Shown: positions 1 through 64,000 of the stretch, one piece after another | How the letters are laid out: each line of letters begins with the position of its first letter | How positions within the stretch are numbered: the stretch's first letter is position 1 | Assembly: GCA_000403275.2 (NCBI GenBank) | Contig: KE159600.1 | Coordinates: forward strand, 331,708 to 395,707 | DNA from: Lachnospiraceae bacterium 28-4 | GTDB taxonomy: Bacteria > Bacillota > Clostridia > Lachnospirales > Lachnospiraceae | Direction of reading: 5' to 3' | DNA length: 64,000 nucleotides | Made by a program: the position numbers and the translations under genes | The notes under the pieces: model-generated | Told to the model about the DNA's origin: nothing | The model's database searches: none | What the model saw: the letters and a program-made list of their open reading frames with translations, nothing else

Positions 1-243
1 GGAAAATTCTTCCGTTCCTTTCCCAGCCACGCGATAAACAATCCTCAGTTCGCCGTTTGCCCTGTCCGCTTCGCATATGCTGATGGGTCTTGGCAGCAAT
101 GTACTTTTATCGCGTGGATAGACGCAGATAAACTGTCCCGCCCCGGCGTCTTCCGCCAGATCCGTCTCTATCCACATATCATAGATTCCCTCGCCGATTT
201 TCCTCTGCGATATTACTTTTGCGATTACTTTCTTCTTGTTCAT
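1..243 (-). CDS. pyrK: Dihydroorotate dehydrogenase electron-transfer subunit PyrK, partial
   Basis: The first 81 codons of a gene that runs off the left edge. The start ATG at 243-241 is preceded by GGAGAAG on the minus strand. The N-terminus reads MNKKKVIAKVIS, followed by IYDMWIETDLAEDAGAGQFI and then LLPRPISICE. This is the usual PyrK/FNR-like FAD-binding barrel start, where the RP[IF]S-type motif contacts FAD. PyrK carries electrons from NAD to PyrD in pyrimidine synthesis. It starts 56 bases after the end of pyrC on the same strand, so the two are probably one pyr transcript. Only the N-terminal third is visible, so the C-terminal iron-sulfur cysteines cannot be checked. Confidence 0.85.
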   Translation of the reverse strand, partial: MNKKKVIAKVISQRKIGEGIYDMWIETDLAEDAGAGQFICVYPRDKSTLLPRPISICEADRANGELRIVYRVAGKGTEEFS

Positions 244-299
244 TTTCCGTCTTCTCCTCATTTCCGCACTGGCCAAATCGTCCTGCCAACCGCCGCCGA

Positions 300-1604
300 T
301 CAGTTTCCCTGCTGATAAACGATCCTGCCATTACATACCGTATAATATACTTTTCCCGAAAGAACCTCTCCAAGAAAAGGGGAATTATCGGATTTGGAAA
401 AAAATCCTTCTACTTTCCATTTCTCCTTGCTATCAAAAATAACACAGTCCCCCGGGCCGCCTTCCGCCAGATACCCCGCATCCAGCCCATAGAACTTCGC
501 AGGTTTCCATGACATAAGTCCTATCAGTTCCATCATCGTCAGATGCCCCTTTTCCACCAGTTCCCTGATCCCCAACGCCAAAGCCGTCTCCAGCCCGACG
601 ATCCCGCTGGGAGCTTCCGTTATCGGCCTTGCCTTCTCTTCCCTGCTATGGGGCGCATGATCGGTAGCGATCATATCGATCGTCCCGTCTTTCAATCCCT
701 CGATGATCGCCATTCTGTCCGCTTCTTCCCGAAGCGGGGGATTCATCTTGGCCAAAGCGCCATATGTTATTGCCGCCTCTTCGGTCAGCGTAAAATGATG
801 GGGCGTTGCTTCCGCATGGATATGAGGATTGGTTTTCTTTGCTTCTCTCACCAGCTCTACCGCTTCTTTTGTACTGATATGTTGAATGGACACTTCCGCT
901 CCTGTGCCTTCCGCCAGTGCCAGATCCCGTTCCACCATCCAAATCTCCGCACGCCTGTCCGAACCGCCGATCCCGTAATATTCCGCCGCCTTCCCTGCAT
1001 TCACCCCATTATTTTTAATAAATGCAGGATTCTCTTCATGAAAACTCAAAGGCTTCCCAAGCCTGGCCGCCTCCTCACACGCACTTTTTACCACCGCCTC
1101 GTCCAAAATCGGAACACCATCGTCCGTAAACCCTGCCGCCCCGGCTTCCGCAAGCCCGGCCATATCCGTCAGTTCCTTCCCTTTCATTCCCAACGTAATA
1201 TTTCCGCAGGATTCCACGCGAATTCCAGTCCCGGCTCCCTTTTCCAACACATATTCCAAGATCTCTTCACAATCTACCGGCGGTTTCGTATTCGCCATCA
1301 GCACCACCGTAGTAAATCCTCCTCTGGCCGCAGCCCTTGCCCCGCTCAGAATATCTTCCTTATAAGTAAAGCCCGGATCCCGGAAATGCACATGCACGTC
1401 CACCAGCCCCGGAGCCACCACCTTCCCCTCCGCATCGATCGCAACGACTTCTTCTGTCTCCTTCCCTTTCTTTGCAAGCTCCTCTTCCAGCTCTATCCCC
1501 TTTCCGATCTTCCATACCTTCCCATCCCCTATCAAAACATCCGCCACTCCTTCAAATCCCCCTGCCGGATTCATCACACACCCATTTTTTATCAGCAAAA
1601 CCAT
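300..1604 (-). CDS. pyrC: Dihydroorotase PyrC
   Basis: Zinc amidohydrolase that interconverts carbamoyl-aspartate and dihydroorotate in pyrimidine synthesis. Visible motifs: DVHVHFRDPG with the metal-binding HxH at about residues 71-73, MANTKPPVD, the histidines in FHEENP and ATPHHFTLT, and the C-terminal ATDHAPHS metal site. At 434 residues it fits the class I bacterial family. An upstream in-frame ATG at 1643 would add 13 residues. It is rejected because a promoter (-35 at 1670-1675, -10 at 1646-1651) puts transcription start near 1639, downstream of that ATG. The ATG at 1604 has AGAAGGGA about nine bases upstream. pyrK follows on the same strand. Confidence 0.95.
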   Translation of the reverse strand: MVLLIKNGCVMNPAGGFEGVADVLIGDGKVWKIGKGIELEEELAKKGKETEEVVAIDAEGKVVAPGLVDVHVHFRDPGFTYKEDILSGARAAARGGFTTVVLMANTKPPVDCEEILEYVLEKGAGTGIRVESCGNITLGMKGKELTDMAGLAEAGAAGFTDDGVPILDEAVVKSACEEAARLGKPLSFHEENPAFIKNNGVNAGKAAEYYGIGGSDRRAEIWMVERDLALAEGTGAEVSIQHISTKEAVELVREAKKTNPHIHAEATPHHFTLTEEAAITYGALAKMNPPLREEADRMAIIEGLKDGTIDMIATDHAPHSREEKARPITEAPSGIVGLETALALGIRELVEKGHLTMMELIGLMSWKPAKFYGLDAGYLAEGGPGDCVIFDSKEKWKVEGFFSKSDNSPFLGEVLSGKVYYTVCNGRIVYQQGN

Positions 1605-1645
1605 CTTAACCGTCCCTTCTCTGAAACCGCCACTTTTTACCATAC

Positions 1646-1675
1646 AGTATATCCCACTCCCCGTCCCCCCGTCAA
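1646..1675 (-). promoter_or_regulatory. Sigma-A-type promoter of pyrC-pyrK
   Basis: Read on the minus strand, TTGACG (1670-1675) and TATACT (1646-1651) are separated by 18 bases, giving a start point near 1639. This supports translation from 1604. Fold-back element A1 begins 15 bases upstream of the -35 box. No PyrR-type attenuator is visible in the short leader. Confidence 0.65.
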
Positions 1676-1690
1676 CAATTCACTCGTCAG

Positions 1691-2049
1691 CATCCGAAAA
1701 TCAATGTTTGTAAGTGTTATGAAGTGTCATAGCCGAGGGAAGCCAAAGGGATCGGGAAAGGAGCTGTCGGGGGGCGGTTTTCTGCCGAAGCTTCCAATCA
1801 GATTTCACTAATGAAATGGGTAATGATATTCAACCGAACGAGCCGGAAGCAACGGCATCCATGCCTATGCTTCCTAAAATTGCCCTCCGTGGCAATTTTT
1901 CTCTGATTATCGCCCATTTCATAAGTGAAATTACTGATTGTACGCAACAGCAAAAAACCGCCCCCCGACAGCTCCTTTCCCGACCCCTTTGGCCCTCCAT
2001 CCCCTTTGGCTTCCTTCGTCCATGACACTTACAAACATTGATTCCCGTC
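1691..2049. repeat. Fold-back element A1 (MITE-like, core type A)
   Basis: A large imperfect palindrome. The outer arms (about 1691-1790 and 1951-2049) match each other as an inverted repeat, including the motifs ATCAATGTTTGTAAGTG and GGAAAGGAGCTGTCGG. A core of 160 bases (1791-1950) starts with CTTCCAATCAG, then ATTTCACTAATGAAATGG, and ends with CATTTCATAAGTGAAAT and TGTACGCAACAG. Inside are two hairpins: GGAAGCA/TGCTTCC at 1845-1874, with an inner GGCA/TGCC, and AAAATTGCC/GGCAATTTT at 1876-1899. No plausible protein is encoded. It lies directly upstream of the pyrC promoter and next to element C. No target duplication is evident at this copy. Confidence 0.8.
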
Positions 2050-2073
2050 CCGCCAATATTATGTAGCGGCAGA

Positions 2074-2330
2074 GAGGAAGCTTGGCGCGAGGGCGGGGGC
2101 GGAGAGGCATATTTTTTTGCGTTGTTTTCGGCGGACATTTTTCTTAGCAGAATGTGCGGCAACCAAGGGAACCGTGCCATGGACGGCACGGTTCGTCTGC
2201 TGCGGCAGGATGCCGCTTTGCAGACATCCCGGACGGTTCCCGCAACCTTCCCATTCTGCTTAGGAAAATGCCCGCCGAAAACCCCGCAAAAAAATATGCC
2301 TCTCCGCCTCCGCCCTCACAGCATCTCCTC
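2074..2330. repeat. Fold-back element C (different core)
   Basis: A second palindrome only about 25 bases from A1. The arms at about 2074-2155 and 2250-2330 are inverted repeats of each other, sharing GGCGGAGAGGCATATTTTTT, then GTTTTCGGCGG and AGCAGAATG. The centre carries a 10-bp hairpin GAACCGTGCC/GGCACGGTTC (2169-2194) and a nested hairpin GTCTGC/GCAGAC enclosing GCGGC/GCCGC (2195-2225), so it folds as a multi-branched structure. It does not have the ATCAATTTT ends of the A and B elements. It begins right after the stop of the PrcB-like lipoprotein gene and could end its transcript. Confidence 0.7.
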
Positions 2331-2339
2331 CCCCTTATT

Positions 2340-2771
2340 TCAATCAAACACTACCGACTTATCCATATATTCAATCTTCAGCACCACATAAGGATAAGAA
2401 GCGCCGTCCCTCTCCTGTGCCCCGTACAATTCCCTGTTTTCCGGCTCCGGCCCAATCAGATTCGTATCTACATAAATAGAATTTCCCGTCAGATACAGAT
2501 CATTGACCGTAATGCTATAACCGCCTGTCTCCTGTCTGCCATAGCCAACACATATATACAAAAAATCCCCGTCCTGATAGGTCATCTTGAATTCTTTTTC
2601 TTTCTTCTGTTCCATAATCTCCTTTAACTCTCCCGGTATATTATCTTCTCCCAATACCGTAAATTCGATATCCTTGATCTTTTCATTCCCGTCCTTTGTC
2701 TTCACCGCGCACCCGCACAGGCAGCATAGGATAACCGCTGCAAATAAAAATAAAATATGGCGTTTCTCCAT
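2340..2771 (-). CDS. PrcB-domain lipoprotein
   Basis: A 143-residue predicted lipoprotein. The signal sequence ends in the lipobox LCGC near residue 21, so the mature protein would be anchored to the outer face of the membrane. The middle has YGRQETGGYSITVNDLYL and the end has PYVVLKIEYMDKSVVF. That layout resembles the PrcB C-terminal (protease-complex accessory) domain, in which a G-R-x-T-G-G-Y-x-I strand is typical. The exact role of such small clostridial lipoproteins is not known. Its 3' end abuts element C by about ten bases. The family assignment rests on motif memory only. Confidence 0.6.
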   Translation of the reverse strand: MEKRHILFLFAAVILCCLCGCAVKTKDGNEKIKDIEFTVLGEDNIPGELKEIMEQKKEKEFKMTYQDGDFLYICVGYGRQETGGYSITVNDLYLTGNSIYVDTNLIGPEPENRELYGAQERDGASYPYVVLKIEYMDKSVVFD

Positions 2772-2867
2772 TTTACCGATTCCTTCGCCTTTTTTTCTAT
2801 TCTATTTATCGCCGAAGGCAACTATTCCTTTTGGAGATATAATCTCCATGGAAATCATAAAACCCCA

Positions 2868-2896
2868 TTGCTTTACCTTCCCCGCTCCGCTATAAT
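2868..2896 (+). promoter_or_regulatory. Sigma-A-type promoter of plsC
   Basis: TTGCTT (2868-2873) and TATAAT (2891-2896) with a 17-base spacer, about 35 bases before the plsC start. Upstream, near 2832-2847, is a small palindrome GGAGAT-ATA-ATCTCC of unknown meaning, perhaps an operator. Confidence 0.7.
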
Positions 2897-2931
2897 GGGA
2901 AAAGAAATAATATACACGAAAGGATAAACTT

Positions 2932-3690
2932 ATGTTTCGATTTATTTGTCTCGCAAGCTTTGTCATTCTGTTCCTCATCCTCAGCATTCCCCTTCTGATC
3001 GTGGAATGGATCATCGGCAAATTCAATATGGAGTTAAAAAGCAAAAGTTCTCTGGCTATTGTCAACTGGGCGTTCCGCAGATGCCTGGATATCACCGGCG
3101 TCTCTGTCACTGTTATCGGAGAAGAAAACATTCCGAAAGATACCGCCGTATTGTACGTGGGCAACCATCGGAGTTATTTTGATGTCCTGCTCACCTATGT
3201 CCGCGTTCCACGCCCTACCGGCTACATCGCAAAAAAAGAAATGCTTCGTTACCCTCTCCTTGTCAACTGGATGAAAAACCTCCACTGTCTTTTTCTTGAC
3301 CGTAAAGATATCAAGCAAGGTTTGAAAACGATTCTGGAAGGCATCGAAAAGGTAAAATCAGGCATTTCCATCTGTATTTTCCCGGAAGGCACCAGAAACA
3401 AAGTAAACGACACCTTCCTGCCCTTCCACGAAGGCAGCTTTAAAATCGCGGAAAAATCCGGCTGTCCCATTATACCCATGAGCATTTATAATTCCGCAGC
3501 CATTTTTGAAGATCATCTTCCCAAAATAAAAAAAGCCCACGTGATTCTCGAATATTGCCCGCCGGTCTATATGAAAGATCTGACCAGGGAAGAACGTAAA
3601 TTCGTAGGCTCCCATGTGTTAAATGTGATTAAAGAAACATATTTCAAGAATAAAGCGGAAATGGAAGCTAGAAAAGGAGCTACACACTAA
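2932..3690 (+). CDS. plsC: 1-acyl-sn-glycerol-3-phosphate acyltransferase
   Basis: A 252-residue membrane-associated acyltransferase that makes phosphatidic acid from lysophosphatidic acid. The N-terminus is a hydrophobic helix (residues 3-25). The catalytic NHxxxxD motif appears as NHRSYFD near residue 82, and the substrate-binding FPEGTRN near residue 148. A late proline segment CPIIPMSIYN is also typical. AAAGGAT lies before the ATG. It is one of few plus-strand genes here and stands alone, with its own promoter and a downstream hairpin. The motif order fits PlsC well; exact acyl specificity cannot be read from sequence. Confidence 0.9.
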   Translation: MFRFICLASFVILFLILSIPLLIVEWIIGKFNMELKSKSSLAIVNWAFRRCLDITGVSVTVIGEENIPKDTAVLYVGNHRSYFDVLLTYVRVPRPTGYIAKKEMLRYPLLVNWMKNLHCLFLDRKDIKQGLKTILEGIEKVKSGISICIFPEGTRNKVNDTFLPFHEGSFKIAEKSGCPIIPMSIYNSAAIFEDHLPKIKKAHVILEYCPPVYMKDLTREERKFVGSHVLNVIKETYFKNKAEMEARKGATH

Positions 3691-3716
3691 GTAATTAGTG
3701 CGCAGCTCCTTTTCTA
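3669..3716 (+). terminator. Terminator after plsC
   Basis: A perfect stem AGAAAAGGAGCT/AGCTCCTTTTCT with inner CACT/AGTG. It overlaps the plsC stop codon. The second half supplies TTTTCT. Confidence 0.6.
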
Positions 3717-3723
3717 TGCAGCA

Positions 3724-3760
3724 AACAACTGCCAGACCTCGAAAGAATCCGGCAGTTGTT
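3724..3760. terminator. Hairpin between plsC and vapC genes
   Basis: AACAACTGCC (3724-3733) pairs with GGCAGTTGTT (3751-3760), followed by an A/T-rich tract. It lies between converging genes and could act in either direction. Confidence 0.45.
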
Positions 3761-3844
3761 ATAAAATTAATGTATAGCCAAACATATTAACTTATAGAAA
3801 AATTATAGTCCAAATCAGGATTGAAATTTTTCATGCCGCCTTAA

Positions 3845-4249
3845 TCATACAACTATTACACAATCTTCCTCGTAAAATTGAATCTTGGAATCATGTGTAA
3901 CAAATTTTAAGTTATCAGCTTTTGCTTGAGCAATCATAATCCGATCAAAAGGGTCATTATGCGTTTGATTTAGATTATGAAATACCAACATTTCCAATGC
4001 TTTCACATGTTTATCACAAATTGGCGCCATTTGATACCCCATTTCCTGACATAAATCTGATAGCCTGGAGCCGCTAATCCGAATCTTATCTGGCCTTGAC
4101 ATATATTTTATTGTTATTTCCCAAATAGATGCTGAACTATAATAAATCTCATTTTTTATATCCATTATTAAAGTTCTGGCCTTATTGGACAACTTTGGAT
4201 TATCATCCAATGCCCATAGAATAATATGTGTGTCTAATAACAGTTTCAT
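3845..4249 (-). CDS. PIN-domain ribonuclease toxin (VapC-like)
   Basis: A 134-residue PIN-domain protein. It opens with MKLLLDTHIILWALDD, which carries the first conserved acidic residue. SASIWEI supplies the middle acidic residue, and NDPFDRIMIAQAKADNLKFVTHD supplies the late aspartates of the metal site. These proteins are usually magnesium-dependent RNases of type II toxin-antitoxin systems. Its start overlaps the end of the upstream small gene by four bases, the normal antitoxin-toxin arrangement. The target RNA cannot be told from sequence. The pair is visibly more A+T-rich than its neighbours, suggesting horizontal gain. Confidence 0.85.
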   Translation of the reverse strand: MKLLLDTHIILWALDDNPKLSNKARTLIMDIKNEIYYSSASIWEITIKYMSRPDKIRISGSRLSDLCQEMGYQMAPICDKHVKALEMLVFHNLNQTHNDPFDRIMIAQAKADNLKFVTHDSKIQFYEEDCVIVV

Positions 4250-4479
4250 TCTGCCACTCCAAACATTTTCGCAATCTCTGGGTTCATTTCATCAAAATCA
4301 TATTCATCATCATATAAATCCTGTCCTCTTGCAATTCCAATTCTATTTGAAGTTACCGATGCCTTTTTTTTCACAGTATCAGGTAACATAAAACGCTCTA
4401 TCATATCTAATAAAAAACGCAGATTATCTTCTGATAAATCATCAACCCTTTGAAGCACCTGTTCTTGTAATGTCAACAT
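4246..4479 (-). CDS. VapB-like antitoxin
   Basis: A 77-residue acidic small protein directly upstream of, and overlapping, the PIN toxin gene. I chose the ATG at 4479 because AGGAAGGTGG lies just before it; the longer frame from 4509 would translate through that ribosome site. The N-terminal half, TLQEQVLQRVDDLSEDNLRFLLDMIERF, is a helical segment. The C-terminal half, DLYDDEYDFDEMNPEIAKMFG, is acidic and likely disordered, as expected for the toxin-binding part. I see no clear DNA-binding motif of a named class, so the role is inferred mainly from position. Confidence 0.7.
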   Translation of the reverse strand: MLTLQEQVLQRVDDLSEDNLRFLLDMIERFMLPDTVKKKASVTSNRIGIARGQDLYDDEYDFDEMNPEIAKMFGVAE

Positions 4480-4715
4480 CAAACACCACCTTCCTACAAA
4501 ATCCAGCATCCTTCTATTATCTTTATTATATGTATTTTAACACAAAATATATCAATTTCATTGTACATCAAAAAACCGCTTTCCTCAATCTGTTTCTTTG
4601 CTACGTTATTGTCAAGTAATCATTTGAAACATATTTTCAAATATACTTCTAAATTCATCTGTTGGTATTTGTCTGGTCTGTCCGGTTGTTTTTATTCCCC
4701 CCCTAAACCGGCTGG

Positions 4716-5216
4716 CTAATGCCGAATCACCCTCGGCAACACTTCGTCGATATCCACATAATAATTCTTATAATTATCCCCTTCCACGTAGACCCTCACC
4801 ATCCTGTCCTTGAACAGCGATTCCGGGTTGAAATACAGGCATCTGCTTTTAAAGATATGCACATTTCCTGCCATATCCCAATATTGGCACTCCACCACAT
4901 AAGGGCTTTTGCCATTGATGCGCACGTTATAATTAATCTTTGTCTCCGCAATCTCTGCCATAATATAACTTCCTGACTGCAGCAGCCTGTTGCACTGCTG
5001 CTTCCGCCTAATCTTTATCACCAGGAATACCAGGCCGATCGCAAGAAAAATCAATCCCATGCTCCCATACACTGACAAAAAAATAATGTTTCCTTCACCT
5101 GGAACCGCCAAAAATACGGAAATCCCTACGGCAATCAAAATCGGGCCTAAAATAGCAAAAACAATCCCAACAATTAGCACTCCGTCGAATCCAATCTTTG
5201 CTTTCCGTTCCATCAC
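4716..5216 (-). CDS. Two-helix membrane protein, DUF3592-like
   Basis: A 166-residue protein with two membrane segments in the first 70 residues (about 10-38 and 44-67), then a basic stretch KIRRKQQC and a soluble beta-rich domain. The soluble part contains YVVECQYWDMAGNVHIFKS and ends with VYVEGDNYKNYYVDIDEVLP. Length and layout resemble DUF3592-type membrane proteins of Firmicutes, whose function is unknown. It ends close to the O-antigen-ligase-like gene on the same strand and may be downstream in the same transcript. Confidence 0.5.
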   Translation of the reverse strand: MMERKAKIGFDGVLIVGIVFAILGPILIAVGISVFLAVPGEGNIIFLSVYGSMGLIFLAIGLVFLVIKIRRKQQCNRLLQSGSYIMAEIAETKINYNVRINGKSPYVVECQYWDMAGNVHIFKSRCLYFNPESLFKDRMVRVYVEGDNYKNYYVDIDEVLPRVIRH

Positions 5217-5229
5217 CCTGTCCCTCCAT

Positions 5230-6828
5230 CTACTGCTGTCTTCTGTTCTTCTTTTCCTCTCCCAACCTCATCTTCGCCGCGCCGATCCCCATCAATACGA
5301 AAATGAGGGGTGTTCCGATAATCTGCTGGTAGCAGAGTACATTATGGGCGATATAGCCTGCGGCCGCCAGCCCTGCCCCGAAGATTACCGCTGACTCCCC
5401 GTCCTCTGCGGACAGCGCCGTCCTCATACATGCATAGGCCGACGAAACAAAAATGCCCAGATAAGCCAGCCCTCCGACCAAGCCATAATTGATCACCGCA
5501 TTAAACCATTCGTTATGTACGTTCGGCACGAGCTGGTTATGCCAGAACTCATTAATCGCATCCCCCATCAGTCCATAGGCATACGGCGTGAATCCGTCCG
5601 GGCCGCAGCCGAACAACTTTCTCCATATGGTAAAATCACCGAATACCGCCGCGCCTGTCCGCCAAATAAATCCTCTGCTGTTTCCCCACCATATCGTAAA
5701 CCGGAAATAATTTTCCGTAGGGGAACCGGCAAAATATCCTTTTCCATGCAGGATAAACAAAATAATAACCCCTATTACCACCGCTCCCACTATAGCGAGA
5801 TATATCCCCCTGAAAATCAAGATATTTCTCCTCTTTCCAACAATGTTAATTTTTTCCTTCCTGACCAGCAGATAAAAAGCTGCCAACACCGCCAGCAAGG
5901 GATATAAAAGCACACTCTGTGCCGTTTTTAAATAAACTGCATCGATGGGAACCATCCGATCCCCGCACAGCCTTTCCCCGATTCCTATCAAAACCGCGGC
6001 GCCTAAAGCGATCATTAGCAGTTCCATAAGGCGCATAACTCTGTCTCTGTTTCCCGGAGCCAGCCATAGCAGAATCATAAACGCCGCCGCCAGCGCGATC
6101 ACCCCGCTGTCACAGTTCAACACCATCTCCGCCGCAAAACCGATCCCGATGCCAACTCCGCACCATGTTCTTTTTTTCCCCGGCTGCGAACAAAAATAAA
6201 TTCCCATTCCCGCCACCAGCAATATACTGACATAACTGGAAGTCCATGTCACCTGCCCCAAAGTGGTAACGAAATTCATCCGCACATCATCCCCAAATCC
6301 CCGGTAAAGATGCAGCACATCCACGCCAAAACGCTGTAAAATGATAATCAATCCCACCACGATTCCGGCCGCCGCGCCAGCGACATCCAAATAAGCCATT
6401 CCTTTATAGCCGAAGGAAACCATAAAATAGATTCCCACAAACAACAACTGCGCCACAAGACCGGTATACCAAGTATCCACCCCCCAGAGAGCCGAAGGCC
6501 GGTCTGCCGCGGTCGCATAAGAAATCACCGCACAGATGAGATAACCAAGCACAAACCAGTCTATCCACAGTAATTTCACTTTTTTACTCTTTTTTTTCTC
6601 TTTTTTCCGCTCAGGCAAATACCAGACCAGGCTCACCAATAAAGCCGCTGCCGTAGCATACAAAAACAGCGCCCATTTCTTGTATACCAGATCCATATAC
6701 CCATTTACAAGAAAAAGAGGATATAAGACAAGCATAATCAATAAATATATATTCACGGTCCATGATTTAATCCGTTCCGAAGCAGTCGTATAGTCTGCGG
6801 ACACTTTCTTTTTCATCGTATTTTCCAT
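5230..6828 (-). CDS. O-antigen ligase / Wzy-like polytopic membrane protein
   Basis: A 532-residue protein with about twelve hydrophobic segments. A large loop late in the protein contains GCGPDGFTPYAYG and the conserved segment VPNVHNEWFNAVINYGLVGG near residue 440, the hallmark of the Wzy_C / O-antigen ligase family. In monoderm bacteria such proteins are thought to polymerise or ligate cell-surface polysaccharide. GGAG precedes the ATG. It sits among cell-wall genes (murF, ddl) on the same strand, consistent with an envelope role. The actual substrate is not known. Confidence 0.75.
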   Translation of the reverse strand: MENTMKKKVSADYTTASERIKSWTVNIYLLIMLVLYPLFLVNGYMDLVYKKWALFLYATAAALLVSLVWYLPERKKEKKKSKKVKLLWIDWFVLGYLICAVISYATAADRPSALWGVDTWYTGLVAQLLFVGIYFMVSFGYKGMAYLDVAGAAAGIVVGLIIILQRFGVDVLHLYRGFGDDVRMNFVTTLGQVTWTSSYVSILLVAGMGIYFCSQPGKKRTWCGVGIGIGFAAEMVLNCDSGVIALAAAFMILLWLAPGNRDRVMRLMELLMIALGAAVLIGIGERLCGDRMVPIDAVYLKTAQSVLLYPLLAVLAAFYLLVRKEKINIVGKRRNILIFRGIYLAIVGAVVIGVIILFILHGKGYFAGSPTENYFRFTIWWGNSRGFIWRTGAAVFGDFTIWRKLFGCGPDGFTPYAYGLMGDAINEFWHNQLVPNVHNEWFNAVINYGLVGGLAYLGIFVSSAYACMRTALSAEDGESAVIFGAGLAAAGYIAHNVLCYQQIIGTPLIFVLMGIGAAKMRLGEEKKNRRQQ

Positions 6829-6878
6829 CCTCGCTCCTGCCGCTCAATGCAAACCATTATTAATCCGTAATTGATCTC

Positions 6879-8276
6879 TTAGCGCAGGGTACTTGATTCT
6901 TTCAGTGCCTTCACAATCTCTTCAAAAGCCATGCCATGGGACGCCTTCACTAAAACCGTATCTCCCGCCTTTATTATGTTCCCTTGCTGTTCCAGGAATT
7001 GCTCCTTATCGGGGAAATAATAAATTTCCGGCCCGGAAGCATCTTCGTTTCTTTCAGATCCAAGAGCCCCTTCGTACATATCCCTGGCCAGGTTCCCAAT
7101 ACAGATAACCGCGTCAATTCCGCATTCCGCCGCATAGGCTCCCGTCTGCCGGTGCATCTCCCTCTCCTTTTCCCCCAGTTCGAACATATCCCCGAGTACC
7201 GCGACTTTCCTCGTCGCCGCACTGGCCAGCAAATCCAGGGCGGCCCGCATGGATACGGGATTTGCATTGTAGCAATCATCGATAAGCGTCTTGTCCCCCG
7301 CCTGTATTCTATTGCTTCTTCCATCCACAGGCTTTACCGCCATGATGCCTTGCAGAATCTCTTCTCCCTTCAGTTCCATCAAGCTTCCCACACAAGCCGC
7401 CGCCAGTGCATTATAAACCATATGCTCTCCCGGCAGCGGAATCTTTGCGTCCAAAATCTCTTTTCCTATATGTATCCGGGCCAGACTCCCTTCCAACCCC
7501 CTGTTTTCAATCCCTTCGGCATAAACCATATGATCCTGCCCGATACCAAAAGTCAAAGGCTTCCTTCCCTTTACTTCTTCCAACGTCCTGAGCATATCAT
7601 CGTCGCCATTGATACAGACGGCACCGTCTTCATTCATAAAATCAAAAATCTCGGACTTCGCTTTTAATATGCCTTCCCTTGATTTCAAATTTTCCAGATG
7701 GCACTGTCCGATATTGGTCAATACACAAATATCCGGCTTCGCAATCTCGCTTAATCTGTGCATCTCCCCGAAATCGCTGATACCCATCTCCACCACCGCG
7801 ACTTCATGCTCCTCCCTGATCTTCAATATCGTAAGAGGAAGCCCTATTTCATTGTTAAAATTCCCCTCCGTTTTCAATACCTTATATTTTGTTGCCAGGA
7901 CAGAGGCAATAAATTCTTTCGTGCTGGTTTTTCCCACGCTTCCCGTAACGCCCACAACCGTGACCCCGAGTATCTGCCTGTAAAAACGGGCCAGATCCTT
8001 CAATGCCTGAAAAGAATCCTTCACTAAAATATAAACGCCGGCCTCATCCTTCGGTTCCCGTTCGCAAATAACGCCCGCCGCTCCCTTTTCAAAAACCTGG
8101 GGAATAAAATCATGCCCGTTTACCCGCTCCCCCTTCGTTGCAATAAACAAGTCGTTCTCTCCGGCCTGGCGGGAATCCAGCGTTACGCCGGACACTTCCC
8201 TGTCTTCCTCCGGATAATAATTGTAAAGCGTTCCTTTACATATCTTCGCTATATTCTTTAACGTCAAATATCTCAT
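6879..8276 (-). CDS. murF: UDP-N-acetylmuramoyl-tripeptide--D-alanyl-D-alanine ligase
   Basis: Adds D-Ala-D-Ala to the UDP-MurNAc tripeptide in the cytoplasm. Visible: N-terminal MurF domain with LDSRQAGENDLFIA, the ATP loop GVTGSVGKTSTKEF near residue 112, the EMGISDFGEM segment, and the C-terminal DDCYNANPVSM domain. I take the ATG at 8276, preceded by GGGGAG, giving 465 residues. A longer frame to 8351 would overlap the end of ddl and has no ribosome site. ddl lies 35 bases upstream, so the two make and use D-Ala-D-Ala from one transcript. Confidence 0.93.
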   Translation of the reverse strand: MRYLTLKNIAKICKGTLYNYYPEEDREVSGVTLDSRQAGENDLFIATKGERVNGHDFIPQVFEKGAAGVICEREPKDEAGVYILVKDSFQALKDLARFYRQILGVTVVGVTGSVGKTSTKEFIASVLATKYKVLKTEGNFNNEIGLPLTILKIREEHEVAVVEMGISDFGEMHRLSEIAKPDICVLTNIGQCHLENLKSREGILKAKSEIFDFMNEDGAVCINGDDDMLRTLEEVKGRKPLTFGIGQDHMVYAEGIENRGLEGSLARIHIGKEILDAKIPLPGEHMVYNALAAACVGSLMELKGEEILQGIMAVKPVDGRSNRIQAGDKTLIDDCYNANPVSMRAALDLLASAATRKVAVLGDMFELGEKEREMHRQTGAYAAECGIDAVICIGNLARDMYEGALGSERNEDASGPEIYYFPDKEQFLEQQGNIIKAGDTVLVKASHGMAFEEIVKALKESSTLR

Positions 8277-8311
8277 CCTGTTTCTCCCCATTTCCACACT
8301 GCATTCGTTTT

Positions 8312-9349
8312 TTATCTGTTTTCCAAAGCCGATTCCATAATCTTTTCGCAAAGCTGTTCGAAATCCATTCCCTTCGCCTTCGCCTCCTGCGGAAGCAGGG
8401 AAGTCGGCGTCATTCCCGGTAAAGTATTCGCTTCCAGACAGAATATCTCTTCCTCCTCGCTCATCATAAAATCCATACGCGCATAATTTTTCAGCCTCAG
8501 CACCTGAAAAACTCTTTCCGCCAAATGCTGCAATTCTCTTGTTTTTTGATCGGACAGAACAGCCGGGCAGGTTTCTACCGTGTTTCCTGCCTGATATTTA
8601 TTCTTATAATCATAAAAACCGTTGACAGGAGCGATCTCGATTACCGGCAGGGCTTTGCCATTCATTACTCCTACGGAGAATTCCCTTCCTTTTATGTACT
8701 GTTCCACCACCACTTTATTATCGTAACGGAAGCCCTCCTCCAGAGCCGCCTCATATTCCTTCTCATCCCCCGCGATACATACCCCCACGCTGGAACCGCC
8801 GCTGCAAGACTTCACCACGCAGGGAAAGGGAATGATTCCTTCGTATGCTTCCCCCTTTTTCAGACAGATTCCCTTCGGCGTCGGTATCCCGTGGTAGTCA
8901 AACAATTCTTTTGCCAGTCCCTTATCCATACATAGCGCTGAACTGACATAATCCGTTCCTGTATATGTAATCCCCATCAGATCAAAGCACGCCTGAATTT
9001 TTCCGTTCTCCCCGTTTTCCCCGTGAAGCGCCATAAACACCACATCCGCCCCCTGGCAAATCTGGATCACATTCGGCCCGAAAAAGTTTTTATCGCCGTC
9101 CGGCCTCAGCGCCTTTACCGCTTCTATTTCGGGATTTTTTATACCGATTTCCCCGATTTCCTTCGCCCAGTCTTCTTCTTTCTCAAAAATCCCCCCTGCA
9201 TCTTCCCCCGTATATCCCAGATAAACATCCAGCAAGACCGCCTGATGCCCGTTTTTCTTCACCGCTTCATAAATCATCTTTCCGGAACTCAAAGCGACAT
9301 CCCGCTCCGTACTGACTCCTCCGGTCAAAACGACAACCTTCATATCCAT
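8312..9349 (-). CDS. ddl: D-alanine--D-alanine ligase
   Basis: An ATP-grasp enzyme of 345 residues that joins two D-alanines. Visible: MKVVVLTGGVSTERDVAL at the N-terminus, MALHGENGENGK, the glycine-rich loop KSCSGGSSVGV, EQYIKGREFSVGVM, and the C-terminal metal-binding segment FCLEANTLPGMTPTSL. Two ATG codons (9349 and 9343) follow the AGGGAAGG ribosome site and either could be used. murF follows directly. Confidence 0.93.
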   Translation of the reverse strand: MDMKVVVLTGGVSTERDVALSSGKMIYEAVKKNGHQAVLLDVYLGYTGEDAGGIFEKEEDWAKEIGEIGIKNPEIEAVKALRPDGDKNFFGPNVIQICQGADVVFMALHGENGENGKIQACFDLMGITYTGTDYVSSALCMDKGLAKELFDYHGIPTPKGICLKKGEAYEGIIPFPCVVKSCSGGSSVGVCIAGDEKEYEAALEEGFRYDNKVVVEQYIKGREFSVGVMNGKALPVIEIAPVNGFYDYKNKYQAGNTVETCPAVLSDQKTRELQHLAERVFQVLRLKNYARMDFMMSEEEEIFCLEANTLPGMTPTSLLPQEAKAKGMDFEQLCEKIMESALENR

Positions 9350-9409
9350 GTCCTTCCCTTCTTCTCATTTCATATTATTATACCCCCCAATATGCCCGAA
9401 GGTAAATAC

Positions 9410-10612
9410 CTATTCTTGCCGATATGCAATTTCTCCGTTAATCAAAGTACAATAAACCTCCGTCAGTACATCCAGGGGATTTCCGTCAAAAATAGCGATA
9501 TCCGCATCCTTTCCGACTTCCAGGCTTCCCACCCTGTCGGATACCCTGCATATTTGCGCCGCATGGATCGTAACCGCCCGAAGAGCGGCATCCATAGGCA
9601 TTCCCGACTTCACGCACAATCCTGCGCACAAAGGCAGCGACTGGATAAGCGATACGGGATGATCTGTCGTAATTGCTACTTTTACCCCTGCCGCATTCAA
9701 AATTCCCGCCGTCTTAAATGCCGCATTCTGTACCTCTATCTTGCTCCTGCTGGACAAATCCGGCCCTACGATGGCAGGATAACCTTCCTTTGCCAGTTCT
9801 TCCGCGATCAGATGTCCTTCACTGCAATGATCCAGCGTCATATCCAGGCCGAATTCCTTCGCGATTCTGATTGCGGTAAAAATATCGTCCACCCGGTGAA
9901 CATGAGCCTTTAATGGAATTTTTCCTTCAAAGACGGGAACCCAGCACTCATAATGAAAATCTTTTTCGAACTCCTCCCCCGCCTTTTTTCTCTTTTCTAC
10001 ATATTGCTTTGCCCGAAACAGTTCTTCTCGCAGCATACCGGCCACCGCCATTCTTGTAACCGGCATTTTTCCCTGACCGGAAAAATTCACCTTCGGATTT
10101 TCTCCGAAGGCGATTTTCATTGCTGCGGGCGCGAGGACGATCAAATCATCGATCCTCCTTCCCTTTGTCTTGACAAATGCGAACTGCCCGCCTACCACAT
10201 TAGAGCTTCCCGGCCCGATCATCGCCGAAGTAATCCCTGCCCGCACCGCATCGTCAAAAGCCGCGTCCATGGAATGAATCGCATCCAACGCCCGAAGGTA
10301 AGGGGTAATGGGCTGGACATTTTCATTGCAGTCGTCCCCTTCCATTCCCTTTTTCTCCTCCGTAATCCCCATATGGCAATGGGCTTCGATGATTCCCGGC
10401 ATTACCAGCCTCCCGCCCGCGTCTATGACATCGATACCGGCATCCTTTGAAGGAAGAGTTTCCAATTCCTCCATATCTCCTATCCCGACGATCTTTCCGT
10501 TTTCGATATGAAGAAATCCGTTTGCATACTCTGCCCTCGTCTTTTCTTTTTTCTTTTCCGCCTTCTCTTCCGCCATAGTCATAATCCGGCCATTGATCAC
10601 ATATCCCTGCAT
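9410..10612 (-). CDS. Amidohydrolase family protein (imidazolonepropionase-like)
   Basis: A metal-dependent hydrolase of about 400 residues. The metal site MPGIIEAHCHMG (HxH) is near residue 84. Further sites are LKAHVHRVDD, LDHCSEGH and ITTDHPV. The end GSLEVGKDADIAIFDGNPLD rebuilds the composite beta-sandwich domain. Members of this group cleave cyclic amides or dipeptides; the substrate cannot be read here. The start is uncertain: 10612 fits the family N-terminus (YVINGRIMTM), while 10624 or 10681 are possible. It follows the SpoIIQ-like gene by a few dozen bases. In many clostridia spoIIID follows that gene instead. Confidence 0.75.
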   Translation of the reverse strand: MQGYVINGRIMTMAEEKAEKKKEKTRAEYANGFLHIENGKIVGIGDMEELETLPSKDAGIDVIDAGGRLVMPGIIEAHCHMGITEEKKGMEGDDCNENVQPITPYLRALDAIHSMDAAFDDAVRAGITSAMIGPGSSNVVGGQFAFVKTKGRRIDDLIVLAPAAMKIAFGENPKVNFSGQGKMPVTRMAVAGMLREELFRAKQYVEKRKKAGEEFEKDFHYECWVPVFEGKIPLKAHVHRVDDIFTAIRIAKEFGLDMTLDHCSEGHLIAEELAKEGYPAIVGPDLSSRSKIEVQNAAFKTAGILNAAGVKVAITTDHPVSLIQSLPLCAGLCVKSGMPMDAALRAVTIHAAQICRVSDRVGSLEVGKDADIAIFDGNPLDVLTEVYCTLINGEIAYRQE

Positions 10613-10683
10613 TCCGACTACCATTCCTTTTCTATAACTTCTATAACCGGCAAACCCTTCCAGCCGGATCCCATGCAGCAAAT

Positions 10684-11679
10684 TTAATGCAGTTTCGTCA
10701 TAGGATTGATCGGAGTTCCGTCCTTTGTCAGTTTAAAATATACGTTGCAGCCTTCTACCACATAATACTTGGTCGGAGCCGCCACGCTTCCGATAATATC
10801 GCCCTGGTTTACAAAACCGCCTTCCGAAACCGTAATATCCTTTAACTGCCCATAGGTAATCTCATAACCGTTGCCCAGCTCCATAACTACTACGGTTCCT
10901 AACTCCCGGTCATCATACACTCTGCTTACTTTCCCGTTTGCCGCCGCCGTAATGGTTTCTCCCTCCACTGCGGAGATAATGATTGCCGGATTATACTTAT
11001 ACTGTTCCAGCGTAGGGAAATAAACGGTCTTGTCCATACTGTAATTAATCAGCACATTTCCCACGATAGGCCATGTCAGCGTATCCTTATCGCTGAACGT
11101 CAGAGCAGGCTGGATGGATGTGGATGTGGCGATGGCCATCGTATCCTCCATTTCTTCCATACGGGCTACTTCTTCCAGGGTGGCCGAATCGATCCCTTCA
11201 TCGATCATCCCTTCCTCGCCTTTTTCATTTTTCTCCTTGTCTTTCTGGCTCTCTTTGCCTTCCGCCTTTTTCCCCTCTTCCCCTTCGTCTTTTTTCTTCT
11301 CGTTCTCCGCCTGTTCTTCCGTACTTTCTTCCGTTTCTTCGTTCTCTACGCTGGGCGAATTCGTCTCCTGGAAATACGGATCGTAATCCAGGTCATCCGC
11401 CGTTACGGCGCTTTCGTTGATTCCTTCCGTCTCCGCCGCATTCAAATTCTCCACGCCGTCCATTACGCCCTGCACTATTTCGCCATCATTCTTTGCCAGT
11501 TCCGTCGACTCATTTTCAATAGAACTGAAGTCAACTACGTAACCGTCGTTTTTCTCTTCACTGCTTCCCCTGAAAAATAATCCCGTTGCCGTTAAAGCGG
11601 CCAGCACAAACACCGATGAAAGCGCCATAACCACCTTTTCCTTTTTGGCGCCGTTTCTGTTTCCTCTTCTCATTTTCAT
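10684..11679 (-). CDS. SpoIIQ-like M23-fold sporulation protein, probably catalytically inactive
   Basis: A 331-residue protein with one N-terminal membrane helix (about 17-37), a long acidic Glu/Lys-rich linker (about 75-165) and a C-terminal LytM/M23 fold (about 195-330). In active M23 enzymes the zinc ligands sit in HxxxD and HxH motifs. The equivalent places here read NPAII and NVYFKL, so all ligands seem lost. It lies next to spoIID, the order of the clostridial spoIID-spoIIQ pair, where SpoIIQ forms the forespore side of the engulfment channel. I infer that role; the inactive fold would act structurally. Confidence 0.75.
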   Translation of the reverse strand: MKMRRGNRNGAKKEKVVMALSSVFVLAALTATGLFFRGSSEEKNDGYVVDFSSIENESTELAKNDGEIVQGVMDGVENLNAAETEGINESAVTADDLDYDPYFQETNSPSVENEETEESTEEQAENEKKKDEGEEGKKAEGKESQKDKEKNEKGEEGMIDEGIDSATLEEVARMEEMEDTMAIATSTSIQPALTFSDKDTLTWPIVGNVLINYSMDKTVYFPTLEQYKYNPAIIISAVEGETITAAANGKVSRVYDDRELGTVVVMELGNGYEITYGQLKDITVSEGGFVNQGDIIGSVAAPTKYYVVEGCNVYFKLTKDGTPINPMTKLH

Positions 11680-11757
11680 TCCTCCTAACAGAATTTATAT
11701 CAGATTCTTATTTTCGGTTTTGATTCCTCATCGATAGTTTTGCCTGTTTCGGATTCT

Positions 11758-12807
11758 TTATTCAGTTTTTTCTATGACAATTTCCGAGAAAAAGTAGTTT
11801 AATATGTCAATATAGTCGCTTCCCTTTTTTGCCGCCTCATTGGCGCCATATTGACAAAAGCCCAGTCCATGCCCCACCCCTTTCACTTTTATAACGATTG
11901 TCCCCCCCTCCTCCTGCCATTCAAAACAAGAGGAATTGAGTGAAAATTCTCTTCGGAATACCTCCCCTGCAATGGTTCCTTTTTCCGAACAAATTTCCAG
12001 CACATATCCCGCCCTGTCCCTGTTCAGTGAAAATGCCTCCTCCAATGCCTTCCCTTCCTCCCAGCCAATCTCCGGGCACAGCTTTTGCATTTTTTCCAGA
12101 AAGCTTTCCCTGCTCATCCTTATACTATGTACATAATCTTGTGAAGTAAAATCTCTTTCACATACCACGGACTTTAAATACTTATAATTTTCGTTTCCGA
12201 ATACTTCGTTTCCGTTTCTGGTAGCGCCGGCGCTGACTGCAAAATAAGGCGCATTGATCGGATACCCGTCATAGGTCATATATATTCCCCGTGTGCTGCC
12301 CACCGCTTCTTTGCATCTCTCATAAGCTGTCCCGTCCGTCTTTACAATATTGCTTTCCACGTAGATATACGCTTTTCCCTCTTCCTTTTCCTCTTTGCTG
12401 TCATAATACAAACGCATCATTTCCGTCCGCAGAACCACGGCCTGGGCCTTCAGCGCTTCCATTTCGTATTCCATATGGATCGTAGCGGGCAGCCTGCTGA
12501 TCAAATAAGTTTCCAGAGGCATCATTTCCGTTCCGGCCGCCGTTGTATTGCATACAATAAATTCCGCTTTTCCGATATCTTCCCAAAATAGTTCTGTTCT
12601 TCCGCTTTCCTTTGTTCCCCATGCCGCCTCTCCTTCCGTCTGCTCCCCCCCTTCCTTCTTTTCTATCCCCGCATTTCCAAAGAAAAAGGATACAATATAG
12701 GGCAGCAAAAAAATAAACAGAAGGACGGCCGCCACATCCCGGTAATCCGGTTTGGACTCTGCCCTTCTGTTTCTTATTGCATTTTTCACGATTTCTAATT
12801 TTTTCAT
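11758..12807 (-). CDS. spoIID: Stage II sporulation protein D
   Basis: A 349-residue membrane-anchored lytic transglycosylase used in forespore engulfment. An N-terminal helix (about 24-43) is followed by the SpoIID domain. Its catalytic-glutamate segment reads YEMEALKAQAVVLRT near residue 122, and the C-terminal signature reads GHGLGFCQYGANEAA. GAGGTG precedes the ATG. The upstream 42 bases, including this ribosome site, are duplicated on the far side of the toxin-antitoxin pair at 13591-13632. The SpoIIQ-like gene follows. Confidence 0.92.
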   Translation of the reverse strand: MKKLEIVKNAIRNRRAESKPDYRDVAAVLLFIFLLPYIVSFFFGNAGIEKKEGGEQTEGEAAWGTKESGRTELFWEDIGKAEFIVCNTTAAGTEMMPLETYLISRLPATIHMEYEMEALKAQAVVLRTEMMRLYYDSKEEKEEGKAYIYVESNIVKTDGTAYERCKEAVGSTRGIYMTYDGYPINAPYFAVSAGATRNGNEVFGNENYKYLKSVVCERDFTSQDYVHSIRMSRESFLEKMQKLCPEIGWEEGKALEEAFSLNRDRAGYVLEICSEKGTIAGEVFRREFSLNSSCFEWQEEGGTIVIKVKGVGHGLGFCQYGANEAAKKGSDYIDILNYFFSEIVIEKTE

Positions 12808-12809
12808 AG

Positions 12810-12851
12810 GACACCTCTACACTATTGTATGTATCGGTATCCTTTTTATGC
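12810..12851. repeat. Direct repeat, copy 1 (spoIID leader)
   Basis: A 42-base segment containing CCTCTACACTATTGTATGTA. It is repeated at 13591-13632 in the same orientation with two C/T differences. This copy carries the spoIID ribosome site. The two copies bracket the YoeB/RelB pair. Confidence 0.85.
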
Positions 12852-12891
12852 CACGCAGGGCTATGCCGCAAGGGAATTTTAAAAGTTGCCT

Positions 12892-13152
12892 TTAATCTTC
12901 ATAATGTCCCCGGCATGAAATAACGTAAATTACATTGTCTTTCCAAAAATAAACGATTCGATTAGTCTCATCAATACGTCTGCTCCAGTACCCGCTTAAA
13001 CTTCCCCTTAATGGCTCCGGTTTCCCAATACCTTCAAAAGGTGTCCGTTTCATATCATTAATAAGCAAATTAATTCGTTTTAATGTCCTTTTATCCTGCA
13101 TTTGCCAATAAAGATAATCTTCCCAGGCTCTGTCTTCCCACAGAAGCCTCAT
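12892..13152 (-). CDS. yoeB: YoeB-type toxin
   Basis: An 86-residue ribosome-dependent mRNA interferase of the Txe/YoeB family. The opening WEDRAWEDYLYWQMQDKRTLKRIN, the motif PFEGIGKPEPLRGSLSGYWSRRI and the C-terminal CRGHYED match the family closely. The late histidine and tyrosine are the usual catalytic and end residues. The toxin start overlaps the antitoxin stop (TAATG). The pair lies between spoIID and the calcium-loop gene, enclosed by 42-bp direct repeats, which suggests it was inserted there. Confidence 0.9.
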   Translation of the reverse strand: MRLLWEDRAWEDYLYWQMQDKRTLKRINLLINDMKRTPFEGIGKPEPLRGSLSGYWSRRIDETNRIVYFWKDNVIYVISCRGHYED

Positions 13153-13430
13153 TACTCATCCCCCTCTATTAGCTCATGTTCAGCAAAATGCGCTTGCCCC
13201 GATTGAACATCATGAACCATTTTCTCTAAATAGCGCATATTACTTTCAGAATAGAACGGATCAACACATACATCAAAAGGAATCCTCTTTTCGCGACTCA
13301 CTTTTTTTGCAAAAATCGTAAACGCCGTCGTCATTGACATTCCCAGCTCCGAACAAGCCTGTTCCATACTCTTTTTCAACTCTGCATCCATACGAAAATT
13401 TACATTTACTGCCTGTGCCATATTCACCAC
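13152..13430 (-). CDS. RelB/DinJ-type antitoxin
   Basis: A 92-residue protein with an N-terminal ribbon-helix-helix DNA-binding part: VNVNFRMDAELKKSMEQACSELGMSMTTAFTIF. The C-terminal half is acidic and likely wraps the toxin. It is translated just before, and overlaps, the YoeB toxin gene. It probably represses its own promoter; an inverted repeat TCACAC/GTGTGA lies at 13451-13485 between promoter and start codon. The start could be the ATG at 13430 or the one two codons later (13424). Confidence 0.85.
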   Translation of the reverse strand: MVNMAQAVNVNFRMDAELKKSMEQACSELGMSMTTAFTIFAKKVSREKRIPFDVCVDPFYSESNMRYLEKMVHDVQSGQAHFAEHELIEGDE

Positions 13431-13450
13431 TCCCTTCCTTCTGTACTATA

Positions 13451-13485
13451 TCACACACTACCTGGGATAACACTTATTGGTGTGA
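13451..13485. promoter_or_regulatory. Possible toxin-antitoxin operator
   Basis: TCACAC and GTGTGA form an inverted repeat with a 23-base gap in the leader of the antitoxin gene. Ribbon-helix-helix antitoxins bind such sites; the assignment is inference. Confidence 0.4.
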
Positions 13486-13524
13486 CCTTAAATCGCTAAA
13501 GCAATTAGAAGCTCTTTCTACACT

Positions 13525-13553
13525 AATATAAATTATATATTAATATAATGCAA
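13525..13553 (-). promoter_or_regulatory. Promoter of the relB-yoeB pair
   Basis: On the minus strand TTGCAT (13548-13553) and TATATT (13525-13530) are 17 bases apart, in a very A+T-rich stretch. It reads into the antitoxin gene. Confidence 0.55.
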
Positions 13554-13590
13554 AAAACAATAATTTTCATTGCATTATCATTACAAAAAA

Positions 13591-13632
13591 GACACCTCTA
13601 CACTATTGTATGTATTGGTATCTTTTTTATGC
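13591..13632. repeat. Direct repeat, copy 2
   Basis: The second copy of the 42-base spoIID-leader segment, 2 mismatches from 12810-12851. It lies directly downstream of the calcium-loop gene. In the ancestral order that gene would have been followed at once by spoIID. Confidence 0.85.
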
Positions 13633-13643
13633 TATGGGAACGT

Positions 13644-14789
13644 TTATCCCGCCGCGTCGAAACGCCCGCTTCCTTGCTCTTTTCCTTGTTCATGTACAGC
13701 CATATCCACATGCTGTATCGTTCCTGCATATCCGTTCTCATATAAAAATATGCCCGTTTTGCGTATTCTTCCATTTGGCACGTTATCTTTTGAGGCCAGC
13801 GTAAAATCTGTTTCCTGATTCGCCAGGCAGATCGCTCCGATATTTTTCTCCGCCAGCGTATAGCATCTGTCCTCACCGTTCTCATCCTTCGTCCAGATCA
13901 ACAGCTTGCTCCATATCTCATCGTCTTCGTCAATCCATCCGTTTCCGTCCGAATCATAGGCCGCCAGATCCGCAAAACCATTCCCCGACTTCGTCCCAAA
14001 CAGTTCGCTTCCATCATTGATGATCCCATCGCCGTTTTTATCCAGCGCCAGATAGCCGCTTCCGCTTCCCAGCATGGAAATCTCCTCTTCCACTCCGTCC
14101 GCATCCAAATCAAAGAAAAAGGTCTGATCTTTTACTTCCGCCACATTTCCTTCCAGATTGATCACCAGCGGATCGACCAGCTGCCGTTCCACCCTCTGGA
14201 ACTGTTCGCCGTAATAAGCCTGAAAGCTCCTGCTCATCTGCACATTTATGTTAAACTCTATCGTCCTGCCGTCCGCCGTCCGTACCACGCCCCCTGCTGA
14301 AAAATCCGTATCTTCTTTTTCTTCCATATAGGTTTCCTGGCGGTAGGTGATCGTTTGGAGCATTTCCGGATTGATCGTAATGCTGCTCGTGCGTACGCTC
14401 TCCGTAATCTCCCTAAGCTCCATAAAATCCCATTTTTTTGTTTCTCCGAAAAAGATGCCGAATAAATATTGCATACATCTGTCCCTGACCGTGCTGAGAG
14501 CATCTCTCTCTCCCTGCACATAGGAAAGTTTCCTGACCCCTGAGCGGGAATTCATTTCATTCAGCTTCTCTTTCAGTTCCTTCTTTTTATCCGCATATGG
14601 ATCCTTGCCGTAAAATTCCTGCCAGGCATCCTCTCCCATAATGCTTTTTTTCTCGGTTCCATCCTCTGCTTCAGGGTTCATCCGTAAACCCGCATTTCCT
14701 GCCAAAATCGACACGCTGGCTCTCCTGGCAGTCAAGGAGTGATATCTCCTCGTACTCTCCATCCCTATATTTGAGGAACCAATTCGCAT
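13644..14789 (-). CDS. Calcium-loop (EF-hand/dockerin-like) protein of unknown function
   Basis: A 381-residue protein. I use the ATG at 14789 because GGAGG lies seven bases before it; the frame extends to 14837 without a ribosome site. The N-terminal half has a charged helical segment (KKKELKEKLNEMNS). The C-terminal half has three acidic loops of calcium-binding type: DLDADGVEEE, DKNGDGIIND and DSDGNGWIDED. No signal peptide is evident. Similar proteins occur in Lachnospiraceae, but their role is not established. It lies between an amidase and spoIID on the same strand, so a cell-wall or sporulation link is possible. Confidence 0.6.
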   Translation of the reverse strand: MRIGSSNIGMESTRRYHSLTARRASVSILAGNAGLRMNPEAEDGTEKKSIMGEDAWQEFYGKDPYADKKKELKEKLNEMNSRSGVRKLSYVQGERDALSTVRDRCMQYLFGIFFGETKKWDFMELREITESVRTSSITINPEMLQTITYRQETYMEEKEDTDFSAGGVVRTADGRTIEFNINVQMSRSFQAYYGEQFQRVERQLVDPLVINLEGNVAEVKDQTFFFDLDADGVEEEISMLGSGSGYLALDKNGDGIINDGSELFGTKSGNGFADLAAYDSDGNGWIDEDDEIWSKLLIWTKDENGEDRCYTLAEKNIGAICLANQETDFTLASKDNVPNGRIRKTGIFLYENGYAGTIQHVDMAVHEQGKEQGSGRFDAAG

Positions 14790-14910
14790 TCTTACCCTCC
14801 ATTTCCTTTGTCCGTGTTTCAACCATATAAATTTCAAAAACAGTATTCCGGCCGGAAATACCTGATTCTTGTAATTTATATATCGGAAAGAGAGGGAAAT
14901 ACTTTAGATT

Positions 14911-15660
14911 CTACTCTTCAAAATACCCGTCGATCCCGTCGGCGATTCCCGCAGCAATCAGACGCTGGTAATCCTCTTCCGCCATTTTCTGGTCCTCTTC
15001 CGGGTTTGTCATATAGCCCATTTCCACAATCGTCACCGGTATCTTGCTCCAGTTGATGCCGCTCATAGTATCCGTTTCCCATACTCTTTCCTTTTTGCAC
15101 CCTGCGCTGGCAGTCAATCCGTCCAGCACCAGATCGGAAAGCCGTCTGCTCTCGCCATACAGGCTCGCTACATAAGGATTTTTCTCCGTAGGGCATATAG
15201 TCATGGCACCGTTCGCTTTTTTATTTTCCGAACCGTTGGCATGGATTCTCACAAACACTTCCGCACCGGAATCATAAGCCATCTGTGCCCTTTCCGAATT
15301 GCTGATGTCCACATCATGGGTTTCCCTCACCATATAAACCTCATACCCTCTGCTTTCCAGTTCTTCTTTCAGCTTCAGGGATACTTCCAGCGTCAGCACG
15401 TATTCATAAATGCCGGTAGATACGCCTTTCGTTCCTCCGCTTACTTTCATCTTCATTTCCGATGCCCCCGGCCCTACCGGTTCCTTTTCGCTATTGCCCC
15501 TGGACTGGTGTCCTGCATCAATGGCAATCAAATGCCCGTTGCCTGTCTGCTTTTTTTCCCCTTCTTCTGCTCTCGCGTCTATACTGCATGCACATGCCAT
15601 GCACAGAGCAAGCGCCATACACATTCCTTTGAGAAACAACGACCTTCCCTTTTTTATCAT
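14911..15660 (-). CDS. Secreted N-acetylmuramoyl-L-alanine amidase (Amidase_3)
   Basis: A 249-residue secreted zinc amidase that cleaves the peptide from muramic acid in peptidoglycan. An N-terminal signal sequence (about 1-32) is followed by LIAIDAGHQ with the first zinc histidine. Further sites are VRETHDVDISNSERA, VRIHANGSENKKANGA with another ligand, and VEMGYMTNPEED with the catalytic glutamate. The aconitase-like gene ends 30 bases upstream on the same strand, so they may be co-transcribed. Confidence 0.9.
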   Translation of the reverse strand: MIKKGRSLFLKGMCMALALCMACACSIDARAEEGEKKQTGNGHLIAIDAGHQSRGNSEKEPVGPGASEMKMKVSGGTKGVSTGIYEYVLTLEVSLKLKEELESRGYEVYMVRETHDVDISNSERAQMAYDSGAEVFVRIHANGSENKKANGAMTICPTEKNPYVASLYGESRRLSDLVLDGLTASAGCKKERVWETDTMSGINWSKIPVTIVEMGYMTNPEEDQKMAEEDYQRLIAAGIADGIDGYFEE

Positions 15661-15689
15661 TTCAAACTGCCCTCCGTTTTCGTTTTCTT

Positions 15690-17987
15690 TCAGGAAACCC
15701 TGTTATAATTAATCAGACATCCCTTTAAAATAATCTGCCGTTCTTCATCCGTCAGTTCGCCAAGGGAAAGTTCGAACTCTTTCATTCCTTCTTCGCCGAC
15801 CACATAAGCTCTAATATGATCCGCCTTTTCTTCCACCGCTTTCCGAATGTCCGGCAGGAAAAGATAATCCATATTTTTAAACGGAAGCTGCTTATCATCC
15901 CCGTCAATAAGAAACGGAAGCATTCCCCAGTTAATCAGATTGGAGCGGTATCTCTTCGTCGCATATTCGCTGGCGATATTCGCCCAGCCGCCCAACACCT
16001 TCTGGCAGGATGCCGCCTGCTCCCTCGCGGAACCATCGCCCGGTTTTACCGCAAAAATCGTGGAACCAAATCCCACATTTCCTCTTCCCACTTCAGGATA
16101 CAGCTTTTGAATGCTTTCCATTACCGGTTTTAATTCCGGTTTTACGTCTAACGGACATTTTCCGTCCATCACCGCCGTCTGCGCCTCCTGGATGTCCTTT
16201 GCCCGCCCCACATAAGACGGATCTTTCCTGGACAGCGTAAATTCCGCCAGCCCAAGCGGATTGGATCGGTATGAAGAAGTTTCTCCCGAAGGAATCAGCT
16301 CATCCGTAGTTGTCACCGGGTCATGGATCTCGGATACCATCTGCAAGATCAGGTTTTCCGGCAGCTCGCACATCTTCGGCCAGTCTTTGATATTCGGCCC
16401 AAACTGTATGTCTACCGCCGGATCGGCAACGCCTTTGGAATCGAAAACTCTGTTTGCATATATATTGGAATCGAAATGATATTTATATTTTCCGATGTTC
16501 CCGTCAAAGTCCGTCGCCGGCGTCAGCACCCCTTTATTTGCACTGGTTGCCGCGATCGACCGGGCATCCATCAGAGCCACGGACGAAATCTGCCCGTTCT
16601 GCAGCTTGGAGCCTTCCCTGTTCGGGAAATTCCTCGTAGAATGGCGGATACTGAATGCATTATTTGCCGGTGTGTCCCCCGCACCGAAGCACGGCCCGCA
16701 GAACGCCGTCTTAAGCACCGCCCCCGTTTCCATCAGAGCCGCCGCGCATCCGTTTTTGATCAGTTCCATATAAACCGGCATAGAGGCCGGATATACACTC
16801 AGCGTAAATCCATCGGAACCGATATAGGATCCCTTCAGGATATCCGCCGCCGCGCAGATATTTTCAAATCCGCCTCCCGCACAGCCGGCAATAATTCCCT
16901 GATCCACATAGAACTTTCCGTTTTTCACTTTATCTTTCAGTGTAAAGTCCACCGCCCCGTCCAGGCTGACTGCCGCCCTTTTTTCTACATCGTTCAGAAT
17001 ATCTTCCAGATTCGCGTTCAATTCCTCAATCGTATACGTATTGCTCGGATGGAAAGGCATTGCGATCATCGGTTTGATGCTCCCCAGATCCACGGCGATC
17101 ATCCCGTCGTAATACGCCACATCCTCCGGATTCAACTCCTTATATTCTTCTTTTCTTCCGTGAATCTCATAAAACTCTGCAATCTCCTCATCCGTTTTCC
17201 AGATCGAAGAAAGACAAGTGGTTTCTGTCGTCATAACATCGATGCCGATCCTGAAATCCGCGCTCAAAGCAGCCACGCCCGGCCCTACGAATTCCATGAC
17301 CTTATTCTTTACATAACCATTCCCGAATACCGCGCCGATAATCGCCAGCGCCACATCCTGAGGGCCTACTCCTTTCGCCGGTTCTCCCGTCAGGTAAACG
17401 CCGACCACTTCCGGCATATTGATATCATAAGTCTGGTTCAGAAGCTGCTTTACCAGCTCCGGCCCGCCCTCTCCCATCGCCATCGTTCCCAGCGCTCCAT
17501 AACGGGTATGGGAATCCGAGCCAAGGATCATCCGGCCGCCTCCTGCCAGCATTTCCCTCGCATATTGATGGATGACCGCCTGATGAGGGGGAACATAGAC
17601 TCCTCCATACTTCTTCGCACAGGTAAGTCCAAACATATGATCATCCTCATTAATCGTTCCGCCCACCGCACAAAGCGAATTATGGCAGTTCGTCAACACA
17701 TACGGCACCGGAAATTTCTCCAGCCCCGATGCCCTCGCCGTCTGTATGATCCCAACAAAAGTTATATCATGGGAAGTCAGTTTATCAAATTTTATTTTCA
17801 GCTTTTCCATGTTCCGGGATGTATTATGCTCCTCCAGAATCCGGTAAGCAATCGTCCCCTTCGCCGCCTGCTCTTTACAAATCTCCTTCCCGGTCTTCGC
17901 CTTTAACTCCGCCGCCGCATCCGCGCCGTCAGCAACAATCTCCGTCCCATTTACCAAATATACGCCGCTGTCATATAAATTTATCAT
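15690..17987 (-). CDS. Aconitase-family hydratase
   Basis: A 765-residue member of the aconitase superfamily. Iron-sulfur ligands are likely in [13 protein letters not shown] and [15 protein letters not shown] (CxxC). [22 protein letters not shown] and late arginine-rich [12 protein letters not shown] also match the family. The protein is closer to the clostridial hydratase (YbhJ-like) group than to the short LeuC-type enzymes, so the substrate may be citrate/isocitrate or another hydroxy-acid. GAGGAGG precedes the start. It has its own strong promoter, with element A2 just upstream. Confidence 0.8.
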
Positions 17988-18053
17988 ATTGTCCTCCTCT
18001 TTCTAATTATCGCTTTTCATAGTTCTGCTCCTGCCCCAAATACACTAGCTTTT

Positions 18054-18082
18054 ATTATAAGGGAAAAAAAATTTCGTTGCAA
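18054..18082 (-). promoter_or_regulatory. Sigma-A-type promoter of the aconitase-family gene
   Basis: On the minus strand TTGCAA (18077-18082) and TATAAT (18054-18059) have a 17-base spacer. Element A2 starts five bases upstream of the -35 box. Confidence 0.7.
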
Positions 18083-18087
18083 CCCGC

Positions 18088-18432
18088 AGCCATCAATTTT
18101 TTCAGAGGGCAGGGCGCGGGGGAAGGGGGGAAGAACGGCCGGGGCCGGAGGCCATAGGGAGGGCGGAATTTCCGGCTGGAGCTTCCAATCAGATTTCACT
18201 AATGAAATGGAGAAGGGATATGAAGCCGGACGGGACGGAAACGAAAGGCATCCGTGCCTTACGTTTCCTAAAACCGCCTCCATGCGGTTTTCCCTGGGTG
18301 GTTGACCATTTCATAAGTGAAATTGCTGATTGTACGCAACAGCCGGAAATTCCGCCCTCCCTATGGCCTCCGGCCCCGGCCCTTCTCCCACCTCTTCCCC
18401 CCACGCCCTGCCCTCTGAAAAAATTGATGGCT
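18088..18432. repeat. Fold-back element A2 (core type A)
   Basis: Arms at about 18088-18181 and 18343-18432 are inverted repeats of each other, starting with AGCCATCAATTTTTTCAG and continuing through a G+C-rich stretch unlike the other copies. The 161-base core (18182-18342) has the same boundaries as in A1. Its hairpins differ by paired changes: GGAAACG/CGTTTCC (18237-18268), where other copies have GGAAGCA/TGCTTCC, and AAAACCGC/GCGGTTTT (18270-18291), where A1 has AAAATTGCC/GGCAATTTT. This preserves pairing. It lies between the GH112 gene terminator and the aconitase promoter. Confidence 0.8.
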
Positions 18433-18455
18433 TTATTCTGCTCCAAATATAAGCA

Positions 18456-18489
18456 GGAGGTATATAGCCCCCCAAGGCTATATACCTCC
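18456..18489 (-). terminator. Terminator of the galacto-N-biose operon
   Basis: A perfect 14-bp stem GGAGGTATATAGCC/GGCTATATACCTCC with a six-base loop lies just past the GH112 stop codon. On the minus strand it is followed by a T-rich stretch. Confidence 0.65.
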
Positions 18490-18536
18490 CTGTATTTTGA
18501 TACCTTCTCTTATCTTTATTAAAAACAATGCAACAT

Positions 18537-20693
18537 TTACTTAAAATCCACCCATCTCATTTCCATAGGTTTCAGGTTCAGTTCGCACATTTTCTTGCCG
18601 TTTACAAACAACTCGGTATATTTCTCTTCCCTTGCGTTATTGATTACGGCAATTTTGCCTGTCTTTTCAAATACTGTGACTTCCGTATCCACGTTTGTTA
18701 CATAGTATTTTTTCATTTCCTCTTCCATACCGGCTGCATAGTAAATCGCTCTTAAAAGCACACGGCAGTTCTGAGGGGAATAGGGCAGGCCTGCAAAATA
18801 AACGCCCTGTCCCTTTCCGTATTTGTTCACTACCAGGCGGCAGTATTCCCCGTCCATGTTCAGTATTTGGTAATCTTCTCCCTGAGCATAGATTCTGTCC
18901 ATTCCCTCGCCGAAATCAATCTCTCCTTCAATATCTTCCAGAATGAAATGCTCGGCATTGAGTTCATTATACTTATCCGTGCTGAGAGAGAAATCCGTTT
19001 CTTTATCCACTCCAAGCACATCGCTCAACTGGAAATAACGTCCTTCAAACTGATACGCGCTCGGTTCGCCGACTCCGATAAAACCGCCCCCGTTATCCAC
19101 AAATTCGCGGATAGCGGTAATGACTTTTTCATCTTTCCAGTTTTCCGCGCCGCTGAAAGCGGTATAAGCGTCGCCCGCATTAATAATTACCTTAATATCT
19201 TCGGGTATGCCGTTTCTCACTTCATCAAAGGTAATAAATTCCACATCAAAAGGCATACCGCTCAGGCATTCAATGATCCCCACATAGGAATAAATCTCTC
19301 TGTGCCATATCGCATGATGCACCTGATTGGCCATCCATCTTCTCAAATTGCCCCAGCAGTTCAGAATCGCTACTTTAAAAGGCGCCGTATATGCCTTTGT
19401 TTCCTGCATGTTCTCATGAATCTGCCGGAACTCGTCTACTACATGGCGTATTTCATCGATAAAGCCCGGCCACTCGGAAGCTAATTTTAAATATCCGCCG
19501 TAGCCGATACGATCCAGGGGCGAACGTAAAATAGCCCTTCTCGCTTTCATCCAGTTTTCCTGTGCTTCTCCGATCGGATCTCCGCCTTCGCAGAATACAT
19601 CCGGGAAGAAGTAAGGCAGAAGACGTCCTTCCGTATATTTTACGCCTTTGATATCCGAAATCATCCGCAGGGTTACGCCGTCTCCCACAGATCCGACCAC
19701 CGCGTCCAAGCCGATATTGGCAAAATATTTTCCGAATGGCTCCGTGCCGATCCAATGGTCTCCCAGGAACATCATCGCTTCTTTTCCATAGGAATGCACA
19801 ATATCCACCAGCTCTTTCGCCAGTTTGCTTACTTCGATCTGCTGGAACTCTATAAAATCCTTAAACTCTTTGCTTGGTACGCGGAAAATGGAATTATGGT
19901 ATCCCTGATCCACGATAAATTCCGGGCGGAACTTATAACCGGCCCATTTTTCGAATTTCTCCAGAATATAAGGACTTACGCTGGCGCTGTAGCCGAACCA
20001 TTCCACATATTTTTCCCTTTTCTTCTCATCAAAGGTAAGGGTAAACTGATGAAAAAATGTAGTAAAGCGCACCACATCGATATCCGGATTGTCTTCGCAC
20101 CACTTTTTCATCTTTTTCTTGACGTATTCCTGCGTCTTCGGCTGTCTTACGTCATAAGTAAGCTGATGGGGGGCATCCTTCCAGTCATTTGTAATAAAAT
20201 TGTACATATGTACCGGATCCCATATGAGGAACGCCAGAAAGCTCACCGTATACTGATGGTATTTTATGCTTTCTATCTCCACTTCCTCCGTCTCAGCATC
20301 ATATTTCCACTGATCCGTCGGCACCACTTCTCCGGTTGTCCTGTCTATGACCTCCCACCATCTCTTCGGGTCATCAATAGTATTTACTTTCAACTGCTCC
20401 GTATGGAACCCTTTCATCAGCTTAATGCGCAGCCTGGTATCCCTGGCCGTTACTCTTTCGCTGATCAAATATTCCTGCTGTACTTCATCGGGATTCGCAT
20501 TTGCCCACTCATTATCTTTCCTGGTGGTATAATAAGTGGCATATTTCTTCCCATCCTGCGACAGAAGTTCTTCCGGCATCGCCGTTCCGTCGCAATCCCT
20601 CAGGGCATCCGCCCCGAGAAGATTTTTCAAACGTATTGTCTCATCCACCATATCTATATCGGTAGGCAGTGTCAGCCTTCCTGTCATACTCAT
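18537..20693 (-). CDS. lnpA: 1,3-beta-galactosyl-N-acetylhexosamine phosphorylase (GH112)
   Basis: A 718-residue cytoplasmic enzyme that phosphorolyses galacto-N-biose and lacto-N-biose to galactose-1-phosphate plus free N-acetylhexosamine. Family signatures: GRLTLPTDIDMVDETIRL at the start, FLIWDPVHMYNFITNDW near residue 165, RFTTFFHQFTLTFDEK, FLGDHWIGTEPFG and ANQVHHAIWHREIYSYVG. The ATG at 20693 follows GGAGGAGAAT; the frame opens further upstream to 20714 without need. It closes an operon with an ABC importer and a small membrane protein. NahK, the enzyme that uses the freed N-acetylhexosamine, lies 4.8 kb upstream. Confidence 0.93.
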   Translation of the reverse strand: MSMTGRLTLPTDIDMVDETIRLKNLLGADALRDCDGTAMPEELLSQDGKKYATYYTTRKDNEWANANPDEVQQEYLISERVTARDTRLRIKLMKGFHTEQLKVNTIDDPKRWWEVIDRTTGEVVPTDQWKYDAETEEVEIESIKYHQYTVSFLAFLIWDPVHMYNFITNDWKDAPHQLTYDVRQPKTQEYVKKKMKKWCEDNPDIDVVRFTTFFHQFTLTFDEKKREKYVEWFGYSASVSPYILEKFEKWAGYKFRPEFIVDQGYHNSIFRVPSKEFKDFIEFQQIEVSKLAKELVDIVHSYGKEAMMFLGDHWIGTEPFGKYFANIGLDAVVGSVGDGVTLRMISDIKGVKYTEGRLLPYFFPDVFCEGGDPIGEAQENWMKARRAILRSPLDRIGYGGYLKLASEWPGFIDEIRHVVDEFRQIHENMQETKAYTAPFKVAILNCWGNLRRWMANQVHHAIWHREIYSYVGIIECLSGMPFDVEFITFDEVRNGIPEDIKVIINAGDAYTAFSGAENWKDEKVITAIREFVDNGGGFIGVGEPSAYQFEGRYFQLSDVLGVDKETDFSLSTDKYNELNAEHFILEDIEGEIDFGEGMDRIYAQGEDYQILNMDGEYCRLVVNKYGKGQGVYFAGLPYSPQNCRVLLRAIYYAAGMEEEMKKYYVTNVDTEVTVFEKTGKIAVINNAREEKYTELFVNGKKMCELNLKPMEMRWVDFK

Positions 20694-20737
20694 ATTCTCC
20701 TCCTCACCGTCCATCCCGTTCCGGCCATGTCCGGCAT

Positions 20738-20908
20738 CTACTTCGTATACTGCTTGTTATAACGATAAAGTAAAAACAGAATTCCCGCCAGTCCTACTAC
20801 CATTATACCAAGGCCGCTTGGCCCGACGTTTCTCTGTTGTGTACAGATAAGTACCATGCATACCACAAATATCACGATATTAATGACTACATTTAACCAT
20901 TTATTCAT
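20738..20908 (-). CDS. Small two-helix membrane protein, DUF6903-like
   Basis: A 56-residue gene. The protein begins MNKWLNVVINIVIFVVCM and ends LFLLYRYNKQYTK, with two membrane helices (about 6-23 and 33-49) joined by a short loop containing GPSGLG. TAGGAGG lies nine bases before the ATG. It sits between the second ABC permease and the GH112 phosphorylase, with short gaps on both sides, so it is part of the operon. The pattern matches the small DUF6903 family often seen with sugar ABC importers in clostridia; its role is unknown, perhaps an importer accessory subunit. Confidence 0.75.
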   Translation of the reverse strand: MNKWLNVVINIVIFVVCMVLICTQQRNVGPSGLGIMVVGLAGILFLLYRYNKQYTK

Positions 20909-20938
20909 GTCCGTTTCCTCCTATTTCCAGAAAGGTTT

Positions 20939-21823
20939 TTAGCCCTTCAATCCGCCAAGGCTCATGCCCTGCGTCAGTTTTTTCTGCATCATCATATACA
21001 GGATCAGCGTCGGCAGCATGACAATGACAAGCCCCGCATAGAGCTGGCCGTAATTTGCCGCCGCTTTCTGCGCCTGCATCAGCTGCATCAAACCTACCGG
21101 CAAGGTTTTATTCTCCTTGGTGAGCAATGTCATGGAAATAATATACTCGTTCCAGAAAGAAAGGAAATTGAACAAAATAACCGTAATAATACTCGGCTTT
21201 GCCATCGGCATCATAATCGTTACCATCGTTCTGAAATATCCGCTTCCGTCTACAAATGCCGCCTCCTCATAATCTTTTGGAATTGTTACAAAAAATCCCG
21301 ATAAGAGATATATGGTAAAAGGCAGAGCCGTCGAAGCATATACCAACGCGGTCACAAACAGATTGTTTAGAAACAACCCGGAACCAAGCCATGATTTCAT
21401 CACTTTATCCGCGTCTACCAGCATGAGGAAAATAGGCACTACAATATAGTTTACGTTAATAAACAATCCTGCCATAAACGCTATGTTCAAAAGCTTGCTT
21501 CCCATAAATTTATATCTGGCAAGCGTATAAGCTGCAGGAAGCGCGATTACCAGAAGGAGCAGCAGGGCCAGCACCGTAATAATTACGGAATTGATCATGT
21601 AGGAACCCATGCTTGCCTTTGTAAACGCGTCGGCAAAGTTCTGGAAATACAATCCCTTGGGCAATGTCCACGGATTGCCGTAAAACTCGGAATTTTCTTT
21701 AACAGATGCCATAAATACCCAGGCAACAGGAACAATAATGCTGATTGCCAGCATCAATAACGCTATGTATATAAACACTTTTACTACTTTATCATTTACA
21801 GCGATTTTTCTACGATCCATCAT
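20939..21823 (-). CDS. Carbohydrate ABC importer permease, MalG type
   Basis: A 294-residue inner-membrane permease with six predicted helices. The ATPase-coupling EAA loop reads YEEAAFVDGSGYFRTMVTIMMPMAKPS near residue 200. AAGGAGGTGG precedes the two adjacent ATG codons. It follows the MalF-type permease by nine bases. The partner ATPase is not encoded here, as is usual for CUT1 systems that share MsmK-type ATPases. The likely cargo is galacto-N-biose or lacto-N-biose, inferred from the phosphorylase in the operon. Confidence 0.88.
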   Translation of the reverse strand: MMDRRKIAVNDKVVKVFIYIALLMLAISIIVPVAWVFMASVKENSEFYGNPWTLPKGLYFQNFADAFTKASMGSYMINSVIITVLALLLLLVIALPAAYTLARYKFMGSKLLNIAFMAGLFINVNYIVVPIFLMLVDADKVMKSWLGSGLFLNNLFVTALVYASTALPFTIYLLSGFFVTIPKDYEEAAFVDGSGYFRTMVTIMMPMAKPSIITVILFNFLSFWNEYIISMTLLTKENKTLPVGLMQLMQAQKAAANYGQLYAGLVIVMLPTLILYMMMQKKLTQGMSLGGLKG

Positions 21824-21832
21824 TCCACCTCC

Positions 21833-22726
21833 TTAGAATTCCAACGGTTCACGCTTCGTTGCCGCATTTACCACTGCCGAAAGCGCGAAGGAGAATAAAA
21901 ATACCAATACGCCGATCGCCATACCATAGCCGTAAGAGGAATTGGTATATGCCTGCTGGTACATATAACTCAGGAATACTTCCGTCGCTCCGTCCGGTCC
22001 GCCGTTGGTCATTGCTTTTACAAACAGGAAGCTTAAGTTAATGGAACTGATAACAAAAAATGTAAGGGTGGTACGTATATTCGTCCAGATCAGAGGAAGA
22101 GTAATGTCAAAAAACTGCCGTATCCTCCCTGCTCCTTCCAGATTGGCCGACTCATACAAACTCTCCGGCACACTTGCCATACTGGCCATATACATAACCA
22201 TGTAATAACCGATCGCCTGCCATATCATAGCGATAACAAGCGAATAAATAACTATCTTCTGATCCCCCATCCATAAGATTGGCGTAGCGTCCTTTCCTCT
22301 GAATATAGAAAGTATGCTGTTTAAAAGCCCGTTGTTCGGGTCATAAATAGCGGAAAAGATTGCAGAAATAACTACTACCGATAAAATATTAGGAATATAA
22401 AATACGATTCGGAAGAAGTTCTGCCCGACAATTTTTTCCCTCGATAAAATAGCCGCAAAAATAAGGGCAAATGCCATTGTCACTATCGTTACCAAAGTGA
22501 TCAACAATATGGTATTTTGGAAGGAACGGAAGAAATTACTGTCGTTCATGAGAAGCTTAAAGTTCTGTAGGCCGACGAACTGCTTTGTATTGGAAAACCC
22601 GCCCCATTTATACAATGACATATTAAATACCTTAATTGTCGGAATAATCATAAATATAATGAATAACAGTGTTGCCGGCGCTACGCATGTGACAATAAAC
22701 GCCTTTTTTGCTTTCGTGTTCTTCAT
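21833..22726 (-). CDS. Carbohydrate ABC importer permease, MalF type
   Basis: A 297-residue permease with six helices. The EAA loop reads YESANLEGAGRIRQFFDITLPLIW. The start is taken at 22726 (MKNTKAKKAF), where GGAGG lies eight bases before the ATG; the longer frame to 22789 runs back through the intergenic hairpin. It pairs with the MalG-type permease and the upstream binding protein as a CUT1 importer. Confidence 0.88.
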   Translation of the reverse strand: MKNTKAKKAFIVTCVAPATLLFIIFMIIPTIKVFNMSLYKWGGFSNTKQFVGLQNFKLLMNDSNFFRSFQNTILLITLVTIVTMAFALIFAAILSREKIVGQNFFRIVFYIPNILSVVVISAIFSAIYDPNNGLLNSILSIFRGKDATPILWMGDQKIVIYSLVIAMIWQAIGYYMVMYMASMASVPESLYESANLEGAGRIRQFFDITLPLIWTNIRTTLTFFVISSINLSFLFVKAMTNGGPDGATEVFLSYMYQQAYTNSSYGYGMAIGVLVFLFSFALSAVVNAATKREPLEF

Positions 22727-22760
22727 AATGACCTCCATTCTGTTCCTATTTTTATAAAAT

Positions 22761-22794
22761 TGGGACATGCCGGGGATTACTCCGTGCATGTCCC
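22761..22794 (-). terminator. Intra-operon hairpin between binding protein and permease genes
   Basis: TGGGACATGC pairs with GCATGTCCCA, followed on the minus strand by ATTTTAT. Such a hairpin commonly lets the binding-protein mRNA accumulate above the permease mRNA, through partial termination or 3' protection. Here that is inference. Confidence 0.55.
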
Positions 22795-22821
22795 ATGCTT
22801 AATACTCTTTATTCAACAGGT

Positions 22822-24255
22822 TTATTCCATTGCTGCCCTGTATTTATCACTTACTTCCGTAACTGCTGCGATCCATTCATCCACAGTCTTGTCACCGCTT
22901 ACGATACTATTTACTGTTTCGAACAGAGCGTCTGCCATCGTTGTGCCTTCTACCGGTGTGGTAGCTGCGAAGCCGCCCATAACTGCCGTAGCGCCTGTAT
23001 CATATACGCTGTAGAACAATTTGTTGTCGCCTTCTAAGCTTTCGCCAATACCTACGACCGGCTGGATAGCGTTGGAACCAGCAAAGATTGCTGCTGCTTC
23101 ATCGGAATACATATAAGCTACGAATTCTTTTGCAAGATCCTGATTTTCTGCTGCTGCCGGGATCCACATCTGCTCAAACCAGCAGAAAGAACATCCAGCG
23201 CCGCCTGCATTTACTGCCGGAATAGCTGTGAAGCCCCATTTGAAGTTCTCGCCTCTCGGAGCGTCTGCCATTTCGCCAGGAAGCCATGTGCCGTTCGGGC
23301 AGAAGATAGCCTTGTCATCCAGAATCAGCTGCTGATTCTTTGTGAAGCTTTCGTTGTTAGCGTTTGCTACTGTCGTAGGCTCTGTATACTCAGCCAGTTT
23401 TGCAACGATATCAAATACTTTTCTTGCATCTTCGGATTCCCATATGCCTTCGCTGTATGTCATGCACTGATCAAAGAAGCTTGATCCGCCTGCGGAAGAC
23501 AACAGAGCGAACATAAATGCATCAAAGTATCCTGTTGTCGGATATGTAAATAAGGAAATGCCTTCTGCTTTCGCCTTATCGCCTAACTCCCACATTTCAT
23601 CCCATGTAGTAGGAAGCGTCCAGCCTTTTTCTTCCAACAGACCTGCGTCATAGAACAATCCGCAAGGGCTGTAGAACATCGGTGCATAATAGGTTACGCC
23701 GTCGCCGTAAGGATTGGTTGCCAGCGTATCAAGGAAACCGGGAACAATCTTATCTTTTACTTTTACATCTTCTCCGGGAACTGTCATATCCATAACATCC
23801 GTCAAAGGAAGTAATCCTTTTTCCCTTGCCAGTGTTTCTGTCAAACCAGCTTCGCGGCCTGTTGCACAGTGAACAACGTCCGGATAATCGCCAGCTTTCA
23901 TGCCAGGAGTAATTACGTCTTCAATTTTCTTGTCAACGGTAAGTTCTACGGTTACGCCGGGGTGGGATGCTTCGAATGCTTTCGCTACTTCGGTCCACAT
24001 ATCAGCGCCGTATCCGCCTTCAAATGCCGCTACTTTTACAGTGCCTTCCAGTGCGGGAGCTGCTGCCTCCTCTTCGGGAGCCGCTTCCTCTGCAGGAGCT
24101 TCCTCTGCAGGTGCTGCCTCTTCTGCCGGAGCCGCTTCCTCTGCAGGTGCTGCTTCTTCTGCCGGAGCCGCCGGTTCAGGAGATGAACCACAGCCGGCAA
24201 ACGTTCCGATTACCATGGCTGCAGCCAGTAAAACAGATATTGTTTTCTTTTTCAT
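22822..24255 (-). CDS. Extracellular sugar-binding lipoprotein of the importer
   Basis: A 477-residue family 1 solute-binding protein. The signal peptide ends in the lipobox FAGC, about residue 22. It is followed by a low-complexity linker of repeated PAEEA/APAEE units (about 26-65) and then the binding domain, with VAAFEGGYGADMWTEVAKAFEASHPG near its start. The ATG at 24255 follows AAAGGAGG. The gene heads the operon for galacto-N-biose uptake and cleavage. The linker is acidic and alanine-rich and probably spans the cell wall. Substrate is inferred from the linked GH112 gene. Confidence 0.88.
   Translation of the reverse strand: MKKKTISVLLAAAMVIGTFAGCGSSPEPAAPAEEAAPAEEAAPAEEAAPAEEAPAEEAAPEEEAAAPALEGTVKVAAFEGGYGADMWTEVAKAFEASHPGVTVELTVDKKIEDVITPGMKAGDYPDVVHCATGREAGLTETLAREKGLLPLTDVMDMTVPGEDVKVKDKIVPGFLDTLATNPYGDGVTYYAPMFYSPCGLFYDAGLLEEKGWTLPTTWDEMWELGDKAKAEGISLFTYPTTGYFDAFMFALLSSAGGSSFFDQCMTYSEGIWESEDARKVFDIVAKLAEYTEPTTVANANNESFTKNQQLILDDKAIFCPNGTWLPGEMADAPRGENFKWGFTAIPAVNAGGAGCSFCWFEQMWIPAAAENQDLAKEFVAYMYSDEAAAIFAGSNAIQPVVGIGESLEGDNKLFYSVYDTGATAVMGGFAATTPVEGTTMADALFETVNSIVSGDKTVDEWIAAVTEVSDKYRAAME
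24060..24180 (-). repeat. In-gene tandem repeat coding the PAEEA linker
   Basis: Short imperfect tandem repeats of about 15-21 bases encode the alanine/glutamate/proline linker of the importer binding lipoprotein. Slippage could change linker length between strains. Confidence 0.7.
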
Positions 24256-24299
24256 GTTTGTCCTCCTTTTGCTGTAATCAAATATTACAAGCATTTTTA

Positions 24300-24319
24300 T
24301 TGTTGATTATTGACAACAA
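24300..24319. promoter_or_regulatory. Possible operator in the importer leader
   Basis: TTGTTG and CAACAA form an inverted repeat with an eight-base centre, just downstream of the predicted transcription start of the importer operon. It could bind a repressor or the divergent AraC regulator. Confidence 0.3.
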
Positions 24320-24334
24320 GTTTCTTATTCATTA

Positions 24335-24363
24335 AGTATATATGTTTATTTTTTCCTGTTCAA
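24335..24363 (-). promoter_or_regulatory. Promoter of the galacto-N-biose importer operon
   Basis: On the minus strand TTGAAC (24358-24363) and TATACT (24335-24340) have a 17-base spacer. It faces away from the AraC regulator, in a shared A+T-rich control region (24256-24580) that otherwise holds only the weaker opposite promoter and the inverted repeat at 24300. Confidence 0.55.
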
Positions 24364-24415
24364 TTTCTATATTGCTCTATTTTTTATATTTCTTGTTGTT
24401 TTTGAAATAAAAAAC

Positions 24416-24444
24416 TTTATTCCTGGATTTTTATAGAGTATAAT
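24416..24444 (+). promoter_or_regulatory. Possible promoter of the AraC regulator gene
   Basis: TATAAT at 24439-24444 with a poor -35 (TTTATT) 17 bases upstream. The weak -35 suggests activator dependence or low output. Confidence 0.4.
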
Positions 24445-24580
24445 TAGATAAAAGAATTCTCTAAATCGACATTTTATTAGTCGTTTTATCCAATCTTTTT
24501 TTACATTATTGTCAAATTTATTGATTTCGTATAAAAACCATGTCCTCCATACAACATGCACAAAAGAAAGGCGGCCCGGA

Positions 24581-25432
24581 ATGAGCAATGAGCGAATCAA
24601 TCTGGAACAGAAAACTCTCTCGAAACTGAACTTTAATCTCCGCTATATTTCTATTTCCAAATACGAAGGCGACTGGCAGAGCCTTCCTCATACGCACCAT
24701 TTTACCGAGCTTTTTTACGTCGTCAACGGAAGCGGCATTTTTCATGTCGAAAACGATCTGGTACCGGTAAAGCCCAACGATCTTATGATCATCAACCCCC
24801 ATGTGGAACACACGGAAAAAACCAGGACCAACAATCCCATGGAGTATATCGTCTTCGGCGTGGACGGCCTTGCCTTTTCCTATCATGGCAAAAAGGAAAA
24901 TGTAAGGAAAAATTTCAGCCATTACAGCTATACTTCTTCCCAGAACCGGCTCGTGGATTATTCCCGGCTGATGCTGGAGGAATTCCGTGAAAAAAAACCG
25001 GGGTACGAACTTGTCTGCCAGGGCATTCTGCAAGTGCTTCTCGTTTTTATATCGAGGGAACTAGATCTGTCCATTATCTCCGACTCCACCTTCCAGATCT
25101 CCAAGGAATGCGCCCTCGCCAAGCGTTATATCGATTCCAACTATGCCCAGAACATCACTCTGGACACTTTGTCGGAAATCACTCATATCAACAAATATTA
25201 CCTCGCCCATTCTTTCGCCGCATGCATCGGGCAGTCACCCATCAGCTATCTGTCTGCCAAGCGTCTGCAAGCGAGCAAGGAGCTGCTCATCAGCACCAAC
25301 CACTCCATCGCGCAGATCGCTTCCAGTACGGGGTTTTCTTCCCAGTCCTACTTTTCACAGATTTTCAAAAAATCCGTAGGGATGACGCCTCAGCAATACA
25401 GGAAAATACATACAAACAATGCCGGCCAGTAA
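24581..25432 (+). CDS. AraC-family regulator of the galacto-N-biose locus
   Basis: A 283-residue regulator. The N-terminal cupin-like sensing domain contains LPHTHHFTELFYVVNGSG and NPHVEHTEKT. The C-terminal double helix-turn-helix runs from AKRYIDSNYAQNITLDTLSE through IAQIASSTGFSSQSYFSQIF and ends KSVGMTPQQYRK. The ATG at 24581 has AAAGG about nine bases upstream; an earlier in-frame ATG at 24509 lacks one. It is divergent from the importer operon and probably activates it in response to a sugar. Confidence 0.88.
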   Translation: MSNERINLEQKTLSKLNFNLRYISISKYEGDWQSLPHTHHFTELFYVVNGSGIFHVENDLVPVKPNDLMIINPHVEHTEKTRTNNPMEYIVFGVDGLAFSYHGKKENVRKNFSHYSYTSSQNRLVDYSRLMLEEFREKKPGYELVCQGILQVLLVFISRELDLSIISDSTFQISKECALAKRYIDSNYAQNITLDTLSEITHINKYYLAHSFAACIGQSPISYLSAKRLQASKELLISTNHSIAQIASSTGFSSQSYFSQIFKKSVGMTPQQYRKIHTNNAGQ

Positions 25433-25466
25433 AAGGCCGGCATTATCTTATGCTGTTGTTCCCCGT

Positions 25467-26585
25467 TTACTGCGCGCTGTATTTTTCCACGATTTTTTCC
25501 ATTTGCTCCCACTTTTCTTCCATATCCGCCACCAGTTTCAGCTGTGTTCTGGCCCGGTCCAGATTGTGGCCCGGTCTGCTGGTTTTGTAATAAGTATCGC
25601 CCTGGAGATAATCCGTCAAAAAGCGCATTCCCTGTTCAAAGGTAATTACCTTCGCGCCCGCCGGGAACAGCCTTACCTCTTCATCCGTCAAACTGCCTCC
25701 GCAGCCTTCCAGAAAACCTTTCGCATATGCCTCGAACAATTCCAGATCCACGGAAACCAAATCCAGGTTCACTTCGTCCTCCGCGCCCGTACTCGCGCCA
25801 AAACGTATCGAATCTCCAAAATCATACAATGCCGAACCGGGCATTACCGTATCCAGATCGATCACGCACAATCCTTTTCCCGTTTCGTTGTCTATCATAA
25901 TATTATTCAGCTTCGTATCATTATGGGTAACACGCAGCGGAATCCTCTTCTCTTCCAAAGCGTCGCAGATAATATGGGCCACGTCTTCCCTGTCAAAAAT
26001 AAATTTGATTTCCTCCTGCACTTCTTTTGCCCGTCCGCACACATCTTCTTCCACCGCTTTCTTGAAATCCTCGAACCGGCTGACCGTATTATGGAAATTC
26101 ACGATCGTTTCATGCAATGTATCCGCCGGATAATCCTCCAGCATCTTCTGGAAATTGCCGAAGGAAAGCGCTGTTTTATAAAAATCTTCCGGCGTCTTCA
26201 CCTCATCGTAGCAGGTAGCCCCTTCGATAAAAATATACATACGCCAGTATTCTCCGTCCGCTTCCAGATAATTCGCACCGTCTTTTGTCTGAATCACATT
26301 CAGCGTCTCCCTGTCCGGGTCTCCCCCTGCCGCGATAATCTTCTTCCGCAGGAATGATGTTACATTCATTACATTTTCCATCAGCTGAGCCGGATTTTTA
26401 AAAATGCTGACATTCATCTTCTGAAGAATATATTTCTTCTCCCCGCCATCTGGCAGCCCGCATGTGATGCGGAAAGTATCATTGATATAACCGTTTCCAA
26501 AAGGAATCAGCTCCGTGATCTCCCCCTCCGTCTGAAAATTTACGGCAATCGTATCCATTACCTCTTGATTTGCTATTGTTCCCAT
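25467..26585 (-). CDS. nahK: N-acetylhexosamine 1-kinase
   Basis: A 372-residue kinase of the aminoglycoside-phosphotransferase fold that phosphorylates GlcNAc or GalNAc at C1. Signs: FGNGYINDTFRI near the N-terminus, LQKMNVSIFKNP, the catalytic loop THNDTKLNNIM and the metal-binding VIDLDTVMPG. The ATG at 26585 follows GGAAGGGAAG. It converges on the AraC gene and has its own promoter. With GH112 it forms the first two steps of the Leloir-like galacto-N-biose pathway. The uridylyltransferase and epimerase genes that follow in bifidobacteria are not found nearby. Confidence 0.9.
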   Translation of the reverse strand: MGTIANQEVMDTIAVNFQTEGEITELIPFGNGYINDTFRITCGLPDGGEKKYILQKMNVSIFKNPAQLMENVMNVTSFLRKKIIAAGGDPDRETLNVIQTKDGANYLEADGEYWRMYIFIEGATCYDEVKTPEDFYKTALSFGNFQKMLEDYPADTLHETIVNFHNTVSRFEDFKKAVEEDVCGRAKEVQEEIKFIFDREDVAHIICDALEEKRIPLRVTHNDTKLNNIMIDNETGKGLCVIDLDTVMPGSALYDFGDSIRFGASTGAEDEVNLDLVSVDLELFEAYAKGFLEGCGGSLTDEEVRLFPAGAKVITFEQGMRFLTDYLQGDTYYKTSRPGHNLDRARTQLKLVADMEEKWEQMEKIVEKYSAQ

Positions 26586-26640
26586 TTTTCTTCCCTTCCT
26601 TCCCGAACCTCTCATTCGCATCCGTAATATTCTTTTATCT

Positions 26641-26670
26641 ATTATACAATATCTTCCATCCCTTTATCAA
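26641..26670 (-). promoter_or_regulatory. Promoter of nahK
   Basis: On the minus strand TTGATA (26665-26670) and TATAAT (26641-26646) are 18 bases apart, about 55 bases before the start codon. Confidence 0.65.
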
Positions 26671-26719
26671 TATGGCGTTTATTTTTGTTGCTGTTTGCTA
26701 CGCCTCCGGCCGCCGCTTC

Positions 26720-28192
26720 TCAGGCTTTCAATGCTTCTTCCAGTCTCTCTACCACGATCCGCAGCGCCTTTAAGCGGGCATATCTCTTATCCACGGACTC
26801 CAGAATGTACCATGGGGCATGAACCGTACTCGTCTTTTGTATCATTTCGTTGACGGCTTCCTCGTAAGCATCCCATTTTTCCCTGTTCCGCCAGTCCTCG
26901 TCCGTAATTTTCCACTGCTTTTCCGGCGTCTTCTGCCGCATTTCAAACCGCTCCAACTGGGTATCTTTATCGATCTGCACCCAGAATTTTATGACCACGG
27001 CCCCCCAGTCCGCCAGTTCTTTTTCGAATTCATTGATCTCATTATAAGCCCGCTTCCAATCGTTTTCGCTGCAAAATCCTTCCAACCGCTCTACCATAAC
27101 CCGCCCATACCAGGTTCTGTCGAAAATAGCGATATGGCCCGTCTTGGGAAGCCTTGTCCAGAAACGCCATAAATAATGCCTTGCCTTTTCATGCGGCTCC
27201 GGGCTGGCGATCGGATGAACCTCGAACCCCCTGGGATCCAGCGCTTCCGTAATTCTCTTAATATTGCCGCCCTTGCCGGCCGCATCCCAGCCCTCATAAG
27301 CAATAATGACTGGCACCTGCTTCCGGTACAGGCGGTTATGCAAGTCGCGCAAACGTCCTTGCAGGCTTTCCATCTCTTCTTTATATTCTTTTTCCGTTAC
27401 TTCCATATCGAGAGGGATCTCATCCAATTTTGGCATTTTCACCAACGGAAAGACATTCTGCAGCAGCGGAACCGCCAGCGATTTATTCTGCAGGGCGATT
27501 TCGATCCCCTCCGTCAAAGTCTCCAGCACTTGGAGTTCGGCCCATTTCCTCGATTCCGCATCTACAATATACCAGGGAGCGGACGGCGCATTGGTCATCT
27601 CCAGATAGTGTTCGAAAACTTCCATGCATTTCTCATAATGCTTGTTCTGCCATTTATCGTTGGCGCCTACCCTCCATGCGGTGTCGATATCTTCCAGCAG
27701 ATTTTTAATCCTCTTTTTCTGCTCCTTTTTACTGATATGGAAGAAAAATTTCATCACCAGATACCCGTTATCCGTCAGCTGCCTTTCAAACCGCCGGATG
27801 CTGTCCAGACGCATCTCATACTCCTTTTTTTCCAGCTTTCCGCGCAGCCTCAGGCCCGTCACTTCCTCCATCCATCCCGAATCCAGGAATACAAACTTGC
27901 CCGCCTCAGGAATTTGTGCAAAGTAACGGCTTAAAAAAGGTTTTCTTTTTTCCTCTTCCCTCATCTTCTCCAAAGTCGCCGCACGGAAGAAACGGGGATC
28001 AATATTCTGGATCACCTGTCCCGTACAGCTTCCTTTTCCTGCCGTCCCCCAGCCTTCCATCAGTACAATAACCGGCAGTTTATGTTCCTTCATCACCATC
28101 TGCTGGTTCCACAGCTTCTGCCTGGCAGCTTTCAGCCTTTCCTTCAATTCCTCTGACGGCGGCTTTTCCCCCATCTTTCTGTTTTTTAACAT
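26720..28192 (-). CDS. pap: Two-domain polyphosphate kinase 2 (polyphosphate:AMP phosphotransferase type)
   Basis: A 490-residue protein made of two tandem PPK2 domains. The first Walker-type loop is MEGWGTAGKGSC (about 45-56), the second YEGWDAAGKGGN (about 305-316), followed by DRTWYGRVMVERLEGF. The second domain keeps the canonical DxAGKG loop, while the first has T in place of D. In two-domain PPK2 enzymes of class II the C-terminal domain is catalytic and makes ADP from AMP and polyphosphate. GGAAAGGAG precedes the start. The glycogen phosphorylase terminator separates it from glgP. Confidence 0.85.
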   Translation of the reverse strand: MLKNRKMGEKPPSEELKERLKAARQKLWNQQMVMKEHKLPVIVLMEGWGTAGKGSCTGQVIQNIDPRFFRAATLEKMREEEKRKPFLSRYFAQIPEAGKFVFLDSGWMEEVTGLRLRGKLEKKEYEMRLDSIRRFERQLTDNGYLVMKFFFHISKKEQKKRIKNLLEDIDTAWRVGANDKWQNKHYEKCMEVFEHYLEMTNAPSAPWYIVDAESRKWAELQVLETLTEGIEIALQNKSLAVPLLQNVFPLVKMPKLDEIPLDMEVTEKEYKEEMESLQGRLRDLHNRLYRKQVPVIIAYEGWDAAGKGGNIKRITEALDPRGFEVHPIASPEPHEKARHYLWRFWTRLPKTGHIAIFDRTWYGRVMVERLEGFCSENDWKRAYNEINEFEKELADWGAVVIKFWVQIDKDTQLERFEMRQKTPEKQWKITDEDWRNREKWDAYEEAVNEMIQKTSTVHAPWYILESVDKRYARLKALRIVVERLEEALKA

Positions 28193-28267
28193 ATTCCCTC
28201 TCCTTTCCGGCCGTTCATACCAAAGGAACCATTTGCTCCCGATAAAGCTACGTTCCTATGGACAAAA

Positions 28268-28301
28268 AGGACTAAACCCTGCAGATACAGAGTTTAATCC
28301 T
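28268..28301 (-). terminator. Terminator of glgP
   Basis: AGGATTAAAC pairs with GTTTAGTCCT on the minus strand, followed by TTTTTG. It is 25 bases past the glgP stop codon. Confidence 0.65.
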
Positions 28302-28323
28302 CTTTCGCCTTTTTCTTATTATT

Positions 28324-30804
28324 TTATTTCGTCTTTTTTGCCGGCAATATGACCCTGTCCAAATGCCAGATATCCTTTACATATTCCTCAATAGTCCTGT
28401 CAGAAGAGAACTTACCCGAACATGCGATATTCAAAATAGCGCTCTTCGCCCATGACTTCTCATCCTTATACGCTTTTTCCACTCTCCTCTGCGCTTCCGC
28501 ATAGGCTTCAAAATCTTTCAATATAAAGTAAGTATCCGCCTTTGAAGTAGAAAGGGTATTCAGCAGGGAATTGTATAACGGGCGGAACTGGTCCGGATCA
28601 TTCCTGCTGTACGTGCCATTGATCAGCTGCATCAGCACTTTTCTCACATTCGCGTCATTATTAAATATATCCATCGGATTATAGCCGCCGTAATTTTCAT
28701 AGCGGATGACTTCATCGGAACTCAAGCCGAAAATAAATGCGTTTTCTTCGCCCACTTCCTCGACGATCTCCACATTCGCCCCGTCCATCGTTCCAAGAGT
28801 CAGGGCGCCGTTTAACATGAACTTCATATTGCCCGTTCCCGAAGCTTCTTTGCTCGCCGTGGATATCTGTTCGGACACGTCCGCCGCTGCAAAAATAATT
28901 TCCGCATTGCTTACCCTGTAATCCTCGATAAATACCACCTTGATCTTGCCGTTGATCGCCGGGTCGTTATTCACCACTTCCCCTACCGCGTTGATCAGCT
29001 TGATCGTCAGCTTTGCATTCCTGTATCCTGCCGCAGCCTTCGCACCAAAGATAAAGGTTCTCGGATAGAATTCCATATCCGGGTGTTCTTTCAGCTCGTT
29101 ATACAAATGCATAATATGAAGAATGTTCAAAAGCTGCCTCTTATACTCGTGAAGCCTCTTCACCTGGACATCAAAAATGGAACGCGGGTCTACTTCAATG
29201 CCGTTGTGTTCCCGAATATATTTTGCCAGGCGGACTTTATTCTTATACTTAATATTCATGAATTCCTGCTGCGCTTTTTCATCATCCGCATAGATCTTCA
29301 GCTTGTTGATTCTCGGCAGATCCGTGATCCACTCGTCGCCCACATAGGATGTCACCCAATCAGCGAGAAGCGGATTGCCATGAAGCAGGAAGCGCCTCTG
29401 GGTAATTCCGTTCGTCTTGTTATTGAATTTTTCAGGCATCATTTCATAGAAATCTTTCAATTCCTGGTTCTTCAATATTTCCGTATGCAGCCTTGCCACA
29501 CCGTTTACGGAATAACCTGCTGCGATCGCAAGATGCGCCATCTTTACCTGTCCGTCATAAATAATCGCCATCTTACGCACTTTTTCGTGATTGCCCGGAT
29601 ATGCCTGTTCGATCCGCATTACAAAACGGCGGTTAATTTCTTCTATAATCTGATAAATTCTCGGAAGCAGCCTGGAGAACAGCTCGATCGGCCATTTTTC
29701 CAAAGCTTCCGCCATAATCGTATGGTTCGTATACGCGCATGTCTTCGTCGTCACTTCCCATGCCTCGTCCCATGTCAGATAATGCTCATCCATTAAAATG
29801 CGCATTAATTCTGCTACCGCTACGGTAGGATGGGTATCGTTCAGCTGGAACGTTACTTTCTCATAAAACTTGCGGATGTCCTTATGTCTGCGCATGTATT
29901 TTGCCACCGCTTCCTGTACGGATGCGGAAATAAAGAAATACTGCTGTTTCAGGCGCAGTTCCTTTCCTGCGTAATGGTTATCGTTCGGATAAAGCACTTC
30001 CACGATATTGCGGGCAAGGTTCTCCTGCTCCACCGCTTTCTGGTAGTCCCCCTTATCGAATGATTCCAGCTTAAAGCATTCCACAGGCTGCGCATCCCAG
30101 ATGCGCAGTGTATTTACAATGCCGTTTCCATAGCCGACGATCGGCAGATCATATGGAATCGCCGTTACGCTCTGATAGCCTTCCTGCCTGAAATTGTTCC
30201 TGCCGTTTTCATCCACATATACATTCACATAGCCGCCGAATTTTACTTCCTTGGCGTATTCCGGCCTTCTCAGTTCAAAGGGATTGCCGTTCTCCAGCCA
30301 GTTATCGGGAACCTCTATCTGGTATCCGTCCCTGATCTGCTGCTTAAACATGCCGTAACGGTAACGGATGCCGCAGCCATATGCGGAATAGCCCAAGGTA
30401 GCCAGGGAATCCAGGAAACATGCTGCAAGTCTTCCAAGGCCTCCGTTTCCGAGAGCCGGATCCGGCTCCTGGTCTTCCACCACGTTCAAATCCACACCAA
30501 GCTCGTCCAGCGCTTCTTTCACCGGCTTAAATGCCTGAAGGTTAATAATGTTATTCCCAAGAGCGCGCCCCATCAAAAACTCCATAGACAGATAATAAAC
30601 CACTTTGGGATCCTGCTTTTCATACTCTTCCTGGCTCGTCATCCAGTGGTCAACAATCGCATCCTTGATCGAATAGGAAACTGCCTGAAAAATCTGCTGA
30701 GGGGTAGCCTCTTCCATACTCTTTCTGTACAATGTCTTTACATTATAGACTACGCTCCTCTTAAATAGATCCTTATCAAAGGATAATCTTGCTTTCTTTG
30801 CCAT
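28324..30804 (-). CDS. glgP: Glycogen/maltodextrin phosphorylase
   Basis: An 826-residue PLP-dependent glucan phosphorylase that releases glucose-1-phosphate from glycogen or starch. Visible: YYLSMEFLMGRALGNN, EDQEPDPALGNGGLGRLAACFLDS, QLNDTHPTVAV, RLHEYKRQLLN and the PLP-lysine region EASGTGNMKFMLNGALTLGT near residue 670. The ATG at 30804 follows GAGGAGGAA; the frame continues upstream to 30864 but crosses the -10 box. It is preceded by its own promoter and fold-back element B. Confidence 0.94.
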   Translation of the reverse strand: MAKKARLSFDKDLFKRSVVYNVKTLYRKSMEEATPQQIFQAVSYSIKDAIVDHWMTSQEEYEKQDPKVVYYLSMEFLMGRALGNNIINLQAFKPVKEALDELGVDLNVVEDQEPDPALGNGGLGRLAACFLDSLATLGYSAYGCGIRYRYGMFKQQIRDGYQIEVPDNWLENGNPFELRRPEYAKEVKFGGYVNVYVDENGRNNFRQEGYQSVTAIPYDLPIVGYGNGIVNTLRIWDAQPVECFKLESFDKGDYQKAVEQENLARNIVEVLYPNDNHYAGKELRLKQQYFFISASVQEAVAKYMRRHKDIRKFYEKVTFQLNDTHPTVAVAELMRILMDEHYLTWDEAWEVTTKTCAYTNHTIMAEALEKWPIELFSRLLPRIYQIIEEINRRFVMRIEQAYPGNHEKVRKMAIIYDGQVKMAHLAIAAGYSVNGVARLHTEILKNQELKDFYEMMPEKFNNKTNGITQRRFLLHGNPLLADWVTSYVGDEWITDLPRINKLKIYADDEKAQQEFMNIKYKNKVRLAKYIREHNGIEVDPRSIFDVQVKRLHEYKRQLLNILHIMHLYNELKEHPDMEFYPRTFIFGAKAAAGYRNAKLTIKLINAVGEVVNNDPAINGKIKVVFIEDYRVSNAEIIFAAADVSEQISTASKEASGTGNMKFMLNGALTLGTMDGANVEIVEEVGEENAFIFGLSSDEVIRYENYGGYNPMDIFNNDANVRKVLMQLINGTYSRNDPDQFRPLYNSLLNTLSTSKADTYFILKDFEAYAEAQRRVEKAYKDEKSWAKSAILNIACSGKFSSDRTIEEYVKDIWHLDRVILPAKKTK

Positions 30805-30855
30805 AGGTTCCTCCTCATTATTCGCTCGAATCATAAAACTACTATCTAAGGATAA

Positions 30856-30883
30856 ATTATACATTATTCCCAGAAAAATGCAA
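30856..30883 (-). promoter_or_regulatory. Promoter of glgP
   Basis: On the minus strand TTGCAT (30878-30883) and TATAAT (30856-30861) are 16 bases apart. Element B starts 17 bases upstream of the -35 box. Confidence 0.6.
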
Positions 30884-30900
30884 GATAAAGGGGTATTTTG

Positions 30901-31288
30901 CCACGGAAATCAATTTGAGAGGCCTGGGAGTAGCAGGACGGGTTCAGGCAGTGCCACCAGGAATACCAGGCGGAAGCGGAATGGGACAGGCTGCACGCGG
31001 ATTTCAGCTGCTTTGCGAAGGGAAATGAGATTTTCTTAATATTCCGTTCAGCAAACAGCAATTTGGTGACACGGATGTCACCAAAAGTCCGCAATGAGCC
31101 TGGATGGCGAATCGCGGACGGTTGCGCCCGGCAGATGCTGTTTTACCGGAATATTTAGAAAATCCGTTTCCCGAAGCCAGCGCGGAAATCCGCGTGCAGC
31201 CTGTCCCATTCCGCTTCCGCCCGGCATTCCTGGTGGCACTGCCTGAACCCGTCCTGCTAATCTAGACTTTCAAAATTGATTTCCGTGG
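30901..31288. mobile_element. Fold-back element B (same ends, different core)
   Basis: A 388-base palindromic element. The arms (about 30901-31046 and 31147-31288) are near-identical inverted repeats. They start CCACGGAAATCAATTT, as in element A4, and include CAGGACGGG, GGCAGTGCCACCAGGAAT and GCGGAAGCGGAATGGGACAG. The centre has hairpins TTGGTGAC/GTCACCAA (31063-31084) and GTCCGC/GCGGAC (31087-31119). The flanks TATTTTG and TATTTTA look like a 7-bp target duplication with one change. It fills the gap between the end of ileS and the glgP promoter. No reading frame looks like a protein. Confidence 0.8.
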
Positions 31289-31311
31289 TATTTTACTGCC
31301 GACAGTATAAC

Positions 31312-34300
31312 TTATACCTTACGGATTCCTATTGTTACTTCCTCCCCGTTTACGTTCCACTCTTTTATGCTCCATTCCCCTTCCGCAGAACTTTCCACCG
31401 TTCCGGCTGTCATCCGGTCCGCCAGCACTTTTCCGGCGATCATTGCCTGATTTTTAGCGATAATACCGGCGATTTTCTCATTTTTATCCACCGCCACTTC
31501 TATGTGGTCCATCACTTCGTAGTCCGCTTCCTTGCGCATCGTCTGGATCTTGCTGATCACTTCATATACAAAGCCTTCTTCGATCAATTCTTCCGTAAGG
31601 CGGGTATCCAATACTACCGTTACCGCATTGTCCGCTTCCGATATATATCCTTCTTTTTGAATCATTTCTATCAAAAGATCATCTTTGGATAGTTCCACGT
31701 CCACGCCGCCTATATCGAACTTCAATGCGCCCTTGGCGTCCAGCTCATCCATCGCCGCGTTGCCGTCCAAAGCCGCCAGTTCCTTCTGGATGCCGCCCAG
31801 CTGTTTGCCATATTTCGGCCCGACCGTCCGAAGCTGCGGTTTAAACGTATAAGTAGTAAACGCCCTTACATCGTCCGTAAAGCTGACCTCTTTCACGTTC
31901 AATTCCTCTTTGATAATATCCTGGTAAAAACTGTCCAAAGCCACAGGCGCTTTCACAAACATCATGCCGATCGGCTGGCGGTTTTTGATATTGGCGCTAT
32001 TCCTGCAGGCGCGCCCCATCACAACTACCTTAAGCACTGCTTCCATATCCTCTTCCAGTTTCTTATCGATCCATGCCTCTTTTGCAACAGGAAAATCGCA
32101 TAAATGAACGCTTTCCGGCGCATCTTTGTCCACGGAGCATACCAGGTTCCGGTAAATGTCCTCCGCCATGAAAGGAATCATAGGCGCCGCGCATTTGCTC
32201 ACGGTAACGAGCGCGGTATATAAAGTCATATAAGCATTGATCTTATCCTGTTCCATTCCCTTTGCCCAGAAACGCTCCCTGCTCCTTCTCACATACCAGT
32301 TGCTCATCTCATCTACAAAACCGTCCAGAGCCCTTGCCGCCTCCGGAATCCTGTAATTTTCCAGATCGCCGTCCACTTCCTGTATGAGCGTATTCAGCTT
32401 GGAAAGCAGCCACTTATCCATGACGGGAAGCTTGTCATACTCCAGTTTATGCTTCGTCGCGTCAAAGCCGTCGATATTGGCATAAAGCACGAAAAATGCA
32501 TACGTATTCCACAATGTCCCCATGAACTTCCGCTGTCCTTCCTGAACGGCCTTGCCATGGAAACGGTTCGGAAGCCACGGTGCGGAGTTAATGTAGAAGT
32601 ACCAGCGGATCGCGTCCGCGCCATAAGTGGCCAGCGCCTCAAAAGGATCTACCGCGTTCCCTTTAGACTTGCTCATCTTCTGTCCCTTCTCATCCTGAAT
32701 ATGCCCAAGCACAATGACATTTTCAAAACAGGAATTATTAAACAGCAGCGTGGACTCCGCCAGCAGCGAGTAAAACCATCCTCTCGTCTGGTCTACTGCC
32801 TCGGAAATAAACTGGGCCGGATACTGCTGCTCAAACAGTTCCTTATTTTCAAACGGATAATGATGCTGTGCGAACGGCATCGCCCCCGAATCAAACCAGC
32901 AGTCGATCACCTCAGGCACACGCTTCATCGTGCCGCCGCATTCCGGGCATTGGATCGTGATCTCATCGATATAGGGCCTGTGCAGCTCTACCGTGCGCGC
33001 TTCCCCGTTGCCGCTCATCTTTTCCAGCTCTTCCCTGCTGCCAATGGAATGCATCTTTCCGCACCCAGCGCATTCCCATATGTTCAGAGGCGTTCCCCAA
33101 TAGCGGTTCCTGGAAATGCCCCAATCCTGGATATTCTCCAGCCAGTCCCCGAAGCGTCCTTTTCCAATCGATTCGGGAATCCAGTGGATCGTATTGTTAT
33201 TGCGGATCAAGTCCTCCTTCACCGCCGTCATCTTAATGAACCAGGACTCGCGGGCATAATAGATCAGAGGCGTATCGCAGCGCCAGCAGTGGGGATAACT
33301 GTGTTCAAATTTGGGCGCGTCAAACAAAAGCCCCTTCTTTTCCAGATCCGTAAGAATCATAGGATCTGCCTTCTTGCAGAAAACACCTTCGTAATCGGTC
33401 TCTTTTGTCATTTCCCCTTTTGCATCCACCAGCTGTACAAAAGGCAGGTCGTAATTTCTTCCCACGTTGGCATCGTCTTCGCCGAATGCGGGGGCGATGT
33501 GAACAACGCCGGTACCGTCGGTCAGAGTGACATAGGTGTCACATGTTACATAATATGCCTTCTTCCGCTGTTTTTCGCACAGTTCCACCGCATAATCAAA
33601 CAGCGGTTCATATTCCTTATATTCCAGGTCTTTGCCCGTATACCGTTCCAATATTTCATATGCCGGAATGCCTTTTTCTTCATCTCCCAGCTTCCCAAGC
33701 ACCGTATCCAATAAGGCTTCCGCCATATAATAAACCTGGCCATCTCCCGCTTTTACCTTCGCATAAGCCTCGTTGGGATTCACGCAGAGAGCCACGTTCG
33801 AAGGCAGCGTCCAGGGCGTAGTCGTCCATGCCAGGATATAAGCGTCCTCTTCCTTCACTTTAAAGCGGGCAACTGCCGAACGTTCCTTTACATCTTTATA
33901 GCCCTGGGCTACTTCGTGGGAAGAAAGGGGCGTCCCGCAGCGCGGGCAATAGGGTACGATCTTAAATCCTTTGTACAGCAGCCCCTTATCCCAGATCTGC
34001 TTCAAAGCCCACCATTCGGACTCAATATAATCATCATGGTAAGTTACATAAGGGTCATCCATGTCCGCCCAAAAACCTACCGTACCGGAAAAATCCTCCC
34101 ACATGCCTTTATATTTCCATACGCTTTCCTTGCATTTGGAAATAAACGGATCCAGCCCGTATTCTTCTATCTGTTCCTTTCCGTCCAGCCCGAGTTCCCG
34201 CTCCACTTCCAGTTCCACCGGAAGCCCGTGGGTATCCCATCCTGCTTTTCTCGGCACCATATATCCTTTCATCGTACGGTACCTCGGAATCATATCTTTG

Positions 34301-34491
34301 ATCACGCGGGTCAGGACGTGCCCGATATGCGGTTTGCCGTTTGCCGTCGGGGGGCCGTCATAAAAAGTATAGGTCGGCCCGCCCTTACGGTTTTCCATAC
34401 TTTTTGTAAAAATATCCTCATCCTTCCAAAACTTTTCCGTCTGTTTTTCCCTCTCCACAAAATTGAGGTTGGGCGATACTTTCTGATACAT
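31312..34491 (-). CDS. ileS: Isoleucyl-tRNA synthetase
   Basis: A 1059-residue class I synthetase that charges tRNA-Ile. The HIGH motif is at residues 55-58 (PHIGHVLT) and KMSKSKGN is near residue 600. The editing domain lies between (for example AWTTTPWTLPSNVALCVN). Zinc-type pairs CAGC and CPEC appear in the middle. Length and motif spacing fit the long IleS2 type, which in some bacteria is mupirocin-tolerant. I use the ATG at 34491, which has AAAGGA nine bases upstream; the ATG at 34500 lies directly on that site. The leader is an isoleucine T-box. Confidence 0.94.
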   Translation of the reverse strand: MYQKVSPNLNFVEREKQTEKFWKDEDIFTKSMENRKGGPTYTFYDGPPTANGKPHIGHVLTRVIKDMIPRYRTMKGYMVPRKAGWDTHGLPVELEVERELGLDGKEQIEEYGLDPFISKCKESVWKYKGMWEDFSGTVGFWADMDDPYVTYHDDYIESEWWALKQIWDKGLLYKGFKIVPYCPRCGTPLSSHEVAQGYKDVKERSAVARFKVKEEDAYILAWTTTPWTLPSNVALCVNPNEAYAKVKAGDGQVYYMAEALLDTVLGKLGDEEKGIPAYEILERYTGKDLEYKEYEPLFDYAVELCEKQRKKAYYVTCDTYVTLTDGTGVVHIAPAFGEDDANVGRNYDLPFVQLVDAKGEMTKETDYEGVFCKKADPMILTDLEKKGLLFDAPKFEHSYPHCWRCDTPLIYYARESWFIKMTAVKEDLIRNNNTIHWIPESIGKGRFGDWLENIQDWGISRNRYWGTPLNIWECAGCGKMHSIGSREELEKMSGNGEARTVELHRPYIDEITIQCPECGGTMKRVPEVIDCWFDSGAMPFAQHHYPFENKELFEQQYPAQFISEAVDQTRGWFYSLLAESTLLFNNSCFENVIVLGHIQDEKGQKMSKSKGNAVDPFEALATYGADAIRWYFYINSAPWLPNRFHGKAVQEGQRKFMGTLWNTYAFFVLYANIDGFDATKHKLEYDKLPVMDKWLLSKLNTLIQEVDGDLENYRIPEAARALDGFVDEMSNWYVRRSRERFWAKGMEQDKINAYMTLYTALVTVSKCAAPMIPFMAEDIYRNLVCSVDKDAPESVHLCDFPVAKEAWIDKKLEEDMEAVLKVVVMGRACRNSANIKNRQPIGMMFVKAPVALDSFYQDIIKEELNVKEVSFTDDVRAFTTYTFKPQLRTVGPKYGKQLGGIQKELAALDGNAAMDELDAKGALKFDIGGVDVELSKDDLLIEMIQKEGYISEADNAVTVVLDTRLTEELIEEGFVYEVISKIQTMRKEADYEVMDHIEVAVDKNEKIAGIIAKNQAMIAGKVLADRMTAGTVESSAEGEWSIKEWNVNGEEVTIGIRKV

Positions 34492-34604
34492 GGTTTTCAT
34501 CCTTTCTGCTTTTTTTGATCATTTTCTTGGAACTAATAAGTTGTGAGAATGTTTCCGCGCTTTTTGGTATAAATTGTTTTTTCATGATGCTGTAGCTTGG
34601 TTTT

Positions 34605-34905
34605 CTGATGAAGTAAAAAACACCCCTGTCCCGTAAAAGGACGGAGTGTCGATCCGTGTTACCACCGTTTACATTCATACGCCTATATCGTTTTCTATAG
34701 GTTATATGGTTTCCTTTAACGGCGGAATGCCGTCGGCGCTTACTGCCTCGCTATATTTTTCTTCCATCATAGCAAAGGTTCTGCCCGCAACTCAGGAGTG
34801 ATATTCAGCGCCCTCTACTCTCACCGGTCTTCCACCATCCCCGGCTCGCTTTGGATTTCAAAAAACACTTACTGTCTCCGTCACAGTCTTTCTCATTCTT
34901 ATATA
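34605..34905 (-). ncRNA. Isoleucine-specific T-box leader of ileS
   Basis: On the minus strand the leader has stem I with the specifier region GAATATCACTCC, in which ATC (34800-34802) is an isoleucine codon. It also has the AGTA and GGGGATGGTGGAA distal-loop motifs, then the T-box core GGTGGTAACACGG (about 34654-34666). A terminator hairpin ACACTCC/GGGGTGT with a T run follows (34615-34649). Uncharged tRNA-Ile is expected to favour the antiterminator and so raise ileS expression. About 120 bases separate the terminator from the start codon. Confidence 0.9.
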
Positions 34906-34911
34906 TGCCGT

Positions 34912-34940
34912 ATTATAATGCCTCTCCGATCCGGTGTCAA
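34912..34940 (-). promoter_or_regulatory. Promoter of ileS
   Basis: Consensus TTGACA (34935-34940) and TATAAT (34912-34917) with a 17-base spacer, on the minus strand, directly before the T-box leader. Element A3 begins 18 bases upstream of the -35 box. Confidence 0.85.
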
Positions 34941-34958
34941 GATATTTGCCTATTACTT

Positions 34959-35298
34959 CACGGCAATCGATTTTTATAAGCGCCCTGGAGGAGAAAGCAA
35001 AACGGGGCGGGGGCGGCTGGAAAGAGAGCGGACAGGGGGCAGTTTTCTGCCGTTGCGTACAATCAGTCATTTCACTTATGAAATGGTCAACAACCAGAGT
35101 AAGCCCGCCAGGATGGCGGAGCTTAGGAAGCATAGGCATGAATGCCGTTGCTTCCGACTCGTTCGGTTCCATTATCTTACCCATTTCATTAGTGAAATCT
35201 GATTGGAAGCTCCGGCAGAAAACTGCCCCCTGTCCGCCCTCTTTCCAGCCGCCCCTGCCCCGTTTTGCTTTCTCCTCCAGGGCGCTTATAAAAATTGA
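34959..35298. repeat. Fold-back element A3 (core type A, inverted)
   Basis: Arms at about 34959-35049 and 35210-35298 differ at only about three places over 78 bases. Their inner parts differ strongly from those of A1 and A2. The left end CACGGCAATCGATTTTT matches the common terminus with two changes; the right end is lost after AATTGA. The 160-base core (35050-35209) is in the opposite orientation to A1. Its hairpins are AAGC-CGCC/GGCG-GCTT (about 35101-35124) and GGAAGCA/TGCTTCC (about 35126-35155). Confidence 0.8.
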
Positions 35299-35322
35299 CT
35301 CCTCTCATTACCGCAGAAAATC

Positions 35323-35350
35323 GAGTAGAGAAGATTCATCTTCCCTACTC
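35323..35350. other. Hairpin 1 of three between ileS leader and secreted-protein gene
   Basis: GAGTAGAGAAGAT pairs with ATCTTCCCTACTC around a two-base loop. It has no T run on either strand. Function unknown. Confidence 0.45.
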
Positions 35351-35357
35351 GCCGCGC

Positions 35358-35398
35358 GGGGTGCGTGCAGCAAAGCTGTTAATTTCTTTACGCACCCC
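35358..35398. other. Hairpin 2 of three
   Basis: GGGGTGCGT pairs with ACGCACCCC across a 23-base loop. It lies between hairpin 1 and the terminator at 35406. Confidence 0.45.
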
Positions 35399-35405
35399 TG
35401 TGCAT

Positions 35406-35436
35406 AAAAAGCCGGAGAAGCAACTTCCTCTCCGGC
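35406..35436 (-). terminator. Terminator of the acidic secreted protein gene
   Basis: GCCGGAGA pairs with TCTCCGGC and is followed on the minus strand by TTTTT. It is about 30 bases past the stop codon. Confidence 0.65.
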
Positions 35437-35463
35437 CTTTCTCGTCATTATTTTCCAATCTCT

Positions 35464-36495
35464 TTATTCCTTATATATAAACATATAATTCGCCGTAGCC
35501 TGGATGGGGATCTCTACATTTCCATTCTCCCCTGCTTTTGTCGTTCCTATACAGGCATTCTCTCCGACCGTTACATTGCCCTCTTCGTCCATTGCCACCG
35601 TTTCCGCATATACGGATACCTTCGTTCCTTTGCTGCATTCCGGCAGGTTCACCTGAAGGCTGGCTACTGCTCCGATATCTTCATGGGATTCAAACCGTAC
35701 TGTAGTCGCTACGCTTTTCTTCCCTCTCCTTTCGCTGCTTACCGTTACTCTTGTGTTGCTTATTCCATGAAAACCGCCGATATCGGATGCTCCGTTTAAC
35801 ACGAGGGAAACACCCGGACCCAGGCCGCAGTGTACGATCTTCGCATATCCCGAATCATTGGATGCTATGCTGTCCTTCAGCGCCGCAGGGATGCTTTCCA
35901 CATTCTTCAGCTGCAGCATCAAAACGCCGCTTCCGGCATCCGCTCCCGCTATCATTTCCGGTGTCAGCCCGCGCAAAACTTCCAGCACCTGCTGCCAGTC
36001 GGTCAGTATTCCGTCTGCAAGGTTGACGGTTTGAAACTGATCCGGATCCACCGTTACGGATTCTTCTTCCTTCACTTCCGCCTCTATTTCGGCTTCCGGT
36101 TCCAGTTCTTCGGATTCTGTCTTTGTTTCCATATCCGGTTTTTTGGATTCCGTTTCTGTTTCCGCATCCGGTTCTTGGGATTCGCTTCCGGTTTCCGCTT
36201 CCGGTTCCTTGGATCCTGCTTCCGTATCTGTTCCCTCCTCCGGTTCTTTTACATCCGCAGAGTTTTCATCGTCCGTTTTCCCGCCCTCTTCGCTATCGCC
36301 CGCTTCGCTTCCGGTTTCTTCTTTTTCCTTTTCTTCTTTTCCCAATGTATTGTCTTCGTTCTGAACCGGGTCTTTGAGCTCCGGCTTCGCCGGCGCCTCT
36401 GCCGCCGAAACCGGCATTCCTCCCCATATGGCACACACAAGAACCAATACACATACCGCCATGGCCTTTCCTTTTATTTTCCGCAGCATTTTCAT
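35464..36495 (-). CDS. Secreted acidic-repeat protein of unknown function
   Basis: A 343-residue protein. A signal peptide (about 1-32, ending VSAAEA) is followed by a long Glu/Asp/Thr/Ser-rich region (about 45-150) of loosely repeated units such as EPEAETGSES and KKPDMETKTES. The C-terminal domain (about 155-343) contains DWQQVLEVLRGLTPEMIAG, VSLVLNGASDIGGFHG and a final YMFIYKE. It has no sortase motif. The C-terminal domain recurs in clostridial surface proteins as far as I recall, but I cannot name it. GAGGTGATGGG precedes the ATG. It stands alone between terminators and the ABC operon. Confidence 0.6.
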   Translation of the reverse strand: MKMLRKIKGKAMAVCVLVLVCAIWGGMPVSAAEAPAKPELKDPVQNEDNTLGKEEKEKEETGSEAGDSEEGGKTDDENSADVKEPEEGTDTEAGSKEPEAETGSESQEPDAETETESKKPDMETKTESEELEPEAEIEAEVKEEESVTVDPDQFQTVNLADGILTDWQQVLEVLRGLTPEMIAGADAGSGVLMLQLKNVESIPAALKDSIASNDSGYAKIVHCGLGPGVSLVLNGASDIGGFHGISNTRVTVSSERRGKKSVATTVRFESHEDIGAVASLQVNLPECSKGTKVSVYAETVAMDEEGNVTVGENACIGTTKAGENGNVEIPIQATANYMFIYKE

Positions 36496-36603
36496 CCCAT
36501 CACCTCAGCTTTCTGTACAATCCATAATTATAATTAATTATACAACACTCCAGCCGGGTTGAATACAGTTATTTCAAATATTTTTCATTTTTTTGAATTT
36601 GTC

Positions 36604-38121
36604 TTATGCTGTCTGGATTGCCTCGGCCAGCACGGTTTCCGTGATTTCATCCCCTTTATTCCTGCACAGTTCTTTTTTTATTTCTCCCTTTGACAAAACC
36701 AATACACGGTCACAAAGCCGTTCCAATTCTTCCATTTCGGAAGAAATCAGCAGCACACCGTTATTCCCGTCGGCAATACTCCGTATCAGTCCGGCGATCG
36801 CCGCTTTTGCCTCCACATCGATGCCTACCGTAGGATCGTCAAGGAGCAGCATTTTCGGCCGGATCAGAAGGCTTTTGGCAAACACCGCTTTTTGCTGGTT
36901 GCCTCCCGAAAGATACTGCACTTCCTGGTCGATGCCCGTGCATTTCAGCTGCAGCTTTTCCCTCATGCTTTCCGCATTCTCCGCGCATCTTTTCTCATCA
37001 ATCAGCCCTCTCTTCGCCATCCGTTTCCATATGGGCATAAGCATATTATATTGAATGGAATGAATTCCTACGATTCCGCTTTTACGCCTGTTTTCCGGCA
37101 CGAAAGAAATACCTTTTGCAATGGACATCCACGGCTTTCCGGTTGGAACCTCTCCCGAGTCCAGGAAAATCTTTCCCTTGTCCGGTTTTATCAGCCCGTA
37201 AATACACTTTGCCAGCTCCGTCCTTCCGCTTCCAAGCAATCCAGCTATCCCGACGATCTCACCGGGATATACTTCAAAACTTACGTTTTTCACCTTGTCC
37301 GACCATGATACATCTTCCACCTTAAGAACCGGCTTTTCATAATTGACGGGCCGGGCCGGAGACAAATATTTCTGATTTAGTTTCTTCCCTATCATGGCCT
37401 CCACGATAGCTGCCACGTTCAGATCCGAAGTGGGCCGGTCCATCTCCACCCTGCCATTCCTCAACACTACGGCTCTGTCGCAGATCTGAATAATTTCCTG
37501 CATGTGATGGGAAATAAAAATAACCGCTATTCCCTGTTTTTTCAGCCGTTCCACAAAAGTAAACAAAAGCTGTATCTCTTTATGGGTCAGGGAAGCCGTC
37601 GGCTCATCCAATACCAGGACGGACGGCCTGTGCATCAGGGCTTTTACGATTTCAACAAGCTGCTGGTTTCCGATGGACAAATTCTCCACATATTCATCAG
37701 GATCCACATCGATCCCAAATTCTTCAAACGCCTCTTTTGCCGTCTCCAGGCACTTTTTATCATCGATCAGCCCTGCTTTTTTTATCTCTCTGTTCAAAAA
37801 AAGGTTTTCCCCCACCGTCATCGTAGGTATTAAAGAAAACTCCTGATAAACCATTGCAATGCCACAGGCAGAGGCGTCAGCGGCGCTTTTTATCGCTACT
37901 TCCTTATCGTCCACATAAATATGCCCCTGATCCAGCCGGTACACACCCGCGACGATCTTCATCAACGTAGACTTTCCCGCACCGTTGGAGCCGAGAAGTC
38001 CCAGAACTTCTCCTTTTCTGATTCCAAAAGTGATCCCCTTCAGCACTTCGTTCTGAAAAAAAGATTTGTGTATATCCTCCAGCAAAAGCGCATAACCTTT
38101 CTCATCTACCATTCCGGCCAC
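36604..38121 (-). CDS. Sugar ABC importer ATPase, RbsA/MglA type
   Basis: A 505-residue protein with two fused ATPase domains. The first has the Walker A loop GSNGAGKST near residue 42, the signature LSIGNQQ and Walker B VLVLDEPTAS. The second has a degenerate GLLGSGRTELAK loop and LSGGNQQKAVFAKSL, as usual for this type. It starts with GTG at 38121 after GGAAGG and overlaps the end of the PLP-enzyme gene by 16 bases. It is the last gene of the ROK-regulated operon. The substrate is unknown; ribose-type importers carry pentoses, galactose, autoinducer-2 and others. Confidence 0.88.
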   Translation of the reverse strand: MAGMVDEKGYALLLEDIHKSFFQNEVLKGITFGIRKGEVLGLLGSNGAGKSTLMKIVAGVYRLDQGHIYVDDKEVAIKSAADASACGIAMVYQEFSLIPTMTVGENLFLNREIKKAGLIDDKKCLETAKEAFEEFGIDVDPDEYVENLSIGNQQLVEIVKALMHRPSVLVLDEPTASLTHKEIQLLFTFVERLKKQGIAVIFISHHMQEIIQICDRAVVLRNGRVEMDRPTSDLNVAAIVEAMIGKKLNQKYLSPARPVNYEKPVLKVEDVSWSDKVKNVSFEVYPGEIVGIAGLLGSGRTELAKCIYGLIKPDKGKIFLDSGEVPTGKPWMSIAKGISFVPENRRKSGIVGIHSIQYNMLMPIWKRMAKRGLIDEKRCAENAESMREKLQLKCTGIDQEVQYLSGGNQQKAVFAKSLLIRPKMLLLDDPTVGIDVEAKAAIAGLIRSIADGNNGVLLISSEMEELERLCDRVLVLSKGEIKKELCRNKGDEITETVLAEAIQTA

Positions 38122-39302
38122 CCAACCTTCCTTCCATCCGTAAAGTAAATTCCTTCCACTTTCGGTCTGCCTTTTGAAATACCGCTGACAGCGGCTACAT
38201 ATGCCCTTGTCACAAACATCTGGGCGCGGAAGCCGAACACCACCGTATCTCCGACTTCTGCCTTCTGCCCTTTTTCCGGCTGTAAAATCCCATAATAATC
38301 GATCGCTTTGGCGTCCGGCATCTCACAGGATATCCTGTTTTGAAGAGCCGCATCCGCTTCTCTTCCCACACACGCCTTTACTTCATAAGGATCGAATACC
38401 GGATCAATATACATGCCTCCTCCATAGCAATAAGGCTTTCCTCCATAGAAATGCGATATTTCCGATACGTAAACATATCCCGGCAGTTCTGGCAGCTCTT
38501 CGTATGCATGGATAGGGGTCGTTCCGGTCAGGCCGTGTCCCGGCTCCACCTGTGTCACTCCGTCCCCTGCCAGCCTTTCAAAAATATGGCTGGAGGTCGT
38601 TCCGGGCGCGTTCACTTCCAAATCAGGATATCCGTTCTTCCTGAGCCTGTCTGCCGTCCGAATCAATGTGCCGTAATTACGGGTAGGCTCCACCCGTTTT
38701 GCCGCAGCATCATATAGCTGCGCTGGAAACGTGGATATCCCTGCAAAGCGAAGCCCTTTCATCCCCCCGATCCGCTCTGCCGTTTCCATAATGCCATCCA
38801 CGCAAAATCCCGCTTCATGCCCATGGTAAAAGGAATCCCCCTCCCCATATATTCTGGTCATGATATTCTGCGTCTCTGGCAGCTGCACCGCCTCCGACAC
38901 GGCCTGTGCTTTTTCAAAGTTATATACCGTCCAATACATGGGATGCATTTTCAACGCCGCTTCCGTCTCCCATGCCGGCACCTGTACCAGATGCCCCAGA
39001 TGGCCGATTTTCATTCCGGCATGATGAACCGGTCTCGCATCGTTCATATCCACACAGACCCCTGCATCTATCCCCGCCATTATCATCGCTTCTATTGCGG
39101 CCGGATTTCTCCCGATCTGTTTGGTCATGGCAAATACTTTCAGGCCGTATTTTCTGCCCTCTTCTGCCATAATCTTTGCGTTATGGGAAATCACATCCAG
39201 ATCCAGAAGATAACTATTGGATGGAATCTGCCCTTTTTGATGTAGTTCCACTGCCGCTTGAATCAGTTTTGGATTTCTTTTTGCTATCTGGTTTAAAAAC
39301 AT
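38106..39302 (-). CDS. Alanine-racemase-like PLP enzyme, YhfX type
   Basis: A 398-residue protein of the fold III PLP family. YLLDLDVISHNAKIMAEEGRKYGLKVFAMTKQIGRNP contains the expected PLP lysine (AMTKQ, about residue 60). VNAPGTTSS, EPGHGLTGTTP and YVSEISHFYGGK follow. This resembles E. coli YhfX, whose reaction is not settled, more than a classical alanine racemase. It is encoded between the permease and the ATPase of a sugar importer, overlapping the latter. That suggests a catabolic role on the imported compound, perhaps an amino sugar or amino acid derivative; this is inference. Confidence 0.65.
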   Translation of the reverse strand: MFLNQIAKRNPKLIQAAVELHQKGQIPSNSYLLDLDVISHNAKIMAEEGRKYGLKVFAMTKQIGRNPAAIEAMIMAGIDAGVCVDMNDARPVHHAGMKIGHLGHLVQVPAWETEAALKMHPMYWTVYNFEKAQAVSEAVQLPETQNIMTRIYGEGDSFYHGHEAGFCVDGIMETAERIGGMKGLRFAGISTFPAQLYDAAAKRVEPTRNYGTLIRTADRLRKNGYPDLEVNAPGTTSSHIFERLAGDGVTQVEPGHGLTGTTPIHAYEELPELPGYVYVSEISHFYGGKPYCYGGGMYIDPVFDPYEVKACVGREADAALQNRISCEMPDAKAIDYYGILQPEKGQKAEVGDTVVFGFRAQMFVTRAYVAAVSGISKGRPKVEGIYFTDGRKVGWPEW

Positions 39303-39340
39303 ACGCCTTCCCTCCTGTTCGCCGCTTTTGACCGGAAATC

Positions 39341-40279
39341 TTAATTTTCAACCTTCTCCCTCAGGCTTAACGACACGGCCAGAATAATGATCAGCCCTCT
39401 GGCCATCATCTGTTCCGATACGGACAGCCCCATTAAAAGCAGCCCGTTATTCAACATGCCAATGACGATAGAGCCGATGATTGTTCCGACAATCGTTCCT
39501 TTTCCTCCTGAAAAACTGGTTCCTCCGATCACTACGGCCGCGATTACCGACATATTATCATTTTCTCCCAGCGTGTACCTTGCCCCGTTCAGCCTTCCCG
39601 CATACAGAATTCCCGCAAATGCCGACGCCATGCCGCAGATCGTCATCGCCCAGAGCTTGATCCGTTCCACTTTAATCCCGGAATACCTGGCCGCCACTTC
39701 ATTGCCGCCTACCGCAAGAACCGCCCGCCCGAAAGGGGTTTTCCTGTAGAGTATATGCCCCAGTATCATAATGACGATCGTCCATATAAACAACGTCGAA
39801 ATAGGGCCGATATCTCCTGCGCCAAAGATAAAATTAAAGCTTGCGTTTGTCACGGGAACTGCCTCCAGGTTCGTTATGGTTCTCGCTATGCCGGCATATA
39901 CGCTGCTCGTTCCAAGCGTAACCAAAAATGCCGGTATTCTTACCTTTGCCACGATCAGTCCGTTAAAGAAACCGCAGACAAGGCCTGCCAGCATCCCTGC
40001 CAGTACCGCCGGAAACCACCCTGTCACCCTGAGCGCCAGGGCAGTCACAAGCGCCGATATGGCCACCACCGATCCCGTTGACAGGTCAATCAGGCCGGCG
40101 GATATGGCAAAGGTCATTCCTACGGCAGCTACCGATATCATTGCCGTCTGCCTCAATATATTCATCATGTTCCCATAGGATAAAAATCCCTTATCCCTGA
40201 GAAGAACCGAAAAAACCACCAGTACAATTACAAAGCTGATATACACAATATATTTTTTATAATCGAATTTTTTTGCCAT
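39341..40279 (-). CDS. Sugar ABC importer permease, RbsC type
   Basis: A 312-residue permease with about eight to ten helices. Characteristic segments: MISVAAVGMTFAISAGLIDLSTGSVVAISALV, GFFNGLIVAKVRIPAFLVTLGTSSVYAGIAR and GGTSFSGGKGTIVGTIIGS. It belongs to the ROK-regulated operon, between the binding protein and the PLP enzyme. The ribosome site is modest (AGGAA). Confidence 0.9.
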   Translation of the reverse strand: MAKKFDYKKYIVYISFVIVLVVFSVLLRDKGFLSYGNMMNILRQTAMISVAAVGMTFAISAGLIDLSTGSVVAISALVTALALRVTGWFPAVLAGMLAGLVCGFFNGLIVAKVRIPAFLVTLGTSSVYAGIARTITNLEAVPVTNASFNFIFGAGDIGPISTLFIWTIVIMILGHILYRKTPFGRAVLAVGGNEVAARYSGIKVERIKLWAMTICGMASAFAGILYAGRLNGARYTLGENDNMSVIAAVVIGGTSFSGGKGTIVGTIIGSIVIGMLNNGLLLMGLSVSEQMMARGLIIILAVSLSLREKVEN

Positions 40280-40305
40280 TTCCTGCGCCGCCCTTCATCG
40301 TCTGA

Positions 40306-41505
40306 TTATTTACCTAATATCTCTAATACGCTGGAATCCGGATCCTTGTTCAGCGACTGATTCCATGCTTCCACCATATTATCTCTTGTCATGGATACGG
40401 TCTCGCTGACTACATAAGCCGGAGCATCCTCGCCCAATATGCTGAGAGCCGCCAGTTTTGCCATCGTCTCTCCGATCTGGAAAGGCATATCCGCTACTTT
40501 TCCGTAAACATTGCCTCCCTGTGCCATATCCAGGTCATTGTTTCCTCCAAGATCCATCGTAACTACTTTGCAGTCTTTATAGCCGCCGGCCCGCAGTTCG
40601 GAAACCACCGGCTCCGCCGCCACGTCCCAGGATACATAAATACCGTTCAAATCCGGGTTCTGTGTCATCATTGCGGAAGCAACTTCTCCTGTGGCATTTT
40701 CCGCTGAAAAGCCGGACATTGCCACGATTTTGATATCCGGATAATCATTGACGATCGTTCTGACAAATTCATTATCCCGGTTATTCGTCACAAGATAATC
40801 CACATCATAATAAATGATTCCGATCTTCCCTTTTCCTCCAATAGATTCCGCCATTAATTTAGCTGCCGCACGTCCCATTCCATACTGATCCCCGGTCACA
40901 ATGCTCACATACTGTTCCCCTGCCTTATAATCATTTACTCCATTATCCGCAAATACGATCTTGGCCCCTGCATCCACCGCCGGAGAAAATGCTCTTGTGC
41001 CGGATACGGGATCTACGGGAAGAGACAATATGATATCCGGTTTTAACGCCATGGAAGTCTCGATGTCCGTCGCCTGTTTGGACGGATCAAACTGAGCGTC
41101 CGATGTAGCCACTATTTCGATTCCCATCTTTTCAAATTCCGCTTTGGCACCGTCTGTCATCGCATTATACCATTCGCTTGCCCCTGCCCAGATCATGGCA
41201 GCTTTCAGCCCTTTCTCCCTGATTTGCGCATATTGCTCTTCTGTCAGGCTGATTTCTGTTGTTGGCACGGCATCTTCTCCGTTCGGCCCCTTCGCATACT
41301 CCCCCGCTTCATTTCCATATCCCGGTATCACCGTCAGCCACTGGTCTCCGTTTCCTTCCGCTTCGGCCGTCTCCGTATTCGTATTCGCTTCCTCCGTCAC
41401 CGTCCCGGGCGTCTCTCCATTTTCCGCCGTCTGGCTCCCCGATCCGCAGCCTGCCGCTCCAATCCCTAACAATACAGCCATTAATACCCCAATTAACCTC
41501 TTCAT
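40306..41505 (-). CDS. Sugar-binding lipoprotein, RbsB-like
   Basis: A 399-residue type 1 binding protein. The signal peptide ends in GAAGC (about residue 19). A Thr/Glu-rich linker (about 25-60) is followed by a two-lobed binding fold with LKAAMIWAGASEWYNAMTDGAKAEFEKMG, TDIETSMALKPDIILSLPVDP and GIYVSWDVAAEPVVSELRAGG. The ATG at 41505 follows GGAGGAATACT; the frame to 41640 adds 45 residues without support. The likely cargo is a monosaccharide or a small sugar derivative. Confidence 0.85.
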   Translation of the reverse strand: MKRLIGVLMAVLLGIGAAGCGSGSQTAENGETPGTVTEEANTNTETAEAEGNGDQWLTVIPGYGNEAGEYAKGPNGEDAVPTTEISLTEEQYAQIREKGLKAAMIWAGASEWYNAMTDGAKAEFEKMGIEIVATSDAQFDPSKQATDIETSMALKPDIILSLPVDPVSGTRAFSPAVDAGAKIVFADNGVNDYKAGEQYVSIVTGDQYGMGRAAAKLMAESIGGKGKIGIIYYDVDYLVTNNRDNEFVRTIVNDYPDIKIVAMSGFSAENATGEVASAMMTQNPDLNGIYVSWDVAAEPVVSELRAGGYKDCKVVTMDLGGNNDLDMAQGGNVYGKVADMPFQIGETMAKLAALSILGEDAPAYVVSETVSMTRDNMVEAWNQSLNKDPDSSVLEILGK

Positions 41506-41554
41506 AGTATTCCTCCATTCTTGCTCCGCCCGCCCATTGGGACACAGGCACAAA

Positions 41555-42490
41555 TTAGTTTGCATGGAATATATCTCTTGCCAGTCGGATGCCCGCCTGG
41601 GCAGGGCTTTGATTGAGCGGAATATACTCGATATTCCCATGCCCTGTCTTTTCCCTGAATATTCCCTGGAATGTCCGCCTGTAAAAGTCCCCTTTAAAAA
41701 TACTTCCCGATATCACTACATGAATTTTTTCCTGTTTTTCCGGATGTATTCTTTCATACACCGCAACGGCCAAATCCGCCGTTTCCTCCGCCGCTTCCGC
41801 AACCACCTGTCCGCACAGGCTGTTCCCCCTGTCCGCTCCATCGCAGACCAAGTGCGCGGCCGCCGTAATATCTCTCTGGCTCATAGCTGCAATATAATAC
41901 GGCAGCTCTTCCGCCTTCTCAAAGTGATAGAACTCTTCCAGCGTTTGGTAAATCTCGTTATAAGCCTCTTGTCCATCACAATATTTAATCCATTTTTTCA
42001 GCATCTGCTCCCCGATCCAATATCCCGATCCCAGATCGCTCAACGGCCTTCCCCATCCTCCGCAGCGATACGTTTTCCCTTCTTTATCAAAACCAACCGC
42101 GATAGAACCCGTGCCGGATATTACGCATATGCCCGGCTTGTCCGCCACAGACAAAAAGACAAATTCCGAATCGTTGCAAATATATACTTTTTTCAAATCC
42201 AGTCCCATATGCTTCACAATGGACTGGTATACCGCATAATCGCTTTCCGTATCGCATCCGGAAACCCCTATGACCATCCCCTGGATTTCCTGTAATTCGA
42301 TATTCAGGGAATCGCAGATGGTATAAAAAGCATTTTTCAACCGGGAAGCCGCTTCCTTTAATCCTATGTTCTTATAGTTTGTGCTTCCGAAGCGGAAACT
42401 CTGCATTTTGCGCAAATCCATATCATAAACGCAATATTCTGTCTTTGTGCCTCCTCCGTCAACGGAAAACAAATATCTTCCTTCCGGCAT
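41555..42490 (-). CDS. BadF/BadG-type N-acetylglucosamine-kinase-like protein
   Basis: A 311-residue ASKHA-fold kinase. The phosphate loops are FSVDGGGTKTEYCVYD at the start, NDSEFVF and VISGTGSIAVGF near residue 120, with GGWGRPLSDLGSGYWIG following. Such enzymes phosphorylate glucosamine, GlcNAc or related amino sugars. AAAGGAGGCGGG precedes the ATG. It lies between the ROK regulator and the binding protein and would phosphorylate the imported sugar. Confidence 0.85.
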   Translation of the reverse strand: MPEGRYLFSVDGGGTKTEYCVYDMDLRKMQSFRFGSTNYKNIGLKEAASRLKNAFYTICDSLNIELQEIQGMVIGVSGCDTESDYAVYQSIVKHMGLDLKKVYICNDSEFVFLSVADKPGICVISGTGSIAVGFDKEGKTYRCGGWGRPLSDLGSGYWIGEQMLKKWIKYCDGQEAYNEIYQTLEEFYHFEKAEELPYYIAAMSQRDITAAAHLVCDGADRGNSLCGQVVAEAAEETADLAVAVYERIHPEKQEKIHVVISGSIFKGDFYRRTFQGIFREKTGHGNIEYIPLNQSPAQAGIRLARDIFHAN

Positions 42491-42530
42491 TATCCCGCCT
42501 CCTTTCCTGAAAATATTTTCCGGTAAATTG

Positions 42531-43646
42531 TCAAATCCCGCTTTTCAGGACAAGCTGCTTCGTAGTTGACAAATTCGCCATACACAAATTAATTAATCCA
42601 TTAATACCGCATTCTTCATCTTCATTGATATAAAATCCAGGAAGGCTTTCTTCCGGTATATACTTTTTTACCTCCTCCTTTATCGCGGATATGCTGTTCT
42701 CGGCCAGCCCTTTTCCCTGGAGAACCACCGCTTCCGGATTCAACGTTACAATATACCCTACTATACTGGCAGCTATATAATGGATATACTTTTCATCCGT
42801 CCGTTCTCCGCATTCTCCAGTTTCATTTTTTGAAAGAAAATATTGTATCTTGTCTTCCAGCCATCCTCCTCCCTGCGCATAATTTTTTTCTTCCGTTTCC
42901 TCAAAAGGAGCGAGATACCCAAACTCTCCGGCGAAACTGCTGAACCCTTTATGAAGGCTCCCGTTAATAATGATCCCTGACCCGATCCCTTTTCCGATAT
43001 AAATATATACCATATCATGGCATGGCTCTTTCGGATGGTCATGCTTTTGCCCAAACGTGTGATAATAGCCTACGGTAGTAAGTTTTACGTCATTTTCGAC
43101 AAAAACGGGAATCTGGTATTTCTCAGACACAACCTCCTCCAGTTTCAGATTCGTCCATCCCGGTATTGCAGAAATATTGGTAATACGTTTATCGCTTTTT
43201 ACAACGCCCGGAACTCCAAAGCCAATCGCCCTGACCTCCGCCTCCGATATTCGTATCAGCTCATCAATCGCTTCGTATGCGGATTCCAGCGCCAGCTCTC
43301 CCGTTTCGCAGTTCACTTCCGACAGCTGTTCGTGGATTTTGCTTCCTACCGCATTTACCAGACAGGAACGGAAGGCTCCGTTCAGATAATAGAGAATAAT
43401 CATATTCCCTGCCTTTTCATTCGCCACATATTGTTTTGCCTTTTTTCCCGAACTGCTTCCGGTAATCCCGTCCTGCCTGACGATTCCGTCTCTCTCCAAC
43501 CCGTCCACAATTTTATTCACCGTCGGCAAACTCAAATTGGATGCCTTGGCCAACTCCGGTTTTGTAATGGGACCCTCTTCAAAAATCATATCCTTTATAA
43601 TGTCCCGGTTTACTTCTTTCAATAATTTTGGCTGCCCTACTAACAT
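42531..43646 (-). CDS. ROK-family transcriptional repressor
   Basis: A 371-residue regulator of the NagC/XylR type. The N-terminal winged helix is EEGPITKPELAKASNLSLPTVNKIVDGLERDGIV. The sugar-kinase-like ROK domain has IGFGVPGVVKSDKR, VENDVKLTTVGYYH, YIYIGKGIGSGIIINGSLHKG and a late AGEFG. It lacks a full cysteine zinc cluster, so it may be a pure sensor. It heads the operon of kinase, importer and PLP enzyme, with a palindromic operator over its own transcription start. Likely induced by the imported sugar or its phosphate. Confidence 0.9.
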   Translation of the reverse strand: MLVGQPKLLKEVNRDIIKDMIFEEGPITKPELAKASNLSLPTVNKIVDGLERDGIVRQDGITGSSSGKKAKQYVANEKAGNMIILYYLNGAFRSCLVNAVGSKIHEQLSEVNCETGELALESAYEAIDELIRISEAEVRAIGFGVPGVVKSDKRITNISAIPGWTNLKLEEVVSEKYQIPVFVENDVKLTTVGYYHTFGQKHDHPKEPCHDMVYIYIGKGIGSGIIINGSLHKGFSSFAGEFGYLAPFEETEEKNYAQGGGWLEDKIQYFLSKNETGECGERTDEKYIHYIAASIVGYIVTLNPEAVVLQGKGLAENSISAIKEEVKKYIPEESLPGFYINEDEECGINGLINLCMANLSTTKQLVLKSGI

Positions 43647-43667
43647 ATCGATATCCCTCTTTCACTA

Positions 43668-43692
43668 TTAATTAATAAACTTTATTAATTAA
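43668..43692. promoter_or_regulatory. Operator palindrome of the ROK operon
   Basis: TTAATTAATAAA-C-TTTATTAATTAA is a perfect 25-base palindrome with a central C. It covers the predicted transcription start of the operon, the expected place for ROK repression. Confidence 0.75.
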
Positions 43693-43697
43693 TTAAG

Positions 43698-43726
43698 ATT
43701 ATATATCTCTTTGTTCAATATGTCAA
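43698..43726 (-). promoter_or_regulatory. Promoter of the ROK-kinase-importer operon
   Basis: Consensus TTGACA (43721-43726) and TATAAT (43698-43703) with a 17-base spacer on the minus strand, directly next to the operator palindrome. Confidence 0.85.
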
Positions 43727-43778
43727 CATATGAATTGATATTTTTCTTTTCTTTATCTATTTTTGTTAAGAAAATGAA

Positions 43779-43807
43779 TTGATTTCTTCCTGTTTTTCCC
43801 TTATGAT
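43779..43807 (+). promoter_or_regulatory. Promoter of pncB-degV
   Basis: TTGATT (43779-43784) and TATGAT (43802-43807), spacer 17 bases, about 50 bases before the pncB start. It diverges from the ROK promoter. Confidence 0.65.
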
Positions 43808-43859
43808 AGTCATTAAATAACTAATTGCCGGTATTGGCGCAACAGATTGGGAGGCGAGC

Positions 43860-45314
43860 ATGGACAGACAAAATTTGACCTTATTGACCGATCTTTATGA
43901 ACTGACGATGATGCAGGGATATTTTAAACATAAAGACCAAAATGAAACCGTTATTTTCGACGCGTTTTACCGTACAAATCCCGGCGAAGGAGGTTATTCC
44001 ATAGCTGCCGGGCTCGAGCAGGTCATTCAGTATATTAAGGAATTGCATTTCTCCGATGAAGATATTCGGTATCTTGCCGGACTCGGAATCTTTGAGCAGG
44101 ATTTCCTTGACTATCTGAAAGACTTTAAATTTACCGGCGATATTTACGCGATCCCCGAGGGAAGCGTTATTTTCCCAAGAGAACCCTTGATTAAGGTGAT
44201 CGCTCCCATTATGCAGGCCCAGCTGATTGAAACGGCCATATTAAATATTATTAACCACCAAAGTCTGATCGCAACCAAGGCAGCCAGAGTATGTTATGCT
44301 GCCAGAGGGGACGGAATTATGGAGTTCGGCTTACGGCGCGCCCAAGGGCCAGACGCTGGCACATATGGCGCGAGAGCAGCCGTAATCGGCGGCTGCATCG
44401 GCACTTCCAATGTATTGTGCGGCAGACTTTTTGACGTTCCGGTGAAAGGAACCCATGCCCATAGCTGGATCATGAGTTTTCCCGATGAATACACCGCATT
44501 TAAAACCTATGCGGATATGTACCCTTCGGCCTGTATCCTGCTGGTGGATACTTATGATACTTTAAAATCAGGAGTTCCCAACGCCATAAAAGTATTTACG
44601 GAAATGCGCCGGGCAGGTACGCCCCTCACCTATTACGGCATTCGCCTGGACAGCGGCGACCTGGCTTATCTGTCCAAAAAAGCCCGTAAGATGCTGGATG
44701 AAGCCGGTTTTCCTGACGCCGTTATTTCCGCTTCTAATGACCTGGACGAGTTTCTTATTGACAGCCTGAAGGTGCAGGGCGCGGCAATCACCTCCTGGGG
44801 GGTAGGCACTAACCTGATCACCTCCAAAGACTGCCCATCCTTTGGCGGCGTATATAAACTGGCGGCCATCCAGGATAAAAACGGTCAGTTTATCCCCAAG
44901 ATCAAACTATCCGAAAACAGCGAAAAAGTGACCAATCCGGGCAATAAAACCATTTACCGCATTTACGAGAAAGCTTCGGGAAAGATAAAAGCCGACCTGA
45001 TCTGTCTGGTAGACGAAAAATTCGATGAAAACGAACCGCTGCTCCTTTTCGATCCTCTGGAACCCTGGAAAAAAACGAAGCTCCAGGGCGGCAGTTACAC
45101 TATGCGGGAAACCATGGTTCCTATCTTCTTAAAAGGCGAATGCTGCTACGAATCGCCAAAAGTTATGGACATCCGTGAATATTGCCGGAAAGAACTGGAT
45201 ACCCTCTGGGATGAAACAAGGCGTCTTGTCAATCCCCACAAGGTATATGTAGACCTTTCAAAGAAATTGTACGATATTAAAATAGAACTGCTGGACCGTA
45301 TGGGACAGGTTTAA
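43860..45314 (+). CDS. pncB: Nicotinate phosphoribosyltransferase
   Basis: A 484-residue enzyme making nicotinate mononucleotide from nicotinate and PRPP for NAD salvage. Family features: NLTLLTDLYELTMMQGYF at the start, FGLRRAQGPDAGTYGARAAVIGG near residue 155 (phosphoribosyl binding), GTHAHSWIMSF with the active-site histidine, RLDSGDLAYLSKKAR and GVGTNLITSKDCPSFGGVYKL. GGGAGG precedes the ATG. degV follows after about 30 bases. Confidence 0.94.
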   Translation: MDRQNLTLLTDLYELTMMQGYFKHKDQNETVIFDAFYRTNPGEGGYSIAAGLEQVIQYIKELHFSDEDIRYLAGLGIFEQDFLDYLKDFKFTGDIYAIPEGSVIFPREPLIKVIAPIMQAQLIETAILNIINHQSLIATKAARVCYAARGDGIMEFGLRRAQGPDAGTYGARAAVIGGCIGTSNVLCGRLFDVPVKGTHAHSWIMSFPDEYTAFKTYADMYPSACILLVDTYDTLKSGVPNAIKVFTEMRRAGTPLTYYGIRLDSGDLAYLSKKARKMLDEAGFPDAVISASNDLDEFLIDSLKVQGAAITSWGVGTNLITSKDCPSFGGVYKLAAIQDKNGQFIPKIKLSENSEKVTNPGNKTIYRIYEKASGKIKADLICLVDEKFDENEPLLLFDPLEPWKKTKLQGGSYTMRETMVPIFLKGECCYESPKVMDIREYCRKELDTLWDETRRLVNPHKVYVDLSKKLYDIKIELLDRMGQV

Positions 45315-45343
45315 CTCAGCTTTCATGAAACGAGGTGTTTATT

Positions 45344-46225
45344 ATGCTGAAAATTATTACGGACTCCGCCTCAGATTTACCGAAGGAGTATATCGACGCC
45401 CATCATCTTCATGTCATACCTACTCCTGTGGTCATCGATGAGACGGACTACCTGGATGGCAAAACAATCCTGACAAAAGAATTTTATAACATATTAGACG
45501 ATACCAAACGGGACATCCGTACTTACCATATCAATCCGGCTATGTTTGAAGAAGCCTTTCTCCCCTATGCACAAGCCGGAGATTCCGTGATCTACATTTG
45601 CTTTTCCACTGGTATCGCCGGAACCTTTAATGCGGCCCATATCGCCAAAACAAATGTGTTGGAACAATACCCTGATTTCGACCTGACTATTATTGATTCC
45701 AAATCCGCTTCCATCGGTTTCGGCCTTCTCGTATCCAAGCTGGTGACGATGCTGGAACACGGAGCCTCCAGGGAAACCATTGTGGAAGCGGCAGATTACT
45801 TTATCTCCCATATACACCATGTATTCACGGTGCATACCCTGGCCTATCTTGTCAAAGGCGGCAGACTTTCCAAATTCAAGGGTACAATTGCCGAAACGCT
45901 GGATATGAAGCCGATTCTTATTGTAGATAAAAACGGCAGCCTGCAAATGCTGAAAACTGTCCGCGGACGGAAAAAATCTCTGAAGGCGCTTGTTGATTAT
46001 GCAAAAACCAACGGCTATGAACTTTCCTCCCAAACGCTGGCCTTCTGCCACGGAGAGGATGAGGAAGCGCTTCGGTTTCTCCTAACTCTTGCTGACGAAG
46101 AATTAAAGCCAAAAGACAAGCTGATATCCACCGTAGGCTGCGCCATCGGCGCCCATACCGGAAGAGGGATCGCAGGTCTCTGCTTTCTGGATGCCTCCGA
46201 AGAAAAATACAGGGAATTTCTTTAA
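45344..46225 (+). CDS. DegV family fatty-acid-binding protein
   Basis: A 293-residue protein. KIITDSASDLPKEY at the start, FSTGIAGTFNAA with the lipid-contacting threonine/serine, IIDSKSASIGFGLLV and VGCAIGAHTGRGIAG near the end are typical. DegV proteins (FakB-like) hold a fatty acid for phosphorylation by FakA, though family members vary. The ATG at 45344 follows GAGGTG. It is probably co-transcribed with pncB; a strong terminator follows. Confidence 0.9.
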   Translation: MLKIITDSASDLPKEYIDAHHLHVIPTPVVIDETDYLDGKTILTKEFYNILDDTKRDIRTYHINPAMFEEAFLPYAQAGDSVIYICFSTGIAGTFNAAHIAKTNVLEQYPDFDLTIIDSKSASIGFGLLVSKLVTMLEHGASRETIVEAADYFISHIHHVFTVHTLAYLVKGGRLSKFKGTIAETLDMKPILIVDKNGSLQMLKTVRGRKKSLKALVDYAKTNGYELSSQTLAFCHGEDEEALRFLLTLADEELKPKDKLISTVGCAIGAHTGRGIAGLCFLDASEEKYREFL

Positions 46226-46262
46226 AAGAATAAAAAACAGGGATAGGGAATTTCCTTCATTT

Positions 46263-46305
46263 CAAAAATACCCCGTTCGGCCCGAAAACCGAACGAGGTA
46301 TTTTT
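46263..46305. terminator. Bidirectional terminator between degV and the SDR gene
   Basis: AAAAATACCCCGTTCGG pairs with CCGAACGAGGTATTTTTT. Runs of A and T flank both sides, so it can end transcripts from both converging genes. Confidence 0.85.
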
Positions 46306-46327
46306 TATAAATAACGCCTAAATTTCC

Positions 46328-47065
46328 TTAAGTCATCGCTGCGCCGTCTACCCGCAAAGTAACGCCGGTAATATAGGACGCCTGGTCGCTGGCCAAAAAC
46401 AAATAAGCATTCGCAATATCCAAAGGCTCTCCCACACGGCCCAAAGGAATTCCCGCAGATATCCGCTCCACCATTTCCTGCGGAAGGGCCGCCACCATAT
46501 CGGTCTTTGTAACTCCGGGTGCCACAGCGTTTACGCGGATCTGATCCTTTGCCAGTTCCCGGGCCAGGGATTTCGTCAACCCATTTACCGCAAACTTCGT
46601 CGCAGGATAACCGCAGCCGGAAGGCTGCCCATATTCGCCTACCATGGAACTCGTATTGATAATAACTCCTCCGCCCTGAGCTTTCATAATCCGGGCCGCC
46701 GCCTGGGAACAAACGAAAACGGCCTTCAGATTAATATCGAGAATCTTAGAAAATTCTTCCAACGTATAATCATACAGACTGGTTCTGGAAGAAATACCTG
46801 CGTTATTAGCCAGAATATCTACCCCTCCAAACCGTTCTTTTACGGAAGAAAACGCCATGGCAACCGCTTCCGGATCGCAAAGATCGGGCCAAATGCCCAT
46901 AACCCGATCCCCGTATTCCGTCAATTCCGCCAGCGCTTTATCCACCGTTTCTTTTCTGGAGCCGGCTACGGCAACATTCGCGCCGTTTTCCAGATATTTT
47001 TTAACAATAGCAAGGCCAATGCCTCGGGTACCGCCTGTTACGACGGCTGTTTTGTTTTTTAGCAT
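46328..47065 (-). CDS. Short-chain dehydrogenase/reductase (FabG-like)
   Basis: A 245-residue Rossmann-fold oxidoreductase. Cofactor loop TGGTRGIG at about 10-17, NNAG near residue 89, the catalytic serine in INTSSMVG and YPATK (YxxxK) near residue 154. The C-terminus ITGVTLRVDGAAMT is typical. The substrate cannot be told from sequence. It begins 26 bases after the end of the PerR-like regulator gene, so it is likely in its transcript and may answer to peroxide or metal. Confidence 0.88.
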   Translation of the reverse strand: MLKNKTAVVTGGTRGIGLAIVKKYLENGANVAVAGSRKETVDKALAELTEYGDRVMGIWPDLCDPEAVAMAFSSVKERFGGVDILANNAGISSRTSLYDYTLEEFSKILDINLKAVFVCSQAAARIMKAQGGGVIINTSSMVGEYGQPSGCGYPATKFAVNGLTKSLARELAKDQIRVNAVAPGVTKTDMVAALPQEMVERISAGIPLGRVGEPLDIANAYLFLASDQASYITGVTLRVDGAAMT

Positions 47066-47091
47066 AAGTCCATCCCTTTCTTCATTAAAAT

Positions 47092-47472
47092 TTATATATT
47101 ATTATTGTCGTTTAATTGTTTCCTGCAGTCGGGGCATAAGTAAAAAACTTTTAAATCATAATATAAAAATGCATCCCCCACACTATTCCGCAAAGATGCG
47201 GTCAAGTCTTCAAAACTGGTATCCACCAGTCTGCCGCAGCGTCTGCAGACCAGATGATCGTGCTTTTGAGTGCGGTCATACCGATCCGGGCTTCCCGCAA
47301 CGGATATCTTACGGATTAATCCGGCTTTCCATAGCTTATTCACATTATTGTATATCGTTGCAAGCACTACCTTCGGATATTCTTCTTTCACTTGTTTAAA
47401 AATTTGTTCAACGGTTAAATGTTCCGTCGACGCGTTTATCACGGTATAAATTTTTTGTTCATATGTAGTCAT
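47092..47472 (-). CDS. perR: Fur-family regulator, PerR-like
   Basis: A 126-residue regulator. The winged helix is HLTVEQIFKQVKEEYPKVVLATIYNNVNKLWKAGLI. The metal part contains HDHLVCRRCGRLVD and YLCPDCRKQ, giving the two CxxC pairs of the structural zinc site. The ATG at 47472 follows GGTGGGG; the frame to 47505 crosses the first operator. Two PerR-type boxes lie in its own promoter, so it is autoregulated. Fur or Zur function cannot be fully excluded, but the box sequence favours PerR. Confidence 0.8.
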   Translation of the reverse strand: MTTYEQKIYTVINASTEHLTVEQIFKQVKEEYPKVVLATIYNNVNKLWKAGLIRKISVAGSPDRYDRTQKHDHLVCRRCGRLVDTSFEDLTASLRNSVGDAFLYYDLKVFYLCPDCRKQLNDNNNI

Positions 47473-47506
47473 ATTATCCCCACCACAAAAATATATCGCT
47501 TTCATT

Positions 47507-47540
47507 TTAGAATTATTCTATCTATTTTAGAATAATTCTA
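47507..47540. promoter_or_regulatory. Two tandem Fur/PerR-type operators
   Basis: TTAGAATTATTCTA (47507-47520) and TTAGAATAATTCTA (47527-47540), centres 20 bases apart and so on the same helix face. The second overlaps the -10 box of the perR promoter. Both resemble the PerR box. Confidence 0.8.
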
Positions 47541-47563
47541 CTCTTATGCAATTCATTTGTCAA
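47535..47563 (-). promoter_or_regulatory. Promoter of perR-SDR
   Basis: On the minus strand TTGACA (47558-47563) and TAGAAT (47535-47540) have a 17-base spacer. Element A4 begins 17 bases upstream of the -35 box. Confidence 0.75.
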
Positions 47564-47580
47564 TGCCTAAACTGAAAAGA

Positions 47581-47920
47581 ACACGGAAATCAATTTTTAT
47601 AAGCGCCCTGGCGGACCAAGCAAAACGGGTTGGGGGGAAGGGAGCTGGCGTGGAAGCGGTTTTCTGCCGTTGCGTACAATCAGCTATTTCACTTATGAAA
47701 TGGTCAATAACCAGAAGAAAATTGCCACGGAGGGCAATTTTAGGAAGCATAGGCATGGATGCCGTTGCTTCCGACTCGTCCGGTTGAACACCATATACCC
47801 ATTTCATTAGTGAAATCTGATTGGAAGCTCCGGCAGAAAACCGCTCCCACACCAGCTCCCTTCCCTCCCAACCCGTTTTGCTTGGTTCGCCAGGGCGTTT
47901 ATGAAAATTGATTTCCGTGT
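47581..47920. mobile_element. Fold-back element A4 with 7-bp target duplication
   Basis: A 340-base palindromic element with ends ACACGGAAATCAATTTT. Arms (about 47581-47666 and 47827-47920) match each other with a few transitions. The 160-base core (47667-47826) is in the A3 orientation, with hairpins AAAATTGCC/GGCAATTTT (47718-47741) and GGAAGCA/TGCTTCC (47743-47772). GAAAAGA occurs directly on both sides (47574-47580 and 47921-47927), as expected for a target duplication. It lies between the spoVT terminator and the perR promoter. No transposase is in the window. Confidence 0.85.
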
Positions 47921-47961
47921 GAAAAGACAGGCAAAAAGCAATGCTTCCCGCCTGTCTTTTC
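47921..47961 (-). terminator. Terminator of spoVT
   Basis: GAAAAGACAGGC pairs with GCCTGTCTTTTC. Its outer part contains the GAAAAGA repeat that flanks element A4, so the element appears to have inserted at the edge of this hairpin. Confidence 0.65.
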
Positions 47962-47976
47962 CACTTCCCGCCATTT

Positions 47977-48522
47977 TTACTGTTCCATCTGCCTTCCTAA
48001 AAATCCCGCTGCCGATAAAACCAGTTTTTGTTCCACCTCTCCCATTTTCGCCTTTTCATCGCTTTGGGCCAAAATAACCGCACCGATCACATCCCCTTCA
48101 CAAATAATCGGGCTGACTGCCTCATGAACAAATTCTTCTGTTCCTTCCGCAGAAACAGCAATAAAACCTTTTTCCCCTTTCGAAGCGATCAGCGTTTCCC
48201 TGTTATTTATTTTATCCTCCAGCTCTCTGCTCAATCCCTTCCCCACCAGGTTTTTATTGCCTCCCGACACCGCGATAAACTGATCCCGGTCTGCAATCAA
48301 AGCCGTATGTCCTGATACCTGGGCAAGACTTTCCGCATATTGCTTGGCAAAAGTACTCATTTCCCCAATCGGAGAATATTTTTTTAATATAATTTCTCCT
48401 TCCCTGTCAGTAAATATTTCCAAAGGATCACTTTCCCTGATCCGCAACGTCCTCCTGATTTCTTTTGGTATGACAATACGGCCTAAATCGTCGATTCTTC
48501 TAACAATGCCTGTCGCTTTCAT
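47977..48522 (-). CDS. spoVT: Stage V sporulation protein T
   Basis: A 181-residue regulator of late forespore genes. An N-terminal AbrB-type swapped-hairpin DNA-binding domain, TGIVRRIDDLGRIVIPKEIRRTLRIRESDPLEIF, is followed by a GAF-like domain (about 60-181) with HTALIADRDQFIAVSGG and ICEGDVIGAVIL. The ATG at 48522 follows GGAGG; the frame continues to 48666 but the family length supports the shorter form. Confidence 0.93.
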   Translation of the reverse strand: MKATGIVRRIDDLGRIVIPKEIRRTLRIRESDPLEIFTDREGEIILKKYSPIGEMSTFAKQYAESLAQVSGHTALIADRDQFIAVSGGNKNLVGKGLSRELEDKINNRETLIASKGEKGFIAVSAEGTEEFVHEAVSPIICEGDVIGAVILAQSDEKAKMGEVEQKLVLSAAGFLGRQMEQ

Positions 48523-48558
48523 TCCATTTCCTCCATTTACAAATCTTAAGTTTGGTAG

Positions 48559-48587
48559 TAGTATCTGTAAACGGTGGCATTTTATAC
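48559..48587 (-). promoter_or_regulatory. Possible forespore (sigma-G-like) promoter of spoVT
   Basis: On the minus strand GTATA (48583-48587) and GATACTA (48559-48565) are 17 bases apart, similar to the sigma-G pattern. In Bacillus spoVT is sigma-G controlled. The match is short, so this is tentative. Confidence 0.4.
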
Positions 48588-48608
48588 CTTGAATCATTAT
48601 TTTATATC

Positions 48609-49835
48609 TTACTCTTCCGTCACGTTTGTCATATAAGCTCTTAGGTCGTTCAAAAAATCCTGCCATGCCCCTTCATGTTCCACATAATATTTCGGGCAGT
48701 TCTTGCCGCCTTCATCATAATGCCTGAGTACATTTTCAGGCCTCAGTTCATATTTATGCAAAAGCCAGGCCGTAAGTTCGATCAATTTCTGGTATGTCTT
48801 CTCCTCAAATTTTCCGTTTTCATCCAAATAGCAGCATTCAATGGATATGGAATCATAGTTGCGTCCCTTTACCGCATAGGCAATTTCCTTCGTCGGTATG
48901 CACTGTACGATCGTTCCGTCATAACCTATAACGAAATGCGCGCTGGCGGAGCGCTCATGGCTCTCGGCCAATGACTCGAAATAGCTTCTGTTCTGTTCCG
49001 CTGTCGTTCCGGCATTCGCCGTATAATGCACAAAAATGCTCTTTACCTCGGGCAGCGCTTCCCCCGGCCTGGAATATTCGTTCACCGTCAGCAGATCCAC
49101 CGCCAGCGCAGGGCGCTCCAGCTCCATAGCATAAAACTTCGCCCATTCCCGGATATCCTGATTCGTCTCCTCTTCCACATCTATCGTTGCTATCGTCTGG
49201 ACATCTTCCTTTTTCGTCCATTCCCTATATACGCGAACTGCCAGGTATCCTGCTCCCAACAGCGTTCCGATCATTATCGTAACAGAAAATCCTATGGCCA
49301 TGCTGCGGAACATCCTTGCCCGCCTTTTTCGCCTCTTCCTGCCTTTCCTCTCCCTTGGCTTCCGAACGCACCGCTTTTCAGCGGGCCGCTTTCGTACCTC
49401 CCGTTCCTCTTCAATCCACTCATCGGGTTCCTGTTCTTCTCCCCAGTCTTCCGCTTCCTGTTCCTCTTCCCAGTCGCCGGCCTCCTGCTCTTCTTCCCAA
49501 TCTTCTTCCCAGTCTTCCTCCCATTCTTCTTCCGTTCCCCACTCTTCTGTTTCCCATTCCTCTATTTCCGGCTTCCGTATTTTTCCTGCATTTTTTCGTA
49601 CAGAATTTTCTTGCGACGCCCATGTTCCCATAGGCCACGCCTCAATTTCCCGTCTCTTCTTCCGTTCTTTTTCCGAATGGTGCGCATTCCGTTTTTTCGC
49701 CTTCCGCACTAACTGCTCATCCGACTCGATATCAATTAATTCCAGCTCTCGTAAATCCATCATTTTTCCTGTGTCAGCAATCTTCTCCGGGTCTTTCCGA
49801 TCCCCTTTCACCCGCTCCCGGAGAGCATCTGTCAT
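48609..49835 (-). CDS. Membrane-anchored Amidase_2 protein with Trp/Glu-rich repeat region
   Basis: A 408-residue protein. The N-terminal cytoplasmic part holds an unusual acidic stretch (about 90-145) of repeated E-E-W, E-D-W and E-E-Q-E units. A strongly basic block (about 150-172, KRRKRR) and one membrane helix (about 177-200) follow. The C-terminal domain is an N-acetylmuramoyl-L-alanine amidase of type 2: IFVHYTANAG with a zinc histidine near residue 268, SAHFVIGYDGTIVQCIP and LRHYDEGGKNCP. It probably cleaves cell-wall peptides outside the membrane. The start could also be at MMDL, residue 25. Confidence 0.85.
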   Translation of the reverse strand: MTDALRERVKGDRKDPEKIADTGKMMDLRELELIDIESDEQLVRKAKKRNAHHSEKERKKRREIEAWPMGTWASQENSVRKNAGKIRKPEIEEWETEEWGTEEEWEEDWEEDWEEEQEAGDWEEEQEAEDWGEEQEPDEWIEEEREVRKRPAEKRCVRKPRERKGRKRRKRRARMFRSMAIGFSVTIMIGTLLGAGYLAVRVYREWTKKEDVQTIATIDVEEETNQDIREWAKFYAMELERPALAVDLLTVNEYSRPGEALPEVKSIFVHYTANAGTTAEQNRSYFESLAESHERSASAHFVIGYDGTIVQCIPTKEIAYAVKGRNYDSISIECCYLDENGKFEEKTYQKLIELTAWLLHKYELRPENVLRHYDEGGKNCPKYYVEHEGAWQDFLNDLRAYMTNVTEE

Positions 49836-49917
49836 CTCCCCCTATATAATAGATAGCACAAAACAGGATCGAGATACACACTTTTATAAAATATTAAGAT
49901 TTTTTTGTTTATTTATC

Positions 49918-50817
49918 TTATATCATATCCAAAAAATTCAACTGGTTATCCCCATAATTCTCTTTATAAGCATGGGTAATATCCTTCATTTTATATAATA
50001 TTCCCCTTTTTTCGCACTCTGCCCCCAACATGCGATATAACCGGGCGGCTTGGGGGGAACGGCATTCATAGGACTCCCCGTATCGTTTTCTATACTTTCC
50101 GACCAGATTTTCCCCGGGAAAAATACGATTTAACATTTCGTAATAATAATCTCTCTGATTTTGCCGCAAAGTCATTCCAAAAGCCGGATAAATAAAGCGG
50201 CAGCCGCATTCCGAAGCTTTTTCGATGATCGCCCTCACGTTTTCCTCATTATCCTCTATAAACGGCAAAACCGGCATAAGCAATATGCCGGCAAATATTC
50301 CACAATCCCGAAGTCGAGCAAGCGCTTCAAACCTTTTTGATGAAACAGCCGCCCCCGGTTCCACTTTGGCAGACAAACCATCAGCTGCCGTCGTTATTGT
50401 TATCTTGCAAATGACCGGGGAATGCTCCCGGATACTGCTCAAAATATCCACGTCCCGCGCAATCAACGGCCCCTTTGTCGCTATGGAAACACCGAATTCA
50501 TAAGCGTCTATCAACTCAAGGGCATGCCGCGTCAGGCATAGTTCTTCTTCCAGAGGATTGTAAGGATCGCTCATGGCTCCTGTATTGATTACCCCTTTTT
50601 TCACCTTTCTGCGCAAATCATCCCTGATAATGCGCAAAGCGTCTTGCTTCACCCTTACTTTTTCAAAATTATCGATATGATAACATTCAGAACGGCTGTC
50701 ACAGTAAATGCATCCGTGACAGCAGCCCTTATAAATATTCATATTATAATCCGTGCCGAACCACTCCGCGGATTTTGTCCGGGTCACGATCGTTTTCGCA
50801 GAAATATACTCTATCAC
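49918..50817 (-). CDS. Radical SAM protein of the SPL-like family
   Basis: A 299-residue radical SAM enzyme. The iron-sulfur motif is CCHGCIYC (CxxxCxxC), about residues 33-40. GAMSDPYNPLEEELCLTRHALELI and FGVSIATKGPLIARD are typical of the spore-photoproduct-lyase-like group often annotated as SPL family radical SAM. Many members are not DNA repair enzymes, so the reaction is open. It starts with GTG after AGAGG and ends the TelA-XpaC gene string. Confidence 0.8.
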   Translation of the reverse strand: MIEYISAKTIVTRTKSAEWFGTDYNMNIYKGCCHGCIYCDSRSECYHIDNFEKVRVKQDALRIIRDDLRRKVKKGVINTGAMSDPYNPLEEELCLTRHALELIDAYEFGVSIATKGPLIARDVDILSSIREHSPVICKITITTAADGLSAKVEPGAAVSSKRFEALARLRDCGIFAGILLMPVLPFIEDNEENVRAIIEKASECGCRFIYPAFGMTLRQNQRDYYYEMLNRIFPGENLVGKYRKRYGESYECRSPQAARLYRMLGAECEKRGILYKMKDITHAYKENYGDNQLNFLDMI

Positions 50818-50826
50818 GCCAACCTC

Positions 50827-51993
50827 TTATGCCCGCACCTGGAGCAATCTGTTCCTGAGATCTCCCTCAATGCGGCGAAGCTCTATTTCTGCTTCCTTGC
50901 GTTTCTCCCGCCCTTCCGTCTGTATCCGCAGCACCTCATCCAAGGTCGAAATCAGGGATTCGTTCGTCTGTTTCAAAGTGTCAATATCCACAATGCTTCT
51001 CTCGGCTTCTTTTGCCGTTTCCACCGTAGCCATTTTCAGCACTTCCGCATTTTTCCTCAACAGTTCGTTTGTCATATTTGTCACTTCCCGCTGCGCCTGT
51101 GCCGCCTGTGTGGAATGGTTAATGCCAAGGGCAAGTACCATCTGGCTTTTCCACAGAGGAATCGTATTAACGAGAGTGGACTGGATCTTCTCGGACATCA
51201 AAGTATCATTGCTCTGCACCAGGCGAATCTGGGGAGCCATCTGAATAGAAACCATTCTCGTCAATTCCAGATCATGGATCTTCTTCTCAAAACGATCGCA
51301 CATAGCGACAAAATCATTGACTTCCTGCGCATCTTCCGGCAGATTGCTCTGTTTCGCCTTTTCCATCAGTCCCGGCAGTTCCTCTGTCCTTGCCCTTTCC
51401 AGTTTTTTCTTTCCGGCCAGAATATACATGGACAGCTCTTTAAAATAATTCTTGTTCAGATCGTACATCTTGTCCAGCATAGCGCTGTCCTTCCAAAGCT
51501 GCCTCTGGTGTTCCTCCAGGACATCGCATATCTTATTGATATTTACTTCCGCCTTATCGTATTTGCTCTTCATAGCCGCGATCTTATTGCCGCCCTTTTT
51601 AAAAATACCGAGAAATCCCTTTTCCTCTTCCTCGTCAAATTTTTTTAATTCATAAACTACCCCTGACAAAAGTTCGCCGATCTCCCCCAGATCCTTACTC
51701 CTTACGTTTGCCAGCGCCGTTTCCGAAAAATCGGCTATTTTTTTCTGCGCTCCCGCTCCATATTGCAAAATTACGGTAGAATTCTGCAAATCGATGGAAT
51801 TAGCAAAATCATCCACCATTTTGCGTTCTTCCGGCGAAAGCGTGCTTTCATCAAAAACCGCCGCCTCTTTTTTCTCTTCTACAGCCGCTTCCTCCACCGC
51901 CGCCGGTACAGCCGGAGCCTGTGGTTCTTTGCCCATTTCTTCAAAAGGATTCAGTGTCAATACCGGTTCCGCATTTTTCATTTCTTCCATCAT
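50827..51993 (-). CDS. TelA-family toxic anion resistance protein
   Basis: A 388-residue, mostly helical cytoplasmic protein. The N-terminus is Ala/Glu-rich (about 1-45). The family region contains VDDFANSIDLQNSTVILQYGAGAQKKIADFSE, LSGVVYEL and VNTIPLWKSQMVLALGI. TelA proteins are linked to tellurite and cell-envelope stress tolerance, with no known enzyme activity. It is paired with the XpaC-like gene 16 bases upstream, a common pair. Confidence 0.88.
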   Translation of the reverse strand: MMEEMKNAEPVLTLNPFEEMGKEPQAPAVPAAVEEAAVEEKKEAAVFDESTLSPEERKMVDDFANSIDLQNSTVILQYGAGAQKKIADFSETALANVRSKDLGEIGELLSGVVYELKKFDEEEEKGFLGIFKKGGNKIAAMKSKYDKAEVNINKICDVLEEHQRQLWKDSAMLDKMYDLNKNYFKELSMYILAGKKKLERARTEELPGLMEKAKQSNLPEDAQEVNDFVAMCDRFEKKIHDLELTRMVSIQMAPQIRLVQSNDTLMSEKIQSTLVNTIPLWKSQMVLALGINHSTQAAQAQREVTNMTNELLRKNAEVLKMATVETAKEAERSIVDIDTLKQTNESLISTLDEVLRIQTEGREKRKEAEIELRRIEGDLRNRLLQVRA

Positions 51994-52009
51994 CTGTCTT
52001 TTCTCCCTC

Positions 52010-53260
52010 TCAATTCATTTTAAACTCGTCTTCCAAAAGCCCTTCCTGCGCCAGCATCATCGACAGCACGGAAATATCCGTGGAAATATCCATGGCGTCG
52101 TCTTCAAACAACTTATCAAACATCTTCTCAAATGCCTGATTGATGTCATCCAACATTCTTTCAATTTCTTTTTTTGCACTCGTAATATTTTCTCCCTGTA
52201 CGGGTTGTTCGCTGAATTCATGGTATGTCTGCACCAGCTTCAATGTCGTCGGAAGATAATAATTCATAAATTTCCTGATATCCGGCAGTTTTTCCGGATT
52301 ATCCTCCACATGTTCAAAAATCTTCGTGCATACTCTTTCCAAACGGTAAAGTTTGCTGGAAATCTCTTCTCCTGGTATTTCGTCATTAATCTCCCGTATC
52401 CGCCGTATGTATTCGTTGCCCTCCCCTATCGCTATCTTCAGCTGCTTTCTTATTGGATCATTCTCCAATAGTTCCTGCTCTTTTGCAAGCCTTTCCGCTT
52501 CCTTCTTTCTTTGTTCCAGCTCCCTTTGCGCATCCAAATACAACTGATAAGATTCATCCGTCAGCATAAAACATGTCTCCTGCTCGTCCAGATGCCCTTC
52601 GCGGAACCATCCCTTGCTGATCATTCTCTTTAAATCTTTTATCACAAACTTTTCTTTCTTCGAAACGGCATCCGCCAGCCCCTCAATGGAATAAAAGTCT
52701 TTCGCTCCCATAGTTTTTATATAATGTTTAAAACGTCTGACCCTGTGCCTGATCACTCCCCCGGCCACTGCGGCAACCGTGCATATGCCTGCGAAAACGC
52801 CCGCCAGGCTGGACGGAAGCAGCGCCGCCTGAAGAATGCCCCCCATCATAAATAAGGAATAGCCAAAAAGAGCCGCCGTCCATCCCGCTATCGCGCCGCA
52901 GGTTCCGAACACGCTAAGCAGCACTCCTGCCACCCTTCCTTTCGGCCGCTTTGCCACCGGAAGCTGCCGCTTTTCATAGCGGGCGGGCTGTTGTTTCTTC
53001 GGCATCTCGTACTCTTTCAAGCCGTCATATTCCCGCTGCTTCTCCTTATTCATCCTCTGGGCAAGCCCTTCTTTTTGCAGCTCTATATTCTTATTTACAT
53101 ATTCCGCCGCTTCTTTCGCAGACCTGCGCACATCCGCCATTTTATCCTCTACGGTATGACGGATATTCTCCTGCAAATCCTTCATTTCTTTGGAATTAAT
53201 AAACTCTTCTATTTTATCGCCAATTTCCCGGCCCCATTCGGTAAAATCCATATCGCTCAT
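52010..53260 (-). CDS. XpaC-like membrane protein (BCIP-hydrolysis family)
   Basis: A 416-residue protein. The charged N-terminus (about 1-120) is coiled-coil-like. Two membrane helices (about 112-135 and 137-165) surround a short loop. The soluble C-terminal domain has IKTMGAKDFYSIEGLADAVSKKEKFVIKDLKRMISKGWFREGHLD and an acidic end. The pairing with telA and the domain order match the XpaC / 5-bromo-4-chloroindolyl phosphate hydrolysis family, of unknown biochemical role, perhaps in envelope stress. Confidence 0.8.
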   Translation of the reverse strand: MSDMDFTEWGREIGDKIEEFINSKEMKDLQENIRHTVEDKMADVRRSAKEAAEYVNKNIELQKEGLAQRMNKEKQREYDGLKEYEMPKKQQPARYEKRQLPVAKRPKGRVAGVLLSVFGTCGAIAGWTAALFGYSLFMMGGILQAALLPSSLAGVFAGICTVAAVAGGVIRHRVRRFKHYIKTMGAKDFYSIEGLADAVSKKEKFVIKDLKRMISKGWFREGHLDEQETCFMLTDESYQLYLDAQRELEQRKKEAERLAKEQELLENDPIRKQLKIAIGEGNEYIRRIREINDEIPGEEISSKLYRLERVCTKIFEHVEDNPEKLPDIRKFMNYYLPTTLKLVQTYHEFSEQPVQGENITSAKKEIERMLDDINQAFEKMFDKLFEDDAMDISTDISVLSMMLAQEGLLEDEFKMN

Positions 53261-53305
53261 TATGCCAACCGCGCCTTTCCTGAAACTGTGAACTTATACG
53301 ATTGT

Positions 53306-53335
53306 AGTATAGCACATACATGGCGGGGATTACAA
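53306..53335 (-). promoter_or_regulatory. Possible promoter of xpaC-telA
   Basis: On the minus strand TTGTAA (53330-53335) and TATACT (53306-53311) with an 18-base spacer, about 45 bases before the start codon. Confidence 0.5.
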
Positions 53336-53362
53336 TAGGGGGAGGGCATGGCCTTTTGATTT

Positions 53363-54151
53363 CTATGTACTCTCATGCATGCTGCTTTCATGGAACTCAT
53401 TCCACGCGTTTTGCAGAAATTCTGCATTTTCTCCATACCATTCACGTATCACTTGAAAAAATTTGGGGGATGGATTCTTCTTCCCACTTCTATATAACTG
53501 TCCATCTGCCAATCGGAAAACAGCCTCAAACTCGTTATAAGATACATGGAAGTGCGGAGGATGATAGGTATATTCGTTGGATCTTATTTCTATTAAATAC
53601 CCCCCTTCCAGCCTCCATGTCTTAATAAGTGGTTCCTTTTTCCACCATTCTTTTGAATATATATTATCCAGACAAAGATTCTTCTCTTTTCCATTTATAA
53701 TAACAATAAACTCCAAGGTATCCCGTTTATAATTTTCATGCACAAACGATAATATTCTTCCTTCATTCGCAATGGCTTCTGTAAAACAATTCACCTTTGG
53801 AAACGTTTTACTGTATGGGAAGTCAAATCCATATTCGCATACTTCCACTTCGCTTCCCTCATCTATGCTCCAATATGGTTCCTGATTCACCAGCTTCAAT
53901 AATTTTATCTTTAGTGCCGCCGTTATGCCAGAACGTTCATTTTTCCCGCCTTTAGCGTTTAATAGTTGCGCCAACGTATAATCTTCACAAACTGCCGTCT
54001 GCCACAAACTATCCTTTTTCCATATAACATTTTCATTATTGCTTTCTATTTTCTTTAATGCCGGCAACGTATATTCTCTGATCGAATTCCAAAAATCATC
54101 TGCTTTTTCGAATTGCCCTCTTAAGGAATGCTCATTAATATAATAATTCAT
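53363..54151 (-). CDS. DUF4160-like protein of a putative defence operon
   Basis: A 262-residue protein with no membrane segment. The C-terminal part contains RSNEYTYHPPHFHVSYNEFEAVFRLADGQLY, which resembles the DUF4160 pattern (HPPHFHV). The N-terminal 180 residues are not recognised. It is the third gene of a compact, A+T-rich operon behind an AAA ATPase and a DUF262 protein, 24 bases after the ATPase. It may be the small partner or effector of that system. The function is unknown. Confidence 0.6.
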   Translation of the reverse strand: MNYYINEHSLRGQFEKADDFWNSIREYTLPALKKIESNNENVIWKKDSLWQTAVCEDYTLAQLLNAKGGKNERSGITAALKIKLLKLVNQEPYWSIDEGSEVEVCEYGFDFPYSKTFPKVNCFTEAIANEGRILSFVHENYKRDTLEFIVIINGKEKNLCLDNIYSKEWWKKEPLIKTWRLEGGYLIEIRSNEYTYHPPHFHVSYNEFEAVFRLADGQLYRSGKKNPSPKFFQVIREWYGENAEFLQNAWNEFHESSMHEST

Positions 54152-54175
54152 TTGTATTTATACCCCAATTACCAT

Positions 54176-55306
54176 TTATAACCCCAGCATTTTATCCAAA
54201 TCAATTTCAAATTGGTCAAATAAATCATGAATATCCATAGAATGATTCAATCCGGTTATTTTTCCGTATTCGCCAAAAATGATAGGGTTGCATTGTGTTT
54301 CATAATTATCATCCAAGGCAAAAAAGTATACTTTTACATCCTCCTGGCAAATTTTGTTTTGTGCAACACCGACACGGATGCTGTTAAAAATATGGTCGCT
54401 GTGCGTCTCGACAAAAAGTTGTCTTCCCGCCTTGCTGACATGATGCAGGAACTCGCCTACCCGTGACTGAGCCTTCGGATGCAAATGGATTTCCGGATTT
54501 TCGATAAGAATAATATCATTCGGCCCGGATGCCAGACAGGTAATAAGCACACTGACCATGTAACTTATGCCAGCACCTACATTGATCGGTCTGCAATACG
54601 CAGCATCCAAATTAATATTACCCTGATTATTGTTATATTTTACCTGCAAATAATTTGTTTTTTTTAAATCATTGATCTGCAGCATTGTTCCGACAATATA
54701 ATTGAGCCAATAATTTACCTGATCCAATAAACTGTTTGTCGTTCTTCCATCCTGAACCGCCATGTCCTTATCCACCGGATCAGTATCATGCTTTAACAGA
54801 TAGGCCAACGCAAATTCTCCATTGGTTCCCATACCACTGCCTTCTATCATATTTTTTTTATAGATGTCCATTGCCCCTACTCTGTCGCATGACAAATAAT
54901 GAAGCACAAGGGGATCGACCAGGCGAAAAGCCGTTCCGCCGCTCTCATCTAAAATAGTAATCCGACACGGTTCCAAATCTGCGGAAACCTTAATTTTATA
55001 TTCGTCCCTTTCCTTGTCTCCAATAAACTCCATCTTTGACGGTTCTTTATGATCAGACTGCCAAATTTCAATTTTAATATTTCTATTGGGCATGTGATAA
55101 TTTCTTGCTTCCCGGAACTCCCCTAAAGATACTAATTTCCCATTCAACCCTGTTTTTTCTTCTCTATTCTGCGCGTTTAACAAAATCGCCTGTAAGAGAG
55201 TCGATTTCCCGGATGAGTTCGTTCCCACTATTAAATTAAGCCCTGCGCAATCCAGCGTCATCTCTTGGATTGATTTCAACGCTTCTATATGAATTTTAGA
55301 AATCAT
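54176..55306 (-). CDS. AAA/OLD-like ATPase of a putative defence operon
   Basis: A 376-residue SMC/OLD-type ATPase. Walker A is VGTNSSGKSTLLQA near residue 30. DNA-sensing or signature parts include SGMGTNGEFALAYLLKHD, and VGAGISYMVSVLITCL precedes Walker B IILIENPEIHLHPKAQS near residue 283, followed by VETHSDHIFNSIR. It resembles DUF3696-containing ATPases. No TOPRIM nuclease domain is seen after the ATPase. It overlaps the DUF262 gene by 11 bases (ATGATTTCTAA), so the two are translationally coupled. Confidence 0.8.
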   Translation of the reverse strand: MISKIHIEALKSIQEMTLDCAGLNLIVGTNSSGKSTLLQAILLNAQNREEKTGLNGKLVSLGEFREARNYHMPNRNIKIEIWQSDHKEPSKMEFIGDKERDEYKIKVSADLEPCRITILDESGGTAFRLVDPLVLHYLSCDRVGAMDIYKKNMIEGSGMGTNGEFALAYLLKHDTDPVDKDMAVQDGRTTNSLLDQVNYWLNYIVGTMLQINDLKKTNYLQVKYNNNQGNINLDAAYCRPINVGAGISYMVSVLITCLASGPNDIILIENPEIHLHPKAQSRVGEFLHHVSKAGRQLFVETHSDHIFNSIRVGVAQNKICQEDVKVYFFALDDNYETQCNPIIFGEYGKITGLNHSMDIHDLFDQFEIDLDKMLGL

Positions 55307-56414
55307 TTTTTATCTCCTTTGCAATCTCATCCATCATTCGGAATCTCATATCTACCTTATATACGCTGTCTCGGCTGTCTCCAATGCAATGCAAAAACAT
55401 TTCACTGGTAATTGTCTGGTAAAATAAATTTTTCATTTCTATTGTTAAACTATTATCCTCAACCAATGTCATTAAATACATACAAGTTTCAAAAATATTC
55501 ATATTAATCGGATTAGAGGCATTCAATTCTTTACGAAAGCATCCATTGCCCAAAAGAATATATGCTTTCCTCAAGCTCTCCATAGCAATTTCCTTTAAAG
55601 TATAAATAACATTCCCGCATTTATTCATATATACCAACGTTTTTTCTATCAGCCCGTCTATATCGCCATCATAACGGCAATTCGTCCCCAAGTAATCGTT
55701 ATACAATAAGAAAAACGCAAAAAACCTGGTCAAAAGATAAGTCCCTTTCATTCTCTTATCCTTTTTGCTGTCTATTCTTGTGGCCTTTTGAAATTCCTGA
55801 GTCAGTGTAATGCCATTCATCATATTCAAGCCTTGCCCATGGTATAAAGCGTTTCTAATTTCCTGCTTGTTTAATTGGGTTCCTCCCCTGTTTACTCTGT
55901 CAAATATATCAAATATAACTTTATCAGGAGTGGGGGGAAGAATGACATGGGAATAAATCTGATAATCTTCCAGCTGCGACTGATAAATACCATACTTCGA
56001 TTCCAAATCCATATATTTTTTTCCGTTCAGAAAGGTAAGTATTTTTAAATTCTTCAATGCGAACTTATTATCCAAAAAAGCAAACAGAGCGGATAAACGC
56101 TGTTTTCCATCCACTACTACATAGGTAGAATCATCTTGTTGCTTAAAATAAAAAATAGGCAACGGCAATCCCATCAGAATACTCTCCAATAATTCCGATT
56201 GCTGCTTACTATTCCATACAAAATTTCTTTGGAAATCCACATCCAGAATTAATTTTCCGTTGTTATACTTTCTAAACAATTCAAAAACGGAAAAATCTTT
56301 TTTCGTCACCCGCACGCTTTCGAAGATCGGCCTTTCCTCATTATCCGAGTATTTCAGTTCTGTCAATTCATCCGCATTTTCTATATAAATATCATCCCTT
56401 AGCTCTTCGCCCAT
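55296..56414 (-). CDS. DUF262 (ParB/Srx-like) protein of a putative defence operon
   Basis: A 372-residue protein. The DUF262 domain is clear: LDVDFQRNFVWNSKQQSELLESILMGLPLPIFYF, VVDGKQRLSALFAFL (the D-G-x-Q-R motif) and FDRVNRGGTQLNKQEIRNALYHG. In GmrSD and related systems this domain is an NTP-dependent part of modified-DNA restriction. The second half (about 200-372) is helical and has no visible HNH (DUF1524) nuclease motif. I use the ATG at 56414 with GGAG nine bases upstream; 56429 is possible. A -10-like TATACT lies just upstream. Confidence 0.82.
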   Translation of the reverse strand: MGEELRDDIYIENADELTELKYSDNEERPIFESVRVTKKDFSVFELFRKYNNGKLILDVDFQRNFVWNSKQQSELLESILMGLPLPIFYFKQQDDSTYVVVDGKQRLSALFAFLDNKFALKNLKILTFLNGKKYMDLESKYGIYQSQLEDYQIYSHVILPPTPDKVIFDIFDRVNRGGTQLNKQEIRNALYHGQGLNMMNGITLTQEFQKATRIDSKKDKRMKGTYLLTRFFAFFLLYNDYLGTNCRYDGDIDGLIEKTLVYMNKCGNVIYTLKEIAMESLRKAYILLGNGCFRKELNASNPINMNIFETCMYLMTLVEDNSLTIEMKNLFYQTITSEMFLHCIGDSRDSVYKVDMRFRMMDEIAKEIKNDF

Positions 56415-56494
56415 TTCTTTCCACTCCATAACCAAAGTTTATAGTTCAGTATAGCAAAAATCATCCAAAAAATCTACATACGTCAATAAAAATA

Positions 56495-56532
56495 CCGCCG
56501 GAGGCTGCCCCATAAGCTGCCCTCCGGCGGTT
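56495..56532 (-). terminator. Terminator of the anti-sigma gene
   Basis: ACCGCCGGAGG pairs with CCTCCGGCGGT and is followed on the minus strand by ATTTTTATT. Confidence 0.8.
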
Positions 56533-56573
56533 TCCGTCCTATCTATTCATCTTTTCAGCCAACCCTCTGTTTC

Positions 56574-57428
56574 TTAATTCCCATTCTCCACCATTTCCTG
56601 CGCCATTTGGAGCATCTCATCGGCATTCAGGGAAACATTAAAGCCCATGAGTTCATACCGGATGCCGTCTTTCACCCAAACCACACGCGAATACTGGCTG
56701 GTCTCTATTTCAGCGCTTCCATAGCCGATCTGCAAACGGCCGCTTTCCATAGCTTTCTTATCTTCTTCGGTAGGTTCATAGTCCGGCGGCACGGCCTTAT
56801 ACATGCTGCTGGTATATCCCATCGTAATGCCGCCCGTTTCCAAAGTCCGGTCATACTCTCCTATCTCCATAATATCCGCTTCTTCCACAGGCAGAAGTTT
56901 CTTGCAGTACACATCCATTTCCTCCCCGCCTTTGGAATAAGTAATCTCAAGGCTCTTTTTCTCCCCCAAAGTCTGTCCCGATTCATCCTGAAGCACTGTT
57001 TCTATGATATGAATGCCTTTCATATCAAATCCGTTGCTAAAACTTTCCACGCAGCCGACGGAATATCCGATCTCCGATTCCGCCTTTCCCATATCCTCAA
57101 ACTTGGTATAATCCGGTATGGAAGAGCCATGCCCCATATAAGATACCACTCCGCTGCCCGCAATCGCTATCGTTCCGACCATCACACAGGCCGCTGCTAC
57201 TCCCAAAACCACCTTTTTCATATTCATACGCTTCATTTTATGCCCCTCCTTTGCCGACCTGTCTGCAATCTGAAAGTCAATCCGCTGCTTCAGGCTCTCA
57301 GAGGCAACTATCCGCGTTCCGGTATTTTGTAATGCATCTTTAATGAGCGCATCCATACCGACGTCCTTCCTCCCTCCATTACAGGAAGTAAAGTCTGCGG
57401 TTTTCTTCCTGCTTTCCGCCTTCTTCAT
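56574..57428 (-). CDS. Membrane-anchored anti-sigma-factor-like protein
   Basis: A 284-residue protein with one membrane helix (about 72-92). The cytoplasmic N-terminus contains MDALIKDALQNTGTRIVASESLKQRIDFQI. The extracellular part contains FSNGFDMKGIHIIETVLQDE and IRYELMGFNVSLNADEMLQMAQEM, similar to DUF4367-type sensor domains of clostridial anti-sigma proteins. The ATG at 57428 follows GGAGGAGGG. It overlaps the end of the sigma factor gene by about 50 bases. Confidence 0.75.
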   Translation of the reverse strand: MKKAESRKKTADFTSCNGGRKDVGMDALIKDALQNTGTRIVASESLKQRIDFQIADRSAKEGHKMKRMNMKKVVLGVAAACVMVGTIAIAGSGVVSYMGHGSSIPDYTKFEDMGKAESEIGYSVGCVESFSNGFDMKGIHIIETVLQDESGQTLGEKKSLEITYSKGGEEMDVYCKKLLPVEEADIMEIGEYDRTLETGGITMGYTSSMYKAVPPDYEPTEEDKKAMESGRLQIGYGSAEIETSQYSRVVWVKDGIRYELMGFNVSLNADEMLQMAQEMVENGN

Positions 57429-57978
57429 AGCTCCCTCCTCCTTCCCCATTCATCATCAGCTTTCCTCTCAGCTTTTTTCTCGCTGCAAACAGTCTTGACT
57501 TTACCGTGCCCTCCGTACATCCGAGCGTCCTCGCAATTTCCTTCGCTGTCATTTCATTATAATAATAAAGAACGACAACCGCCCGGTGTTTAAAATCCAG
57601 AGATTGCACCGCGTCGTGTACCTGTTTTTCATTTTCTGTCTTTATGATCCGGTCCAAAGAGGTCATACCGTCGGTAGCATCCGCACGTATGGCAATCTGT
57701 TCATCCGGGATTTCCCGTCCGCGTTTTTTCTGATGGCGGTATGCGGTATGGTACAAGATCTGAAAGAGCCAGGACCGAAACCCTTCTTCTTTCTTCAATT
57801 CCCCAATATGCAGAAAGCATTTGACAAAAGTTTCCTGCACCACATCCTCCGCATCAAATATCTGCCCGCTGATCAAATATGCCATTCGCAGAAGTATATT
57901 CTTATATTTTTCATACAAAGCGTCGAAGGCGGCTTTGTCCCCGCCTTTCAGCCGCTGTACCAGTTCTTTTTCATCCAC
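57379..57978 (-). CDS. ECF-type RNA polymerase sigma factor
   Basis: A 199-residue sigma factor. Region 2 contains DALYEKYKNILLRMAYLISGQIFDAEDVVQETFVKCFLH. Region 4 contains LDFKHRAVVVLYYYNEMTAKEIARTLGCTEGTVKSRLFAARKKLR. It starts with GTG after AAGGAG. The glycine-rich, charged C-terminal tail beyond region 4 overlaps the anti-sigma reading frame. The neighbouring anti-sigma gene suggests control by an envelope signal; the regulon is unknown. Confidence 0.9.
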   Translation of the reverse strand: MDEKELVQRLKGGDKAAFDALYEKYKNILLRMAYLISGQIFDAEDVVQETFVKCFLHIGELKKEEGFRSWLFQILYHTAYRHQKKRGREIPDEQIAIRADATDGMTSLDRIIKTENEKQVHDAVQSLDFKHRAVVVLYYYNEMTAKEIARTLGCTEGTVKSRLFAARKKLRGKLMMNGEGGGSYEEGGKQEENRRLYFL

Positions 57979-58086
57979 GGTTTCCGACTCCTTTTTGTTC
58001 CTTCCGATACGTATCTGACTATAAGAGCCTTCTTCGGAGCAAATGGTTCATTTTATTTTTTATTATTGAAACCGTTTTTTATTTAT

Positions 58087-61000
58087 TCAGGGCAGCACTT
58101 CCTTTTCCAGCAATTCTTCTTCCATCGCCTCCAGCAATTCTTCCGTAAAATTTAACAGCATTTCCGCATCCCGCTCCACCATGCCGCACTTTTTATAACG
58201 AAAGGTAAAGAGCGGGGTTCCCTTCGCCTGAAAAGAAAGCTTCGGATATTTTTTCAACAGTTTCGGGATATTTTCCACCTGTATTCCGGCATCTCTGTTA
58301 AAGAGAAAACGTATTTCTTCGTTCTTCCCTTTTACTTCCGGCATATACAGCTTATGCGCCTTCACGCGGATCAGCGCAATGCGCAGCAGATTATCCACCG
58401 ATTTCGGTATCTCGCCAAACCTGTCCAACAGTTCTTCCTTCATGTCCTCGCTTTCATTCCCGTTCTCTATTCCGGCAATACGCTTGTAAATATCCAGTTT
58501 CTGGAATTCATTGACAATATAAGAAGGCGGTATAAATGCATCCACATCCAGATCCACGGAAGTATTAAAGTCTTCCTTTGTTTGTATTCCTTTCAGATTT
58601 TTCACTGCCTCATTCAACATCTTACAGTACATATCATAGCCCACGGCCTGCATATGCCCATGCTGTTTTGCCCCGAGCAGATTGCCCGCCCCGCGTATTT
58701 CCAAGTCGCGCATGGCAATCTTAAAACCGCTGCCAAGATCGGTAAATTCCCGAATCGCTTCCAGCCGTTTCTCCGCCACTTCCCGCAGCATTTTATTCCT
58801 CCGGTACATCAGAAAGGCGTAGGCCGTACGGTTGGAACGTCCTACCCTGCCGCGCAGCTGATACAGCTGGGACAGCCCCATATTATCGGCATCGTGGATA
58901 ATCATCGTATTCACATTGGAAATATCCAGCCCTGTCTCTATAATCGTGGTGGATACAAGTACATCGATACTTCCGTCGATAAAATCATACATGATCCGTT
59001 CCAACTCATGCTCTTTCATCTGTCCATGGGCAAACGCCACATTTGCCTCCGGTACAAGCCCCGCTATGCGGGATGCCACATCAGCAATATTATTCACTCT
59101 GTTATAGACATAATATACCTGCCCGTTTCTGGACAGCTCGCGCATTACCGCTTCCCTTACCATTTCCTCATTATATTCCATCACATATGTCTGAATCGGA
59201 AGCCGGTCCTCCGGCGCTTCCTCCAGTACGCTCATATCCCTTATGCCGATCAGGCTCATATGAAGCGTTCTCGGAATCGGCGTCGCCGTCAGCGTCAGCA
59301 CGTCCACGTTTTCTTTCATTTTTTTAATTTTCTCTTTATGGGCCACTCCAAAACGCTGCTCCTCATCAATAATCAGCAGCCCGAGATCCTTATATATTAC
59401 ATCTTTCGAAAGCACCCTGTGCGTACCGATCACAATATCCACAAAGCCTTTCTTCAAATCCTCCACCGTTTTTTTCTGCTCCGTACCGGTTCGGAACCTG
59501 GAGAGCAAGTCCACCCGGACAGGAAAATCCTTCATTCTCTGTACAAAAGTATTGTAATGCTGCTGCGCCAGAATCGTAGTAGGAACCAGATACACGACCT
59601 GTTTTCCCTCCTGCACCGCTTTAAAAGCCGCCCGGATAGCGATCTCCGTCTTGCCATACCCTACATCCCCGCAGATCAGCCGATCCATAATTTTAGCGCT
59701 TTCCATGTCCGCTTTCGTATCGGCAATCGCCAGCAGCTGATCCTCCGTCTCCTCATACGGGAACAACTCCTCAAACTCCTGCTGCCATACGGTATCCTTG
59801 CCATATACAAAGCCTTCTTTCTGCTGGCGAATAGCATACAGCTCCACAAGGTCTTTGGCGATTTCCGCCACCGCTCCCTTAACCTTGCTCTTCGTCCGGT
59901 TCCACTCCTGCGTCCCCAGCTTGTTTAGTTTTGGCTTTCCCCCGTTCGCCGATGCATATTTCTGGATCACGTCCAGCCCGGTAGCAAGAATATAGAGATT
60001 TCCCCCGTCCCGGTATTCGATCTTGATATAGTCCTTAACGACCTTCTCTATTTCAACCTTTTCGATTCCTTTATATATCCCCAGCCCATGGTTTTCATGA
60101 ACCACGTAATCCCCGACCTTCAGCTCCGCAAAATCCCTGATCTTCTGTCCTTCATATTTCTTCCGCTTCTTCTTTTTCTTTTCTGCGCCGAAAATATCAC
60201 TTTCTGCTATCACGACAAATTTGATCAGCGGATACTCAAATCCTTTCAGCATCCTGCCGTAAAAAGTCATCACTTCTCCCGGCTGTATCTCCCGGAAAGG
60301 ATCTTCGCTGTAAAAAGCGGTAAGTTCTTCCCCCCGCAGATCTTCAGCCAGCCGCTTCGCTCTCGTTCTCGAACCGGATAAAAGCAGCACTCTGTATCCG
60401 CCCTTTTTATATTTCTTCAAATCCTTCACCAGCGCTTCAAAGCTATTATTATAGGAAGTAATGCTTTTCGCGCCTATATCGAATTTCTTATCCGCTTTGA
60501 ACAAAGCGCTGCGCCTGTCCATGGCTGCCAGCGTCACGACTCTTCCCTTTCCCATTTTAGCCGCCACTTCTTCCGCGCCAAACAAAATATCCGTCTGTCC
60601 CGGAAGGGCATACCCTTTTTCCAGGCGATGCATCATGCTTTCCCGGAATTCCAGTTCCACAGCTTTCGCATGCTCCTCCACTCTGGCCGGTTCATCCACA
60701 AAAATACAGCTTTTTTCCCTGTCAAATATCTCAAAAAAAGAAATTGTTTCCTGATAAAAATACCGGATATAACTTTCCAGATTCGTGAATGTCTGGAATT
60801 CCATCACCTGCTCCCTGAGTTCTTTTACCTGAACCGCCAGCCGATGGGCTTCTTCCGTTTTAAATGCCTTTCGGAACTTTTCCCCGCATTTCCCCGCTTC
60901 TTCCCCAATCCGCTCCAGGCCCTTTTGCAGCTCTTCTTCCGACAGAGCCATTTCCGTAGCCGGATAAATGCTGATCGACTGAAGCTTCTCGATCGAACGC

Positions 61001-61626
61001 TGGCTTAAAATATCAAAGCTTCGGATAGACTCCACTTCCTCGCCCCAAAGCTCAATGCGGTAAGGATTTTCTTCCGTCAAATCAAAAATATCCACGATTC
61101 CGCCCCGAATGCTGAATTGCCCCGGAGCCTCCACCTGGTAATTTTTTTCATATCCCATCCGCACCAGCTTCTTTGCCAGTTCCCGCTCATTAATGCCGGA
61201 CTGATATCCCACCGAAACCACATACCGTTTCAAAACGTCCAAAGAAACCTGGGGAGACATCAAACCGTCAAAAGTAGTCACCACTGTCAGGGGACGCCCT
61301 TCCATAATCCTCCGCAATACTTTGATCCGCTCTTTTACCAGTTCGTTCCCGTGAATATCCGCCTGATAAAAAATAAGATCCTTCGCCGGATAAAACATGA
61401 CATTTTTATCATAAAGCTTATAGTCTTCATAAATTTCCTTCGCCCGAAGGTCACTGAAAGTAACGATGATCTTATATTTAAAACCATCGCTCAGACCATA
61501 TACCATATGCAGTTTCTGGGAATCCACGCAGCCCGTCAGCGCCGCCGCTGCGTTCGGCTTTTTCAAAAGCTTTGTAATCTCTTCGAATTCCCCCAGTTCA
61601 CAAAGAGGTGCGGTAAATGTCCTCAT
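58087..61626 (-). CDS. mfd: Transcription-repair coupling factor
   Basis: An 1179-residue DNA translocase that removes stalled RNA polymerase and recruits UvrA. The order is: UvrB-like N-terminal module, with APGQFSIRGGIVDIFDLTEENPYRIELWG; RNA-polymerase-interaction domain, with GDYVVHENHGLGIYKGIEKV; helicase with CGDVGYGKTEIAIRAAF, the DEEQ box IIDEEQRFGV and QLRGRVGRSNR; and a C-terminal TRCF domain. The ATG at 61626 follows GGAG; the frame to 61650 lacks one. pth lies just upstream on the same strand. Confidence 0.95.
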   Translation of the reverse strand: MRTFTAPLCELGEFEEITKLLKKPNAAAALTGCVDSQKLHMVYGLSDGFKYKIIVTFSDLRAKEIYEDYKLYDKNVMFYPAKDLIFYQADIHGNELVKERIKVLRRIMEGRPLTVVTTFDGLMSPQVSLDVLKRYVVSVGYQSGINERELAKKLVRMGYEKNYQVEAPGQFSIRGGIVDIFDLTEENPYRIELWGEEVESIRSFDILSQRSIEKLQSISIYPATEMALSEEELQKGLERIGEEAGKCGEKFRKAFKTEEAHRLAVQVKELREQVMEFQTFTNLESYIRYFYQETISFFEIFDREKSCIFVDEPARVEEHAKAVELEFRESMMHRLEKGYALPGQTDILFGAEEVAAKMGKGRVVTLAAMDRRSALFKADKKFDIGAKSITSYNNSFEALVKDLKKYKKGGYRVLLLSGSRTRAKRLAEDLRGEELTAFYSEDPFREIQPGEVMTFYGRMLKGFEYPLIKFVVIAESDIFGAEKKKKKRKKYEGQKIRDFAELKVGDYVVHENHGLGIYKGIEKVEIEKVVKDYIKIEYRDGGNLYILATGLDVIQKYASANGGKPKLNKLGTQEWNRTKSKVKGAVAEIAKDLVELYAIRQQKEGFVYGKDTVWQQEFEELFPYEETEDQLLAIADTKADMESAKIMDRLICGDVGYGKTEIAIRAAFKAVQEGKQVVYLVPTTILAQQHYNTFVQRMKDFPVRVDLLSRFRTGTEQKKTVEDLKKGFVDIVIGTHRVLSKDVIYKDLGLLIIDEEQRFGVAHKEKIKKMKENVDVLTLTATPIPRTLHMSLIGIRDMSVLEEAPEDRLPIQTYVMEYNEEMVREAVMRELSRNGQVYYVYNRVNNIADVASRIAGLVPEANVAFAHGQMKEHELERIMYDFIDGSIDVLVSTTIIETGLDISNVNTMIIHDADNMGLSQLYQLRGRVGRSNRTAYAFLMYRRNKMLREVAEKRLEAIREFTDLGSGFKIAMRDLEIRGAGNLLGAKQHGHMQAVGYDMYCKMLNEAVKNLKGIQTKEDFNTSVDLDVDAFIPPSYIVNEFQKLDIYKRIAGIENGNESEDMKEELLDRFGEIPKSVDNLLRIALIRVKAHKLYMPEVKGKNEEIRFLFNRDAGIQVENIPKLLKKYPKLSFQAKGTPLFTFRYKKCGMVERDAEMLLNFTEELLEAMEEELLEKEVLP

Positions 61627-61682
61627 CTTTAATCTCCATTTCTCTATCATTCCCCCGCCGCCAAAATGCCGCGCCCGTTCTT

Positions 61683-62258
61683 TTATTCCTTCGCTTTGCG
61701 ATTGAACTCGTTCATTGCCGCATCCGCTCCGTCCTTTAGCATTATTTCCACCGCCTGAACTGCCTTTTGAATCGCCTCGTCCACTGATTTCCTGTCCTCT
61801 TTGCTAAAATGCCCCAGCACCCAGTTCACCAGATCATAATCTTTCGGTTTCTCTCCCACTCCTATGCGCACCCTCTGGAAATTCTCTCCGCCCAAATGCC
61901 GGATAATATTTTTCAGTCCGTTATGCCCCCCTGCGCTTCCTTTCTTTCTAATGCGCAGCTGCCCCGGAGCCAGGCTGATATCATCCGATATCACGATCAA
62001 TTCCGTTTCCGGTTCTACCTTATAATAATCTATGATAGCCCGTACACTTTCACCACTCAAATTCATAAAAGTCAGGGGCTTCGCCAATATCACTTTATCT
62101 CCTCCAATGTAACCCTTACCGATCTTCGCCCTATGCTTTAACTCCGCCACATAAATATCATATTTATCCGCAATCGCGTCTATCGCATCAAATCCCACAT
62201 TATGCCTCGTATTCCCATACTCTTTGGAAGGATTCCCCAATCCTACAATCACAAACAT
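61683..62258 (-). CDS. pth: Peptidyl-tRNA hydrolase
   Basis: A 191-residue enzyme that frees tRNA from dropped-off peptidyl-tRNA. FVIVGLGNPSKEYGNTRHNVGFD opens the protein and carries the catalytic histidine. LAKPLTFMNLSGESV and KGSAGGHNGLKNIIRHLG follow. The ATG at 62258 has GGAGG eight bases upstream; the frame to 62363 would add 35 unsupported residues. It forms a pair with mfd. Confidence 0.94.
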   Translation of the reverse strand: MFVIVGLGNPSKEYGNTRHNVGFDAIDAIADKYDIYVAELKHRAKIGKGYIGGDKVILAKPLTFMNLSGESVRAIIDYYKVEPETELIVISDDISLAPGQLRIRKKGSAGGHNGLKNIIRHLGGENFQRVRIGVGEKPKDYDLVNWVLGHFSKEDRKSVDEAIQKAVQAVEIMLKDGADAAMNEFNRKAKE

Positions 62259-62409
62259 ATGTGCCTCCAATTCCCGGCCTTTTCCAGCCTTTCCTTCTAT
62301 ATTCCGGCCGCTTTCTCCAATCACTACATTTGCCATAATACCATACTTTTCCCAGAAATACACGTAATAATTATTAATATGGAAAAAGGAAAGAATATTA
62401 GCATGGAAA

Positions 62410-62450
62410 AACAGGCGTTGCTGGAGTCTTTCACTCCGGCAACGCCTGTT
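62410..62450 (-). terminator. Terminator of spoVG
   Basis: AACAGGCGTTGC pairs with GCAACGCCTGTT; on the minus strand TTTTTCC follows. It lies between spoVG and pth. Confidence 0.75.
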
Positions 62451-62475
62451 CTTTATTTCTCTTATAGCAAATACC

Positions 62476-62751
62476 TTAACCCGCTATTTCCGGTTCAAGC
62501 AACGCTCTTTCGTAGCTTGTAAGTATGGTAGACTGTATCCGGTCTCTAGTATCTGAGTTAATAGGATGCGCGATATCCCTATACTCGCCGTCCGATGCTT
62601 TCTTGCTCGGCATTGCGATAAAAAGTCCTTTCTCGCCTTCTATTACTTTGATGTCGTGAACTACAAACTCGTCATCAAGCGTAATAGAAACAATTGCTTT
62701 CATCTTCCCTTCTTTCGCAATTTTCCGCACTCTTACATCCGTAATCTCCAT
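62476..62751 (-). CDS. spoVG: Septation/sporulation regulator SpoVG
   Basis: A 91-residue RNA/DNA-binding protein. [45 protein letters not shown] and [14 protein letters not shown] are family hallmarks. The start is the ATG at 62751, nine bases after AAGGAGG; the ATG at 62760 touches that site. It follows glgD by 36 bases. Confidence 0.95.
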
Positions 62752-62786
62752 GCCGTTCATCCTCCTTGGAACATCAAAAAGTTTAG

Positions 62787-63905
62787 TTACATGACAAATC
62801 TGTCATTATGCTCTATCACAATCTTAATTCCGTCATCTCCTTTATGATAGGAGTTCGCCCTGATGGTGTCTCTGCTTTCCACTATGCAGTTTTCAATATG
62901 TGTATTGTCTCCAATATAAACATCATTCAAAATAATTGAATTTTTAATATAACAGTTATTTCCTATATATGTTTTCTTAAATATTACCGATCCTTCCACC
63001 GTCCCGTTTACAATACATCCGCTGGAGATCAGGCTGTTCTTTACGCTCGCGCCCACATTATATTTTGCCGGCGGCAGGTCGTCTACTTTAGAGTAGATAT
63101 CGGGATACTGATGGAAGAAATAATCCCTGATTTCCGGTTTCAGGAAATCCATATTCGTGTTGTAATAATCTTGTACCGTTGAAATATTGCTCCAGTACTC
63201 TTTCATTTTGTAGCCAAAGATGCGTTTCATGTCCTTATATCGAATCAGGATATCCTTTACAAAATCGAAACGATCTTCCTCCATTCCCTTTTCAATCATT
63301 TCAATGAGCTGGCGTCTCCTGATTACATAGATCCCGCAGGAAACCACGCTGGATTTGGCTACTATGGGTTTTTCTTCGAATTCCTCGATACGGCTTTCCT
63401 CATTCATCTTAATGACGCCGAACCTTCCGGAATCCGTCTCTGCCGGCATGTCCTTGCACACCACGGTAATATCCGCTTTCTTTTCGATATGGTATTCCAG
63501 CAGCTTATTGAAATCCATCTTATATACGCCGTCGCCGGATGCGATTACCACATAAGGCTCATGGCTGTTTTTCAAAAAATACAGGTTCTGCGCTATGGCA
63601 TCCGCTGTTCCCCGATACCATGCATTGCTTTCTGCCGTCGTTTCGGGAGTACATACAAACAGCCCGCCTTGTTTACGGCCGAAATCCCACCATTTCGAAG
63701 AACTCAAATGTTCATTCAGGCTTCTGGCATTATACTGTGTCAACACCGCTACCTTTTGAATACGTGAATTGGACATATTGCTCAACGCAAAATCTATGCT
63801 CCGGTAGCTTCCGGCGATGGGCATTGCGCATACAGCGCGTTTCTGTGAAAGTTCCTTCATCCTACGATTATTGCCGCCTGCTAAAATAATACCTATTGCT
63901 CTCAC
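62787..63905 (-). CDS. glgD: Glucose-1-phosphate adenylyltransferase-like subunit GlgD
   Basis: A 372-residue partner of GlgC in ADP-glucose synthesis for glycogen. A nucleotidyltransferase domain starts [27 protein letters not shown], in which the usual GxGxRL is altered. A C-terminal left-handed beta-helix follows ([23 protein letters not shown]). The start is a GTG overlapping the stop of the upstream glgC (GTGA). With GlgP in the same window it points to glycogen turnover. Confidence 0.92.
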
Positions 63906-64000
63906 TTTTCATCACCTGCCTTAATCAATGTTTTTCCGCTTGCAAGATAGCCGTTATCATAGTCTTCCGGTTTCGTAACGCCAAAGATCACAGAATTCTT
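63902..64000 (-). CDS. glgC: Glucose-1-phosphate adenylyltransferase GlgC, C-terminal end
   Basis: The last 32 codons of a gene entering from the right edge, ending [16 protein letters not shown] and a TGA that overlaps the glgD start. Position directly before glgD and the tail sequence support glgC, though too little is visible to confirm by motif. Confidence 0.65.
   Translation of the reverse strand, partial: KNSVIFGVTKPEDYDNGYLASGKTLIKAGDEK

What the first reader, a model, noticed from the sequence alone, without database searches (positions are those of the whole stretch)
1691..47920. Fold-back element family A: four copies with a conserved core and copy-specific paired arms
Seen: copies at 1691-2049, 18088-18432, 34959-35298 and 47581-47920 share a core of 160 or 161 bases with identical boundary motifs (CTTCCAATCAG and TGTACGCAACAG). 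Inside, one hairpin is GGAAGCA/TGCTTCC in three copies and GGAAACG/CGTTTCC in A2. The second is AAAATTGCC/GGCAATTTT, AAAACCGC/GCGGTTTT or AAGC-CGCC/GGCG-GCTT. These are compensatory changes, so the fold is under selection. The outer 86-100-base arms match their partner in the same copy far better than they match any other copy. Inference: a mobile or regulatory element acting through a folded RNA or single-stranded DNA, with arms kept alike by within-copy conversion.
Basis: partly seen in the sequence, partly recalled or inferred. Interest (0 to 1): 0.85.

Follow-up and report, generated by a model that had tools for sequence, protein, structure and literature searches.

The report
Self-mirroring hairpin transposons capped by TwoAYGGAY
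A gut bacterium carries more than eighty small jumping-DNA-like elements, each a long hairpin capped by an RNA structure of unknown function called TwoAYGGAY, and the two arms of a hairpin appear to be copied from one another so that they stay matched while differing from every other copy.

Summary
The four copies are real. Their cores belong to Rfam RF01731 (TwoAYGGAY RNA, function unknown, typed Cis-reg in Rfam). The window holds two more relatives, and the genome at least 84 cores of two main types.

They look like non-autonomous terminal-inverted-repeat transposons (MITEs): a shared tip, CACGGAAATCAATTTTT, and 9-bp target duplications (at least 7/9 matching in 11 of 41 copies, 0.08 expected). 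They have no strand preference relative to genes.

The arms are copy-specific: 93% alike within a copy, 60-63% between copies. G.U and A.C mismatches are equally common (105:117), so RNA pairing does not explain the match. Seven of 62 copies have perfect detected arms of 56-105 bp, though core pairs reach at most 94% identity. Three of 41 are palindromic beyond the tip. One well-supported orthologue has 19 mirrored substitutions and a mirrored 16-base indel against 5 single-arm changes. I read this as hairpin-templated arm conversion in place.

Against: in relatives with shorter arms, mismatches persist between orthologues. The transposase was not found and the core's function is unknown. An IS4-family element hit one core hairpin loop in 6 of 8 copies.

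The parts
1691..2049 (-). Element A1 (A type): arms plus TwoAYGGAY core at 1788-1947
   Evidence: RF01731 85.4 bits; arms 0.78 alike; tip remnants at both ends
2089..2317 (+). Third-type element next to A1; core 2120-2286, short paired arms
   Evidence: RF01731 59.4 bits; ungapped arm of 31 bases
18088..18432 (-). Element A2 (A type); core 18179-18339
   Evidence: RF01731 83.8 bits; arms 0.94 alike
30893..30901 (.). Left 9-bp target duplication of the B element (GTATTTTGC)
   Evidence: 8 of 9 match the right copy; read
30902..31287 (+). Element B; core 31013-31179; both tips CACGG...
   Evidence: RF01731 115.7 bits; tips read
31288..31296 (.). Right 9-bp target duplication of the B element (GTATTTTAC)
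34959..35298 (+). Element A3 (A type); core about 35043-35222; right tip decayed
   Evidence: Not reported by Rfam at E<=0.1; matches model R1, of which it is a member
47573..47581 (.). Left 9-bp target duplication of A4 (TGAAAAGAA)
   Evidence: 8 of 9 match the right copy; read
47582..47919 (+). Element A4 (A type); core 47670-47830; both tips CACGGAAATCAATTTT
   Evidence: RF01731 85.4 bits; arms 0.93 alike
47920..47928 (.). Right 9-bp target duplication of A4 (TGAAAAGAC)

Best explanation
The copies belong to a high-copy family of non-autonomous terminal-inverted-repeat transposons, mostly about 270-465 bp by arm detection, whose apex is the TwoAYGGAY RNA structure. Shown: shared tip, 9-bp target duplications, an element present in a related species where this genome has none, no strand preference to genes, arms matched within copies and not between them, no wobble bias in the arms, mirrored substitutions and indels between orthologues, palindromes that run past the tip into host DNA. 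Inferred: a transposase acting in trans, not identified, inserted the copies. When the element is single-stranded during replication or repair it folds, and one arm serves as template to rewrite the other (template switching, as in quasipalindrome correction), so each locus keeps a near-perfect palindrome while its sequence drifts. Also inferred: the two core hairpins are kept by selection as RNA, for an unknown function.
For: Tip motif at 84 sites against 3 for the reversed control. Duplications of at least 7/9 in 11 of 41 copies, 0.08 expected, concentrated at equal offsets on both sides. G004 has an element flanked by GGCATGAAG on both sides where this genome has none, though the flanking bases here have diverged. 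Within-copy arm identity 0.93 (56 copies) against 0.60 (A) and 0.63 (B) between copies and 0.52 shuffled. 7 of 62 copies perfect over the detected arm, while the most alike cores are 94.4% identical counting gaps, 96.2% without gaps. Arm mismatches G.U 105, A.C 117. Both tips share the same private change at 42 positions, differ at 5, one tip only at 68. Palindrome past the tip in 3 of 41 copies, 0.03 expected. Target-duplication mismatches 21/126 against arm mismatches 88/1182 in the 14 copies with duplications of at least 6/9 (p=0.001). Orthologue L181/L050, core best match both ways: 19 mirrored substitutions and one mirrored indel, 5 single-arm, 1 complex.
Against: In 20 close orthologue pairs of named gut genomes with B-type cores, 78 arm mismatches are shared by both species, 45 are single-arm and 20 mirrored: no fast correction there. 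Two of the four same-type orthologue pairs have cores that are not each other's best match, and core type differs at one or more shared sites, so replacement of whole elements also happens. 30 of 41 anchored copies lack a duplication of at least 7/9. No transposase with these ends found.
Confidence: 0.7

Rival explanations
1. Selection on one long RNA (or single-stranded DNA) hairpin keeps the arms paired through ordinary compensatory mutations; no copying between arms.
For: Core hairpins covary and favour G.U over A.C, 21:6; arms are paired in most copies.
Against: Arms show no G.U excess (105:117; 45:56 summed over 45 copies in six other genomes). Arms share whole mirrored indels of 16 bases and more between orthologues. 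Palindromes run into host DNA in 3 of 41 copies.
Confidence: 0.1
2. Turnover: arms match because each copy was recently made or replaced as a unit by transposition or ectopic conversion; there is no copying in place.
For: Core type differs at the same insertion site in L101/L154, probably L045/L168; B/B orthologue cores are not best matches; in other genomes mirrored changes are commoner where cores differ, 54 mirrored, 46 single-arm and 42 shared.
Against: No near-identical source copies among those compared. L181/L050 has orthologous cores yet mirrored arms. Copies with duplications decayed to 6/9 have perfect or near-perfect arms (C3:403988, C2:470641).
Confidence: 0.15
3. TwoAYGGAY is a host small RNA that sequesters CsrA (Gardner and co-workers' suggestion, PMC4333381, passages read), present in many copies for dosage; mobility is incidental.
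For: GGA loops resemble CsrA sites; this genome encodes CsrA.
Against: CsrA in 11 of 14 genomes with and 31 of 47 without elements; G003, 97% complete, has elements and no CsrA hit. No transcription data.
Confidence: 0.15
4. Assembly or sequencing artefact that creates inverted copies of flanks.
For: One G015 copy (L126) is the centre of a palindrome of more than 800 bp near a contig end, which looks like a fold-back artefact.
Against: More than 80 copies with unique flanks in large contigs; the same sites are occupied in a separately assembled species.
Confidence: 0.02

Closest known systems
TwoAYGGAY RNA (Rfam RF01731; Weinberg et al. 2010, PMC2864571, passages read)
   Same: The core is a member by score and structure. 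The 2010 table rates it probably RNA, probably not cis-regulatory.
   Different: Rfam types it Cis-reg. Here it is the apex of a transposon-like element with long private arms, tips and target duplications; the passages read do not describe this.
Bacterial MITEs (review PMC10969869, one passage seen by term search)
   Same: Short, non-autonomous, terminal inverted repeats, target duplications, many intergenic copies.
   Different: The inverted repeat is 70-150 bp, private to each copy and evolves in a mirrored way; the centre is a conserved structured RNA; no autonomous partner found.
Template switching / quasipalindrome correction (PMC8794818, abstract and passages; PMC7202029, listing only)
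   Same: One arm of an inverted repeat is rewritten from the other, giving paired multi-base changes.
   Different: Here a dispersed mobile family with arms of about 90 bp around a folded 160-base core; seen only by comparison, not by assay.
Insertion sequences that target extragenic palindromes (PMC1525189, listing and start of abstract only)
   Same: An IS inserts preferentially into a repeated palindromic element.
   Different: Target is the loop of a TwoAYGGAY hairpin, and the IS is of the IS4 family.

Membership tests
TwoAYGGAY RNA (RF01731) | Covariance-model score above the gathering cut-off of 43 bits | tested here: met
   5 of 6 window elements reach 59.4-115.7 bits; A3 is not reported at E<=0.1 but is alike in sequence
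TwoAYGGAY RNA (RF01731) | Two hairpins with GGA loops on an outer helix | tested here: met
Cis-regulatory RNA (Rfam type of RF01731) | Consistent position and strand upstream of genes | tested here: not met
   Both neighbours on the element's strand in 18, both opposite in 18, divergent 21, convergent 5 of 62. Neighbours tend to point away, but strand is not biased
MITE | Terminal inverted repeats with a conserved tip | tested here: met
   84 tip sites against 3 in the control
MITE | Fixed-length target-site duplication | tested here: met
   9 bp; 11 of 41 at >=7/9, 0.08 expected; GGCATGAAG twice in G004
MITE | Autonomous element with the same ends | tested here: inconclusive
   No paired tips in 19 loci of IS256, DDE_Tnp_1 and UPF0236 hits; 5 of 20 DDE_Tnp_1 hits had no locus; other transposase families not searched
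CsrA-sequestering sRNA | Occurs with CsrA | tested here: inconclusive
   11 of 14 with elements, 31 of 47 without
CsrA-sequestering sRNA | Transcribed and bound by CsrA | not testable with these tools
   needs RNA-seq and binding assays
Template-switch maintained inverted repeat | Mirrored multi-base changes between orthologues | tested here: met
   46 mirrored and 17 single-arm substitutions, 4 mirrored and 2 single-arm indels at two loci against G004; not met in 20 close pairs of other genomes

The most novel reading that the evidence does not exclude
TwoAYGGAY is not a host regulatory RNA but the structured cap of a self-correcting fold-back transposon: the folded cap brings the arms together so that each copy keeps rewriting one arm from the other, and every locus becomes a private, drifting palindrome that outlives transposition, while its exposed cap loops serve as a CsrA decoy and as landing sites for insertion sequences.
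Probability: 0.25. Interest if true: 0.85.

Novelty: new variant of a known kind. Interest (0 to 1): 0.7.

Why it matters
It puts an RNA family of unknown function, typed cis-regulatory in Rfam, into a mobile element, which changes what one would test. It offers dozens of loci per genome for watching arm-to-arm copying in bacteria. It is also a warning for RNA covariation analysis: arms can covary almost perfectly through a copying process, without selection on an RNA fold.

Tried and rejected
Rejected: a strand bias relative to genes. It appeared because loci L001-L030 with minus-strand hits are not turned to the match; after correction it vanished. Alignments A1 and A2 are misoriented for the same reason and were replaced by A3 and A4. 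The G.U and A.C counts are superseded. The arm identities of 1.0 come from free end gaps and are superseded.

Led nowhere: tip pattern in genome contigs and viral contigs (none); core patterns in viral contigs (none); whole A4 element in plasmids and phages (none); a transposase beside unpaired tips; paired tips around IS256, ISLre2 and other DDE hits. I first took the IS4 copies flanked by weak core hits for the autonomous partner (note); one search showed that the IS sits inside cores and has other ends.

Dropped before counts: 33 of 74 elements (tips not found on both sides); two of four same-type orthologue pairs (a tip could not be placed on one side); L179/L015 and L185/L007 (one flank only); 4 of 38 pairs (arms too short). 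L070/L087 first looked like one site with swapped type; its right tip is about 13 bases off, so I count it as a separate insertion. L057/L102 is ambiguous. The pairs overlap and are not independent. One search's G015 total includes L126, the likely fold-back artefact.
Full report
OBSERVATION. The four copies exist. Cores A1, A2 and A4 match Rfam RF01731 (TwoAYGGAY) at 83.8-85.4 bits. A3 is not reported by Rfam at E<=0.1 but is found by model R1, built from 35 A-type cores with A3 among them. Two more members lie in the window: a B type at 31013-31179 and a third type at 2120-2286. The genome holds 62 RF01731 hits. R1 gives 62 A-type hits of at least 120 bits, and none overlaps the 22 B-type hits, which makes 84 cores. 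This is a lower bound, since only 150 of 2000 first-look candidates were scored.

ANATOMY. From the outside in: 9-bp target duplication; tip CACGGAAATCAATTTTT; a private paired arm with a G-rich 5' side (paired positions G 0.42, A 0.24, C 0.18, T 0.16; flanks 0.23-0.27 each); the core. Two core hairpins with GGA loops covary (12 of 18 pairs changed on both sides, shuffled mean 6.2). In the 34 copies with both tips placed, arm length runs from 72 to 147 and the two arms differ by a median of 1 base.

MOBILITY. Duplications of at least 7/9 occur in 11 of 41 copies, 0.08 expected, concentrated at equal offsets on both sides. In species G004 an element with GGCATGAAG on both sides stands where this genome has no element, although the bases at that point have diverged here. 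The reverse also occurs: a truncated A-type element here, none in G004. L110 is a derivative of about 50 bp with two tips and no core. Context: 21 divergent, 18 and 18 co-directional, 5 convergent gene pairs of 62, with ORFs of at least 100 codons. Neighbours thus tend to point away from the element, but its strand is not biased. The most alike cores are 94.4% identical counting gaps (56 copies) and 96.2% without gaps, so there is no sign of recent spread.

ARMS. Within-copy identity averages 0.93 (56 copies), between-copy 0.60 (A) and 0.63 (B), shuffled 0.52. Seven of 62 copies are perfect over the detected arm of 56-105 bp. Mismatches are G.U 105 and A.C 117; summed over 45 copies in six other genomes, 45 and 56. 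Pairing selection on an RNA would favour G.U. The core hairpins do, 21:6 (Fisher p=0.004 against the arms), although most of that comes from the A type (18:5; B type 3:1). Both tips often carry the same private change: 42 same, 5 different, 68 on one tip only, of 656 positions. Among the 14 copies with duplications of at least 6/9, duplication mismatches are 21/126 and arm mismatches 88/1182 (p=0.001); three of these copies still have 18-23% mismatched or 11 changed arm positions, so correction is uneven. In 3 of 41 copies the palindrome continues 10-15 bp into host DNA, 0.03 expected, and there the duplication is lost.

ORTHOLOGUES. I compared 23 G004 loci, holding 24 of the 37 hits counted, with the own loci held. 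Sites occupied in both: two A/A, two B/B, and four with A here and B there, of which one is offset by about 13 bp and one ambiguous. One G004 site has no element here. At L181/L050 the core is the best match both ways (1 of 62, 1 of 20), and the arms show 19 mirrored substitutions, one mirrored 16-base indel, 5 single-arm and 1 complex change. At L187/L011 there are 27 mirrored and 12 single-arm substitutions, but the core is not the best match, so replacement is possible. L101/L154 shares its site and duplication (CTGCGATTT/CTGCGATTC in G004) while the core type differs, which points to replacement of elements at old sites.

AGAINST. Among named gut genomes with B-type cores (68 copies in loci with enough flank, median arm 33 bases, 19 with arms of 60 or more), 20 close orthologue pairs show 78 mismatches shared by both species, 45 single-arm and 20 mirrored. 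In 14 pairs with more diverged cores the figures are 42, 46 and 54. Conversion is therefore slow or limited to long arms, and part of the mirrored signal may come from replacement. The pairs overlap and are not independent.

DISTRIBUTION. RF01731 hits in 14 of 61 relatives, own genome included, and in 36 of 391 genomes drawn from the class, 27 over the cut-off. A B-core pattern matched 95 stretches of genome contigs; of the 80 listed most are titled Lachnospiraceae, the rest Roseburia, Butyrivibrio, Clostridia or unnamed. No match in plasmids, phages or viral contigs with the queries used.

LANDING SITE. An IS4-family element (1591-1592 bp, 10-bp duplications) has seven full copies and one truncated copy. 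Five full copies, and the truncated one judged from its left flank, sit in the first core hairpin loop. Of 100 listed loop-like motifs (131 in all), 6 of 28 core sites were hit and 0 of 67 outside (p=0.0004). Of 16 genomes of the genus it is present at more than 37% identity only here.

KNOWN WORK. Seven papers hold the word TwoAYGGAY, five listed. I read passages of three; those passages do not describe transposition or mirrored arms. A library search for bacterial inverted-repeat elements with concerted evolution and one for Lachnospiraceae palindromic repeats listed nothing on this element by title or abstract start. Template switching as a maker of paired changes is known (PMC8794818). That paper reports an excess of G-C and U-A pairs; the arms here have the G-C excess but more A-U than U-A, so the match is partial.

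VERDICT. A family of TwoAYGGAY-capped terminal-inverted-repeat elements whose arms are homogenised in place, most likely by hairpin-templated copying. What the core does remains open.

Noticed in passing
L195, L197-L200, L202 (own genome, outside the window): An IS4-family IS sits in the first hairpin loop of A-type cores in 6 of 8 copies, its 10-bp duplication being the loop.
   Followed up: partly
window 34634-34893, minus strand: T-box-like leader, 79.4 bits, below its gathering score of 93 (E 1.5e-15), beside element A3.
   Followed up: no
L101 (own genome) against L154 (G004): Same insertion site and duplication but A-type core here and B-type there: elements may be exchanged in place.
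   Followed up: partly
window 1788-2286; C3:653045/653430, C1:1195130/1195564, C2:131313/131680, C1:1031191/1031554: Five pairs of adjacent elements lie with their 5' ends facing each other.
   Followed up: no
L126 (G015:C2, near the contig end): A core is the centre of a palindrome of more than 800 bp, probably an assembly fold-back.
   Followed up: no
L110, positions 2967-3016: Element of about 50 bp with two tips and no core.
   Followed up: no
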